Shown here one piece after another: positions 1 to 64,000 of a stretch of 64,000 bases of DNA. The notes under the pieces were generated by a model. That model saw nothing but the letters and a program-made list of their open reading frames with translations, was not told where the DNA came from and ran no database searches. The position numbers and the translations under genes are program-made. Within the stretch, counting starts at the first letter, position 1; each line of letters starts with the position of its first letter. Source of the stretch: Tribonema minus (taxonomy: Eukaryota; Sar; Xanthophyceae; Tribonematales; Tribonemataceae); contig JAFCMP010000534.1 in the NCBI GenBank assembly GCA_017506865.1, positions 186,001 to 250,000 on the forward strand. Direction: 5' to 3'.

Positions 1-99
1 CTCGACAAATGCCTTATCCATACCACAGCGCATGCATCCTTGTGCGCCCATCAACATTGGCCAAATCATATGATCATGTCCATGGCGGTGCGGTGTTAC

Positions 100-3000
100 C
101 TTGGCTCTTTCTTCATGAACTGCGCGTACGCTGCATCCTTGTCGTCCTTCCACAGCCAGTCGTACTCGCTAAAGCTCTGCAGGTACTCGTGGACAGTGTT
201 TCGGATGCCCTGTATACAGGCGCGAACACAATCAGAAAGGTTATGGTGAACACAGCGGTGACTATCAGATGAAGGGCAACTTCAAAGGAGCTGCAATTTG
301 CCACTAATGACTCTCCATATTCTCAGCAGTGGTGCTTCCTGGAAAAAAGGTGCTTCCTGGCAACTGTCTCAGGGCTAGGACTAGCGGGCTAGAAAATACA
401 AGTGGGGTAAGCCTCACAAGCCCTGCTCGGATGCTCGTGCCAGTGCACTCAGGCGCCACAGTGGTTGTAATGTGGAGACACACCACAAATAAATTGTTGA
501 AGTTGAAGTAGCCACACGTTGCGCACTGCCACGTACCTGTATGCAGCCCGTGAGCAGCAGCGCCACGCGGACGATCTCAATGTCCTTGGTGATGCGCTCG
601 AAGAAGTTGGCGCGCGCGGGGGCGGCAGCAGCGCTCAATGCTGTCTCATCGCTCAGGGGCCAGTCCTGCACCTGCTTGAAGCACCCCAGGACGGCCTGCG
701 GGGCAGGGCAGAGATAGCAGCGCGGCGCGTTGAGATTGGCGCGTTTTCCTCCAGTTCATTGGTGCACACTTTGCATGTTATGAAGTACGTCCCGCTTTGC
801 AGTAAAAATAGTCAGTCCCATGCATGATGCCTGCGAGCAGACAATGGCAAGGGCTTGGTACAGGCGGTCCGTGAAAACTGCTCTCTGGCGTGCTGCCCGC
901 ATGTTGCACTGAGGCAGTCATGTCGTTGAGAAATGTCACATCTGAAAAGATGCACCATCAAGTGTCGTTTTATGCTTGTACAGTATGTGTGTACGCGTCA
1001 AGCCAATGCCTACCCCAATGCACCACGCCTACACAGCGTGCCAGTCGCACAACTCCTGAGGACACGGGTTGGGGGCCAGGGCTAAGGGTAGGTTGCAGTT
1101 AGGCTGGCAGGCACCACGGTGTGCCGTTCACACACATGGTGTGCCAGTCACACACATGTTGTGAGAGGGTTTCTGGCTGGTTTGAGGTTCAGCTAGACTT
1201 AGGGTTACGGCTAGTGTTTAGGGTTATGGCTGGCGCGTGCACAGTGTACCTGCGCGCGCTCTTGTTGATGTCAGGCTAGTGTGCCAGTCCTATACACACT
1301 GTGAGAGGGTTGCAGCCGGGGTTGGCGTTGGGCTAGCGTTAGGATTAGAGCTAGAGTTTAAGGCTGGCGGGTACACCGCGTACCTGCGCGCTTCTGTTGA
1401 TGGCAGGCTAGGGCTAGGGCTAGGAATAGTAACAGGCTAGGCTTAGGGCCAGGAGTTGAAGCTGGCGTGTGCACCGCGTACCTGCGCGCTTTTGTCGATT
1501 TCAGGCCAGGGTTAGGGCTAGGGTTAGTGTTAGGCGAGGGCTAGGACTAGGGTTAGCATGTGCACCGCGTACCTGTGCGCTCTTATTGATGCACTCCTGG
1601 ATCTCGTCCAGGCTGGGCATGAGGTTCACGCGCGCGGGGGGTTCCAGTTGGACGTCCACCTGACATCGCAGGGTCACAAACGCACAGACAGAGTGAGAGG
1701 CGTGTCGGTGGCAGTGTGCGCGGCCGCAGTGCTCAAAGTTCAAGTATGAGTTAAGTGGGGGACGCTCCACCTGAGGGTAAGTATGACCTGTTTGTCTCAA
1801 GAACAGTGAAGGCAGTGGCGTCCGGCATGAAATACCACTCAGAAAGTGCACCACTAGGGATACTGCAATACTTCAAGGAGGGGTGACGCTATCTCCTGGA
1901 AGTGTACCTGCAGTTGCGCTTGCTGAACCAGACACCATGGACGCTACAGTCTGCATCTGCAGGCTCACTGCTGAGCTACCACTGCTGCCGCCCAGACATG
2001 CTGCACTTGAGGCAATTTGTTGGTGACAAGTGCACGTCAGTAGCCATTCATCGCATGGTGCAGTACGATGTTGCCCCAGGGTTAGCGTGAGAGACTCAAA
2101 GTTCAATTCTTGTCAGGTGGCAGTTCAACTGACACAGAAACTTACCTCGAAGAACGGTCGCTGCAGGCCCTTGGGCCCGCCCGCCGCGTTGCGGCTCTGT
2201 ATGCGGTTCTTGAGGGCGTTCATGGAGTTCTTGGCGCAGTGCAGCAGCGCCTGGTACATGAAGTGGTTGTAGTGCCGCTTGAGCTTATGCACCTCCTGCG
2301 CGCACAAGGACACGGTCACAATTGCGCAGCGCACAGAGGAACATTTTAGTGGGTGATATTGCAAATTGTATCGTGCGAAGAAAAGGGGCCTGAGTGCAGC
2401 AAAAGATGCGTTGCGGTATTCAATCGAGGGATAAATGCATTGTGTGCTGCTGATGCACCTCCTGTGCGGGCCAGCGCACACAATTTGCGCAGCACGCACG
2501 GGCAGACACAGTTGAGTCGTGCCGTCCAGCTGACCTAACCCTAACCCTAACCCTAACCCTAAGACGTGCTCGCGATAGGCGCGGTGCACCGCAAGTGCGG
2601 GAGTTAGGCAGCGCCGCAACCGCACTGTAGCCTAGGAGCTTGCCAGGATTGCGAGCACACGTACTTCAATAGCGTGCAGCGCAACTCACAGTGTCACGCA
2701 GCAGCTGTGCTCGAGCGGCGATGGTGCGCGCTTCGCAAGTGAAAGGAGGGGTGTAGAATGAGCGTTGGCTTTAGCCTTTGGGTTACGGCCAGGGACGTGT
2801 GCGCATGCAACCTACCTCCTCCTGCACTCTTTCCAGGTGCTCGTCCAGAGGGTATGCCTTGATGATCTTCACCAGATCCTCCACGGCGTGCATGATCTCC
2901 ACCTGCGGGCCGCAGCACGGCACTCACTGTGAATGTGAGGTAAAAGGATGGATGCTTATGCGTCTCGCGCGCCATCTCTGGTCACAGGTGGCGCGCAACA

Positions 3001-5316
3001 GCAAGCAGTTGAAAGCTGATAGCAAATTTGCATCCTGACGGTATTCGCAAATCAGGTCATAATCTGGCTAAGGCTGTAGGCTGGTCATGCATACATAAGG
3101 TCAACGATCCGCGGCTCAAAATGTACTAAGCACTGTTGAACAGAAAAACTTCAACAATGGAGCGTCGCCCAGAACATGACTAATTGCACCAGAGGCATGC
3201 TCGTCAACACGCCATCACAAGAGACCCCCCCGCCCCCCCAACGGTACAGTCACGGTCTTCCCCTGCAGCAGCTTGCAGCGGCTGAGTATGTGCATCACGC
3301 TGGTGTAACACGACTGAGGTAAGCAGATGAAGTCAGGGCACCACAAGACACCACCCCCCCCCCTATCGGCCACTCACATTCTTCCCCTGCAAGACACACA
3401 CCCCCTTGCGGACACTCACGTTCTTCCCCTGCAGCAGCTTGCTGCGGCTGAGAATGTGCGCGTGCTGCAGGTCCACAAACTCCTGCACCGTGAAGCCGCG
3501 ATCCGTGGGCAGCTCCACCAGCAGCGTGCGGCTCACGATCTTCAAGTTCTTCTCGACGCGGTTCTCGACAATGTCGTTGATGTTGCCCACGAGCTCCTCC
3601 AGCTTCTGCAGGCCCGTGTGAACCTGCGCCTTGTACGCGTCGATGTTCATGGACGTCCACGTGAGAGTCACCATGCCCGGGCGCAGCTTGTACTCCATGT
3701 CGTTGAAGTGCGGGCGCAGGACCATGGCGGTCACGGGAATCACCTGAGCGAGGGGGGGGGATTTGGAGGGTGTCTGATTCAGCTCGTGAGCTGTAGGAAT
3801 CTGCGCTGCCCTCTGTTTGTGCTTACTGCGTATACAGTGAATTGCAGATGTTGACTGTTGTGTGTGCACAAGACATGACGCGTTCAGGCACTTCCAGGCC
3901 ATTTACAAACCAGCAGCCAGTGCACCTTGTGATCTGCAAAGCGAATGTCTACACCAGCCAGTGCCATCACATGTACCACCGGGGGATGGTGGAAAGACTG
4001 AGCCTTAGCCGAATAAACTCTCAGGTCTGGTAAGCTGACATGCTAGAACTGCTGTCACAGTGCCAATGATGCATGTTTGAGTTGAAGTTGAAGTTTGGTT
4101 CGGCGACTCACCTTCATGACGACATGGTCATACTTGGTGAGAGCCCAGTGGAGGTCATTGTAGTACGCCTTGAACTTCTCCTCCTGCAACGAACGTGAAT
4201 GCAAGCACAAGCAGCAGCAGCGCGCTTCAGTCTCAAAGCACATGGTGGTGTTTATCCCTAGACATGGCCGCAGATGCCACTCCCCACTGCACATGCGCAC
4301 CCTCTTGCTCATACACGTACCCAGTTCATCGCACTCAAATGCAAGATCAGATCAGTTTCGACCGATCCAGCTGTTGCACTTTTGCTGATGCATGTGCCCA
4401 CTTCAGGGGGTTAGGAAGTAGGGCTAGCCTAGGGTTAGCCTACGGGGTTAGCCGAATCATGCATGCCTTACCCACTCTGCACGCCACGCACCTGGAACAG
4501 CGCAATCTTGGCCGACGCACTTTTGCTCGTACTTGTGGCCAGTTCAGGGTTAGGATTAGGGTCAACCTAGGGTTAGCCCAGGGTTAGCCGCATCACGCAT
4601 ACCAACCTACTCAGCACACCACCGCGCACCTGGAACAGCGCAATCTTGGCCGACTCGGGGATCTCCAGCCCCATCCTGTCGAGGCAGCGCGCCTCGCGTA
4701 TGAGCTGCAGGATCTCCTGGTCGAGGTTGACGTACAGCTTGCCGTCGTCGGGGTGGCGTATGATGAGCGTCGCCTGCAGGCCCGTCTTGGCCTGGTCGAT
4801 GGACTGCACCCACGCCTGGTACCAGAGATACTCGAAGGCGACGAGCGTGCGCGCGACCTTGTTGTACATCTTGATGATGCGCTTGGCGTCCTGCAAGGCG
4901 GGCAGGGTAGGGAAAGGGTGCTAGGGTTAGGGTCACGTTACGAATGCAGCTCATAATGAGTATCGCTGTGAGCCTGCGGCGATCAGATATGCAATGACTG
5001 AACGGACGTCGGGTGGCAGAGGTATTCGATGCCGATGAGCATGCGCGCGATCTTGTTCTGCAAACATATTGATGATGCAGTTGGCGTCCTGCAAGGCGGG
5101 CAGCAAGGCACCTAGGTTAGGACTAAGGCGCTAGGGTTCGGGCTAGGGCCATGTTGTGGGTGTGGCTTGCGGTGAGCATTGCTGCAGTGAAGTGGACTAG
5201 GGCTGGGACGAGGACCATGTTACGGCATCGAATCAGGGTTAGGGTTAGCGGTACTGGGTGCCGTATGTACCTCATGAGAATATTGCGCCGCTCATGCCTG
5301 GTGGTGTTTGAAATAG

Positions 5317-5348
<32 letters not shown>

Positions 5349-8300
5349 CAATACACACACACACACACACACGAGCGCGCATGAAAGCTGGCTGTTCACT
5401 TCAATGCTGCGTTACAGCTGGAGCCGCCCTCAGGTGATGACGTCAGGTGATGAGCGTGGAGTGCGGTGATGCTAGGGTAAAGGCCTAGGCAAGGCGCGGC
5501 TACACAATTGTCCTCACAAACCTAGTCCAGCACTGCTGCAGCTCCACGCACCTTGCCAGCGAGCACATTCTGGTTGCTCTCGAAGTGCTTCATGGGCTCC
5601 TCGATGCGCTTCAGCAGGTGTCGGCTCCAGGTGATGTTGCCCGCGACGGGCGGCAGGTTGCGCGGCAGCGGCGGGTCGTGCTTCTGCTTCTCGTACAGCT
5701 GCTGCACCTGTTCCAGCTCTATGCCGTAGTTCTGAGGGGGCAAATGAGTAGCAAGAACAACACGCAAAGACGAGATATGTGAGCAGGAGCCCGAAGCCAA
5801 CCACCTCTATCACTGATACACAGCTGCAGACACCAATCAGCATCACCAGCTTTTCACAAACTCTGTGCAGGACAATGCCGGCCAATCACTGGCGGTGTGC
5901 CATTGTTCTTCAGTGCCACATGCACATCACAGAGAATGATTCATATCTTCCATTGAGCGTTTCTGGCGTTGCAAGCAACCCGCACAATGGCGTTGAAAGC
6001 AACCCACACAATGCGGAGGCTCTCCACCCCTGCATAATTCGCAATTTCAATGCATACAGAGGAGCGTCACCAGCACACACCTGGAAGATGATGTTGAGCT
6101 TGGAGTCGAGGTCGCTCTTGAGGCTCTCGCGCTGCAGGATGCCCTGGAAGCGCCGCAGCAGGTGCAGCGAGTGCTCTATTGACGTGATGTTCTCGAACGA
6201 CTGGTTGATGAACTGCTGGAGGCGACTCTCCAGATCGCTGATCTTCACGTTGAACTCCACGTAGTCTCTGTCGAAGCGGTTGTTGTGGAAGGCGAGGAGG
6301 TCGTGGCGCTTGCCGCGCAGGTCACGGACTATCGCCTGGAAGTGCGCTATTAGCGGCTCCATGCCCTCGAGCCGGTTCTCGCTGAGGCTCGTGAACTGGT
6401 CGATCGTGCTGAACATGTCGATGAGCTTGATGACGCGGCGGCAGAACAGGTCAAACTTGCCAAAGACCTGCGGGGAGGGGGGGAGGGGGGGGCAACAGCA
6501 GGCCAATGTCAGGCGCTGCGAATTGATTGGGCGCAGTATCACTTCCTGAGTGAGCACTGCGCACCGAGTGCAGTGCATTCATTGACTGCGCGCTGCGCAC
6601 TTGCTGAGTTCACGTTGAACCTGCCACACCATGGAGGCTGCGCATTGTTGACTGAGCAATGGGCATTAGCTGAGCATGTGCAGTTGCTGAACTGAGCGCT
6701 GCGCTATGCATCAACTGAGCATCATCCGCGAAGCGCTGCAGCTGAGCACTGTGCAATCGCTGACTGAGCGCTGTGCCTTCATGAGCGCTGTCCTGGACGC
6801 TGCGCACTGGCTGAGCACTGCGGTCCATTCACTGACTGAGCGCTGCACATCCACTCAGCAGTGCTCAGCCACTGACCTCCATCTCGTTGAAGTCAAACTG
6901 CTTGCCCTTGGGCGCCTCCCCGAGCTTGGCCTTGGTCAGGCGGTACTGCTCCTGGTAGGCCTCGTTGAGCTTGAGGCAGCTCTCCAACCGCCGAACCAAC
7001 TCCTCGGGGTCCTTGTCCCACAGCGCGTCCACGCTGTCGCCCCCCAGCACGCAGCTCTGTAGGGGGAAATCAGATGTAGAGCAGGCATTGAAATCAGTGC
7101 CCAATGTGGTTCCGTGTGCTTCAATGCAAGGCTGGACCCCACGCTGCAACCTGGCAGTGCCAGGTTCTGCGCTTGAGCCACTCTGCACTGCAGCACGCGC
7201 AGGGCACGCAGACCTTGCATACACACAAAGCACAAAACTTTCATGGCGCAGCACGCGACCCCCACCTTGCAGTTGGCGATCATCTGGTTGGTGATCTTGA
7301 CAAAGAGCCCGGTCATGCGCTCGCTCGTGTTGTAGTAGCGCGCGATTGTGTGGATCATCTTGATGGAGTTGAGGAGCGCGGGGAGCGTGTCCACGATCGT
7401 CGCGGGCGCCCCGCCGTACAGCGGCTCGATGAAGCGCTCGAGCGTGAACAGGTACTTCACGTTGTCCTTGGCCTCGTTTGCGGCCTCGGTGATGTCGACG
7501 TCCGTCTGCTTCCAGCGCCGCAGCAGCGCTCCGACGCGCGCGCGCACGGGCTCCGCCGCGCTGCGCGTCACCGCCGACAGCAGCCCCACCACCGCCTTGC
7601 AGTCGCGCCGCGTCAGCTGCTCCGTGATGCTCGTGAGGCGCTGCATGCGCGCGCGCCAGTACTCGAGCTCGCCGCGCGGGCCCACGTCCGCGCCGCCGTC
7701 CGCCGCCGCCGCCGCCGCCGCCGCCTGCGCGCAACGCCGAGTGATTGGCTGTGAGACAATGTGGGCAGGCGTTACTTTCTACAGTAACAAACTACAGGGT
7801 TGTTGGCGCTGCATGCAGCGCTCAAGCTTGCCGCGCTGGCCGATGTGCGCGCTGCCGTCCGCCGCCGCCGCCGCCGCCGCCGCCTGCGCGCAATGGTGCG
7901 CCAAGGCACTGCTTGTCAGACGACCTCGCCACAAACGCTGGCACGGTGGTCGGTGTTTAACAGTCAATATGGACACGGGGTGAGAGGCGAGGTGCACTGC
8001 GCGCGCAGCGCTGGAGCTGACTGCGCGCCTGCCAACATCTGCGCCGCACTTATTTGGCTTGCTCACTGTGCGAGCAACGACTCGAAACCGGCATGGAGCC
8101 TTGAAGACAGCATCGCGCACTTCTGTTGCTGAAGTGCTTGCTCTCTACGACAACGCGTCCGCCGCGCGCGCGCCACCCGCCTGCGGCCCGTTGAGGTACG
8201 CCTCGTTTTTGGCTCGCGTCACTGCGCGAGCAGTGCAACAAAGCGTGCGATGGGGGTGCGCAGGTCAATCCTGTCATTGCCGGCTTCAAGTGTGCCGGCT

Positions 8301-10512
8301 CACTCCCCACTCTCTACCGCAACGCGTCCGCTGCACGCAAACAATGCGCGGCGTCGCTCGCTCGCCTGCGGCCCATTCAGACCACCGCGCGAGCACCACC
8401 TGAAAGCGCGCCATCAGGGCGCGCAGTTCAATCCTGTCATCGCAAACAACTGCGGCAGCGCTCACTCGCCTGAGGGCCCTTGAGGTACGCCTCTATCTGC
8501 TCGCACCATCGCGCGAGCAGCACCTCGAGCATGACATGGGAGTTCACAGTTCAACTCTGCCAAGTCACTGCGGCAGCGCTCACCTGGGGGCCGTTGAGGT
8601 ACGCCTCGATCTGCTCGCACCACTGCGCGAGCAGCGCCTCGAAGCGCGGCACGAGCTCCGGCGACGCGTTGACGCGCTGCGTGAAGGTGCGCACGTCACC
8701 CGCGTCCGCGCTCGCCGCGATGGCGGGGTCCAGCGGCAGCAGCTCCAGGCCGCCCGCCAGGGACTTGACGCCCTCGCGCAGCGCGTGCGCGAAGCGCTCC
8801 GTCTCGCCCATGAACTCGGCGCGCTGCGCGTCGTCGGCGCGCCCCCAGCCGTCGCTGCGCAGCAGAGCGGAGCGCGCGGGGGTCGAGTTCGGTTAGCTCT
8901 GAGTACACACGTGTGTGTAAGTGTGTGTGTGTGTGTCTGCAGTTCAGTTTGTTGATGGGTGAACGCACGACGTTGACGTCGCCCTACCCCTAACCCTAAC
9001 CAGGCCGTACTTGTCTTGCCCATAAAGTTGGGCGCAATGTACGTCGTTGGTGCGGCCCTCGGCCGCCGCTGAGCGCCCAGCGAGTCGAGAGTTAGGGTTA
9101 GGGTTAGGGTTAGCGAGGCGGCAGGCGTCACGTGAGGTCAATGCTAGGCGCGCGCAGCAGTGTCTGTATGTGCAGTTGAGTTTTGGCGGTGAATGTATGC
9201 ACAACACTGTTGGCGCGGAAGCCCCCCATCTCTGTGCACGACGCTGCGCTCCACGGTGCCTGTGCGTCGTGCCAGTGCTCTGCCAGCTCGCACGCCTGTC
9301 AGTAGCTGACGTGTGTGCGTGCGTGTGTGGTCCCTACTTGCAGCACATCCCTGCAGCGCTCGTTCGCGTTGTTCAAAGCAGTAACAGTGCTCAGCTTTTT
9401 GCATATGCTCAACAGCGTCTCAGTGCTCGGTGTGTTGATAACTCTGGTTGTTGAAACAGCATCAGTGCTCAGCTTCTTGCACGTGTGCAACATCGTCTCA
9501 GTGCTCAGTGTGTTGGTTGTCCTCCCTGTCCCAGTGCTCAGCGCGCCGCGCGCCACGCCTCAGCGCAGCTCAGCCCCACGACACAACGCGCGCGCACACT
9601 CCTCACCTGGCCTGCAGCAGCGGCCCTATGAAGCGCGTGAGCGCCGCCTCAATCGCCGCCAGCGCGTTGCCGCTCATCTCCCCGTACAGCACGGCGCCGT
9701 CGTCCGCCTGCGACGTGTCCACGTTCGCGCCCTCCTTCGCCGCGCGCAGGAAGTAGCAGCACTTGTCCGTCAGCAGCTCCCCCGTGCCGTCGCTGATGAA
9801 GAGCTCGAGGACGGGCGGCGCGGCGGCGGCGGCGGAGGCGGCGGGGTCCGCCGCCGCCGCTGCTGCCGCCGCCGCCGCCGCCGCCGCCGCGCCGGGATCG
9901 CGCACTGCTTGGTAGAGGACGAAGAGTCGCCGCGCGCCGTCGCCGGAGAAGAGGGAGTTGAACTTTGCGATGGTGTCCTCCTGGGGCAGTGCAAGGGATC
10001 GGGGGGATATGTAGAGTTGAGCATTCTGATGTTGTGCACCCCTCATTGTTGCAAATGGGTAGAAAAGTGTAGACAGAGCGAACCAACGTGTGGGGCCACT
10101 TTGCCGAACAGGGCATGTGTAGTGCATACGGTGTTAAGGGAGACAGAGGTGGCAGGCTGACTATATTGTGGCAGAAACAGGTGGGCTGTGATCGTGCTTT
10201 CTGACAAAGTCGAATGATGTGATTGGCAGCGAACAAAGTATCGCCGCAGCTGTTGACAATTCGGACAACAATAGTGTACGATTCACAGCAACATCGACAT
10301 GCTATGTGCATGAGCGGCTAGCTGCCCGTACGACATGTCCTACATGTCGGCAGCCAGGCCTGCATGCAACAGCAGCAGCACCAATTGATGTTCGAGCATC
10401 AAGCGGGGCTCACCTTTCGCATGAAGGCCTGGGCCTTGCTGTCGTCTACGTTGGGACCGAAAGAATCTACTATCTTGCTCATGCACCATCTGTGCCGAGC
10501 CGTGAGAGCCAT
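100..10512 (-). CDS. Axonemal dynein heavy chain, N-terminal (tail) part, partial at left edge
   Basis: Tail region of a dynein heavy chain, the ATP-driven motor of the flagellar axoneme. I joined 15 exons in phase: 10414-10512, 9607-9980, 8584-8854, 7266-7724, 6877-7056, 6081-6467, 5552-5731, 4630-4890, 4112-4183, 3420-3743, 2816-2902, 2146-2295, 1573-1659, 537-695, 100-209, then off the window. They encode about 1,066 residues of an expected ~4,500, so the AAA motor lies outside. Dynein tail signatures seen are GELEYWRARMQRL, FGKFDLFCRRVIKLIDMF and YDWLWKDDKDAAYAQF. Start: the ATG at 10512 is the first after an in-frame stop and has A at -3 and G at +4; a second ATG is at 10482. Polyalanine runs occur in exon 2 and at the start of exon 4. 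The DHC_N1 sequence looks closest to the outer-arm gamma/DNAH5-8 class, which is a judgement from memory. Twelve of the 14 introns are phase 0. Confidence 0.93.
1228..1600 (-). repeat. Tandem copies of dynein exon 13 donor junction in the downstream intron
   Basis: The real exon end at 1573 (donor reads CAG|GTACGCGGTGCAC on the minus strand) is echoed at about 1461-1505, 1362-1408 and 1229-1275. Each copy keeps roughly 20 coding bases (I-N-K-S-A-Q-like) plus the donor and about 12 intron bases. Copies are 95-137 bp apart and separated by degenerate TTAGGG/CTAGGG stretches. Confidence 0.85.
2285..2505 (-). repeat. Copy of dynein exon 12 acceptor junction in the upstream intron
   Basis: About 2451-2505 is a diverged copy of about 2285-2340, which spans the first bases of exon 12 and its acceptor (shared core ATGCACCTCCTG then CACAATT and GCGCAGC). 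The copy sits in the intron upstream of exon 12 in transcript sense, just before a perfect telomeric tract. Confidence 0.65.
2536..2562. repeat. Interstitial telomeric repeat (CCCTAA)n
   Basis: More than four perfect CCTAAC units in the dynein intron between exons 11 and 12. Similar tracts are at 8985-9001, 9088-9113 (TTAGGG orientation), 30103-30135 and 63001-63021. Degenerate versions are at 1190-1560, 4400-4600, 4918-4935, 5130-5250, 57700-57815 and 63765-63840. Both orientations occur, and nearly all lie in introns. Confidence 0.85.
3252..3460 (-). repeat. Copies of dynein exon 10 donor junction
   Basis: The real exon 10 end is at 3420. Copies lie at about 3255-3295 (CTTCCCCTGCAGCAGCTTGC shared, then the following ~20 exon bases) and at 3371-3392 (a shorter copy that includes the ACTCAC donor complement). 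Confidence 0.7.
4486..5105 (-). repeat. Echoes of both edges of dynein exon 8
   Basis: Exon 8 is 4630-4890. Its donor side (4627-4655) is repeated at about 4490-4518 with near identity (CACCTGGAACAGCGCAATCT shared). Its acceptor side (about 4830-4908, ending CTGCAAGGCGGGCAG) is repeated at about 5022-5105 with several substitutions that break the reading frame. So both flanking introns carry a decayed copy of the nearer exon edge. Confidence 0.8.
5322..5374. repeat. (AC)n microsatellite
   Basis: About 50 bases of AC dinucleotides with one CAAT interruption, inside the dynein intron between exons 7 and 8. A shorter (GT)n tract is at 8909-8937. Confidence 0.9.
6545..6876. repeat. Degenerate CTGAGC-rich minisatellite in a dynein intron
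   Basis: The intron between exons 5 and 6 contains many imperfect units of the form TGACTGAGCGCTGCGC, running up to the donor at 6876. A related but different series based on CAGTGCTCAGC lies at about 9370-9570 in the intron between exons 2 and 3. Confidence 0.6.
7660..7895 (-). repeat. Copy of dynein exon 4 acceptor junction
   Basis: The 5' end of exon 4 (7665-7724 plus acceptor) includes a (GCC)n run coding polyalanine. About 7817-7894 is a second copy, with the same (GCC)n run and the same CCTGCGCGCAA flank, in the upstream intron. A functional AG is kept in both. Confidence 0.8.
8177..8650 (-). repeat. Three decayed copies of dynein exon 3 donor junction
   Basis: The real exon 3 end is at 8584. 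Copies lie at about 8469-8531, 8363-8410 and 8180-8245, each with the GGCCCgTTGAGGTACGCCTC-type core (reading NGPQ of the protein backwards) and a GCGCGAGCAG block. Donor GT is replaced by GC in all three copies. Confidence 0.8.
8805..9085 (-). repeat. Copy of dynein exon 3 acceptor junction
   Basis: The 5' edge of exon 3 (8805-8870) is repeated with substitutions at 9019-9082 (shared GCCCAT, then CGTCGT, CCGCTG blocks), between two telomeric tracts. The reading frame is lost in the copy. Confidence 0.7.
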
Positions 10513-12189
10513 CTTCGGCAACTAGTCCTGTCGAGCTATTTTGACCTCTTTCCCAGAGCTCCTCGCCACTCCGTTGGCAGCTAGATCACCCTGGGTCACC
10601 GTCCTACCATGACCAACCGCAGTGTTGTCGTGTGTCCCCCCCGACGCTTGCACCAGCAGCAGCACTGGCAACAGAAGCGAGTCGGTATGCTATGATATCT
10701 TCTGCTGCCACCAATCGAGGGCTGCTGAACAGCGCTGGGCAGGCGTGTGTCTCGAAAAAAAAAGCACGGTTTGTGAAAAACCGTTATCTGCACATGGAGA
10801 GTTGAAGTTCGTGGAGTTGAACCAACATCCAGAATGCGCGTCTGCAGCTTGGCGCAGGCTACCTTCGCAACCACAGCTCGACAGCGAAGATACATGCTGC
10901 ATGCCATGCGCCGTCTGGCGCCGTCGTCATACAGTGGCGTCATCGTGCTGGCGAACCTCACCCGCTTGCAGTGTCGGGGGCCGGCGCCAAAGCTTTATTT
11001 CGCTCGCTCTCTGGCGAGTCCTGCCGTTTCTGCTGAGCAGTGGCTATCACTTTGAGTAAAACGTTCAAGGCCGTCATGACGTCCTAGGCTTCTCCACCAC
11101 CAAGTGATCCAGTAAAGGCCTTGGCACACTCCCTGGTCGGTGAGCTCTTCAAAGGCAGTCATTGCCGTCTTGGAGCCAGTGCCCTGGGCATGAGGATAAG
11201 GCGGACGCAGGCATGGCGAGCGCGTGCGACAAGGGGATTTAGGAGATTCTTCAGATTTCAAAGCGCTTTCTCTGCCATGCTTGATCTCCCCAGTCTCTGG
11301 AGTGCATCTGCCTTCCTTCTGTAGCTAGTCTCGAAGTCGCACTGCAGTCAAAGGCGCTGGACTGTGCAACGCCGACGCTGCATGCAAGCGGTTATGGACC
11401 GACACAGGGCTTGCTTGGTTTGACAGTGTGCAGATGCCAACAATCAGCGGCATGGCGCGGAGCCGCAGCACTTGTCAGCCGACAACACTAGCCATTGCAA
11501 CCTACGTGGCTTTTGCCTCAATGCCGCCATATGTGGTATCAGCAAAGCGGAAACTGCTGACCTGTACAACATGACAACATTAGAGGTACCGAGATGCGTT
11601 GCAACGATCGTACAGGGCCCGTGATGTGTTGCATCGACAACACCTGGGCGCACGCCTGGTGCAATTTCAGCCCGGCTGCTCATCAGTACAGGCCGTGCTG
11701 ATGCTGCTTGCAGCGCAACTCATGGACACAACCTTGTGCGAGCACGCCATGCTGTTGTGTCTGCCATTGGCGGTGCACTTGGCAAACGGGGCATCTCACA
11801 ACCACGTGCCTACTTGTTATAAATAACTTGCTATGGCACATACAGTGGCCTTTCAGGTAGAGCACGCTCGCACGATGTACCAACGTTCACCAGGTTTGCC
11901 GGCGTGCGCCAGCTGGCTCCATAGGCCTTTTGAACGATGACGTATGTAGCATGCATGGCATGCATTCAATACTTGAGGCGTTGCGAAAGGCCAGCAACCA
12001 GTTGAAGTGTGTGCTTTCATCGACCCTCACTCAACGAGCTACATTGCCCAGACGATTGATATGACCCTAGCTGCAAGGGTGCTTGACACACTTGTCCACG
12101 TTTTCCGCAACACACTTCAAAGCACATGGCGGCTTTGCAAATGCTTCAAGCACCTCCTTGCCCCCCCTCGCGACTCCACCATGTGGATC
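10513..12189. other. Intergenic region, no supported gene
   Basis: Upstream of the dynein gene. Only short open frames without recognisable domains are present, and codon-like composition is weak. It must hold the dynein promoter, but no TATA-like element can be assigned with confidence. A GTTGAAGTT/GGAGTTGAACC motif pair is at 10801-10824. Confidence 0.5.
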
Positions 12190-12416
12190 ACGCATCGCAT
12201 AGAGATAATACCACGTGGAGCGCTGTGGACGGGGCGGAGCGAATGCCGCCAGTGTCATGCCCTTCAAAGCTAGATGACTGACTTCTTCGAGAACCGACAT
12301 TCTGCTTGCAAATTCTGCACCGGCTCTGCGGCCCAGGCTGCCACCTGGCCCCAACTGCTAATACAACAAGTTTGCAAAAGTAGTCTTCGAGTGCAAGCAC
12401 GGGCAAGACTTGATGG
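12190..12416 (-). pseudogene. Decayed 3' fragment of the retrotransposon polyprotein
   Basis: Read on the minus strand, this stretch gives fragments such as AEFASRMSV, ALKGMTLA and KLVVLAVG. They line up with EYASRMSV, ALKGIALA and KLATLAIG near the C terminus of the 1779-residue retroelement protein at 20975-26314. Frames are interrupted. It directly abuts the MITE at 12425. Confidence 0.55.
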
Positions 12417-12424
12417 CTAGTGAG

Positions 12425-12649
12425 TAGGGTCGCAAAAAAGCGTATTTTGAAGTTTATTTTGGAGTTCAAGTGCCCCTTCTGTGGCAGACTGTATGCTCGG
12501 AATTGAGCCGACTCACCGCATGCCCCACAAATACGCCCTTCACGCAACATACTATCATGTTGAAGTTTGCTCACGACATATTCCTGGTTGCCAAATACGC
12601 CCCAAATACGCCGTATTTGTGTGGCCAAATACGTTTTTTTGCAACCCTA
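12425..12649. mobile_element. hAT-type MITE, 225 bp, with 8-bp target duplication
   Basis: Ends are TAGGGTCGCAAAAAA and the inverted TTTTTTTGCAACCCTA. It is flanked on both sides by CTAGTGAG (12417-12424 and 12650-12657), an exact 8-bp target-site duplication as made by hAT transposases. There is no transposase ORF. An internal CPFC motif on the plus strand may be a leftover of a zinc-finger coding region of the parent element. Confidence 0.85.
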
Positions 12650-12784
12650 CTAGTGAGTCCAGCAGCTGCGGTGGGCAGGGACATGGCGAATTGGCAATTC
12701 GAGACATCTGATCGCAGCAATCAGCACCACATCACGAGGGCGGTACAAGTGCATATAGAGCCAAACAAGTTGAACTGGGCTGTC

Positions 12785-14371
12785 TCAGGCTCATGATAAT
12801 GAAGCCCATGATAAAATGTCTCATAAGTCAGCTTGAAGCAAGCAACATATTGTCATGTGGGCTTTTCCGCGCCCAGACTAACAATCAGTAAAGTCACATG
12901 ATGTATGCCGCATACCCTGTAGGGATTGCTGGGTACACTGCAGTGTACACTGCACTGTGTAGTCTTAAAAGCAGGTTTGGCCAAACACGCACCTATGCAT
13001 GCGTACAAGCAACCTTCGCTGGCAGCATGATCAATCAGTCTCACCGACTAAACATGCGCCATGCCTGTTCACGCAACTAGCACAAGCAGATGGTGCTGTC
13101 ACGCATACTTCTATGATTTGCACACCTGCTGTGCACTGTGCAGACAGTGCGGACCAGGCAACGCAAAGGTCAACGGAGAGAAGACATGTACGCACACCGC
13201 AATGAGGAAAAGACATGGTTGTGGACGGACGTTGAAGCCTTTCTGCATTGGTGCGATGAAGGCGAGGCTTGCCCACGCAAGCAAATGGCGACTGGCTACT
13301 GCAGCTACCTGCAAGTGATCATGACTCTCGGCAGTTGCACACAGAGCGACGCGCCTCAGCAGCATCCACCCTGCGCCGCAAGTACCTGATTCAAGACCTA
13401 CATTTGGCGGTGCAAGGGCAGCCATTCGCCACCGCCCACTCCGCCGTTGAGAGCAGATCAATCCGGCACTCCGCAATTGTGATCCATCTGAAATGATCGA
13501 ATATCCCGTGTCCCTGTCCCTCCCACGGGCAGCCGCGCTCCCGCAGCCACTGCAGTATGTGCAGGCGTCCCGTAGCGATAGCCGATGAGCAGTTTGACTG
13601 GTCCCAGAGGCAGCCTATGTCGTGCAGCCTCTGCAGCACGTGCAGGTGGCCTCCGAGCACGGCTGGTGAGGATAGGCCTGCGATGACGGGGCAGCCGTTT
13701 GCGTGTGCCCACTGTAAAAGCTGAAGATGGCCGTTGTAGGCCGCGTAGTAGGATGTCATGCTGCTCCATGGGCAGCCGTGGTTCCGCGCGTATTGGAGGA
13801 TGCCTAGGTGGCCGCCTGCTGCGGCGCTACTGCACGTCTCCTCGTCCCAGTCGCATCCTGCGCTGCGCGCCCACTTCAGCACCTCCAGGTGCCCTCCGCG
13901 CGCCGCCGCAGCGCATGCGCTGGAATCCCAGTCGCACCCGTTAGCGTGAGCCCACTGTAGCACCTCCAGGTGCCCCCTGCGAGCTGCTGCCACGCTCGTG
14001 CTTGTATTCCAGTACAGCCCCTGGTCGCGCGCCCATTGAAGCATCTCCAGGTTGCCGCGCTGGGCTGCAACCGTGCATACGCTTACAATTTGCGCCCGGT
14101 CCGTGACAATTGCGAGCACGTACTGCACCACTGCTAGAGGACCGAACATGGCGGCGTGGTGCAGCAACCTCGAGTTTACCTTGCAACCGTTTGCAATCGC
14201 CCACTGTATGAGCGGCACTGATGCCACCATGGCTTGCGCAGCCGTTTCTGTCTGTGATTGGGCCTGCCTGAGCTGCATGGTGCTGGCGTACAGCGCGCGC
14301 CACCCCGTGCAAACTGATGCAAGCTGCAGGTAGTGTCCATGCGGCAAGAACTCGAAGACTTTGGTCCACAT
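12785..14371. repeat. Left arm of an inverted duplication carrying the ankyrin gene
   Basis: About 12785-14371 matches the reverse complement of about 18580-20010. The match covers the ankyrin coding region and also non-coding flank: 12790-12880 against 19910-20005, 12998-13110 against 19690-19810, and 13150-13215 against 19600-19670. Arms are about 1.5 kb and lie about 4.2 kb apart. Confidence 0.75.
13391..14371 (-). CDS. F-box-like/ankyrin-repeat protein
   Basis: An uninterrupted 326-residue frame. The N terminus (VFEFLPHGHYLQLASVCTGW, residues 5-24) resembles an F-box-like helix pair. About eight ankyrin-type repeats with the heterokont/giant-virus signature follow, for example RGHLEVLQWAHANGCDW and GGHLGILQYARNHGCPW. 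Such proteins usually act as substrate adaptors or protein-binding scaffolds; the partner is unknown. The ATG at 14371 is preceded by a good acceptor (CCCTCAG, two bases upstream), so a short 5' exon may exist further right. This is the intact member of three local copies; the others are at 17735-18475 and 18580-19490. Confidence 0.75.
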   Translation of the reverse strand: MWTKVFEFLPHGHYLQLASVCTGWRALYASTMQLRQAQSQTETAAQAMVASVPLIQWAIANGCKVNSRLLHHAAMFGPLAVVQYVLAIVTDRAQIVSVCTVAAQRGNLEMLQWARDQGLYWNTSTSVAAARRGHLEVLQWAHANGCDWDSSACAAAARGGHLEVLKWARSAGCDWDEETCSSAAAGGHLGILQYARNHGCPWSSMTSYYAAYNGHLQLLQWAHANGCPVIAGLSSPAVLGGHLHVLQRLHDIGCLWDQSNCSSAIATGRLHILQWLRERGCPWEGQGHGIFDHFRWITIAECRIDLLSTAEWAVANGCPCTAKCRS

Positions 14372-14788
14372 GTCTGAGGGCAGAAGCGAGAGGAGGTGTC
14401 AGAATGCTACTTGACGACGTCCAAGACAAATACTTGTGCACACAGGCGCGTCTGAGCAACGTATGCTGCGTCATTTACTTCATGCAGCAAATGAACGCTA
14501 ACAGTGAGAGCGAGGTTCGCGCCACTCAAGCTTTTGCAGCACAAATCTTACCGCGTTGCTGCTGGCTCGCTTCCGCTTTGGCATCACAAGAGGTTGCAAG
14601 AGCCAAGGCACGGGCCCTCTTCCTGGTGACCACCATCCTCTCTGCTTTGCCGAGCAGCTGCAGATGGTTTAAACACTGAAGTTTTAACTTCACTTCTTCG
14701 ATCTTCATGTTTGAAGTTATGGATCCGCTTCAGATTTTTAAATTTGGTGTGCTGCTGCGTTGACACAAAGACACTTAAGACAAACACC
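14372..14788. other. Spacer, no supported gene
   Basis: About 420 bases between the ankyrin gene and the leucine-rich-repeat gene, which diverge. It presumably holds both promoters. No clear motif is visible. Confidence 0.4.
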
Positions 14789-15877
14789 ATGGCATCCCAC
14801 CAGGAAGCAGGAGCAGGAGATGCGGCTAAGCGAGCACGCGCCACCAGCGGCAGCACCAATGCTGCAGAGCCCGTGCTGACAGTGTGGCGCATTGCTGCTT
14901 CCTCAACCTTCTGCCCAAAGAGGGCTGGGCTATCAATAAGGAGCTTGTCCGAGTGCGCAGCCGTTGCCACTTGCGTCTGTCTGGAGCTGTGCCTCAGGCG
15001 CTGATGCTGCCCCTGCTGGCACTCGATCAGCTAGTGTCTTTGGAGCTGAGTACCGCCTACAACTTCGGGAGTAGGCTGACCCCGGGCGGATATCCCCTTC
15101 AGCAGCTGCTGCCTCCTGGCCTGCAGCAACTGACTTTCCGCTACATTCATGTGCCTGCGAACCTAGTGCTGCCTAAGGGACTGACGTCTCTTCGCATCGA
15201 GGAGTGGAGCATACGTCAGCTGCGCGACGCCGACAGCGAATTCCCAGACGACATCTATGCAAGGCTGCCGGCTCTGCCCCCTGGACTTCAGTCCCTTACT
15301 GTTGCCTTCAGCTACATGGCTGACACATGTGCTTTCCTGAAGCTGGGCACGCTGCCCCCCTCCCTGCAATACCTTGAGGTCAGCATACCCGCCTCGGACT
15401 GCTGGGGGATGGTAGACCTGCAAGGTCTGCTAGAGTCGCTTCGAGTGCTGCGCATCAAAGAGGGCATGTCCCCCACCAATCTCGTGGCGCTGCCACCGCA
15501 CCTAGAGGTGCTGGAGCTAGACTATCCCCAGAACGTGCAGATGCCGCCACTGCCACAGAGCTTGCGACAGTTTCGTACGGGAGGCCTCTTTTAGTAACAA
15601 CCTCAGCCTGCCTGGCCTGCCGCCAGCGCTCGAACACCTGCAGCTGGAGTACTGCCGCGGGCCGCTACCGGAGCTGCCGTCAACGTTGAAACGGCTTGAG
15701 GTGCACCACTGCACAGTTCAAATCCCCCCTGTGCTGCCAGCAAGCCTGCACTCAGTGTGCTCATCGCACTACAACGATCCGGAGCTGCAGCTGCCAGGGT
15801 TCCGCCACGCTTCCCGTGGTTTGTGGGTGCGAATTGGTGAAGAGGGAGAGGCGAGCAGCACAGGAAACGGGGCGTGA
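14789..15877 (+). pseudogene. Leucine-rich-repeat (FNIP-like) protein gene with two frameshifts
   Basis: Starts at ATG 14789 (MASHQEAGAGDAAKRARAT). The frame changes near 14885 and again at 15593, where an extra T in a TTTT run turns the expected reading into a stop. Combined, the three segments encode repeats of the type LPPGLQSLTV, LPPSLQYLEV, LPPHLEVLEL and LPPALEHLQL, each about 22 residues. These LPxxLxxL repeats resemble FNIP/LRR proteins of amoebae, heterokonts and large DNA viruses. With two frame breaks it is either a recent pseudogene or carries base-calling errors; an uninterrupted product is not supported by this sequence. Confidence 0.65.
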
Positions 15878-17700
15878 ACTCGGGCGGTGGGGGACCTTAC
15901 ACTGCAGGTGACAGGGCAAGATCACTCAGCCTGCCGAGAGTGCTTGTCTGTCGTTTCGGAGGGTCTGTAGACATTGTCAAGACTAGGCGTCAACGAACAG
16001 AGTACTACGCTCAGTGCTGCTGCCGCTGGCGTACGCTATTGCAGTTTGCATTTGGGCAACAGCTGTAGGTGAAAATCTGCACTTGCGCACATTGACCGCA
16101 TGCCTCTGTGCTGCAGTGCTGCATGTGTATGGTGCGCCGGATACAATGAGGTCGCATTGCGCAGCATGTACATGTGCAGGAGGTGCACATCAGTTTCAGC
16201 AAATCGTTGTTGTGCCAATGGCCATGCGGCAGCAGTCTGGAGGTGCCAAACAGTCCATGTTTGCGCAAGCCTTGTGGCTCTTGCTTGTCCGGAGGAAATG
16301 CATGTAATTGCCAATGTGGATGCGCACTGTTGCTGCGCTGTCTTAGGGCGTCTTTGTATCGATGCGTGCTGTATGGGTTCATGTCGTGCACAATGTTCAC
16401 AGTCATTTCGAACTGCACTTGGTGACGATCGATCGTAGCTCGTACCCTGGACATGGACTCGTGCACACACTCATTGTGCTGACATCATTGCATTGGGTAC
16501 AGATTGATCTGCGTTTCCTACGATTATGCTTCCCGATAAGGTTTCAACACGCGCAGCTCTTTGGTGAATGTTGATTGATGTTACACGTATGTTTCAATGC
16601 ACATGCATTGCTTGCGTTAAGCAGCAATGCGGCACGAAGCTCATGACTTGTCAAATTAACACCACAAAGCGTTTGCTCATCAACATGTCCCTCCATCATA
16701 AGGTAAGCTGCCGCATTGCGCACTGCAATGCTCGTAGTCGTTGCTGACCCCATGCATGCACTCGGACATATCCCATTGACATCTCATAGGAAACTCCCTC
16801 CCGAGTGTGCTGCATCTGATTCAGGGAAGTCAATGTTAGCAGTACTGCTCAGACTGGCGCTGGAATTGACAACTTCAGTTGCAATTGCAAAGGCTTGAAG
16901 TGCTCCTGTAGCTGGAACTATCCGGTGGCATGTGTAATAGACGTAATACAGTGTGTATCCTTCTTTTTGATTCCCGCTTAGGGCGCGAAAGAGCTCAGAT
17001 GGTGAATATCCAGCTTGCAACCATTATGTACATGTGGCTTGAAAACACATGGAAAGTGTATCAACGCGAGCTGCATGTGTACTTGACAAAATGCACAGAC
17101 ATCAGGCTCAATGACTTTTCTCCCTCTCAGGCAACGATTCCCCTTTGAAACCATAAAACTCTTGAGGTGGCGCTGAGTAGCATGACAGCAATGCACTACA
17201 TTTGGGCCAGAGCGCACACCCACCAAGTTGCTGTAATGCAGCATTTGTTCAAGTTGGTATAGGAACACACATACACGACACTGTTGGGTTGAAGGTCTTG
17301 AGTACACACCTAATATTTCTGCAGCACAGAAACGGAATCGCCCAATAGTGGTAAGCCAGGCAGAGCATCCGGCCAAGCATGAAATGCGGCATACTGGCAT
17401 GCATGCAGGTCAGGCTATCACTGGCAGTGACAATTGTCGGTTCTAGAGTTGCGAGCAGGATGCAAGACTAACAGGCACTTCTCAGCGGTGGAACATGCAC
17501 GATGCTGGTGTACACAGCTCATGAAAGCCTATGTGGTGTTGTGCGCCCAGCGTTGTCGATGTACATGTATGCATGTTGGTACCCGTATCTCGACCACAGC
17601 ACCTGCTGCAACTACAAGACAATGCGAAGCTGGCAGTGCAGGGCGTTTCAACAGTCGCATAAAAACACAAACACACCTATATCAAATGGATCCACACCTG
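15878..17700. other. Gene-poor stretch, possible decayed Cys-rich coding remnants
   Basis: Minus-strand frames at 16011-16466, 16784-17020 and 16978-17400 are rich in Cys/His (for example CTSCTCTCCAMRPHC), as if they were fragments of one zinc-binding protein, but no family is recognisable and frames are short. No RNA gene or transposon end was seen. Confidence 0.3.
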
Positions 17701-17710
17701 TGCATATAAT

Positions 17711-17790
17711 ATTATTGGTGGAAGGCACTTGCAGCTAACCATCCCTTGTCACGTAGAGCTCTACGGTCGTTTTATTCGTTTTCATTGGTG
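17711..17790 (+). repeat. Dispersed ~115-bp repeat, copy 1 (partial)
   Basis: Contains the family core TTATTGGTGGAAGGCACTTG, then CTAACCA, CCTTGTCAC, TAGAG, TCTACG and TTTTATTCGTTTTC. It lies at the end of the broken ankyrin copy 17735-18475. Other copies are at 37531-37650, 43721-43836 (inverted) and 62478-62592. Confidence 0.8.
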
Positions 17791-18475
17791 TGAAGCAAGT
17801 AGAGCATGCAAGCGCAAGCTGACGGTGACGCTCTTCTGAGTCTGTCCACAGGTGTCCACCGTTACACAGAGCTGCATGCCTGAGCAGCCTGCATTGCAGG
17901 TGCGCGTATCCGGACCTACTTGCGTCGCTGCACGGGCAGCCATTCGCCAGCGCCCGCTCTACCGTTGACGTTACCGTGTGGATGTGGGAATCCCCAACAG
18001 TGAACTCAGTCCACTCTAAGAATGCAAGGGTTGGCTCTCCATTCCATGAGCAGCCGTGCGCCCGCAGCCACCGCAGGACGTCTAGGCACTCGGCCTCAGC
18101 GGCCACCGCACATGCCATCGGGTTGAATGGACAGCTATGTCATGCAGCCACAGAAGAACATGCATGTGGCCTCCGCGTGCGGCGGCTGGGTAAGCGGCAT
18201 TGTGTACGGGGCAGCCGTTCGCGTGCGCCCACTGTAGAAGCTGGAGATGACCGTAGCGTGCCGCGTTGCAGCAAGTAATGGGCAGCCGTGGCTCCGCGCG
18301 TATTGAAGTATGCCCAGGTGGCCGCCTGCTGCGGCGCCGCTGCATGTCTCCTCGTTCCACTCGAATCCTGCGCTGCGCGCCCACTTCAGCACCTCCAGGT
18401 GCCCTCCGTGCGCTCCGTGCGCCGCCGCACCGCACGTGCTAGAATTTATGTCGCACCCGTTCCGTACGCAGTCAG
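17735..18475 (-). pseudogene. Broken ankyrin-repeat gene copy (C-terminal half)
   Basis: Minus-strand fragments in three frames: LKWARSAGFEWNEETC (about 18392-18300), YGHLQLLQWAHANGCP (about 18265-18215) and CLDVLRWLRAHGCSW (about 18095-18050). They align in order with the C-terminal half of the intact gene at 13391-14371, in the same orientation. At least two frameshifts separate them. It stops at the dispersed repeat at 17711-17790. Confidence 0.75.
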
Positions 18476-18579
18476 CAGTTGGTCACACTCATTGTGTGTC
18501 AGCTGCCGCAGCGTGTCCATGCGCTCGGGTAACCCGGCGGGCAGGTTTCCATTCGCGGCAGGAAGCGGGTGCAGTGGCC

Positions 18580-19490
18580 ATGTTCATTGCAGCCATGGTT
18601 GCGTCCGTGCCCCTGATACAGTGGGCGGTTGCAAATGGGTGCAAAGAGGATACAACGCTGCTGCTGCACGCTACTGCTTGCGGTCCTCTAGAAGTGGTGC
18701 AGTATCTACACGCAAACGGCGCGGACCTGACTCCAATGTGGGGCGCATGTGCGGCTGCAGCTAGGCGGGGGCATCTGGAGATTCTTCAGTGGGTGCATGC
18801 CCAGGGCTATCCCTGGAGCATATATGCAAGCGCGGCAGCGGCAGGCAGCGGGCACCTGGAGGTGCTAAAGTGGGCTCACGCCAACGGGTGCGACTTAAAT
18901 TTCAGGACATGTATTGCGGCGGCGCGTGGAGGGCACCTGGAGGTGCTGCGGTGGGCACGCAGCGCAGGATGCGACTGGTGCGAGGAGACATGCAGTGCCG
19001 CCGCACAGGGCGGCCACCTGGGCATCCTCCAATACGCGTGGAGCCATGGCTGCCCGTGGAGCCACATGACATCTCACTACGCGGCCTACTACGGCCACCT
19101 CACCTTCTACAATGGGCACACGCAAACGGCTGCCCCTTGCACCCCGACATATGCTCAGCAGCCGTGCACGGCGGCCACCTGCATGTCCTTCATTGGCTGC
19201 AGGACAAAGGCTGCGCTCTGGACCCAACGTCGTGCACGAGAGCCGCTGAGGCCGGGCGCTTGGACATACAGTACATACTACAGTGGCTGCGGGAGCACGG
19301 CTGCCCGTGGGATGGAGAAGGCGCCCTCAACCTTTTCATATGGATCACTGTCGCGCAGTGCCAGAATGACGTGCTGTCAACGGCGGAATGGGCGCTGGCG
19401 AATGGCTGCCCGTGCAGCGACGAATGTAGGTCTCATATAACGCACCTGCGGCGCGGGGTGGACGCTGCTCTGGCGCGCTGCTCTGTGTAG
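18580..19490 (+). pseudogene. Inverted ankyrin-repeat gene copy with one frameshift
   Basis: From MFIAAMVASVPLIQWAVANG (18580) the plus strand matches the intact ankyrin protein repeat by repeat. Near 19102, in GGCCACCTCACCTT, one base is missing relative to the intact copy. The rest (LLQWAHANGCPLHPD, LQWLREHGCPWDGEG) continues in another frame to a stop at about 19490. The N-terminal F-box-like part is absent. It forms the right arm of the inverted duplication. Confidence 0.8.
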
Positions 19491-20010
19491 CACTGATAGG
19501 AGTCATCATCACTTACTGCAGTAGACAGTCGCCATTTGCTGGTGCAGGCCGGCCTGACGTGCAGCGCACCAATACACAAAGGCATTCACAACCATCCACA
19601 TTTATGACTTCTGCTCATTGTGGTGTGCGTCCATGTCTTCTCTCTGTTGTCATCTGCATTGCCTGGCCTGCATCGGCCTGAAGGCGCATACATAATCTGC
19701 TCTTGTTGAGTCACATGAGTGAGGCATTGTGCATGTTCAGGCGGTGAGACTGATCATGTTGCATGCTTCTGGGGCACGACAGTGCCAGCAGTGGTTGCTT
19801 GTATGCATGCGTAGATGCATGTTTGGCCAGCTCTGCTTGCAACCCTCTCGTGCAGTGTACGCCAGCAATCCCTATGAGCTACGCAGCATGCAGCACGTGC
19901 ATTATTTCGTGATTCTTGCTCAGGGCGCGGAAAAAACCACAATGACAATAAGACGCTTGCTTCAGCTGACTGAAGTCTTGTATGCTTTTCATGGGCCTGA
20001 CCATCATGAC
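18580..20010. repeat. Right arm of the inverted ankyrin duplication
   Basis: Reverse complement of about 12785-14371, including the 3' flank. The two arms are diverged but collinear. A MITE follows the arm here (20011) and lies just beyond the arm on the left side (12425-12649). Confidence 0.75.
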
Positions 20011-20240
20011 TAGGGTTGCACGAAAACGTATTTGGCCACACAAATACAGCGTATATGGGGCGTATTTGGCGACCGGAAACTCGTTTAGACTCTTGAGCAA
20101 ACCTGAACATGGCGATATGCTGCGCAACGGGCGTATCTGAAGGGCATGTGGTGAGTCTGCTCGATTTCGATCATACAGTTCACCACAAAGGGGCACTTGA
20201 ACTCAGAAATGAACTTGAAAATAGGCTTCTGTGCAACCTT
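20011..20240. mobile_element. Second hAT-type MITE copy, inverted relative to 12425-12649
   Basis: Begins TAGGGTTGCACGAAAACG and contains the AAATACGCC/GGCGTATTTGGC blocks and the CTGAACTT-like interior of the first copy in reverse complement. It ends near 20240 at GTGCAACCTT, a degraded terminal repeat. No exact 8-bp target duplication is left; ATCATGAC at the left and ATTATGAC at 20249 may be a decayed one. Confidence 0.65.
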
Positions 20241-20422
20241 TTTTAAAAGATTATGACCCTGAGAGGCCGGCTGTTTGGCGCACAATGCATTGTCTGCCGC
20301 CTTCACGATGTGTTTCTGGTCACTCTGATCAGATCTCAAGTTGTCTTGATGCAGACTTGTTCTGTGTGCAGCTGGGCTTGCCTGACAGCATCGGGCCTCA
20401 AAATCCGCAAGCAGGATGCCGA

Positions 20423-20895
20423 ATATTCTGGTCATTATGATCAGAATTGCTACAAACTTGCCACTTTGGCAATCGGGTTATTTGGCAGCATCGGGGAGTA
20501 GGGGCGAAAGCTGCTGGAGGCTGTGGCGACGGAGTATGCCAGCAGGATGTCAGTGCCCGGAGGAGCGCGCCCTAAAGCTCTCAAGGGCATCGCCCTGGCG
20601 CGCTCACTAAGTAGTACGCTCGGCACTGTCGGCAGCGCTCCATGGCGTCTGGCCGTGTCATGACACACATGGCAGAATTCAGGGGGGGGGACACATGGAG
20701 GAGGACGTGGGGAGGATCCCGAGATGCCATTTGGCGGCGGCGGCTTTTGAGTGGTTGTCGTTGAGACACTTTCAGACTGTCACACGACATGCAGATTCCG
20801 TACAGCAAGCTCAAACTTAGATGCCATTCATCTGGGCTTTTTCGCGCCCTGAAATGAGAATTAATTAAAAGTACATAATAAAAAGTACAAAATTC
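20423..20895 (+). mobile_element. 5'-truncated copy of the retrotransposon 3' end
   Basis: Starts at TATTCTGGTCATTATGATCA and follows 25988-26430 of the full element closely, through the region coding EYASRMSVPGGARPKAL, the 3' UTR block GTGGTTGTCGTTG, and the tail AATTAATTAAAAGTACATAA. The frame is broken by a stop (GGGGAGTAGGGG) and an indel. It has the form of a 5'-truncated reverse transcript. Confidence 0.85.
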
Positions 20896-20974
20896 CTCAA
20901 TATACTAGTAGGCCTCCACGAGATGCGGATAGGTATGTAGCTGTAGCATGTAGCACCATGGCGTAGCAGAGATC

Positions 20975-23900
20975 ATGAAAAGAATATCATGGCGGCGGCG
21001 GGAGGCCCGTATTGCCAACTCTGAATCAGCGCAGAAATGCAAGGAATCCGTTCTAGCGTGCGCACAAGCGCAGGATATTAGCACCAGTGCTGCAGATGGC
21101 AATGGCGCTTGTCAACAGGACGATGGCACGAGTGGCAGCAGCAGAGCAACTGGAGACGGACGCGCAGCGCACAAACGCAAGAGGGTACAGAATGACGGTT
21201 GGTCAATTTCCGATCAAACAGGCGAAGGGGAGCACACGGGCGGGCAAAGTGCAGTCAAGCGCTCTAGAACAGGTCATAACAGTCTGGAACAGCAACGTCT
21301 GATGCTAGACGACGAAGCTGGAGGTGGAGGCAGTGCGGACCCGGAGTACAAGTGCAACTTATGCGACCTCGTGGTGAAGAAGGGCATGTCGCTGCTCTCG
21401 TTACAGCAGAGGTTAAACGCCCACATCGCGGCGAAGCACCAGCGCAAACACCACAGTGGGACAGCAACAACGTTCCTGGAGCGCTCCGACCTCAGCACGT
21501 CGCACTTGCAAACCATCTACACCGAGTGTGCCTTGTGCAAAAACCTGTTTCATGCCAACAAGACATTCAGAGTGGACAGCAGCGATGCCAGCGCGGGCAA
21601 GCACTGCCGCAAATGCAGGCCTATCACTTCACCCGCTGCAGTGGCGGCAACATTGTCAACAACAGCATCAGCAGCACCGCTAGCACCTGATGCATCGACG
21701 GCAACAGCTACCACGTCGCTGCCACAGCAGCAACCGGCGTGCACACCCATCGGCAACCCCTACGCAAAGGGACCAGCGCACGCGCAGCAGGCACCTGCTG
21801 CTCAGGCTGGTGGCAGCAGCTCCTCCGGCAGCTCAAAGAGGCCGGAACGCGGGGGCAGCAGTGCTACACGAGGGGGTCGGGGTCGCAGTGGAGGGCGCGG
21901 ACGTGGCAATGGAGGACGCGTTCGCAGCGGCAGCAATGATGCAGACATCAGCAGTAGCAGAGCGACTAGCGGCAGCAGAACCGGAGGCGGCAGTAGCAGC
22001 GGTGCCGGCGGCGGCAGTGCAGCCGGTACTAAGGACAGCGGCGCTGGCAACGGCCGCAGCAGTGATGCCAGCAGCCGCAGCGGCGGTGCTAGCAACAGCG
22101 GCAGTGGCGCGCGAACTCAAAACGGCCGCGGTGGCCGTGGCAGCGGTCGCAGCAGCGACAGCGGCGGACGAGGCTGTGGTCGTGGCGGCCGCGGCGGCGG
22201 CGGAGGGGGCCCCAGAGCGGCAGGTGCGGCGACAGCAGCGGCAGCGCCAGGCCCTGCAGGCGCAGCAGGTGGGGCAGGTGGGCTTTTCACGTGGACCATC
22301 TCAACCCCCGCAGTCGCAGCAGTGCTTGACAGCATCAGCCTCGATGAGCTGTGCAAGCTGCAGTTCGCGACAACTAGAAGCCTTGCTAGACCACGCAATC
22401 GTCGCTATGTGGGAGCTGCACTGGAGAACGCAGCAACACATCTGTTGGCACACACAATGACGATGTTCGTCAATGCGGCGCGGGAGCCAGATTCCGCAGG
22501 GCGGGTGCAGCGACTGCAAAGATCCACGATTCTACACCACCTCATGCCATCACTCATCACCTCCACCGATGGCGCACCTGGCATCACTCGCTCCGACAGA
22601 ATCAGAATGTTGGCACGAGGTGAGCTTGACCGGTTGGTGCCAGCGCTCCTCGCACACGCGCGTGCGCACCGGCGCTGGCGCGCGCGCCAGCAAACGGAGG
22701 CAGCGATCAACGCCTACGTCCTACAGTGCATGGGCACACGGGGGGGGCTACAGCAGGCAGCGCGTTTCCTTCAGCCCAAAACGGTGGCGATACCTGATGA
22801 TGACTGCTTTGCCGCCATGCAGTCCAAACACCCCCCCGCTGCGCCAGGGGAACAACTCCATGAGCTATCCGGCATGGTTGATCAGCTTGTGGCGAAAGCA
22901 GCCGACATGCCAGCAGAACTCAGCCTGTTACAGGGGGAGGGAATTGAGCCAGAGACGGTTGCCAAGCTCATCCAGCGAGCAAGCCCTTACAGTGGAGCAG
23001 GCCCATCGGGGCTGCGCTACAGCCACCTGCAGGATGCGCTACGCACAAGCTGGGGACGGCATGAGTTTGCTGCTGTCCTCACACGGTGGCTTCAGACCGT
23101 TATGCGGGAGGCTGCGCGGCTGCCGGATGCCTTCTGGCAGTTGCATGGCGCGGGGCGCCTGACGCCACTTGCAGAACAACAGGAAGATGGTACAGCTAAG
23201 CAGCGGCCCATCGTTTGCGGCGAGGTGCTGCAGCGACTATGCACTTCGGTGTACGTGGCAGACCGCAAAGACTTCCTGGCGGAGCTCCTTGAGCCAGACG
23301 GGCAGTATGGGGTAGCCGTCTCAGCAGGAGCGGAGAAAGCGGCCATGGCCGGCAAACTCGCGTATGAGCTCGGTCACTGGCAGTTCATGCTGGACCTCAA
23401 GAATGCCTTCAACATGGTGTTCGTCCTGGCGGCAGCGGAATGGGTAGCAGCACAGCTGCCGGACTTCCTCGACTACTTCATCGGCACATACGTTCGCACT
23501 CGGCCACGCCTGCTGTTCCAGCACGTTGACGGCTCCACGCGCATCATCATGTCTCAGCGCGGGTTTAAGCAGGGGGACCCCGCGGCACCGATGCTCTTCT
23601 GCGGCGCCATTGCTCAGTGCTTGAAACGGTTCAATGAGGCGGCGGCTGCGCAGCGCGCGCGGAGGCGGATGGGCGCCTACATGGACGATGCCAACGTCCG
23701 AACAGGCGCTTGCACGCTGACTCAGGATGACATACAGGCGGTGGCGCAGCTCAAACAACACTTTGCGGAGGTGGGGCTGGAGCTAAACCTCACCAAGTCA
23801 CGCGCGCTGCCTGGCAGGGGGCATGTGGTGACAGACCACGAGCGGCAACTGCTGCAGCAGCTGGGCGTTCAGCTAGTGGGGGATACGGATGAAAATCAGA

Positions 23901-26314
23901 ACCGTGGAGCTGTGTTGCTGGGGGTGCCGGTGGGCCACAGCAGCTTTGTGGACGCATGGCTGCGCAGGGAAGCGGGTGCAGGCGGGGCAGGGGCTCGATT
24001 TGCAGAGCGATGCGCGCGCCTGACATCTCCGAGGGCTATGTTCAGGTTACTGCGCTACTGCGTGGTGCCTCGCATGACGTACTGCCTGCGCACCATTCCC
24101 ACTACGCAGACAGCGCCAGCCGCCAAGGAGTGGGATCGGGTCACGCAGTGGGTGCTTGAGCACTCAATGGGCCTGCAGCCACCAGGCCAGACCTGGCGCC
24201 AGTTTGAGCAAAGTGGGGCCCACTTCCATCTGGCAGCGCACGGCCCAGCCTTACAGCAAGCGCGACTCCCAACACGGCATGGCGGCCTTGGCATTACCAG
24301 CGCCTGCGACATCGCTGATGCTGCGTATGTGGCGGGCACGTTGCAAGCGCTGCAACCAGCACTCTCTGGATGGGCGGGGGTGCTGCAGCAGGCGGCTCCT
24401 CAAGCGGCTGCAGACAACGCTGCTGAGGATGCGGCAACACAAGCGACACCGGCAGCAGCGGCAGCAGCACCAGCACCAGCAGCATCAGCAGCGGCAACTG
24501 TTACAGCGGCAGCGGCGGTTGCCAGTGGAGGCGCGACCGCTCCGGCAGTGGCAACTGCATCAGCGGCTGGCCGCGCTTATGGCGCAGCCATTCCGGTAGC
24601 ACACGACGCAGCTGCCGCTGGATCAGGGGCCGCGGCGGCAGCACAGGCGGCACCAGCGGCAGCAGCAGCAGCGGCGGCGCACGGCGCAACTACTCCGGCG
24701 GCAGCAGCAGCGGCGGCAGCAGCAGCTGCTCCAGCATCAGAGGCTGCTGCAGCAGCGGCAGCACATGTTGCACCTCAAGTGGCCTCGGCGGCATCACTAA
24801 CTGCAGCATCAACAGCAGCGGCTGCGGGCATAGGCAATACAGCTGCTACAGGCCCTACTAGCCTAAGGGCTGCTGCAGCACCTGCAACAGGAGCAGCGTC
24901 GGCAGGCGGCGCCGCAACCGTGCCGGCTGCGACAGCGGCAATGGCGGTGGCAGCGGCCAATGCGGCAGGTGCTGCACCAACACCTGCGGCAGCAGCAACA
25001 CCACTGGCAGCAGCAGCAACGGCAGGCGGCACAGCTGCAGCACCAGCGCACGCAGCAGCGGCAGCCGTCAATGCAGGCGCTGCGCGTTCCACACCAGCAA
25101 TGCTACAAGGCGCAGCAGCAGCAGAGGTGGCGCGCCTGCCCCTCATGCGGACGATCGCCACAGCTGCCACATCTCTACGTGCAGCAACAGGTGACAAGCT
25201 GGAACATATACTGCCACCAGCGCTAACGCCACTGCAGCAGCAACCACCTACGCAGCAGCCGCCGCTGCGGCCGACAGCAGGTGGTGGCACTGGTGCGGAT
25301 GCTGCTTGCGTACTTGACGCCAGTGCTCTGCAGTTGCAGTGTAGCCTGAAGCGCCCCAATCAGAGTGCGCTTGCAGATGCCGTCGCTACCGAGCTTGCAG
25401 ATAAGGTGGAGGCGGACCTGCAACAGCTGCCGCAGGGCACGCAACGCACGCAAGCACTTGCTCGATTCCGGTCGCAGCGCCACATGCACTCGATCGGCAT
25501 GGCATTCCTCAACGAGCCCATGTACTCCACAACGGCTTCGTTCGATGGCCTATCCTGGCAGCTGGCCGTCAAACGCGCCATCGGAGTAGAGGAGCAGACG
25601 GCAGGCTGCAAGCTGTGCGGGAAGTCGCCGGGCGGCACCCTGCATGCACGGCTGTGTCAAGCGCCACGCGTCAAGGCGCACGACACCATTGTCCACAATA
25701 GCGTCAAGAGGGCCACGCAGCGCCTCCTGCGGCAATACCTCAAAACGGGACTGGTGGACGAGGACTACACGCCGTTTCTGGGGTCCGCCGGGCCGCCGGG
25801 GAGTCGCAGGATGGACATCGTGCTGCCTGCCGACGCCTTCCCGGTGACCGGCTACGACGACCCGACACGCCACCTACCGCTCATGGTGGACGTTACCTGC
25901 TTCGAGGCACAGGTGGCGTCGCGGGCGGCGAAGACTGCAGCAGACCCCGAGCGATGCTGCCGCGACCAAGAGGCCGCCAAGACTACCCACTATTCTGGTC
26001 ATTATGATCAGAATTGCTACAAACTTGCCACATTGGCAATAGGGTCATTTGGCAGCATCGGGGAGCAGGGGCGGAAGCTGCTGGAGGCTGTGGCGACGGA
26101 GTATGCCAGCAGGATGTCAGTGCCCGGAGGAGCGCGCCCTAAAGCTCTCAAGGGCATCGCCCTGGCGCGCTTACGCTCGGCACTGTCGGCAGCGCTCCAC
26201 ATGGCGTACTCTGGCCGTGTCATGACACACATGGCAGAATCCAGGGGGGGGGGGCACATGGAGGAGGACGTAGGGGAGGACCCCGAGATGCCATTTGGCG
26301 GCGGCGGCGTTTGA
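20975..26314 (+). CDS. Non-LTR retrotransposon polyprotein: zinc fingers, reverse transcriptase, restriction-like endonuclease
   Basis: One 1779-residue frame. Near residue 126 is a C2H2-type finger (CNLCDLVV, then HIAAKH), and near 185-215 a CALC/CRKC pair. A Gly/Ser/Arg-rich stretch (~270-430) may bind nucleic acid. The reverse transcriptase lies at ~650-1050, with RPIVCG (~742), FMLDLKNAFN (~805), GFKQGDPAAPMLF (~863) and catalytic AYMDD (~902). An alanine-rich linker fills ~1150-1400. The C terminus has a CKLC-x8-H-x3-C knuckle (~1545), RRMDIVL, LMVDVT and KTTHY. That order matches the zinc knuckle and restriction-like endonuclease of R2/NeSL/CRE-type elements, which cut at preferred sites. 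No LTRs, no integrase. The frame is intact, so it may be recently active. The start is the first ATG of the long frame. Confidence 0.88.
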   Translation: MKRISWRRREARIANSESAQKCKESVLACAQAQDISTSAADGNGACQQDDGTSGSSRATGDGRAAHKRKRVQNDGWSISDQTGEGEHTGGQSAVKRSRTGHNSLEQQRLMLDDEAGGGGSADPEYKCNLCDLVVKKGMSLLSLQQRLNAHIAAKHQRKHHSGTATTFLERSDLSTSHLQTIYTECALCKNLFHANKTFRVDSSDASAGKHCRKCRPITSPAAVAATLSTTASAAPLAPDASTATATTSLPQQQPACTPIGNPYAKGPAHAQQAPAAQAGGSSSSGSSKRPERGGSSATRGGRGRSGGRGRGNGGRVRSGSNDADISSSRATSGSRTGGGSSSGAGGGSAAGTKDSGAGNGRSSDASSRSGGASNSGSGARTQNGRGGRGSGRSSDSGGRGCGRGGRGGGGGGPRAAGAATAAAAPGPAGAAGGAGGLFTWTISTPAVAAVLDSISLDELCKLQFATTRSLARPRNRRYVGAALENAATHLLAHTMTMFVNAAREPDSAGRVQRLQRSTILHHLMPSLITSTDGAPGITRSDRIRMLARGELDRLVPALLAHARAHRRWRARQQTEAAINAYVLQCMGTRGGLQQAARFLQPKTVAIPDDDCFAAMQSKHPPAAPGEQLHELSGMVDQLVAKAADMPAELSLLQGEGIEPETVAKLIQRASPYSGAGPSGLRYSHLQDALRTSWGRHEFAAVLTRWLQTVMREAARLPDAFWQLHGAGRLTPLAEQQEDGTAKQRPIVCGEVLQRLCTSVYVADRKDFLAELLEPDGQYGVAVSAGAEKAAMAGKLAYELGHWQFMLDLKNAFNMVFVLAAAEWVAAQLPDFLDYFIGTYVRTRPRLLFQHVDGSTRIIMSQRGFKQGDPAAPMLFCGAIAQCLKRFNEAAAAQRARRRMGAYMDDANVRTGACTLTQDDIQAVAQLKQHFAEVGLELNLTKSRALPGRGHVVTDHERQLLQQLGVQLVGDTDENQNRGAVLLGVPVGHSSFVDAWLRREAGAGGAGARFAERCARLTSPRAMFRLLRYCVVPRMTYCLRTIPTTQTAPAAKEWDRVTQWVLEHSMGLQPPGQTWRQFEQSGAHFHLAAHGPALQQARLPTRHGGLGITSACDIADAAYVAGTLQALQPALSGWAGVLQQAAPQAAADNAAEDAATQATPAAAAAAPAPAASAAATVTAAAAVASGGATAPAVATASAAGRAYGAAIPVAHDAAAAGSGAAAAAQAAPAAAAAAAAHGATTPAAAAAAAAAAAPASEAAAAAAAHVAPQVASAASLTAASTAAAAGIGNTAATGPTSLRAAAAPATGAASAGGAATVPAATAAMAVAAANAAGAAPTPAAAATPLAAAATAGGTAAAPAHAAAAAVNAGAARSTPAMLQGAAAAEVARLPLMRTIATAATSLRAATGDKLEHILPPALTPLQQQPPTQQPPLRPTAGGGTGADAACVLDASALQLQCSLKRPNQSALADAVATELADKVEADLQQLPQGTQRTQALARFRSQRHMHSIGMAFLNEPMYSTTASFDGLSWQLAVKRAIGVEEQTAGCKLCGKSPGGTLHARLCQAPRVKAHDTIVHNSVKRATQRLLRQYLKTGLVDEDYTPFLGSAGPPGSRRMDIVLPADAFPVTGYDDPTRHLPLMVDVTCFEAQVASRAAKTAADPERCCRDQEAAKTTHYSGHYDQNCYKLATLAIGSFGSIGEQGRKLLEAVATEYASRMSVPGGARPKALKGIALARLRSALSAALHMAYSGRVMTHMAESRGGGHMEEDVGEDPEMPFGGGGV

Positions 26315-26530
26315 GTGGTTGTCGTTGCGACACTTTCAGACTGTCATACGACATGTAGATTCCTTACAGCTAGATGCCAATCATCTGGGCTTTTTCGCGC
26401 CCTGAGCGAGAATTAATAAAAAGTACATAATGGAAGACGTAGGGGAGGATCCCGAGATGCCATTTGGCGGCGGCGGCGTTTGAGTGGTTGTCGTTGCGAC
26501 ACTTTCAGACTGTCATACGACATGTAGGCC
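26263..26530 (+). repeat. Retroelement 3' UTR and a tandem echo of it
   Basis: After the stop at 26314 the 3' region runs to a tail AATTAATAAAAAGTACATAA near 26430. Directly behind it, 26431-26530 repeats 26262-26358 (GAAGACGTAGGGGAGGATCC through GACATGTAG), as if a very short 5'-truncated copy had inserted at the end of the element. Confidence 0.8.
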
Positions 26531-27092
26531 TCTCAATTTCAGCAACTTGTAGTTCATGAGTGCATAATAATGCAATTTTTAGAATGGTCCGTAGTGCATC
26601 ATATGCCATGTAGGTACTAGTCATAATCTAGGCAGGGCTTTGGCAAGCAGCACAGACCTGCTAGTTTTGCAGAAAGCACCCGCCCCACACGTTTATGCAC
26701 CAAGTAGCTGGACATCAGCCTGGCAGCATAAACATTCAGAGCAGGTCCCCGAAGCCGCTGATACTTCTATGGGATCGCCATGCCAACAGGGTCTGCCATA
26801 GCCTCCAATAACAAGTGGGTGAGTCAAGAGTTGGTTTTGCGTCCGCTCTCAAAGCGTGAAACCAGTTGACTTATGCAGGTTGCATTGCGCGGTATGCTAA
26901 CGCTGAGGCAGCCGACAGAGCATTCAGCGCAGCACATTTAATAGGTCCACGAGAACGACCGCAGGACACAACCTCGACGCAGTGCTCTGCGCGCGCCTGA
27001 GAAGCCACATGACCATCTCCATTCACTGGCTGCTGTGCTGTGTGTACCCACCCCTGTTCAGAGCTGAACCCGCAACTGCTGCCCGTTACCAT
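26531..27092. other. Intergenic region, no supported gene
   Basis: Between the retroelement and the 3' end of the PPR gene. Only short frames without recognisable domains. Confidence 0.4.
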
Positions 27093-30000
27093 CTACGATC
27101 TACTGGACACTGTCGGCTCATCCTGACCCTCGTCGGCAGGTTGCGCGCTGTCTGATTCTGATGTGTTGCTGTCCTGCTTCTCCTCCTCGTCTCGCGGCTC
27201 CTGCTTCCCCTCCTCGTCTCGCGGCTTCATGAACCTGGCCAGGAGCTCCGGCGGCAGCTCGACCTTGGACCACTTGGAGTGGTCATCGAGCGGGCTCCAC
27301 CTGCACCAGTGACATCAGAAACGAAGGCTCTGTGGTGACTGACCTGACCATAAGTTGCGAACAAGCTATGTCACAGGTGTATACGTCGAAATACGTGGTG
27401 GGCAAAGGGTGAGATGCAGTATGCTCAGCTGCAGTCGATCTGGTGAAAGCACTGCACACACAACTGCATGGCATGAAACTTGTTTTCACCGTGTGTTTCA
27501 CCATGTTTGTGTGTTTGGCGTTGGCAACAGGCCTCCATCGTCGTGCACACCGCAGGACATGGTTAATCATGAACGGAGGACACAGTGTATGATGAAGTCA
27601 TGCAACACGCTGGGTGATTGCAGCACAATGAGGCCGCTGCAGAGCTTTTGTTATATGGAGGCGTTTGCGACAACTGTATCTCTTGCTGCTTTCGTTGGGG
27701 TTGGGGTTAGGTTCTGAACTGATGGCAACATGAACCAGATCAGGCAGAACGCGTCATCCCCAATCGTGCACCACGCTCCACCAACAAAGCGCGGGCTGTA
27801 TTATGGTGTGAACCACATGACTCTTTGGCGGTACGATGCGAAGCGGAGGCCAAGAGTTGACATCGAGCTTCACCATCCTAAATCTTAAGGCACGCACTTC
27901 GAAGTGCACCATTGCACCCGCCACTTCGGAAGTAATCACATCTTAAAAGCTAAGCGGATCAAAGTACGCCACCACCGCGTGTTTCAGACGCACCATGCTA
28001 AGCGTAGATAGCAGTAGTAGGTATCTACATCAAGTGCCATCCCACCGTGTCTAGAGGTACACACTCAAACCTACACACTCAAAACTACGCCATTACCGCT
28101 CCCCCCCTCACCTTCCGCCCTCGGGCCTGGCGATGCTCTGCTGCTCGCGCGGGCCGTCATCATCATCAAGTACCACCCCACCATGTCTACTTTAGAGGTG
28201 TCAAAGGTACACACTTAAAGCAGAGATGCCCCGTGAACTGGTAGCACCGGTACCCGTACCAGTTTTTGTACCAGTTTTAACCGGTAACTGGTTGCCGCTC
28301 GCTAACCGGTACGGGTAACTGGCCGCGTGAGGCAACCCGTAAACACATTCCGATGCCGTAGCTGATGACCGGCGCTACCATTAAAATGCAAGAGACCGTT
28401 CAGGTTCAGCGAGTTTATTCTTTTCGTGCTTGAAGTTAGTTCAGCGCGGGAGAGATGCACAGGACCCACGACTCGACACGACAGGTGTACATGGACAGTG
28501 TATACTGGCAGATATGGTCGTGAGTCGACCTACTGATGCTGCTGTTGACATATGGGTTCGGCCAGTGATGGCTTGCAAGCGGGTCCATGTGGTGCAAAAA
28601 TCGAACACAGGGGGCAGCCTCCGATTAATGGATGCGCGACTGTTTGATATCGCTGAATGCACAAGCAGCTTCTGCAGGCTGAGATAGCAGGTTGGATGTA
28701 AAGCATACGCATTTATCAATCGACGTGGGACCCGATGCATCCATTTTGAGGAACGCAACTCCGGATCGGATTGTTTCCGCTCCTGATGCGCTGTGGCAGC
28801 CAACGAAAGGCTCAAGCTTCAGCTGCGTTAACATGAAAACCTGGTTTACACATATGACAGAGGTTGTTTGCTGATGCATAAGTGCAAGGGTGCCAATTGC
28901 AGAGCGAAGGTCGAAGCAGGTGGCAGCAGGCAAAATGATATGTGAGCATGCTGCCCATCCTTTTGCTGGCTGCATGCTGCATACACGTTGCTGACTGCCT
29001 TTGCATCGTGACGGGTGCACTTTGAGTGTCACATACAGGAGCAAATACTGCGCTAGTATGCTGTGGGTAAGGCTTTGAGCTGCGCACTATGCACTTGGGT
29101 CCATTCGGCTGCATAACCTAGAATCCTCCGGCTCCCAACAAGCATTATTCCTGAAGCCTTGTAGTTGTATGTACTGATCGCACGGTATACTATGGATGCT
29201 ATGCATATGAGAAAAGCCCTGCAATCGCGAGTAAACAACTAGTACCACAGGTGAAAACCGGTCAGACCAGTTTTTACCGGTTATACCAGTATACTGGTAC
29301 CGGTTGTCACAGCACACCAGTTGAACTGGTACGGGTAGCTGCTGGTACCAGTTATTGAGTACTAGTACCGGTACCGGCTGAAATTTTTCTCGTGCTATGC
29401 GCGACTGGTGCGATGATGGCAGTACGGGGCATCTCTGCTTAAAAGTACGCCATCACCAATTTTTCCCCCTCACCTTCCGCCCTCGGGCCTGGCGATGCTC
29501 TGCTGCTCGCGCGGGCCGCGCCGCGGCGGGTTGTGCTCCGCCAGCGGCACGGGCGGCGTGTACATGGGGGGGCGACGTGCCTCCTTCAACATCTCCGCGG
29601 GGGGCCTCAGCCCCGCCTGCTTCATGGCGCGCACGAGATCGTGCACCTCGTCCTTGGGGCGGTGCGCGTCAGCGGCCTTGATGACCGACATCCACGCATT
29701 GTAGTCCTGGAGAAGCGGGGCATACGCACGGGGGGGGGGGGGGGGGGGGCATGAGCAGTAGTTGAAGTTACGCCTGCGAGGATGATGGATATTCAGGGGT
29801 GCACTTAGCGTTTTTCGTGGCGGTGTTTCTTGATACAGCTGTGTGGTGAGAGCCAGTGGGCCCGGGCCGAGCGTGCATCGGAGCATTGCTGCTTTCGATG
29901 TTAGCGCTCTGCACATTTGGCCCTGCAACCCTTGAGCCTAGTGAAACGACGCCGACGCTGCTGATAACGCAACACATGGCATGGCACTGCAAGAGTCTTG

Positions 30001-30101
30001 CACCCCTAAATATCTTCAAGACTAACATTTGAAACGGCTGCCGCGTCCACCCACCACAAACTGACATCATGGAACCAGCGGGCCTGCGCCTTTGTAGCTA
30101 C

Positions 30102-30133
<32 letters not shown>

Positions 30134-33100
30134 GTGCGAGCCTACCCTCACATCCCACTGTCCGTGGCGTTGATGCCATGCCTGGGCAGGGGACCCCAGC
30201 CCAAATATACATGCGCGAGCGTCTTGCAGCACACGCACTGCTCCGTTCACACAGCCCCTGTACTGCCCATCTATTGCTCAGCGTGAAGCCCTGCCCTGCA
30301 GTGGGCCGTGCACCGCCATGCGCGACCCGACCGATTACAGTAGTGCCTCATCTGCACACCACTGCGCACCGTGCTTCAGTACTGGACTGAGCGAGGCGCG
30401 CGGCCGCGGGCGCCGCGGCACGCACACGAGAACCGTAACCGCCGAACTCACCGGCTGGGGTCCCTCCGCCTGCAGCTTCTTAAAGAGCGCCATGCAGCTG
30501 TCCCACATGGCAGCATCCCTACCCAGCACCCTCAGCGCCTCAGCGTAAACGCCACTGGTCCTGGCAATGCCTGCCGCGTCCGTGGCTGCCAGGGCCTTCT
30601 CCACGCCCTCCTGGGAGGACGGGGGGGGGGGGTGTTGAGCACTGATGATGGTGCATGCACGTGCTGGTGATGATGCGCAGCATAGGACAGCAGCGTTGAC
30701 TTTGGTCACTCAAAACTTGTAGAAGTACTGCAAAAAATACGGGGCTTGCTGGAATCAACGGAAGAACACGTGCATGTTCCCAGTCGTGGTGGCACTCAAG
30801 AATGACATGCCGCGGGTGTAGGCACAAATTGAGACAGTCACGGTAGGTCATGACGCATGCACATGATGATGAAGCCTGCTTATGGTTGCCACTCATGATT
30901 CACGACCTGGAGCACCAGTGAGGGTACGGTTGCAGTTGGCGATTAGGTTTAGGGCTAGCTGTCACCTGCGTCGTCTGCGCAGCGACGAGACTGCGGAACG
31001 TGATTTCGGTTGGCGCAACTCCGTCCTCCGCCATCTCGCCGATCAGCGCCTCCACTTCATCCACCAGGAACGCCCTTGCAAACGCGGAGAGCACCACGTT
31101 GTACACCTGCGGCGGCATGAGGCGCGTGGCGACAGAATCAGTTGCCAATTTAACATTGTCAACGTTGTACGGCAGAAAACTTCAACGACCACAATGTTGT
31201 GGAGCAGCGCCTCCGCTTTCGTGCGGCAGGCAAGTGGGCCTTCACGAACGCGGAGAGTATCGCGTTGTGCACCTGCGGCGGCATGGATTGCATGGCGACA
31301 TAAGAGCTTCCAAAGCACACACCTTGGGGCAGAACAAGTTCAAAAACCATGATTCATTGAGCAGCTGCGCCTCCACTTCACCTCTGAAGGACGCCATCGC
31401 GTACGTGGCGGGTACCACGTTGAACATTTGCAGCGGCAGCCTGCGGCGGATGAAACTTGAAAAAAAACGACAACACTAAGAACCAACAGTGCGTGGCAGA
31501 AGACCTCAACAGTTGCACTTGTGAAAGAGCGCGTCAGTGACACCCTGGCGTGCGTGCCCCACAGGCTTGTAAACCTGCACCAGCATCACAAGAGACTTCT
31601 CATCATTATGCCCTGCTACATCACAAATTTGCTCTTCACCGTGATACGCTGCTGCTTCTTCCGTTCATAAGAAGCCTGTGTGTGGCGCGTCATCAGCGCC
31701 CAGGCACCGAAATGTGTCTGAATCTGGACTTGTGCTTTATGCGGAACTTCGCTTTGGCATGAGCCCCAGCATTGTGGGTTCGGCAGGCAACCCTGCCACC
31801 AAATGCAAGCGGGCGTCATGAACCGACCTTGCGAATTTCACAGACCGTTGGCGCTAGACTGCAGGGCGTGGCTGTGGGCCAGCACTTGATCCGGTGAGCG
31901 TCTTGCAGTTGACAAAGTGCAATGATTCGGCATGCACGGTACCGTAACACTGCTAACAGACACAAGGGTACCACGCTCGTCCCAGATCGATGCTCTTCGA
32001 TGGCTTTCGACGTGCATCATATCCGCTACAATTATGGTTTTGCAGGGCACTGACATCCACGTGCAGCTTCAGCCGTTGCGCCTTCGCCTTGTTCAGCAGC
32101 TGCTTCACGCAAGTACCTTGAAATCACCGCTCATGTTTGTTGGTAAATGTACAGATACTACTGTCATGGTTTCAAGAGCACTGACATCCTCGGGCAGCTT
32201 CAGCCCCACCGTCAGTTTCTTGACGCGAACACCTTTACACCACCGCGCTCATGCTACCAAATTATACCAGAACTATTGCAGTCACGGCTGCAATATTAGA
32301 GCTACTACAGTTACGGTCGCGTTGGGCACTGATATCCTTGGGCAGCTCGAGCCCCCGCCGCCTTGGCCTCCTCCAGCAGCTGCTTGACGCGACTACCTTG
32401 ACAGCACCGCGCGCACCCACACTTGCGGTGCCGTGCACTCTTGATGGATACCACTCTGAAACAAAGATTGAAAAGAATTTAGACAGGCACGGCTGGAATG
32501 GGCACTGACATCCACGGGCAGCTTGAGCCCCGCCGCCTTGGCCTCCTCCAGCAGCTGCTTGGCGCGCGCGTAGTCCCCGTTGGCGCGTGCCCCACGGATG
32601 AGCGCGCCGTACGTGTACCCATCCGGGCTCAGGCCGTCCCGGCGCAGGTCCTGCACGAGCGCCTCCGCCGCCGCCTCGTTCGCCGCCATGCAGTGGCACC
32701 GTATCGCGCAGTTGTACGCCTTGAGCGACGGCGCGATTCCCGCCTGCTTCAGGTCCGCCCATATTGTGGTCGCCTCCTCGCCCTTGCGCGCTTCCGACAG
32801 CTGGTACAGGACCAGCTCGTAGGTCCTGAGGCTCGGCATGACTGGGGGCAGGCGGGCGGCGGCGGCGGGGAAGAGGGGTGTGAGCGAGAGGCGAGAGAGT
32901 GACGGCACAGCGCCGCGCGTGATTGATGTGATGGCGGAGAAGGGGGGCACGTCATGAAATGCGATGAAGCGCTTGCACTCTCTGGAACGCACATTGAAGG
33001 GCGGGCGAAGGGAAATGCTACTCGTGCAGATTTTGTGCCTCACGCACAATGCTCGCGCAGTTCTGCACACACAATGGGAGACAAAGGGCTGTCCAGATCA

Positions 33101-33548
33101 CAAGCAGCACTTCGTGTTGACTGAGTGAGTGCCTCTTGCAGCGCACTGATGCAGATAGCTGCTAGACCTTTCAACATGATTTCGCAAAGTGAGCGAGAGC
33201 AAGAAAGCTGGAGAGTTTGCGACTGACGAGGGCACAAGAGTCAGGTCGCGCAGAAAAGCGCGTGGTAAATGGCACTGGCAGGCCAGGATCTGGATCATGC
33301 GCTCACGCTTGAAAAGTACCTGTCCGTTTGAGCTCCTCGAACTTCTCGAGGGTGGGATAGGCAGTCTTGCGCTTCAACCCCTTGAACCCCGCGTTGCTGG
33401 CCATGGAGGACTGGAAGTCCAGCTCTGCCTGCGATACTGGCTGAGCACTTGCTTCTGCGGCAGAGCTGAAGGCAGCCCTGAAAGTCCTGATCACCGCAGC
33501 TCGCTGCTGTGGCTGCGTGCACCGGACACGCTTGAGCAAGCCGATCAT
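27093..33548 (-). CDS. Pentatricopeptide-repeat (PPR) protein, probably mitochondrial
   Basis: Six exons join in phase to 433 residues: 33320-33548, 32510-32841, 30966-31106, 30452-30610, 29474-29706, 27093-27300. The N terminus (MIGLLKRVRCTQPQQ, then AVIRTFRAAFSS) is basic and serine-rich with no acids for about 35 residues, like a mitochondrial presequence. Helical-pair PPR motifs follow, for example TYELVLYQLSEARKGEEATT, AYNCAIRCHCMAANEAAAEA, TYGALIRGARANGDYARAKQ and VYNVVLSAFARAFLVDEVEA. The C-terminal tail is acidic (DEEGKQEPRDEEEKQDSN). PPR proteins bind single-stranded organelle RNA in processing, stability or translation; the target is unknown. Introns 2 and 3 hold arrays of exon-edge copies, and the last intron (2.2 kb) holds a hAT-type element. 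The start at 33548 was chosen because it begins the presequence; an in-frame ATG at 33608 is possible. Confidence 0.88.
28080..28157 (-). repeat. Copy of PPR exon 5 donor junction
   Basis: 28107-28157 is almost identical to 29470-29520, the 3' end of PPR exon 5 with its donor (CTCACCTTCCGCCCTCGGGC shared). The flank ACGCCATTACC/ACGCCATCACC is shared too. The two copies are now separated by the hAT-type element 28221-29437. Confidence 0.9.
28221..29437. mobile_element. Non-autonomous hAT-type transposon, 1217 bp
   Basis: Perfect 14-bp terminal inverted repeats CAGAGATGCCCCGT (28221-28234 and, inverted, 29424-29437). Flanks are ACTTAAAG on the left and CTTAAAAG on the right, an 8-bp target duplication with one slipped A. 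Both subterminal zones (28245-28330 and 29255-29390) are packed with ACCGGT/ACTGGT motifs, as expected for transposase binding sites. No transposase frame is present. It sits in the last intron of the PPR gene. Confidence 0.85.
29731..29749. repeat. Poly(G)/poly(C) tract upstream of a PPR exon
   Basis: About 19 G on the plus strand, hence poly(C) in the transcript. It forms the pyrimidine tract just upstream of the acceptor of PPR exon 5 (right boundary 29706). A shorter one is at 30621-30631 before exon 4. Confidence 0.85.
31060..31465 (-). repeat. Copies of PPR exon 3 acceptor junction
   Basis: The real exon start is at 31106 (preceded in the transcript by a CCGCCGCAG acceptor). About 31209-31285 and 31371-31460 repeat the region CTCCaCTT...ACGCGGAGAG...GTTGTaCACCTGCGGCGGCATG with increasing divergence. 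Spacing is about 160 bp. Each copy keeps CTGCGGCGG, the complement of an acceptor. Confidence 0.85.
32043..32580 (-). repeat. Three copies of PPR exon 2 donor junction
   Basis: The real exon end is at 32510. Copies at about 32323-32400, 32177-32235 and 32045-32110 share CACTGACATCC...GGGCAGCTT...CAGCAGCTGCTT. Spacing is about 130-190 bp. The GT donor (GTCAGTGC) survives in the two farther copies and is AT in the nearest. Coding similarity (AKQLLEEAKAAGLKLPVD) fades with distance. Confidence 0.88.
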
Positions 33549-34700
33549 CGTTGGGGATATCGTCCTCGCCTGCACGCAACACAAAGGGCGTGTTGTCACT
33601 CCCACCACGAGTTACAGTTGGGCAACTTCAAGCTGTGACGCTTTTTTTCTGGTGGCATGCCGGGCTATATGCTAGAACAGAGATCGTGTTAGCACAGAGT
33701 CATGAGCATGAGCCCTCCGCAAAGTTACTCGACGATGCAGGGGAGCCCAACCTCTTGGGCGCAGCTTTCGTTGACGAGTGAAAAAGCGCAAGCATGAGGA
33801 GGCCGATGCGATCCTGACCTGCCCGATGTGGGTGGCTGGCGACCCCCTTCCTCCTCTTGGGTGAGGTGGAAGGTACCGATCGCGATGGCCTCACCGTGAA
33901 TTGCCGGCATCCACAGTCAGCGCGCTGCAACACAACCAGGGAGGCGCTGACATCAAAGATCTGAGTGTGGCCAGGTAAGCTGGTTCGCCAGCTGGTGCAT
34001 GTGGCGCGCCATGCAAGAGGTCGGTGCAAAAGGTCTACAATATCCATGAGCCTCATGAGCGTTTGACTCACGTGGCACCGTTTCTGATTCCACAAGCCCA
34101 TCACCAGGCCGGCTGCAGTGCCGCTGCCGTTAGGAAGTCGGCACGTGCACTGCGTCCATACAGCGAGGCCACTGAAGCTGCCGCAGACGTGAACCACACC
34201 GCTGCAGCGCCACTTGGTCCACCTCCGCGCTCAGAGCGCCGCCACCATCTCCACAAGGCAGGCCGCCATGGGAAACTTGAGCTCATGCATGGATCAGCAC
34301 TCTTCAGCTCTCACAGACTGTTTTTCAAAGATGGCCATCACATTTCCATCTCAACCGCTGGACATTTGGGCGAAACGTCTTGCTGTCCATTGGCAAGCTC
34401 ATTACAATACCCATGTACACCACAAGAGTGTTGGTGGTTTCTGCCGGCCAATGACTTGCTTGTGGTCGAGTGGATTCTGGGCGTAAAGCATGTTCTGATG
34501 GTATTCAACAACAAGGAGTGCATGTGGCCTCGTCTCACAACATCAAAGTTGTATCTGAATTCAGCAGCAATCTCGCTGAAGTATGGAGCAGACTCCAAGC
34601 TGTCGTTCCAAGTACAATGCCATGCCTTCTGCTGTAGACACAGGCGCTGTATTTATAGAACTTGCCCCGTTTCATGCCGAACCGTGATGTGAACCAACCA
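33549..34700. other. Gene-poor stretch with a possible F-box-like fragment
   Basis: The minus-strand frame 33700-34197 contains LMDIVDLLHRPLAWRATCTS, which has the look of an F-box-like helix pair, but nothing downstream identifies a family. About 33603-33740 is repeated, diverged, at 35268-35440 (TTACAGTTGG, CAACTTCAAGCTGTGACG, CATGAGCC..CCGC, ACTCGACGATG shared). Confidence 0.3.
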
Positions 34701-34759
34701 CATCACACAATTCAAAGTTTGTGCATGCAAGGCTGCCGTGCTGCTTCTGCAATCAACGA

Positions 34760-35290
34760 GCCTCTGCAGTCTATGGACAGTGTCTGAACACCATGCGTTG
34801 CTGAACACGAACATGCACGCGCGGATTCTGTTGTGCTCTTGGTCTTTGTGTATGTAGGATGACCTGGCGGCATTATTGGCTCTGATACGGATCGATTTCA
34901 GTCGCTTCCACGAGTTCGGTCCAAAGCGGCTGCAGGGCATCCTCGAGTCGATGCACCGCGAGGGCGGCCACATCCCCCATGCCAGAACTCGCTGGCAGCT
35001 GCGGGGAACGGCCTGATCATCACCAACCCGGCAACATCAGGCTTGAAGAACTCAGATCCGCGTGGTGTATCAACTCAAGGATATCCTGCAGCCGCTTTGG
35101 ATCAAACTCGTGGAAGCGACTGAAATCGATCCGTATCAATGCCAATAATGCCGCCAGGTCAACCTGCACAAAATGACCAAGAGTACATCAGATCCGCGCG
35201 TGCATGTTCGTGCTCAACAACGCATGGTGTTCACAAACTGCAGAGTCTCATTGACTGCAGAGCCACACCACAAAAGTTACAGTTGGCATA
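34760..35290. repeat. Palindromic duplication of an exon-like segment
   Basis: 34760-34975 (plus) and 35050-35290 (minus) are inverted copies about 75 bp apart. Each has an acceptor-like end (CTCTTGGTCTTTGTGTATGTAG; CTCTTGGTCATTTTGTGCAG on the minus strand) followed by an open stretch reading DLAALLALIRIDFSRFHEF, then PKRLQ.ILE. The peptide is conserved between copies, with differences such as G/D and S/L, so it was probably coding when duplicated. The family is not recognised. Confidence 0.75.
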
Positions 35291-35440
35291 GGCAACTTCA
35301 AGCTGTGACGCTGTGCTCTTCTGCCCTCTAGATTGTGTGAACGGGGCAATCTAAGGCCATAATGCTAGTCACAGATTATGCTAGAGGAGAGCAATCAGCA
35401 TGAGCCGCCCGCGATTCACTCGACGATGTGCTCCGGTGTG

Positions 35441-36510
35441 CACGAATCTTCGTGTAACGTCGTTTGCATCTTTCTTTGCGATTTATGGGAAATATTGCAA
35501 TAAACACCTCAATCTTCACATCATGCGTTTTCACGAATGCTTAGATGCCACCAACTGGCACCAATCAGAGATCAAGATGACATGCTGTAGCAGGGCGTTG
35601 CAGGCGAGCAAAAGCGCAGGAGGAAGGTTAATGCTTGTCGTCGGGGTGGCGTTTGACTGAGATTGAAAGTGAGCACAGTGGAGCCGTGGTGGTGACGCTC
35701 CGCTTACGGCTTGAACTTTCCAATGAGACTAGGGACTTGGCCCCCCTTTACATCAAACATGAAGCTTGACTGATACTGACAGGAGAGTTGTCGAGAGAGG
35801 CAGGCTCCACTGTCACAACTGATTATATTCCTGTATGCGGTCATGGTAGAGTGCTTCACGCCTCTTTTTGGCAGGACGCATTGCCACGAGCAGTAACGGC
35901 GTGTTGTACCTGCCAACACTTCGCTACCTTCTGCACCAAACTGAGACGTCATGGCGTGTGGGTACCAGTATTTGGATATGCTTACATATTTGTATGCCCA
36001 ATCACGCACAGGCTTCTCATGAGATCAGTCCTCACCTGAGTGCGCATGATCAACATGAATGACCAACATGTCGTGTGCATGTGTGAACCATTGCCAGTTC
36101 TTGCTGTTGAAACCTAACAAATCGATGCAGGCGGCGTCTGAAGACCTGCCTACTGCAGTCGCGAATGTCAATCAAGCTGTACAAGGGCGAGTGCTTCCAC
36201 ACAATGCATAGACATAGAATGCGTTTGCCAGCAGCACACAGTAGGAGGCCCGAGCAAATTGATGTATGAACAACTCTTTTTAAAAAAAACACACAAGCGA
36301 GAAGTCAAAGCATCCATCTCTCCTCATCTTGACGGCATTCTGAAAGGCTCGCACAGAGCAAAAGATGATTTGTGGTACAGGGCAGCAAACAAAAGAAACA
36401 CACTCCATCACGCAGCTTTGTCATGAAACATCAACATCAAGGTTTTCATTCATGTGTGGGCCATCTAATTACACAGCATGCAGTGCATGCGTTGAGACGT
36501 GTTGCGTCTT
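35441..36510. other. Intergenic region, no supported gene
   Basis: Between the palindromic duplication and the calmodulin 3' end. Short frames only. Confidence 0.4.
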
Positions 36511-38577
<2,067 letters not shown>

Positions 38578-38874
38578 AGTCGAGAGGTGGTAGTCGTTAC
38601 GGGTGGTAGTAGCTGCTGTCGAGTGTGTATTGAGAGTGCGGCGGGTGTCAATCCTTGGGCTGCATCGTTGGGCTGCATCGCGGCAGTGCGCAAAACAAAA
38701 TTCTGAAACCCCCAGAAAAAAATCATCAACGGCTCATGACGGTGAGGCTCCAAGTACCCTTCACCTCCTGCAGGATTGTAACAGCTGCGCATCAAAACAC
38801 AGTGAGCAAGCAGCACACCGCAGTTTACACGTGAAACACACGACACAGTGCTCAGGTGACAACATGCACAACCT

Positions 38875-41800
38875 CTATTCACTCCACCGGATGCCCCCCA
38901 CGAGCAGGTACGCGCTGGGCAGGTCCCCGGGGCACGGGCTCATCACCACGAGCCGCCGCCCCACCATGTCCACCTCCGTTACATACACGAAACCGGCGAC
39001 GTTGCAGTCAGCGATCTCCTGACCGGCGTCGTCCAGGCCCCCCTCCTCCCCCGGCACGAGCGCCGTACCGTCCGGCTTGAGGACGGGGTGGCACACCGCG
39101 AGCACGGCGTGCAGCAGGTCGTGCGACGGCTTGACCATGGACACGCGCGTGGGGCCCAACAGCGCCGCCTGCCCCACCGGCAGCAGCCCGCCGCTGAGCT
39201 GCGTGCCGCCGACGCGGCACACGCGCACGCTGTCCATGCGCAGCTCCAGCAGCGTCGGCGTGAGCGCGGGGCTCGCGCGGCGCTCCGCGTGCGGCGCGCC
39301 GTAGAAGTACTCGCGCACGCGCGCCGCGCGGCCCTGCCGCCGTTGCTGGTGCAGCGCAGAGCAATCAGAGCGCGGCGTGTCGATGTGGTGTAGTTGATGG
39401 GATTGGGCGCACAGGGATGACGTGGCTGCACAAGTGCAGGGAATCTGATGGTGTCCAATCACATTGCTGGAGTGCATGGTGCGGCGGTGGCAGGGCGCCC
39501 CTGGCCTCTGTTATTCCGCGCCTGCACTAGGTGCTGCCTTGTCCAGGTCGGCTGTGGCTGATACACAAGTAGTTGGCCTGCTCGCAACTGTTGGCATACA
39601 AGCCCTTGCATGTTCTGTAATTCCACATTCGAGACGCATCAATTTGCCATATGAAGTGAAGGCAAGTAGCAGAAGTGCATGTCAAAGAGAAGGTCATGTC
39701 TCAATTTCTGAGTCATCCTCATTGATGGCTAACCTTTTGTACCCGTTCAGCGGTGAACCTGCCTCAGGCTGAGGCCTCAAGTTGAGGCACAGCATGCTCT
39801 CATGTGCTGCAAATGTGCAAGGAATTGTCGTGGCTGCAGCAAGCTTGAATATATCACTTGATGAAAACGCCCATTTGTGCACTCATGTGACTGGTCGAGA
39901 GGGCTCAACTTCAACAATCATCCCAGCCCCCTGTTTGGCCAACCGACCTTGTGGTAATTGTTGAAGTCTTCCATGCGCTAAGAAGCTGCAAGCATGTTCG
40001 AATCATTTTGCATAATGAATTCAGGTGGTGTTGAAGTCCTCACCTGAGCACTGCGTTGCACCACACCGCCGGACGTCGGCAATTTGACAACTGTGCGCGG
40101 CGGCGCATCGTCAGGCAACGCCTCGCTGTCTGCCATCAGCTCTGCATATAGCTTGTCGTGCTGCACGCGTGCATGCAGCGCGGCGAGTTGAACATCAAAA
40201 GAAACATGGGTGAGAGACTGCAATGAAAGGAGCACCACAACAACTTAACAATGGCACTACTACACAGTCCCTGTCATTGAGGAGACTGTACATGTTGCTG
40301 ATCTATAAGAAGCCGATGACTGGTGCCATCAGCATCTGGTAAAGATTTCACGCGTAATGGCATGGTGGCAGCTATGCGAGTGCACGCAAAATTGCCATTG
40401 CGCTCGCAAATGAGTGCATGCACAAACGTGAGTATCCTTCACGAGTTATACATTGCGAGTGTACAAGATCACGCATACATGCGTCAACTCAACCACACAC
40501 GCATGAACCTTCATCCACAGGCGAACGAATCAAACAAGCGTACGAGTGCGCGGCGCGCTGCACTCACCCCCATCACGAGCACAATGTCGATGCTCAGCGC
40601 ATCTATGCAGTGCCGCAGCAGCTCCAGCCCGAGCCCGTCCACCCACCCGCACGTGTTCACGACTGTGCCCGCCGCCGCCGCGTCCCTGTCATTCGCCTGC
40701 CGCTGCTCCACGCACTCCGCCAGGCGCGACACCATGTGTCGGAACAGCTCCGGGTTTTCGCCCGGGCTGTCGTGACCGTAGAAGAAGGTCAGCGGCGCTG
40801 CGAGGCTGAGCCTCTCCTCTATGGAGAGCGTTCCTGAGTCCAGGGAAACGGCGGAGACCGTTCCGGGGATGGTGATCTCGCCCTGCCCCACGTCGAGGTC
40901 CACGAAGGTGGGGGTGCGCCCCAGGCGCACGGCGTACGCGCAGAGGACGGCGCAGAGGCTGCAGCGCAGCGCGCAAGGGAGACAGACAGTCGGCGAATAC
41001 ATGCTTTAGTTCAACGGCATCGCGTCTGTCAACGCACGTGTTGCGGGTGTTTGGGTTTGAACGTACCATGCTGGACATTTCCGTGCACTGACACAGTTTT
41101 TTTGTGGGCCGTCAGGAACAACAACCACAGAAAGTTGTGTGCCGGAAAAAACGAGATCTGTTGCGGCCACATACCTGGGTGCATGCAAAGCCGTCTCATG
41201 CACGCACGACACCAAAGTCATGCTTGCCACACCACAGCGTGTTGCGAACGACTACACACCTGGACTTGCCGCTGTCTGTGGCTCCCGCCACGAGCACGCG
41301 GGGCCCCACTGCTTTTTCCCCCTTGCTGAGCTTTGACAGCGCCTGATCCCGTCTAGCCTCCAGCTGAATGTGCGTGTTGACGTAGGACAGCATCGGCGTG
41401 TCCTTGGCAACATACAGCACTTCTGCGGTGCGTGTCGTCTGCAGCTTGCAGCCGTACCATGTGAACACGGCCACTTTTGCGCCTGCTGAAAAGTGGTACT
41501 CCGTGTTGACTGCGAGCTCCACTCCGAATATTTCAGCGCTCTGCTCCAGCAGCTGCAGGACCAGCGGAAAAGATTTACGACTCAGTACTGGTGGTGCTTG
41601 TGGCATAATGTGACACCTACTAGGCCCCTGCCTCATACCAGCCTAAAACATACAACGCCGCACCGGGTATCAACTTCAACTCCCTCATCTGGCAACTCTC
41701 AGGTTTGTGTAGTCAAGCACGCACAGTGCATAAGCAATCAACTTTCGGCAGGGCTCAAATCCTCAAGAGCAAGGTGTACAGCATGACCACACCGAATACA

Positions 41801-41933
41801 CCACATGTTGCGCAGGCATGCTCACCACGACGGTGAAGCTTTTGTCCGGTCCGACTTCGAACCGCAGCTCGCTCTCCTTCTCCAGCGTCCAGATCTTCTT
41901 ATCTTCTCCTTCTGCTGCGCTGGAGGCCTCCAT
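38875..41933 (-). CDS. CLP1: CLP1: polynucleotide 5'-hydroxyl kinase / mRNA cleavage factor subunit
   Basis: Five exons (41826-41933, 41260-41552, 40568-40958, 40044-40160, 38875-39345) give 459 residues, normal for CLP1. The N-terminal beta domain has KVAVFTWYGCKLQ and EVLYVAKDTPMLSYVNTHIQ. The Walker A loop VAGATDSGKSS is split by intron 2. AYAVRLGRTPTFVDLDVGQG, IPGTVSAV and VVNTCGWVDGLG follow, then the C-terminal domain with REYFYG and LVVMSPCPGDLPS. CLP1 phosphorylates RNA 5'-OH ends, and works in pre-mRNA 3'-end cleavage (CF II) and tRNA splicing in the nucleus. The ATG has G at -3 and +4. It diverges from the lipase gene with 142 bases between start codons. Confidence 0.95.
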
Positions 41934-42075
41934 CGCACGCCTGCCTGCCTCTGCACTTTTTTCTGTTCGAATGTTTGTTGAAGTAGAGCTTCATTCCTTG
42001 AAGTTGTGCTTGAGAAGAGTGTGAACACCTCTGCTTTGTGTTCATCCTGCTTGACCAGCGCTTTCGGACCGCAGC
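41934..42075. promoter_or_regulatory. Short divergent promoter between CLP1 and the lipase gene
   Basis: Only 142 bases separate the two ATG codons, so both promoters and 5' leaders must share or overlap this DNA, unless distal non-coding exons exist. No TATA box stands out. GTTGAAGTAG (about 41980) and TTGAAGTTG (about 41999) are copies of a GTTGAA-type motif that recurs elsewhere. Confidence 0.6.
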
Positions 42076-45000
42076 ATGAAGAGCCACCCGCAGCAGCAAC
42101 TGCTGCTGCTACTGCTTCTCGCAACACTCGCGTGCTGCTGGCAATTTAGTCCATCCGCATGGACCTCAGCTCGTGCGCATCATCGGCTGGCGGCACCTTC
42201 ATCACCAGCTCATAGGTTACATCGCCACCACCCGTTGACACCGCCCAGACCGCGCCGCCATCTGCTACGGCTCAGCACCCACTTGGACGAGAATGGCAGC
42301 GTCAGCATCGAGAAAGCTTCAGACGAGCCAGCTACTACAGCCTCAGACTCATCAGTGGAACCGCCAGTGGAGGGCGAACATCAAGAGCACCACGACAGGT
42401 CATCGCTGCCACCTCTAGCAAAGCAAGAGCCGCATGACATCCAGACAGCCGTCATGCTGGCTGGCTTCGCGTTCGACTGCTACAACGACCCCGTGGACGC
42501 CAAGTGGGATCAGCACAAAGATGGTGCGTCTTTTGGATCTGTTTGCCCACTTGATCTCCATAATGGGTGAGAGATGGTATGACCGGGAGAAACTATCATT
42601 CACAAGCAGGTGCCTCGCCATTGTGTACTATAGTGGCATGCCATGAGCTAGCAGCTGCACACCAGGCCAATCGCATTCCGACTTTCGTCCAACCTCAACT
42701 CCCCCTCCGCTTCCCACGCCCTTCACCCCATGCAGGCTCAAAGATCGCCTTCATATCCTCCGACTTCGTCCGCGAGAGCTTCGAGGGCGTGCTCACCGTC
42801 AGCGTCCTCAACATCGAGGAGCCCGACCAGCCCGGCCAGGGCCTCCCGTACGACGCCTACGCGTCCGTCTTCCTGGAGGACGCCTCGCTCACCTCCAGCT
42901 CGCAGGAGACGCCGCCGAAGCCCAAGAACGGCAAGGGCAAGGCGCGCTGGGGCGACACCTTCGTGCTGTACGTCAAGGACCTGGCGAGCGCGCGCATCCA
43001 CTTCCTCCTCGAGCGCGTGCGGGGGGTCATCTCCAACGGCGCGCTCGTCGCCTCCGCGACGCTCGCGCTCGCGGACGTCCTGCCGCGCGGCGCGACGCAG
43101 GACGACTTCGAGGAGTGGACGGGGTGGGTGGACCTCGCCGCGGAGGAGGGGGAGCAGGGGCGGCCCGCGCGCGCGCAGCTGGAGCTGCGCTTTGTGCCAT
43201 TTGGCGAGACGTTTACGAACCTCGAGGAGCGCGAGGAGAAGGTGTTTGAGGGGCCCAAGGGGGGCACGCCGGATCTGGACTGGCGGGTCGTCAGCTCGAA
43301 GGTGAGTCGGAGTTTTGAACCTAGTGTGTGCCCGATGATAGACCTTAACATTCTGCCAAACAATTTGCAGTGCGCTGTCACATATATAGTGTTTTGATTC
43401 GTTGTTCATATAGTGTTTTGCAAGTATTTCACAGTGTTGTAAGTTCAAAACGACCATGACTTTGCACTTTGGCTGACTGGCTGCTTGGCTGCTGAAAATG
43501 ACGGTGTGAGTTTTCATTGACGTTGCTGGGTAACAACAGGAGAGTCACTTGCTGTAGTTGAGCAGGGACGACTGGCATGATCACGCTGCAGCAACTGCCA
43601 GCGGGACAACTTCTGATGTACCATAGTGGCTTCCTCAACACCACACATTGTCTCACGCAAATTATGATCGTGTACCGGAAACTTCATGATATGTCTCGTT
43701 TAGTGCATCTTGGTGTTGTATGAAAACGAATCAAAAGATCGTAGAGCTCTAGGTGACAAGGGATGGTTAGCCGCAAGTGCCTTCCACCAATAACCGTGGT
43801 CGCCGCTGCTGCAGCAATTGGCCACGAGTCAAACAGTACCACCGTATCCACCAGTCAAAAGACTTTGTGTGCAAGCTTTCAGCGTTCGAGGCATGGGTGT
43901 TCAGTATTGGAAAGGTCTCACGTGTTCGGTAGGCCAGCTCCAGCCGGCAGCCCAACACAGAGGTTCAGCAGCTAGTGACAGCGCTCTTGAATGCGCGTAG
44001 TGTAGAAAGTGATGACGCGGGTTTTGAACCAATCCATGCGGCGACATGGAAGGCTCCAGGTTGTTTAGCACGAGCTATCCGTAGCGTTCTCCTACGAGCA
44101 GTAGCGTAGCAGCCGAGCGCGTGTCAGGAGCCTTGTCTGGTCCCCTAGCTTCGCCGCGCTAGAGGTGTGAACCTCTTGCTCTAGTTCCATCTACCCAGTT
44201 TTCGCTCCGTCTCGGGTTGTCCGTCAGCAATAATTTAAAAAGCAACGTATGTGGTGCGCAACAGCTTATTTTCTTCGACTTATTGATTATGTAGGGCACT
44301 GATATGTGCTCCCCTGCATAGGCGAATCATATACAATGATTCACATGATGTAACATCCCGTTACATCCCGTTACGGCCGTTTCAGGTTCTTAAACTTCAA
44401 GTTGAAGTTGAAGAAAATGAGTCGTACGTATGGTCAGATCACCCCAGAGTGGGGTGAAAAGTCCCATTTACATTTGCAGGGAGGTTCCCCGTACGCACCA
44501 TATCCACAGCTTTGAGCCACACTACTTAGCTTAGGTTGTGGTGATTCATAGCCATGAATATAGAATAAATACGCTAGTCGTATTTGTTTCTGTTTATTTG
44601 CTGTCACCTTACGTATGATAATTCTGAAAAACGTTACGGCTAATCGTTCTGTTATGTGATTGACATGATGTCTGTTGTGTACTTTGGTATACTTTTTGCT
44701 AAAGCGTCTGAGCTTAATAGTGAGTCTGAATGTTGAGTATCCGTGGCTGATCATGTTCCTGGAATATGATATGACCCTGTTCATGAAATCGTTAGGTTTG
44801 GTGATGATTCGAGCAAACCTGTACAGTTGTGACCAAAAAACGCCGTATCTTATCTCGTCAGTAAGTATTGTGTGTATGGTTGGAAATCGAATGTAATCCT
44901 TGAAAACAGGCATGTGCCGCAGTTTATCATATAGGTCTATGGTGAAATGTTCAGTTTTTATTACCTTAATTTGTAAGTCAAGATAGTTTACCGTGGTATG

Positions 45001-47386
45001 CGTGCAGAGGTGCCCCACTGACTATAGCACACGTGTATACTTCAAGTTCGTCATAGTGTTACTGTAGCAGCAGGTACATAATGGCAGCAGCATTCCTATC
45101 AGCCTGCTAGTACGACGCGGCACGCTGCCGCCCGCCGTGTGCCTTTGCACGCTCAATTGTAGTGTGTTCAGTGCGACGCTTTGCTGTTGAGCCCGCAGCT
45201 ACAACCCCCCTCGCACGATCACTTTCCCCCGATGCTTGAAGTTACAAACTCCTCATCATCACTTCTGACACGCGCCCCTCTCCCCCCCCCCATCTCACCC
45301 CCCCCCGCCCCCTCGCCCCCCCCATCGCGCTGCGCCTCCGCAGTTCCCCATGGCGCTGGAGGACTCGCGGCGCTTTGAGCGCCTCGCGTTCGTGGACGAG
45401 GACTCGACGGACACGCAGTGCGCGGTGTGGCGTGACGCGGCGCGGCGGCGCGTCCTCATCGCGTTCCGCGGCACCTCGCACTGGCGCGACGTCCTCACGG
45501 ACGCGTCCATCATCCAGGAGCCCCTCGGCGACGCGCTCGCGCCCCTCGACGAGGTCATGGAGCGCTGGGAGGCGGCGCGCCTGCGCGAGCGCCGCCACGC
45601 CGCCATGGCGCTGCTCGACGACGCGCGCGGCGCGCTCGCCGCGGCGCTGCCGGAGGGCGCCAGCGGCGGCGACGGCGGCAGTTTTGGCGGCGGTTTCGCC
45701 CTGCCCGGGAGGACGGGCCTCACGGACATTGTGAATCGGACGAACGCGGCGCTGAGCAAGGGGAACCTGAGCGATGTGGTGGGGGGGGTGGCGGGGGCGG
45801 TGGGCGGGGGGCTGCCGGACATAGGGGAGATGGCCGCGGGGGCCATGGGCGCGGTGAACTTGACGCAGCTCGCGGAGGGTGCGCTGTCGAGCGTGGAGAA
45901 GCTGCGCGTCGGTGAGCGCTGCTGCCGCTCCGCGCCTTGCCACAGCTGTACCTATGTACCTTTACGGTTGTCGTCACTGTTAGCTGTGGTTGCAACAGCT
46001 CTGCCTATGTACCACAATGGTTCTGTTTATTGTTAGCTGTGCAGTTTGCTTGTGTGCTGGCTGCAGTCAGTGTCGGCCTGGCAGCAGGAAATGTTAGCAA
46101 TCAACACTTGTCCCAGAGGATTGCAGATTGTTGGGAGCTTACAGAAGGGCGTCGGCAATATCAGAGCGGCTGTGGATCAGCAGGAGTTAATGCTCCAAAG
46201 TATGTGGTACACCAGGCTTCAACTTATAAAGCAAGCTCTTGCGCACCATATTCGCAGGCCGGTCAAAGTTTTAAAAGTTGAGCGCTGTCACTGAGCTTGT
46301 TAGCACAAGCAAATGGCACTTTTGGGTCAAGGTTCGTGAATTTGACAGCAAATTTCATACTTCTTTATTGAAGTAGTCCATATGTAACATATTACGCAGC
46401 ACATGGTGGCACATGATGCTAAAGGTTTATGGGTGGCACAAGCCTGCTCTGCAGGAGTCTTCATTTTTGTGTGCAGCATTCTGGTTGCACGAGTTTTAAT
46501 GTGTGCAGCATTCTGGTTGCACAAGTTATTTAATTATGCATTTGCGGGCAGCCTATTTCCATGACTCATTCAAAAATCTGCAGTGTTACGTGCATGGTCT
46601 TCAAAAAGAAACACGTGCTACACTATTGCCGCGTCAATGAACATTCCCTTCAAGAACTGCACAATTCATCAATTTCTCTGCCATCATACTCGCATAATTT
46701 AGTTACGGTGCCTCTCATTGTTCCCTTACATAGGAGTGCCCGCTTTCAACGCAGACGTGGATGAGGAGGTGAAAGGAGCACTACAGGCGGGGGTGAGCGT
46801 TGCCGCGCGGCCGCCGTCACTGCCATTCAACAGCCTCAAGGGCCTGCTGCAGACCCTGGGCAACTCGGTGAGTGCGCAGCGGCAGTAGGGTTTGTCTGCG
46901 TGACCGCGCCCACTTTTGGTCGGCAAGCGCGCAGCAGCGCTGTGTGGGCTGACGCGCCATGCAGCCCGAAGGCGCCTCAGACAACTTTTAGGCGCTGACA
47001 ACACGATAGTTGCTTACTTTGAAAGATCGCATCAGCAGCAATGGCGCGCTTGCTGCAGCATGCCTTCTGCGGTGTGCAGTCTTTGGGTTGAAGTTGAAGT
47101 TCAGGTTGTGTGGGGCACATCTCCGGTGTTGTGTGGGGCACATCTCCGGTGCACAATGCCTCATACCCCCCTTTGTGACCATGTTGTAGGATTGGCAACC
47201 ATGTGCCCCAGCATGCATTGTGCTCCCGTGCCACACCACCCTTCCGCCTGCAGAGCGCTGCTGCAACTTCAACCGTGCACGCCCCCCCCCCCCCCCCCCA
47301 CGCGCACCCCCACGCGCAGGTGTCCTCCCTGGCCAACAGCACCACCGCGCTGACACCCTTCCACCTGTAGAGCGCCAAAAGCTGAG

Positions 47387-47428
<42 letters not shown>

Positions 47429-50400
47429 AGGTGTCCTCCCTGGCCAACAGCACCGCCGCGCTCGTGTCCTCGCGGCGCGAGCCGTCCTCGGAGCCCCTCG
47501 CCCCCCAGGACGTCAACGACATCGCTCAGCGCGTGACCACCTTCGGCACGGCGGTCGGCCAGGGCACAAAGGTCGTGCAGGAGGCGGCGTCGGCCGCAGG
47601 AGACTACCTCGGTCAGCGCTTGGAGGGGCTCAAGGGGGCGAACCTCACGCTCAATGTGTCGGTCACGAATATGACGCAGGTGGACTGGAGCGTGGGGGTG
47701 CAGGGGGGGAAGCCGGGGGCGGAGGTGCCGGACCTGCGCGAGCTCGTGCGGCTGCCGGAGGTCAAGGCGGTGCTGGCGGAGGTGGAGAAGGTGCGCGCGC
47801 GCGCTGAGCGATGATACCATGGTTTGAGCAATACAGTAGGCACTACATATTGTACGAGCTGTGTACGGCATAGCAACCAAACACGTCACCGACCTCTGTG
47901 CACACATATAGGTGAAGTTTTGTCAAGCGAATGTACACAGTTCCTGTCAACACTTGTGCTATTATATGATGCATGCCCATGCCTAATGCAGTCACATCCA
48001 AGTATCTGTGCTCACAGGCTGTTTCAAGCAGCTGCCTGTGGCCCTTGGTCACTTCATGCAGGCAAAGCATGTCCATCACGTTCTGGCAACGGCTACCTGG
48101 CAGCGCAGGCTCTCTCAAAGCACCGTATTATTTGCTCTCTGCGCAGGTTCGCCAAGCTTGGAACGACGTGGCAGTGGCCCTGCCGGAGCCCTTACCGCCG
48201 CTGCCCAACATCACCGACATGGCGTCAAAGGCGTTACTTCAACCCGCGGAGCAGGCTGCAGCGGTGCGTCAACTTCAAGGGGCGCTCCGGGGCATCCTGG
48301 ACTTGAACCAGACGACCGACGGGCCGATGGTTCACTCGGGGTTCAGGCAGGCGTACACCGCCGTGCGCGCGTCCATCATGGATGTGCTCTCGGAGGCCAT
48401 GGGAGGAGGTGAGCGATGCTGCGCTGCGATAGCCTGTAACGGAAAACGGGTGCTGCTACTTATGGTTTGGTGCGGTTGCAGGCGGAGGGTGGTGGAACAA
48501 ATGCATTCTTAACATCACTATAGATGCGGCAGTGCCCCCTTCGCGCGTGCGTTGCGCCAGATGTTGACTCACACACGTCGAAGCTTCGTTATGCATCAGG
48601 TCAACGCTCATCGCGCCTCATGGCACTTATGCCATGCCGTGCAGACCGATGATAAGCCGTATTGTCATGGCGCAGCGCCTTCCGTCTGATGTTCCGCCCA
48701 AGCATTGCAACTTGATGTTCAGTCTCCTAGTGATTGAAGTACGTGAAGGTCGTGATGCATGTGTTTAACGCTCACCGCGTCTCATGACCCTTGTGCCGTG
48801 CCGCTGCAGACCAGTGATGGACTGTGTCGCCATTGGCGCAGCGCCTTCCGTTTGATGCACGAAGGCACTGCAACCTGATGTTAAAGTCTCACACTATTTG
48901 AACTACATCAAGCTCGTGATGCATGTGGCCAGCGCTCTCCGCGTCTGATGGTGCTTGTGCCATGCAGCTGCAAACCAATGATGGACCTGCAAACCAATGA
49001 TGGGCCTCGTCCTCATGGCGCAGCGCCTTCCGTTTCATGCATGAAGGCACTGCAGCTTGGTGTTGAAGTCTCTCACTACTTGAAGCACGTTCAGCTCTTG
49101 ATGCATCAGGTCAGCGCGCTCACTGCGTCTCATCGTGTCTGTGCCATGCCGCTGCAGAGGAAGCCGACGTGGGGGACTGGCACGTGTACTGCACTGGTCA
49201 CTCACTGGGGGGTGCGCTGGCAACGCTGGCAACGCTGGACATAGCCAGAGGCGGGATCCGAGGCCAGCAGCCCAAGGCGGTCACGGTGGGTGCCTGGCCG
49301 AGCATTACTGCCAGTTGAACAGCGCGCCACCAACTCTGATGCAATCTGAGATGCGTGTGGTCATTTGCATGGCGGCACATTGGGCCAGAGAAAGTTTTTA
49401 AGTTTGCAGTGCTTCTGTGGTGACCTGACAGATGGCGGCGGTGCGGGCCTGCGTGAAGGCCTGGCAGACATCCCTTGTCATACACGGGCATCGGCGAACG
49501 TGCAGGTCTTCTGTCTTGCTTGAGGCCCCCCTCATTCCCAGTGCATTCACACTATTGAACTTGAAGTAGCAGTCTAATGGTGACCAGCACGGCAGCCACC
49601 GCGTCCGTAGCATGAGGCGTAATACACTTTCACAGCCGGCATCATTCTCTCTGCGGTGGCCATACCCACAAGAACTTCAACATTGAAGTACTCCTCCCAC
49701 TATACCCTGCAGCTATCACCCGCAGAGCACCCATACACGCTCACGTCACGCTCTGCCGTCCCGGATCGCAGATGTACAACTACGGCAGCCCGCGCGTCGG
49801 CAACAAGGCCTTTGTTGAGCTGTACAACCAGCTCAACGGCGACAGCTTCCGCCTCGTCAACAACCTGGACATTGTGACGAGCCTGCCGCGCCAGGCGCTG
49901 GCGTCCATGCTGGCGGAGTACGATCACGTTGGGCGCACTGTGGTGGTGGACCATGAAGGCAAGTGCTGCAGGGGCTGTTGTATTTCATCAGGAAAGATGG
50001 TGCACGTGTTGAACGCTGCGTGATGAGAAGCGCCACAGTAGAGCTTCTGCACCAGCACAGCCAGTGAAGACCACTGTTTGGTATCCCAGGGATGTCCCTG
50101 ACAGCTACTGAATGTGCAAATATTTAAAGCACTTCCACCATGCTCAACCCAATGTGCGATAAAAGCTGTGCATTGGTCATTGATGAATGCGCAGGTATTC
50201 GTTCATCAATCAATGCATTCACTCATTCATTCGCTGCGCATCTGCGCCTTGAGCGTGCAGGCGTCCCCGGCAATGTATGGGTGGAGGGCATTGACGAAGG
50301 GGAGTGCCCCGTGCGCTTGCGCGACGCTGCGCGCGCACAGAAGGGCCTGATTGAAACGGAGATGGCGCTGCTCCAGTCCATCGTGGCGGGCGAGGCGGTG

Positions 50401-50967
50401 TCTCAGCATCTCGAACCGTAAGTTGAAGTTGTCATGGAAGTTAGCAAGCGCTGTTGGCTCCACTGTCGTGCACGGTCTGTGTTTGGCCCCCTGGCCGCTC
50501 TTGGTCAGCATAGATGCATACGCAAGCTCAGAGCGATTGGTGTTTGGTGTTGTCGGTTTGCTGGGGAATTCACAAGCAGCATTTTGCGTGGCCGAGCTCG
50601 TCATAATCACCGTGGCTGATTATGGTTAAGCAGGTCTTCACGGCAGCCACCTCGATGGTCACTCAACGGCTGTTACCTTGCTGGTGGCACCGCCGCACTC
50701 TCAACAACGTCCATGTCACGTTTCTGTTTGCTGACGCCTCACATCTGCTCTCACTCTTGCCTTTGGAACACCATACCGGTACTCACCATTGCGCGCTCTA
50801 CCTCGCTGCTGTCCTTGATGCCTGAACGTGCCACTGTTCTCGCACTTGCTTGCCCCTGCAGGTACTACTTCGTGGCGCTGTGCGCAGCTGTGGGCCTCGA
50901 TCCGCCAGAGCAGTTTGCAGCGCTGCGCTCGTCCGATGGGCCCTCAAACTGGGTATGGACGGCATGA
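42076..50967 (+). CDS. C2-domain lipase class 3 (triacylglycerol/galactolipid lipase-like)
   Basis: Ten exons join in phase to 971 residues: 42076-42523, 42736-43301, 45344-45911, 46734-46867, 47431-47790, 48147-48408, 49158-49285, 49772-49958, 50261-50417, 50862-50967. The N terminus has a signal peptide (LLLLLLLATLACCW) and then a Ser/Pro/Arg-rich stretch, compatible with bipartite plastid import or secretion. Residues ~150-330 form a C2-like membrane-binding domain. The lipase-3 fold follows: AFRGTSHWRD at ~378, nucleophile elbow GHSLGGA at ~793, LDIVTSLP with the likely Asp at ~854, and YDHVGR with the likely His at ~871. About 415 residues lie between RGT and GHSLG, where the family usually has well under 100. 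The extra part is Gly/Ala-rich and helical. Intron 8 starts with GC (GAAG|GCAAGT). Substrate not predictable. Confidence 0.93.
43721..43836 (-). repeat. Dispersed ~115-bp repeat, copy 3 (inverted)
   Basis: Reverse complement of copies 2 and 4, within lipase intron 2. Read on the plus strand it gives [20 protein letters not shown]; copy 4 on its minus strand gives a similar MVRRRCLPPITVVTAAAA, so part of the family may once have been coding. Confidence 0.85.
44434..45018 (-). pseudogene. AT-rich fragment resembling the C-terminal part of a reverse-transcriptase-type polyprotein
   Basis: A 194-residue frame, much more AT-rich than everything around it. It contains NYLDLQIKV, FTIDLYDKLRHMPVF, IRYGVFWSQLYRFARII and KYTKVHNRHH. 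This order (FLDL..., YDKR-like, YGVF.SQL.R..R, a K/R-rich helix) resembles a module found behind reverse transcriptases in some animal and protist retroelements. I recall the pattern but cannot name the clade. It lies antisense in lipase intron 2 and lacks the catalytic RT part, so it is probably a dead insert from another source. Confidence 0.5.
47245..47465 (+). repeat. Duplicated acceptor of lipase exon 5 with two poly(C) tracts
   Basis: 47245-47355 and 47357-47465 are tandem copies. Each has CCTTCC.CCTG.AGAGCGC, then a poly(C) run (47283-47299; 47393-47428, about 36 C), then AG|GTGTCCTCCCTGGCCAACAG. The first copy keeps a usable acceptor, but its frame ends after about 15 codons at TAG (47367). 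Confidence 0.9.
48600..49157 (+). repeat. Tandem array ending at the lipase exon 7 acceptor
   Basis: Three to four diverged units of about 155-185 bp fill most of the 749-bp intron. Each has GCGCAGCGCCTTCCGTTTGATG, then CACTGCAACTTGATGTT, GAAGT.., TGATGCAT and TCATGG..CTTGTGCCATGCCGCTGCAG. The last block is the true acceptor (49157); earlier versions are at about 48629-48644, 48790-48807 and 48957-48974. Confidence 0.85.
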
Positions 50968-52057
50968 ACTCAACACGGTTGCAGCGTCATCTCGACAGCC
51001 CACGAGATGGGCAGGGCCGGCGACAGTCAGCGTGGCTGCTGCTGCTGCGGAGGAGTACTATGCGAGGGTTGAAGCGTGGATGTATGTTTCAGGCACACGA
51101 AGGCAGGACGGCAGACAGGGGCGCGAGCTGCAAACTATGCATGCAAGGGAACCAGGCAGAAACCCTGGCGCGCTGACGGCCGTTGACATGCTCGCGGCGT
51201 GCGTTGAGTCGGTACGCTGGCTGGGGTGCCCCCCAAGTATTTATGTTCCTGGCTCACTCCACGTTCTTGTTGATATTGAGTTACGTCATGGTGTGATGTC
51301 GGTGCGCGGACTCGCACACATGACACACACATACCAAAAGCGAAAGCGCCGGACCACACAGGAGAGGCTGTACAGTCGGGACCTCAACCGTGATGCCTTG
51401 TAGCACACAAATAATGTTCAAATAGGAACCGGCGCATACTTAATTATTGATTGCATCCCTCATGGAAGGCTCTGTCTTGCTGTATGATGTTGATGAATGT
51501 TTGCAACCTGACAACCTGACAAATGTAGACGTGCATGTTTGCAACCTGACGACAATGGTGTAGCAGTTCATTGACCCCTGGCCCTTTCCTTGGATGTCAA
51601 GTTCATTGATCCCTGGCTCTTTCCTTGATTATCCACATGTCAAAACGCTTTGGGAATTTTATGCACGTTGTGCTTGGGCAGGTGACAAAAAACAGGTCAG
51701 CCATCAGGTCATACGCCTCTCTGATCTGACACACTTACTTACATGCACGACAGAGCTCCGAGCGATGTTCACTCCGCACATGACTAAGTGACTGCCATCA
51801 TAGAGCGGACGAGACAGACAATGTGGAACTGCTGAACAGCTGAGTGTATCATTGTTCCAGAAAAAAACTTCAAGCTGTTCTTGTCAACGAAGCATTCAGC
51901 CTGCCTCAAGTTCAACCAGAAATGATGATGACGCGCCATCATGCCGCACACACACACACACAGAGGGAGGTTCAGTGGTGCTGCAAACATGCCGCCAGAT
52001 GCTGCCTTGAGAAGCTGGCGTGCCCTGCTTCATCAGCGCGTCCCCCCGGCCTGACAG
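50968..52057. other. Intergenic region, no supported gene
   Basis: Between the lipase stop and the first supported exon of the SNF2 gene. It may hold the unseen first exon(s) of that gene. A short (AC)n run is at 51946-51963. Confidence 0.4.
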
Positions 52058-55000
52058 AGCACCTCAACATCGATATTGCGCAGCTACTTCGAGCACGCCA
52101 GCGTCCAGGATGCCCGCGACATATATCTGGAAGGCACGGCAAGTGCGGTGCTCGCCGCCGTGACGTCTACGGCCACTGCTACGCCGGCGCAGCTTCCTGA
52201 GCAGATCGCCCCCTGGAAGCGAGCTGCCATTTCTCATGCAGTCACCGAAGCTCTTGCAACCCTGAGTGGGGCGCACGGCGACATCCAGATCCCTGCGCTC
52301 GGCCAACAGCCCGCTGGTCCCGCAGACGTAGCGGAGGACGGTCAGCAACACCACGCGCAGCAGCAGCACCAGCAGCACCAGCTCCAGCACCAGCAGCACC
52401 AGCACCAGCACCAGCAGCACCAGCCTGAGCAGCAGCAGCAGCTGCATCAGCAGCTCCCGGAGCCAGATACTGACAGCGGAGATGAATCAGACATGGAACC
52501 CCTCGGCAACGCCGAAGATGCGCAGCCCCAGGCCATTGTTTATGACATGTCCGCAGCGATGGGCGCCGCCTTTGCAGCTGCGCACCTCGACTGGGTTGCG
52601 AGGATTTGCCTCAACGCCACCACGGAGGTCAACGATGAGCTGTCGAAGCTCGCGACGGGGGTTCCGTGTGTCAACGCGGTTCTGTACAACCACCAAGCTG
52701 CGTTCCTCTCGTATGCATGCCGGCTGGAGTCGGAGTACGGCACCGCTGATGCGCCCACCAAAACCCGATGGCAGTGCTCAATGATGACTGCGGGCTCGGC
52801 AAGACGCTCGCCGTCATTGCCCTTGTCTTGTCGTCGCTTCGGCAGGACTGGGAGCCCTTCACATACCCAACAGAGGGCGGCGTTGAGGCAGCACCCGACA
52901 CACACCAGCAGACTTGCTGGTGCAGCCGCAAGGTGTTCGCCAAGGACAGCCACGAGAAGTGCCAGTGCTGCCAAAAGCGCATGCACACGGAGTGTTGGGA
53001 AGCGCTCTTTTTGCGAGCGCGCTGGCATTCCTGCAAACACGCGTGGATGGTGCATCAGGTCAGTAGCCGGGCATGTGCCGAACAGGTACTGGAGTAGTAG
53101 AGCGCAAAGTACAGGGCAGCCTTGCTTACAGCAGTAACTTTCAGTAATGTTCATTTGCTATGCTAGCTAGTTGGGCCATCAGCGTTGTCCTCATTTGCTT
53201 GAATCTCAACTTGCGACTATGCTGCTGAGGTAAGACATGCCATGGGGGATGTCGCGACGCACATGTCGGATAGCCTGAGAAACACTCTCAAATATGCAAG
53301 AGGGCAGGCCTGATGTTTTGCTCTCTGCGACATGACCACTCAGCCATACTTTCCGCTCTTCACTGTGCCCTTCCTTTGTGCACTCAGGTGTGTCAATGCC
53401 GCGATGCTGTGGCGCGAGCCGATGCGCCTGCGCTCTGCCGCGACGCTCGTGGTGGTGCCGCAGGCTCTCATTTCACACTGGAAGAAGGAGCTGCGCACGC
53501 ACTGCGACGTGCACGATGACGATGACACCCACCTTAAAGGTGGTGGTGGCGGCAGCGGCGGCAGCAGTGGCGGCAGCAGCGATGCTAACGGAGGCAGCAG
53601 CAGCAGCGGCGGAGGTGGTGGCAGTCAGAAGCGTGACATGCGCAAGCGAGTTCAATTTGTGGAGTACAAGGGCATCGAGTACATCACCAAGCACGGCAAC
53701 TCATCCGACATGCGCCTGTTGCACCCCGGTGAGCTGAGCCGCTACGACATTGTGCTGGTCAGCACGGAAACGCTGGGGCGCGAAATGGCGCACACAGATC
53801 AGACAGTGCTGCATGGAGGGCGCGAGCAGCGGAACGTTCACCGCAGCTCGGCAGGCGGCATCGAGTTTCCCAACGAGGACAGCGGCTTCGGCACCAGGTC
53901 ATGTGGACGCACAAAACGTGTGACCGCGAGGGCTGTCCAGTCTGCGTGCAGGTACGACGTACTTCTAGAGGCAGCATTCCGCAATCTTTGCTCCCAGATG
54001 CGAATGCTGAGAGTTCAGCGTGCCTCCAGAATGTTGACGTTCATTTGTTTTCTTGGACGCTTTCAAGAGATTCACATTCCTGAGATGACTGCGCGTCGTT
54101 TTTCAGACGTGGGGGAGCAAATGCCCAATTGAGATGAATGGTCTGCTGCTCAATTGCAAGTGCTCTTGGCCTTTGAGTGCGATACAAGTGGAAGCACCTT
54201 GATACTTTATTATTTACATAGCAAGCTGAACCTTGAGGACATGGTTGATAATGGTGGGACATGCACTTTCTATCTATCCAAACTTTTAGGCGCACGCACC
54301 ACTTCATCTTGAAGTTGTATATTATGTCCTGGACCGCATGGGCTGTGCGCACGATAAATCGGGCTTGCAATAACTAAATCGTGAAGTTGAACTGAGTTTC
54401 AGAGACAGATGTATCTCATCTAAGGTTTACCGATAGTGCGTGCTCAATGCGCAGCATGTGAACTATCGCTTTGACTGTCCGTCGTCTTGGCTCATCTTTG
54501 ATTGAACACACGATGGGAGCGATGATAGCACCCGTAGACATACATAATATTTCGGGAGTTGATCCTGGCACAGTGAGCAACGCAACCTCTCATCAAGACT
54601 TTAACCGGTCGCAACATGTGACTCTCCGCCTGCGCATGTCTGCAGTGGCCAGTTTCAGCGCCTAGCGTCGCCCCTCCTCTGCCTCGACTGGCTGCGCGTC
54701 GTGCTCGACGAGGCCGACTGCCAGCGTCGCTGCGGGCCCCGTGAGCGCGCCTTCATGCGCGACCACATGCATCGCCGCTACAGCTACGCCATGAGTGGCA
54801 CGGTAACAGGCTCCGACATCGACATGTGCAGCATGGATGGCCTGTGTGCCATGCTCAGCATCGTGCCCGGGGCGGAGAAGCTGAGGAAGCGGTTTGACGA
54901 ACGTGCCGCCCGGACTAAGAGTGCGCTGGCGAGGCTTGGTCCGCAGGATGCGCGCGCGGAGAACCAGGAGGTCATGGCAGCGGTTTTGCGCGTCATGACC

Positions 55001-58000
55001 CGCAATGTCACATGGGCCGTCCGCAAGCTCAAGGTCAGCCTGAGGCACATAAACTGGATCCGCACCACTTTCTAGTCAGGAAATGTTCATGGTGTAGAGA
55101 TCAGACTCTACTGATGTTAAGCGTAACGGTCAATGAGACCTTGAAGGATGCTGGTGCATACCATTGTGAACAATGGTTCACATTGGGCTCCAGATCTGAT
55201 GATCATAAATCCGATCGGTGTGCCTTCATGTCACATGTGCATTAGTCACATGTAGATGTCACATTCTGTGAATGGACTCATCGCAGCACACCCTGTGCAT
55301 GGGCTCATCGCAGCACATGATCGACCCCCTGATCCGGGTAACTACCCTCTCAGAGTTCTTCAAATTTGCTTTGTGATAGCGCCGCAGATGCAGAGCGGTG
55401 GGTTTACAGGCCAGACCCACTCCCAAAATGTGACCCCTGCTGTATACACTGCCTTTTGGTATTTGTTGCCTTGCGTTTATCGACGACCACATGGCAAGTA
55501 CATGTGAGCGCATGCTATGTGCAGCACAGCATAGCTGCCACAAGAACTGGTTGATGTCTGTTGTCAAGTCCGAATGCACCAGGCGAAGCCATTTATTTGA
55601 CGTGTCAGAGCAAGAGTGCTGCCTCACAGCAGTACAGTTCATGTCGCTGCATGGCAGTTTCTCACCATGACTGATCTGAACCAGCGAGGCACTCGCGGTT
55701 CCACATTGCAGTGTCTTGCGTCACGGAGCACAGTCTTGCTTCAAGTGCACGCCCGTCTTCGCTGGAGGCTCCTCAGAAGCTGGCGCGCACGCGGTGCAAG
55801 GCTGCCAGACCCGACTCGAAAAGCCTCTCTCTCGCGCTTACCTGCCCCCCCCCTCAGGGAAGCTTCTGGCGCTGCTCCTACCAGCTGCAGCTGCGCGACC
55901 TCAACATGGAGGCCATGCGCATTGAGTCGCGCGTGGTCGAGCCCAGCGCCTTTGACGCGCAGGTGTACGCGCTGGCAGTGCGCGTGCGCGAGGCAGCGCC
56001 GCGCAAGGCAACAGGCGTCAACGACGTGCGCTGGCGCGCCGCCAACGACGTGGCGCTGTGGAAGCCGGACAAGGCCGACACTCTGGTCCCTGCGGACCGC
56101 TTTGACGAAGCGCTGAACGCTCGCTGCTACGTGTTCCTGGAGTCTAAGGTCAGCCGCTGCTGGACTCATGTCATTTGTGAGATTAAGCGGCAGGGTATAA
56201 GGTGGGGATGACTCAATTGTGATATGTCTACTTCCTCGCTTGAGTACTGCAGCCATTGACCTACCTGCAACAAACACTTCGTCAGATCATGTTTACAAAG
56301 TGTTAAGTAGCGCATTCCTGTGACAGATTGTGGTGTAGCCGAGTTCAATATGCATGGGCAGGTGCTTCACATTTACCAGATGCAAAGACTGGTTGAAGGT
56401 ATAGCATGAGGCGCTGGGGACATTAAGTTTGGGAGGGGGGCTAGTCTCTCAATCTCTCTACTTTTTCCAGGGCGCAGTTGCACTCCCGCGCTTCAGAAAC
56501 GCGCCATCACCCAGGTATGCATGATGGTTACAAACTGCGGTGGCAACAGCATTCAGCCTGTTGTGGCCAATGTGCCCCAAACCACACTTCAAGTTCAAGT
56601 CGCCGCTATTTATTGAAAACCGCGCGCAGGGCAAGGCAAGCGCTTGTGGAAAATGCTATGTATTCCTTGTAGAGGGGCAAAGTGGATTCTTCAATTAGGA
56701 TAGTGGCACTCCTTAGGCTCTTTTACTTCATACTTGACACGATTTGTCTTACAAAACACAAAACACAACATTGGGCTTTGAGGTAAGCCATGTGGTGCTG
56801 TTGCCGCACGAGCCTTGGCTGCAGGTATGGGCCGAGCGCGTGGCCTCTGCTTGCAATCTAAAGTTACTTACTGAGCGGCACTGCTCAGAGTACTTTCATT
56901 CACAGTCAACATTGAGTGGCCTGAAATCTGTGCGGCGGGTGTTGTGGGTATACCCTGCTTTTCATTCACAGTCAAACTGAGTGACTCGAAACTTGCGCTA
57001 CAGGTGTCGTGGGTGTACCCTGATGTATACTCATCGGCAAGCTGAATCCGCATGGACTGCAGCACGGTATACACACCATTCTATCAATTATTGCCCTGCC
57101 CCAGCTGCCGCCACCCGCATGCCGCGCAAGCCCATGATTCCAGCCCTGGTTGATCATTGTCGATCAGCCTGACCCTGACGCTGATGTCACGGTTGCACCA
57201 AGCCCTGCCTTCCACACTCACTGAACCCTTGCCCCTCACCCTCACTCGTGTGCCTGACCAAAGCCTCAGGTCAACAGCTGATTAGGGCTAGCGATTAGCA
57301 CTCATGCCAATGGCGCCCATACAGGGCCAACCTCAAGCTGTCAGATGTGAATGATGTGCTGATGTCACAGGCGCAGGACGCATTCGACTTCGCCATGGCG
57401 CTGGGCGAGCTGCACGCGCTGGGGCACACCAACACGGCGGGCGCGGCCATCGTGCGCCCCAGCCTGCGCAGCGCCATCATGTGGTTCGGCGACGCGCAGA
57501 AGATTGCGGACGAGTGCGAGGGGCACGACCAGTGGATCCCCGCAGAGCATCGCGACGTGAACTGGTCCTCGCCGTTGGAGGCGGCTGTGCTGCGCTGGAA
57601 GGGCATCGCGTGCACTCGCCGAGGCGCGTCGCATGGCCAGGTCAGCGACAATGGATGTCGATGACCCTTATTGCGTATGGTCTGCTGTGCGTCGAGGATT
57701 CTGGTGAGGGTAGGGTTAGGGTCAATGTCAGAGTTAGCATTGGGGTGAGGGTTAGGGGTAGGGTCAGGGTCAGAGTTAGGGTTAGGTTTAGGGCCAGGGT
57801 CAGGGTTAGGGTCAGGTTCGACGTGCTTGGCGACAACTCGCACTGCCAAGGCGTTGCAAGTGCACTTGCGCTGTAGTCTATGTGTGTGCACCACCTTGAT
57901 ACATACAGCACAGCTGACTTGTCTCCCCCGTAACATTTGTGTTGAAGTAAGCTGCGATGACCCATAGATGACCAATGCACCGCACAGAGACATGCTTGCA

Positions 58001-61000
58001 TTCTGAAGTGCTAATTTTGCGCTTTGAGAACTATTCGTTGAGGGCAAGACAAAGCCCATTGTACTTCGAATTACTTGTGTACTCTCACAAAGTTCCTTGC
58101 CTTCATTGCAACGCCAGCGATTTCTCAACGATCAGCCAGATGCGCCGCATGGCGATATAGCCATATATATGCGGCGTTCCCGCCTAAAGGAAAAAAAGTC
58201 CGCCGACTCTCCAACACAGCCAAGTCCGCCTACTCCCCCCTCTCTCGTTGGCCATGTGCTTCAACGTGTACATGTAGTCTTGAAGTTTACTCAATCATGC
58301 CCATGTTGAATGATGTACTGCACGACTAACCTGCCAATGTGTTGCAGGATTGCTTGCTATACACGCTAGTCCCCCCCCCCCTCTCACTTCACGTTTCTCC
58401 CAAGCCTTGCGTGATAACAATGCGCTCCCCTGGCTCTTCTACATACGACTTCTTGTACAGCATACTTTTGGCCATTGTAACCGCCAGCTTTTTTCCCTTC
58501 TGGTGGCGACATCAGTTGCAAATGCACTGGTGCATTACCAATTGTTTGCCATACACTACAGTAGAAATGGTTTTTGGACGCCAAATTTGTGTACGCACCG
58601 ACCATGGCTGGAGTGTATGTGTATGATCTTGTTTGAATCCTGTCTACAGCATCAGATCTTCAGGCTTGTGCACTGAATGAGTCCAGTCTATGCATGCTCA
58701 AGCAATTGCATATTCGTGCATTGCGCAAGTATGTATACTTGTAAATACATGACACTCGTGCGCTTCAGCACTGGTACAAGATGCATGAGGGGCGGTGACT
58801 GCGGCCTTAAATACTGTCTTTCTGCAATACTATTGTCAGTAGCTGTGTCAAATGTTTCTCCTGATTCTGCTGCGCTAAGCTCAAGTGACACATTGACTGC
58901 GACGACACGCTCTGTTTGGACTGAGCAACTGCAGCATGGAGAGTACATGGCATACTTTGCTGACACGCTACTGATGGAAGTACCGCTGTTGCAATGCTCT
59001 TGGCGCACAGCGCACCTGGCGATGAAACGGGCTACATCCAGGACGCAGAAAATGGCAAGCAGGCGGCCAAGACACAGCTGCAGGCCCAGGGGGGTGACTT
59101 ATGATCGACGCCTATTCCATTGGAGCAAAGCATTACTTAATGGGCGCTACTGGGCAGCTGCGAAACATGACGCAGGCACCGGTGAGTATACATGTTGTCC
59201 TACGAAGCATGCAGCATCTGAAGTTTTTGGCTTGAGGGCCACTCCATAGCCTCAGCACCAATGTCACCTTCTGTGTGAGCATTTGTCGATGCGCCTTTAG
59301 GCTAGTGTCAGTAGTGCAGCAGACAATGTTGGGCAGATAGACGTGCACAGCAACAGGTATCTACATACATCATCAACGTGCAAAGATGCGCTGGTGCGAG
59401 GAAGGTCGAAGTTGTGATCAAGTCGTTACAGTGGCAGCTCATTCTTGCAGCTTTTCAAGAACGTCATCAATAGCTTTCTTGGCTACGTAAGGGGAGGCCT
59501 AAGCACGTGAGTGTCATAAAAGCTGGGGTCATCTTAGCCACCTTTACATTTTTTTAACCATGCATTACTTGCGGCTCACCAGCTACATGCTCACTGGAAA
59601 CACCTTATCTGTCTTGCTAAACGATGGTCGCCAGAAGTGCACAATGTGGGGATCCCGGTGTGCATTCGTGCAGGCTTCATGGTACATGCGTACGACAGCA
59701 CCATTCCCATGATTGGGCAACGTACACCAAGCTGGCAGCATCAGCAGTACTCTTGAGGCTCCCAAGCACCAGCATCATGTCTTGCTTGGTTTTCAGGCGC
59801 AGACACAAATCTCAGCTTGAAGCCATACAACTGATCCCCCGCCACATGCATCAGATGTAACTGCCACATGGTGGGGATGGCGCTCGTTACTTTGCAGGTG
59901 TCATTGTAGGCAAGCTGGTGTAATTGCGGCATGTCTACACATATGTACCCGATGATGTCACTACTAAACACAAAGCTTCCCATCACTGTGCCTCAATGTG
60001 GGCGTCCAGGTGAAGGTTCTTGAGGACAAGTGGACGGCGGCTGAGAAACAGTTCTACAGCGCGCGCGACCTCGTGAAGCGGCTGCTGAGCCGCGGCGCGC
60101 GTGGCACGCCCATACGCTGCGACTTCGAGGGCTGCAACGCCGACGCCGATGCCTGGCTGCCTCTGCACATCTGCGGGCATGCGCTGTGCGCGGCGCACGC
60201 GCTGGCGGTGAAGGGGCCGCAGCGCAAGCGCGGCCGCAGCGGCCACATCATCAAGTCGCCGCCCGCCCGGTGCCCTGTCAAGACGTGCCAGGAACAGCTG
60301 TAAGCATGTTACGGCATGCCTGTGGGTGCACTCTATGTGAGGGTGTGCAGTCGCGTGCAGTGTATGTGGTGCTACCATGCGTGCCTTCCGCATCGGAATG
60401 AGTAGCTGCTGCATTGATCAACTGTTGAGCTCATGGTAGTACTTGAAAAGAATTTAAAGTATGTACTACTTGAAGTATCACTTTACTGCAATCTAGGGGT
60501 ATTGCAGGTACTATGGAGCATCATGACGTGTTTTCCGGCCTGCACATGCTCGCCCAGACATGCCCTTTGCTGCATTATTAAAGCAATGTACCGGGCAATG
60601 CTGTCAATGTGCAGGGTAGGCTGAACTTGTGCTGTGACGGTAGTGCTGCCAATCTGCCAGCGCTCGCGACACTGTTCAAAGTTTGCTGCTCAATGTGAAT
60701 TGGCAGATTATGTCTACCTGACTGCCTCATGCTTGCCGCTGCTGTCCAAAGGTTGTAGCCAACATGTTCAGAAAGTCTCACGACACTGAAGTCGCTTGCT
60801 TTTCCTGCTATCCCGCCCGGCTCATCCTCTGAAGTATGTTCTATGCAGAACATGGGATATTGTCTACATTGCCACAGTGCACGCTGATGGGATACTCTCT
60901 CTCTCGCTTGTGGCGTAACCTGTGGCATCTGCATTTACGTCCACTGCATACATATAGCATTACGTGCCTAAATGTCTGTTTTGAGCTCGCCACAATTACT

Positions 61001-63749
61001 TACTATACGCGCCGCATGTCCTTTCCGTGTGTCAACAGCGTCAAGCTGCGAATTGGCACACGGGACATGCTCTGGTCCGCGGCTTCTGCCACCAACAGTG
61101 CAGACATCGAGCAGCTGGACGATGACTTCAAGCTGGAGGTTGGCAGCACGAAGGCAAGCTTTTAGACAGAGTCTCAGTTTCATAACAGCGAGAGACGCCG
61201 TTGGTTTTTGTAATTTGTGAAATTCCATGTTTGCACTATTCCATGGGGGACTACTGTAGTAGACATGCAAATGAAATATGAAATATTCCATCTTTGCACT
61301 ATTCCGTGAAACTATGAGTTTTCATGAAATTCAACTACATAGGTGCACTAATAGACTGCTGGTGCTGTAGTCTAGGGCACTGCATCGAATGAGCCAACTA
61401 TGAACCAACTGTGCCGAAGCAGAAGTGCTGGTTGTTGAAGCAAGTGAAAGGTCGATGCTTGAGAGCAGCAAATGCTGGGAGTTGTCAATTGATGACAACT
61501 GTTGCGCACTGCAGGATGCGCAAAGTACAACAGTAATGGGTACTGTTTGCAGTGCATTGTTTTGATTGGTTGCGCATCATACTGCTGACCCAAAGCTTGT
61601 GTTTTGCAGCCAGGTATTGATGAATGCTCTCTTTACTCTGTCCATAAAAACACACAGCAGGACTGAGGCAATGTAGAGAGCAGCTGCTCATTAGCCTGTT
61701 GCTCTACACCGCCAGAGGTGGACATCAACGTGGCCAAAGCAACAGAATACTGACGCCTGTCGTGTGCTGCTAGAAGTATGGAGTCTGCCTACAACCAAGC
61801 GTGGTAACTGCCGTAACTGCCAAGCATGCAAATGGCAATGAGCATGTAAGTGCCGTATGCTCCAACAAGTCCCAGTGCCTGCGCCCTTCAAACTTCCACT
61901 CCACGGCATGTTCAACTAGAGTTTGACTGGAAAGCAGCAACCTGTGCTTGGATCACTGGATGTAGTGTCACTGCTCAAGATACACTGTTTCAGCATATCA
62001 ACGTGTCTTCAGATGTCTTCGTATTGCCTGAACTTTTGTGCATTCTTGTCCTGCCCCGATGACTCCGTCTGTTGCAGCTCAACGTGATTGCGCAGGACAT
62101 CTTGAGGCTGCCCGCCAAGCAGAAGGTGGTCGTCTTCTCCAACTGGAACCGCTCTCTCGACATCCTGGAAGAGATCCTGAACGAGAACGCAACGGAGGGG
62201 GAGGAGCCCATGTTTGTAAGGTGAGTTGGGTGACTTGAGCCTGCAAGAAGCGTAATACGCCTCAGCTCTCTTTTTGTTGCCATAGTGATATGAACTGTCA
62301 TGAACATGACCATAGAATGCGTGACATTTTGCTGGGGCACCCTCCTGCCCCTGCCTGTGTGATGACGGCTGCTGGATAGTTCGCGGTAGCACATAATGTG
62401 CTTGATGGAACATTCCACAATATGAGCCCCCAGGCAGCCATGCATGCATGCCTGCATGTATCCCATGGTGGCCATGTTTGACTCGTGGCCACTTGCCGCA
62501 GCAGCGGTGACCACGGTTATTGGTGGAAGGCATCGGCGCCTAACCACACCTTGTCACCTAGAGGTCTACGATCTTCTGATTTGTTTACGTAACTCTATTC
62601 TGTCTTGCTGTGTCATGTGTGCGATGTCCTTAGGCTGAGGGGCTTTGGCAGCAAGGACATCAACTGGACCGAGAAGCACGCGTACTGGAACAACCATGAC
62701 AGCTGCAAGGTGTTGCTAGCCAACGTGCACGAGATTGGACGTGGCATGAACCTGCAAGCGGCTTCCAGGCTGTTCCTCATGGAACCGATCATCAGCAAGA
62801 CAGGTATCACTAACCTGAAGGTTCCAATCTCATTGCAATTGCAAGAGTCTGCCAGCATGCGTGTGCATACTTTGCCTTATGTTGTTACTTGGTTAAACTG
62901 GCATGACTGCGACAAGCAAGGTGATTATGGGTACCCCAGCGGACCTCTGCTTGAGTCATCACGGCAGGGCGGTGCAGTGTGCTGACCTAGGGTTGAGGGT
63001 GTGGGTTAGGGTTAGGGTTAGTGCAATTGACGTCACAACTTGACTCACAAGGCACAGGCAGCCTGCAGCAGTGTCTCTTGCAGTTACGACAGGTCTGAAA
63101 TGCTGCACTCTGCACAGCGCTTGCAATTTTCAGCACACACCCTGCAGAATAAACATACAGCCTGTGTAACACAATTAACACATTGCGGTAACAGCATATG
63201 CATGCGCATGCATGCACTTGAAGTACCCTAAAAATGTCATTGCTACCCGCAGGCTGCCATACATTGACGCTCTACCTGACGCAATAATGTTACTCCATGC
63301 TTGACGAATGAGCCGACACCTGTTTGAATGTAGACTAGAGCTGCCCGGTGGCTCATGTCAAGGCAAAGTACATAAGAGCATACTTTGGGACGGCCCTCAC
63401 AAAGCCGTAGTTGCCAAATCCGATCTGCATAGGCGGCAGCTTCTATTGTGGGTGTACGGGCAGCTCATTCGGCCTCAGGATCCTTGCGCACTGCAAAGTC
63501 AGCCATGCGCTGCGCCACCTTAGATTGCTTCCAGGCTCTGCCACTTGGAGTGTCATACCCATGTTTTGTTGTGATGCCTCATAGCGCGCATGTTGCACTT
63601 GCCCACTTGCAGTGCTCATCCAGGCGCTGCACCGCATCACGCGCATCGGCCAGACATCGCCCATGGTGGTGCGCACCTATGTTGCCGAGGGCACCATTGA
63701 AGAGGAGCTGTACGGCGCGCAGCAGGACGTGCTGCGTCCCGAGATGCCG
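52058..63749 (+). CDS. SNF2-family ATPase with PHD-like and RING fingers (SHPRH/Rad5-like), frame-disrupted
   Basis: Supported exons: about 52058-53058, about 53344-53951, 54659-55033, 55858-56148, 56471-56514, 57325-57640, 60010-60299, 61039-61153, 62078-62220, 62634-62803, 63613-63749; at least one more exon is likely near 58990-59180. In order: a Gln/His-rich stretch (52350-52450), Walker A DDCGLGKT, a CWC/CQCC/HTEC finger, TLVVVPQALISHWKKEL (motif Ia), VVLDEAD (motif II), RING-like CGHALC and CPVKTC, KVVVFSNW, ANVHEIGRGMNL, and HRITRIGQ (motif VI). RING and PHD inserted in a SNF2 motor is the SHPRH/Rad5 plan (ubiquitin ligase and translocase in DNA-damage tolerance). Two apparent frameshifts (near 52750-52767 and near 53895) need indels or sequence errors. 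The 61153 junction uses a GC donor. The first exon is not found. Confidence 0.8.
52340..52450 (+). repeat. CAG/CAC trinucleotide run coding Gln/His
   Basis: An imperfect (CAGCAC/CAGCAG)n tract in the first supported SNF2 exon, translating to a Gln/His-rich linker before the ATPase core. Confidence 0.9.
62478..62592 (+). repeat. Dispersed ~115-bp repeat, copy 4
   Basis: GACTCGTGGCCACTTGCCGC through TCTTCTGATTTGTTTACG, inside a SNF2 intron. Same family as 17711, 37531 and 43721. Confidence 0.85.
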
Positions 63750-63852
63750 GTATGTGTACCGCCTCTAAAAACCTAACCATAACGCTAAACCTAGGTAGTA
63801 CCGTCTCTGAAAACCTAACCGTAACCCTAAACCTAGGTAGATCGTCCTGCAG
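63750..63852 (+). repeat. Two-unit repeat filling the last visible SNF2 intron
   Basis: TACCGCCTCTAAAAACCTAA and TACCGTCTCTGAAAACCTAA units, each followed by a degenerate (CCCTAA)n stretch and AAACCTAGGTAG. The donor GTATGTGTACC lies in the first unit. Confidence 0.75.
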
Positions 63853-63882
63853 GCCCCTTCATGCCGCTTAGGAGCTCTTTGA
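63853..63882 (+). CDS. Possible terminal exon of the SNF2 gene
   Basis: After an acceptor (GTCCTGCAG) the in-phase reading is APSCRLGAL followed by TGA at 63880-63882. It fits the phase of the exon ending at 63749, but a nine-residue exon cannot be proven from sequence alone. Confidence 0.35.
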   Translation, partial: APSCRLGAL

Positions 63883-64000
63883 AGTTTGTCAACACGATCT
63901 CACCCGTACGTCTTGAAGATACTGGCAATAGGAAAATTAGCGGAAGCAGATGGCACAAGGAGACACATGCTATGCACAGATTACTTGTCTGTTGTGAACA

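Follow-up and report, generated by a model that had tools for sequence, protein, structure and literature searches.

Copies of exon edges in the adjoining introns of dynein heavy-chain genes from an alga

In several genes of the DNA stretch analyzed here, the edge of an exon, together with its splice site, recurs within the intron next to it. This raises the question of how such copies, which we call echoes, arise and what they do to the introns that carry them. Lengthening of introns is usually attributed to transposons and to random insertions and deletions. The observations described below suggest that introns grow, in part, by local duplication of DNA at the borders of exons.

The window and its genes

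The window, i.e., the whole stretch of DNA that was analyzed, comprises 64,000 bp of nuclear DNA from a photosynthetic eukaryote (G000:C531:186001–250000). The light-harvesting family has 92 matches in the genome. For two of the light-harvesting proteins, the best-matching chains are mostly named FCP, ACP, or CAC, which we take to indicate a red-lineage alga of the chlorophyll a/c type; for one of the two proteins, the top match is a chain named only LHCI-11. In the left 10 kb of the window, the minus strand encodes a dynein heavy chain, recognized by a DHC_N1 match (Pfam), for which the closest solved structures are outer-arm dyneins. Matches to the dynein motor follow 9–12 kb past the left end of the window, with the strand unchanged. 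Exons of this gene are numbered such that exon 2 spans 9607–9980. A second gene is called a lipase on the basis of a Lipase_3 domain (49616–50020), and a third is called PPR, a name given in the initial annotation of the window; across 32265–32951, no Pfam family was found at an E value of 0.01.

The genome consists of 158 Mb in 554 contigs. To form a larger set, we took 200 kb of it, the greater part of which surrounds four dynein heavy-chain genes located on three contigs. All exon models are predictions made from the DNA sequence. The gene finder combined a codon Markov model with splice-site matrices and a bonus for homology to paralogues, and its intron penalty was set high because a light penalty led to hundreds of tiny false exons. 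Twenty predicted mini-exons (1–90 bp) were removed from the dynein models by hand: 14 were a repeat of the neighboring edge, five were 1–10 bp long, and one was 24 bp long. The four dynein genes then have 58, 32, 28, and 34 exons; homology to paralogues is seen for 27, 21, 13, and 23 of these, respectively. Their introns of at least 150 bp, 146 in number, make up the dynein intron set.

Echoes of exon edges in the window

The initial annotation had listed 13 exon edges in the dynein, PPR, and lipase genes as being repeated in the neighboring intron; where the side of the exon was unspecified, we counted the side bearing the copy. We aligned 29 exon edges of these genes to their own adjoining introns, using probes of up to 70 exon and 10 intron bases and, as a null, 200 shuffles of each intron in two-base blocks; the PPR exon 2 acceptor and the lipase donors were left out. 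For 12 of the 13 named edges, the adjacent intron contained an edge-reaching copy unmatched by any shuffle, and the coordinates originally assigned to the echoes were correct. The claim failed for lipase exon 7. Here, an array of approximately 3.5 copies of 164 bp (48581–49157, plus strand) ends at the exon 7 acceptor and includes one exon base (score 22, P = 0.025), and it was rejected as an exon-edge echo. Fifteen of the 16 unnamed edges were at chance (P ≥ 0.125), the remaining one being a marginal match of 15 bp at the dynein exon 13 acceptor (P = 0.015). The strong echoes were recovered independently by self-BLAST and repeat finding.

In the dynein gene (all features on the minus strand), the edges passing the test were both edges of exon 3, the acceptor of exon 4, both edges of exon 8, the donor of exon 10, the acceptor of exon 12, and the donor of exon 13. 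Exon 3, as predicted by the gene model (8584–8854, with DHC_N1 in adjacent exons), is the source of a donor echo at 8456–8528 that covers 59 exon bases at 86% identity (0/200 shuffles), and of a second one at 8181–8243 (82%) in which GC replaces GT. Its acceptor echo at 9013–9074 is weak (74% over 62 bp; 0/200). The acceptor echo of exon 4 (7821–7893; source 7662–7734) is 90% identical and contains a GCG run. Exon 8 (4630–4890 in the gene model) has echoes on both sides, namely, an acceptor echo at 5017–5098 that covers 68 exon bases at 82% identity in the shuffle test and, at 4376–4516, a tandem copy of a 138-bp unit of the donor side (source 4517–4654) made up of 25 exon and 113 intron bases. 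The donor echo of exon 10 (3246–3293) covers 40 exon bases at 92% identity. The acceptor echo of exon 12 (2449–2468; 0/200) is short, with 13 exon bases in 20 bp, and together with the acceptor echo of exon 3, it is weak among the twelve. The exon 13 donor junction forms an array (1229–1590) of four copies, including the real one, with spacings of 134, 98, and 91 bp.

On the minus strand of the PPR gene, the donors of exons 2 and 5 and the acceptor of exon 3 passed the test. Exon 2, a coding prediction at 32510–32841, has a donor echo at 32324–32391 (91%) and more copies at 32178–32211 and 32045–32105, and the acceptor of exon 3 is echoed at 31202–31282 (77%), with another copy at 31367–31438. 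The donor echo of exon 5 (28103–28156) is a 100% identical 54-bp copy, with 45 exon and nine intron bases, of a source at 29465–29518, 1362 bp away. In the lipase gene, the passing edge is the acceptor of exon 5, with a 97% identical echo at 47317–47351 (plus strand; source starting at 47431).

Echoes in four dynein genes and in other genes

When echoes within 600 bp were counted in the four dynein genes, they were found for 98 of 292 edges, including 51 of 146 donors and 47 of 146 acceptors. These numbers bear out two earlier statements, namely that local duplication across splice junctions is recurrent and that donor and acceptor sides are both affected. Approximately nine of the 98 edges, as judged by eye, hinge on the removal of mini-exons. 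Per gene, the counts were 28/114, 28/60, 29/52 (C113a), and 13/66 (C514). Edges well covered by homology to paralogues were like the remainder (39/112 versus 59/180 with an echo). A stricter low-complexity cut-off, which hides echoes in GC-rich exons, gave 81/261 edges; this cut-off also applies to the count of 74 introns that follows and to the counts of inverted copies and internal-only repeats given later. Depending on the method, 64 to 74 of the 146 introns carry direct copies of an edge.

Controls were largely negative. Comparison of edges with the wrong intron gave no positives in 595 cases, and exon-interior 90-mers compared with flanking introns gave two in 266. Overlapping 90-mers taken from within introns were positive in 24 of 535 cases for echo-free introns and in 323 of 1126 for echo-bearing ones. 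One local shuffle per gene yielded no repeats at threshold, whereas the unshuffled genes had 68, 79, 116, and 27.

Among non-dynein genes, 4/50 edges had an echo (two in PPR, one in a light-harvesting gene in L025, and one in the lipase). This count excludes the copy of PPR exon 5, which at 1.36 kb is beyond the 600-bp range. Four 10-kb stretches (L027, L028, L030, and L031) gave 0/30. Some edges of L027 and L028 are common to both counts, which a Fisher test pooled as 4/80, and these edge sets include some gene ends rather than splice junctions. Edge echoes are strong in the dynein genes and weaker in the remaining sampled genes, which agrees with the original remark that not all introns have them. 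When the light-harvesting paralogues L024 and L025 were compared, only short matches were seen past the exon. Further dynein genes may carry echoes, as hinted by Pfam profiles that match one exon end twice on C522 (profile positions 129–157, approximately 130 bp apart) and on C508 (15–51 within 1–65, approximately 200 bp apart).

Anatomy of the copies

The direct repeats are approximately 30–140 bp long and include the splice site and some intron. Their exon part has a median length of 48 bp, measures 30–70 bp in 87 of 108 cases, and has an overall range of approximately 20–105 bp. The nearest echo lies at a mean distance of 150 bp (SD 34; 66 cases with a distance of at most 230 bp), and for echoes with an identity of at least 0.86, the nearest copy is 81–212 bp away in 53 of 58 cases. 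Echoes are closer to their own edge, at a median distance of 0.23 of the intron length. Ungapped identity amounts to 0.8–0.9 across the exon part and the splice motif and drops at position +5 of donors (0.58) and −4 of acceptors (0.69). This drop is expected if the copy on the exon must keep a working site, although part of it is due simply to constraint on the real motif. In the 146 introns, none of the edge copies was inverted; the one inverted pair is internal to an intron.

The copies of an array within one intron often have almost identical breakpoints in the exon. Their spacers are often visibly homologous, meaning that whole units were reduplicated, and a structure made solely by inserting unrelated filler was rejected on this ground. 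When spacers of single echoes were matched to the sequence after the copy, 26/45 scored above the null maximum of 28 and 18/45 reached at least 36; 19/45 were at background. Some events may carry inserted sequence, and pure tandem duplication alone is likewise not proven. Two echo spacers were searched genome-wide, and each was unique, the sole match being the query. This result is consistent with the earlier observation, here followed up for these two spacers, that no transposon ends accompany the copies. A transposon with long target-site duplications is disfavored, given that sizes vary and both spacers are unique. Introners and other transposon-derived introns are recognized by near-identical copies at many loci, and neither of the two spacers had such copies.

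A young array is found on the minus strand of G000:C531 (95565–96896 of the joined reverse strand). It consists of seven echoes at a spacing of 161 bp, each with 45 bp of the start of one dynein exon, and most neighbors are 95–100% identical.

Sequence divergence of the copies

At junctions with at least two echoes, all echoes agree against the exon at 4/458, 1/462, and 25/457 sites of codon positions 1, 2, and 3, respectively. At these sites, it is the exon that changed, synonymously, and the echoes retain the other base. Changes seen in a single echo are distributed far more evenly (68, 75, and 102 for the three positions; p = 2 × 10−5 for the difference from the exon). Identity between echoes is 0.854, 0.858, and 0.779 at the three positions. 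The third-position excess, present both among the singletons and between echoes, counts against pure neutrality, under which the pattern would be flat; copying of the exon at different times, or partial gene conversion, would give it.

Insertions or deletions occur in 27 of 113 echoes and in-frame stops in 10 of 113, versus 9.3 in a neutral simulation. The GT is retained in 47 of 60 donor echoes (neutral, 49.3), and the AG is retained in 50 of 58 acceptor echoes (neutral, 47.2). Splice-site scores differed from that of the real site by no more than 1 unit in 39/60 donor echoes (neutral, 55%) and 37/58 acceptor echoes (neutral, 58%), and no difference in strength was seen between real splice sites with and without echoes (p = 0.93 and 0.45). 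The echoes thus look like relics that are neither preserved nor eliminated as splice sites. Purifying selection on them as coding or splice sequence is unsupported, stops and losses of GT or AG being near neutral rates. Tandem duplication of exons, yielding alternative exons, was also rejected: the copies are edges with a median of 48 bp, their stops are as frequent as under neutrality, and singleton changes are spread over the three codon positions.

Decay of the copies with distance, as described in the initial annotation, was not seen in the larger set, in which similarity is higher for the nearest echo than for the farthest one at 14 of 27 edges with multiple echoes; the order of echoes shows no trend with age (14 versus 13). 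Spacer identity between two echoes is 0.55–0.64, versus 0.82–0.87 for the exon part and 0.44 for unrelated sequence, a comparison that is biased by finding echoes via their exon part. The divergence of spacers relative to the exon part exceeds that of a single neutral clock. Best hits with at least 95% identity make up 6 of 98, a count taken from identity bins that total 99 because of rounding, and this scarcity of very young copies hints at a past burst.

Exon edges versus intron interiors

The initial annotation had proposed to weigh junction-spanning against intron-internal repeats genome-wide. Within the 146 dynein introns, its expectation held: direct repeats formed 103 junction clusters (52 anchored at the donor, 50 at the acceptor, and one at both) versus 10 internal clusters. 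Random duplications of the observed size would have 2.1–5.9 times as much opportunity to fall inside an intron as on an edge. For known events, the part that lies in the intron reaches the detection threshold in 22/71 cases; with this correction for detectability, uniform duplication predicts approximately 67 or more internal clusters, and the 10 seen have a Poisson P of approximately 5 × 10−18 (2 × 10−8 if 40 are expected instead). The excess of edges over intron interiors is about 7-fold or more, assuming that 22/71 is a fair measure of detectability. Introns with internal-only repeats number 2/146 with filtering and 7/146 without (score 44). Echo-bearing exon edges are also more GC-rich (0.667 versus 0.633; p = 0.004 for donors and 0.0006 for acceptors), although the effect is small.

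Echoes and intron length

Introns with echoes have a median length of 815 bp (n = 64), compared with 505 bp (n = 82) for those without (p = 2 × 10−9), an association that is partly circular, since longer introns offer more room for echoes. In the four dynein genes, the stretches from the junction to the farthest echo add up to 20,323 of 103,862 intron bp, about a fifth. Both results lend support to the original proposal that duplication at the edge enlarges introns. If the phenomenon is general, exon borders would be mutation hotspots and echoes would serve as fossils of ancestral synonymous states; in that case, one would have to explain how so many rival splice sites that are nearly perfect can be tolerated.

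Origin of the echoes

We lean toward the explanation that echoes are tandem duplications made at staggered breaks and tolerated when the splice site of the exon stays intact, with a preference for edges in addition. The initial event would be a small local tandem duplication whose source segment lies across an exon edge. Fill-in and rejoining of two staggered single-strand breaks, in some cases with the addition of sequence, would leave a direct repeat of approximately 30–140 bp that typically holds about 48 exon bases along with the splice site and a portion of the intron. These copies would abut or have a spacer between them, with most nearest copies 80–210 bp away. An event would survive if the outer copy remained joined to the exon and its splice site were complete; the exon would then stay as it was, and the inner copy would become part of the intron. 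Inner copies would then mutate under little or no constraint, sometimes reduplicate into arrays, and fade, and the net effect would be growth of the intron. As small tandem duplication predicts, the copies are nearby and direct (74/146 introns), with no edge copy in inverted orientation. The narrow exon part counts against random breakpoints, which would spread it. Random breaks also predict mostly intron-internal repeats, contrary to the data, and an edge preference must therefore be added. Why events prefer exon edges over intron interiors is unaccounted for by the staggered-break model. Tentatively, exon–intron borders might be hotspots of a process of DNA breakage or nicking that depends on transcription, chromatin, or base composition, with introns growing mainly from the edge inward and leaving datable fossils of earlier exon ends.

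Some alternatives address the edge preference itself. Duplications might be uniform, with edge copies recognizable for longer merely because selection has frozen the copy on the exon. The exon is indeed conserved, and at an equal threshold, so few intron parts of known events are detectable that internal events must be undercounted; yet the deficit of internal clusters persists after correction, even with 40 expected, and internal-only repeats are rare with or without filtering, which makes this explanation rather unlikely. Alternatively, cutting or nicking of DNA specifically around exon–intron borders could be coupled to transcription or splicing, for example, at the edge of an RNA–DNA hybrid over a GC-rich exon, or fragments of pre-mRNA with a splice site could be copied back. 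Such coupling would fit the edge preference, the narrow 48-base exon part, the higher GC content of echo-bearing edges, and the strong differences between genes, such as C113a and C514. We nevertheless regard it as unlikely: the GC effect is small, and echoes that have lost their GT seem to have been copied again (window positions 8170–8530), which is unexpected if the process depends on splicing.

Other alternatives concern the copies after their formation. Selection for functional decoy or reserve splice sites, the role suggested in the initial annotation, appears improbable. Many echoes still resemble working sites, and those with scores at most 1 unit from that of the real site are slightly more numerous than expected, but neutral simulation already accounts for more than half of donors and acceptors, GT and AG are retained at neutral rates, real sites with and without echoes show no difference in strength, and stops and indels have accumulated. 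There is a slight chance that gene conversion from the exon refreshes the exon-like part, so that echoes are older than they appear. This would agree with the higher identity of exon parts than of spacers when echoes are compared with each other, with the third-position excess in echo–echo differences, and with the absent trend between order and age; the 30 sites at which all echoes keep a base that differs from the exon speak against complete homogenization. An assembly artifact can practically be dismissed, as most copies differ by approximately 5–20% and the codon-position pattern in the exon lineage needs real evolution. Moreover, redundant contig ends agree at 99.95% (L026 on C489 versus L027 on C70) and 99.94% (L028 on C296 versus L029 on C490); this high identity made the overlaps uninformative in a haplotype comparison for polymorphic echoes.

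Relation to known duplications and intron gains

Several known systems are close to our preferred reading, staggered-break duplication plus an edge preference. Gao and Lynch, as cited in PMC4974935 and PMC2809761, reportedly described, in 2009, internal gene duplications that possibly span exon–intron borders. In Daphnia, 55 of 90 neointrons contain internal repeats, which are read as scars of staggered breaks, and repeated events are said to yield a passive trend to longer introns (PMC4202315). The algal introns resemble these in their direct repeats and in their proposed lengthening. The exon-matching repeats described for Daphnia, however, are 4–12 bp long and occur in recently gained introns, at the end opposite to the matching exon (PMC4202315), whereas the algal copies take up approximately 30–140 bp of one exon edge plus splice site, on its own side, in long introns and in 64–74 of 146 cases. 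With exon parts of approximately 20–105 bp near their own edge, the echoes were rejected as Daphnia-type staggered-break neointrons.

In mouse cells, small tandem duplications arise by fill-in of the staggered ends of breaks made by Cas9, with overhangs down to 43 bp (PMC8355091). Like the echoes, these duplications are small, direct, and local, and fill-in offers a plausible biochemical route. The preference for exon edges sets the alga apart, no such preference being described for the Cas9 duplications in the available text of that study (PMC8355091). In Rogers-type intron gain, a new intron is formed from an exonic AGGT segment by tandem duplication (PMC4974935). Both cases involve tandem duplication within genes, the cost of which is hidden by splicing. 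In the Rogers-type model, the upstream exon end recurs at the acceptor (PMC4974935), whereas in the alga, existing introns grow. None of 123 echoes placed the exon edge, whether the upstream exon end at the acceptor or the downstream exon start at the donor, within 6 bp of the opposite splice site; hence, the echoes are not Rogers-type new introns. Models of intron gain are also treated in PMC2809761 and PMC3443670, and repeats of 4–30 bp at intron borders have been reported (PMC11782384). Among the matches listed in a literature search, which covered few subscription journals, no title or beginning of an abstract described exon-edge copies at such frequency. Known repair routes thus explain the echoes in part, and the edge preference stands outside them.

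Other features of the window

Degenerate telomere-like runs of CCCTAA or TTAGGG occur at 2534–2562, approximately 9090–9112, 30102–30134, and 57703–57816, and such runs are also found inside spacers between echoes. On the sense strand, CTAAC resembles what we assume to be a branch-point motif. A large inverted repeat at 34870–35180 has, by eye, arms of roughly 80 bp around GGCGGCATTATTGGC. Two ankyrin-repeat genes (13394–14398, minus strand, and 18307–19437, plus strand) contain 81-bp in-frame repeats, and one of them has an F-box. Finally, a 96-bp direct duplication outside predicted exons (26263–26358 and 26432–26527) is 98% identical, with its copies 169 bp apart, a spacing that resembles that of exon-edge echoes. 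It is among the youngest local duplications of the window and overlaps the end of an open frame of 1786 aa (20954–26314) that the gene finder did not call coding.
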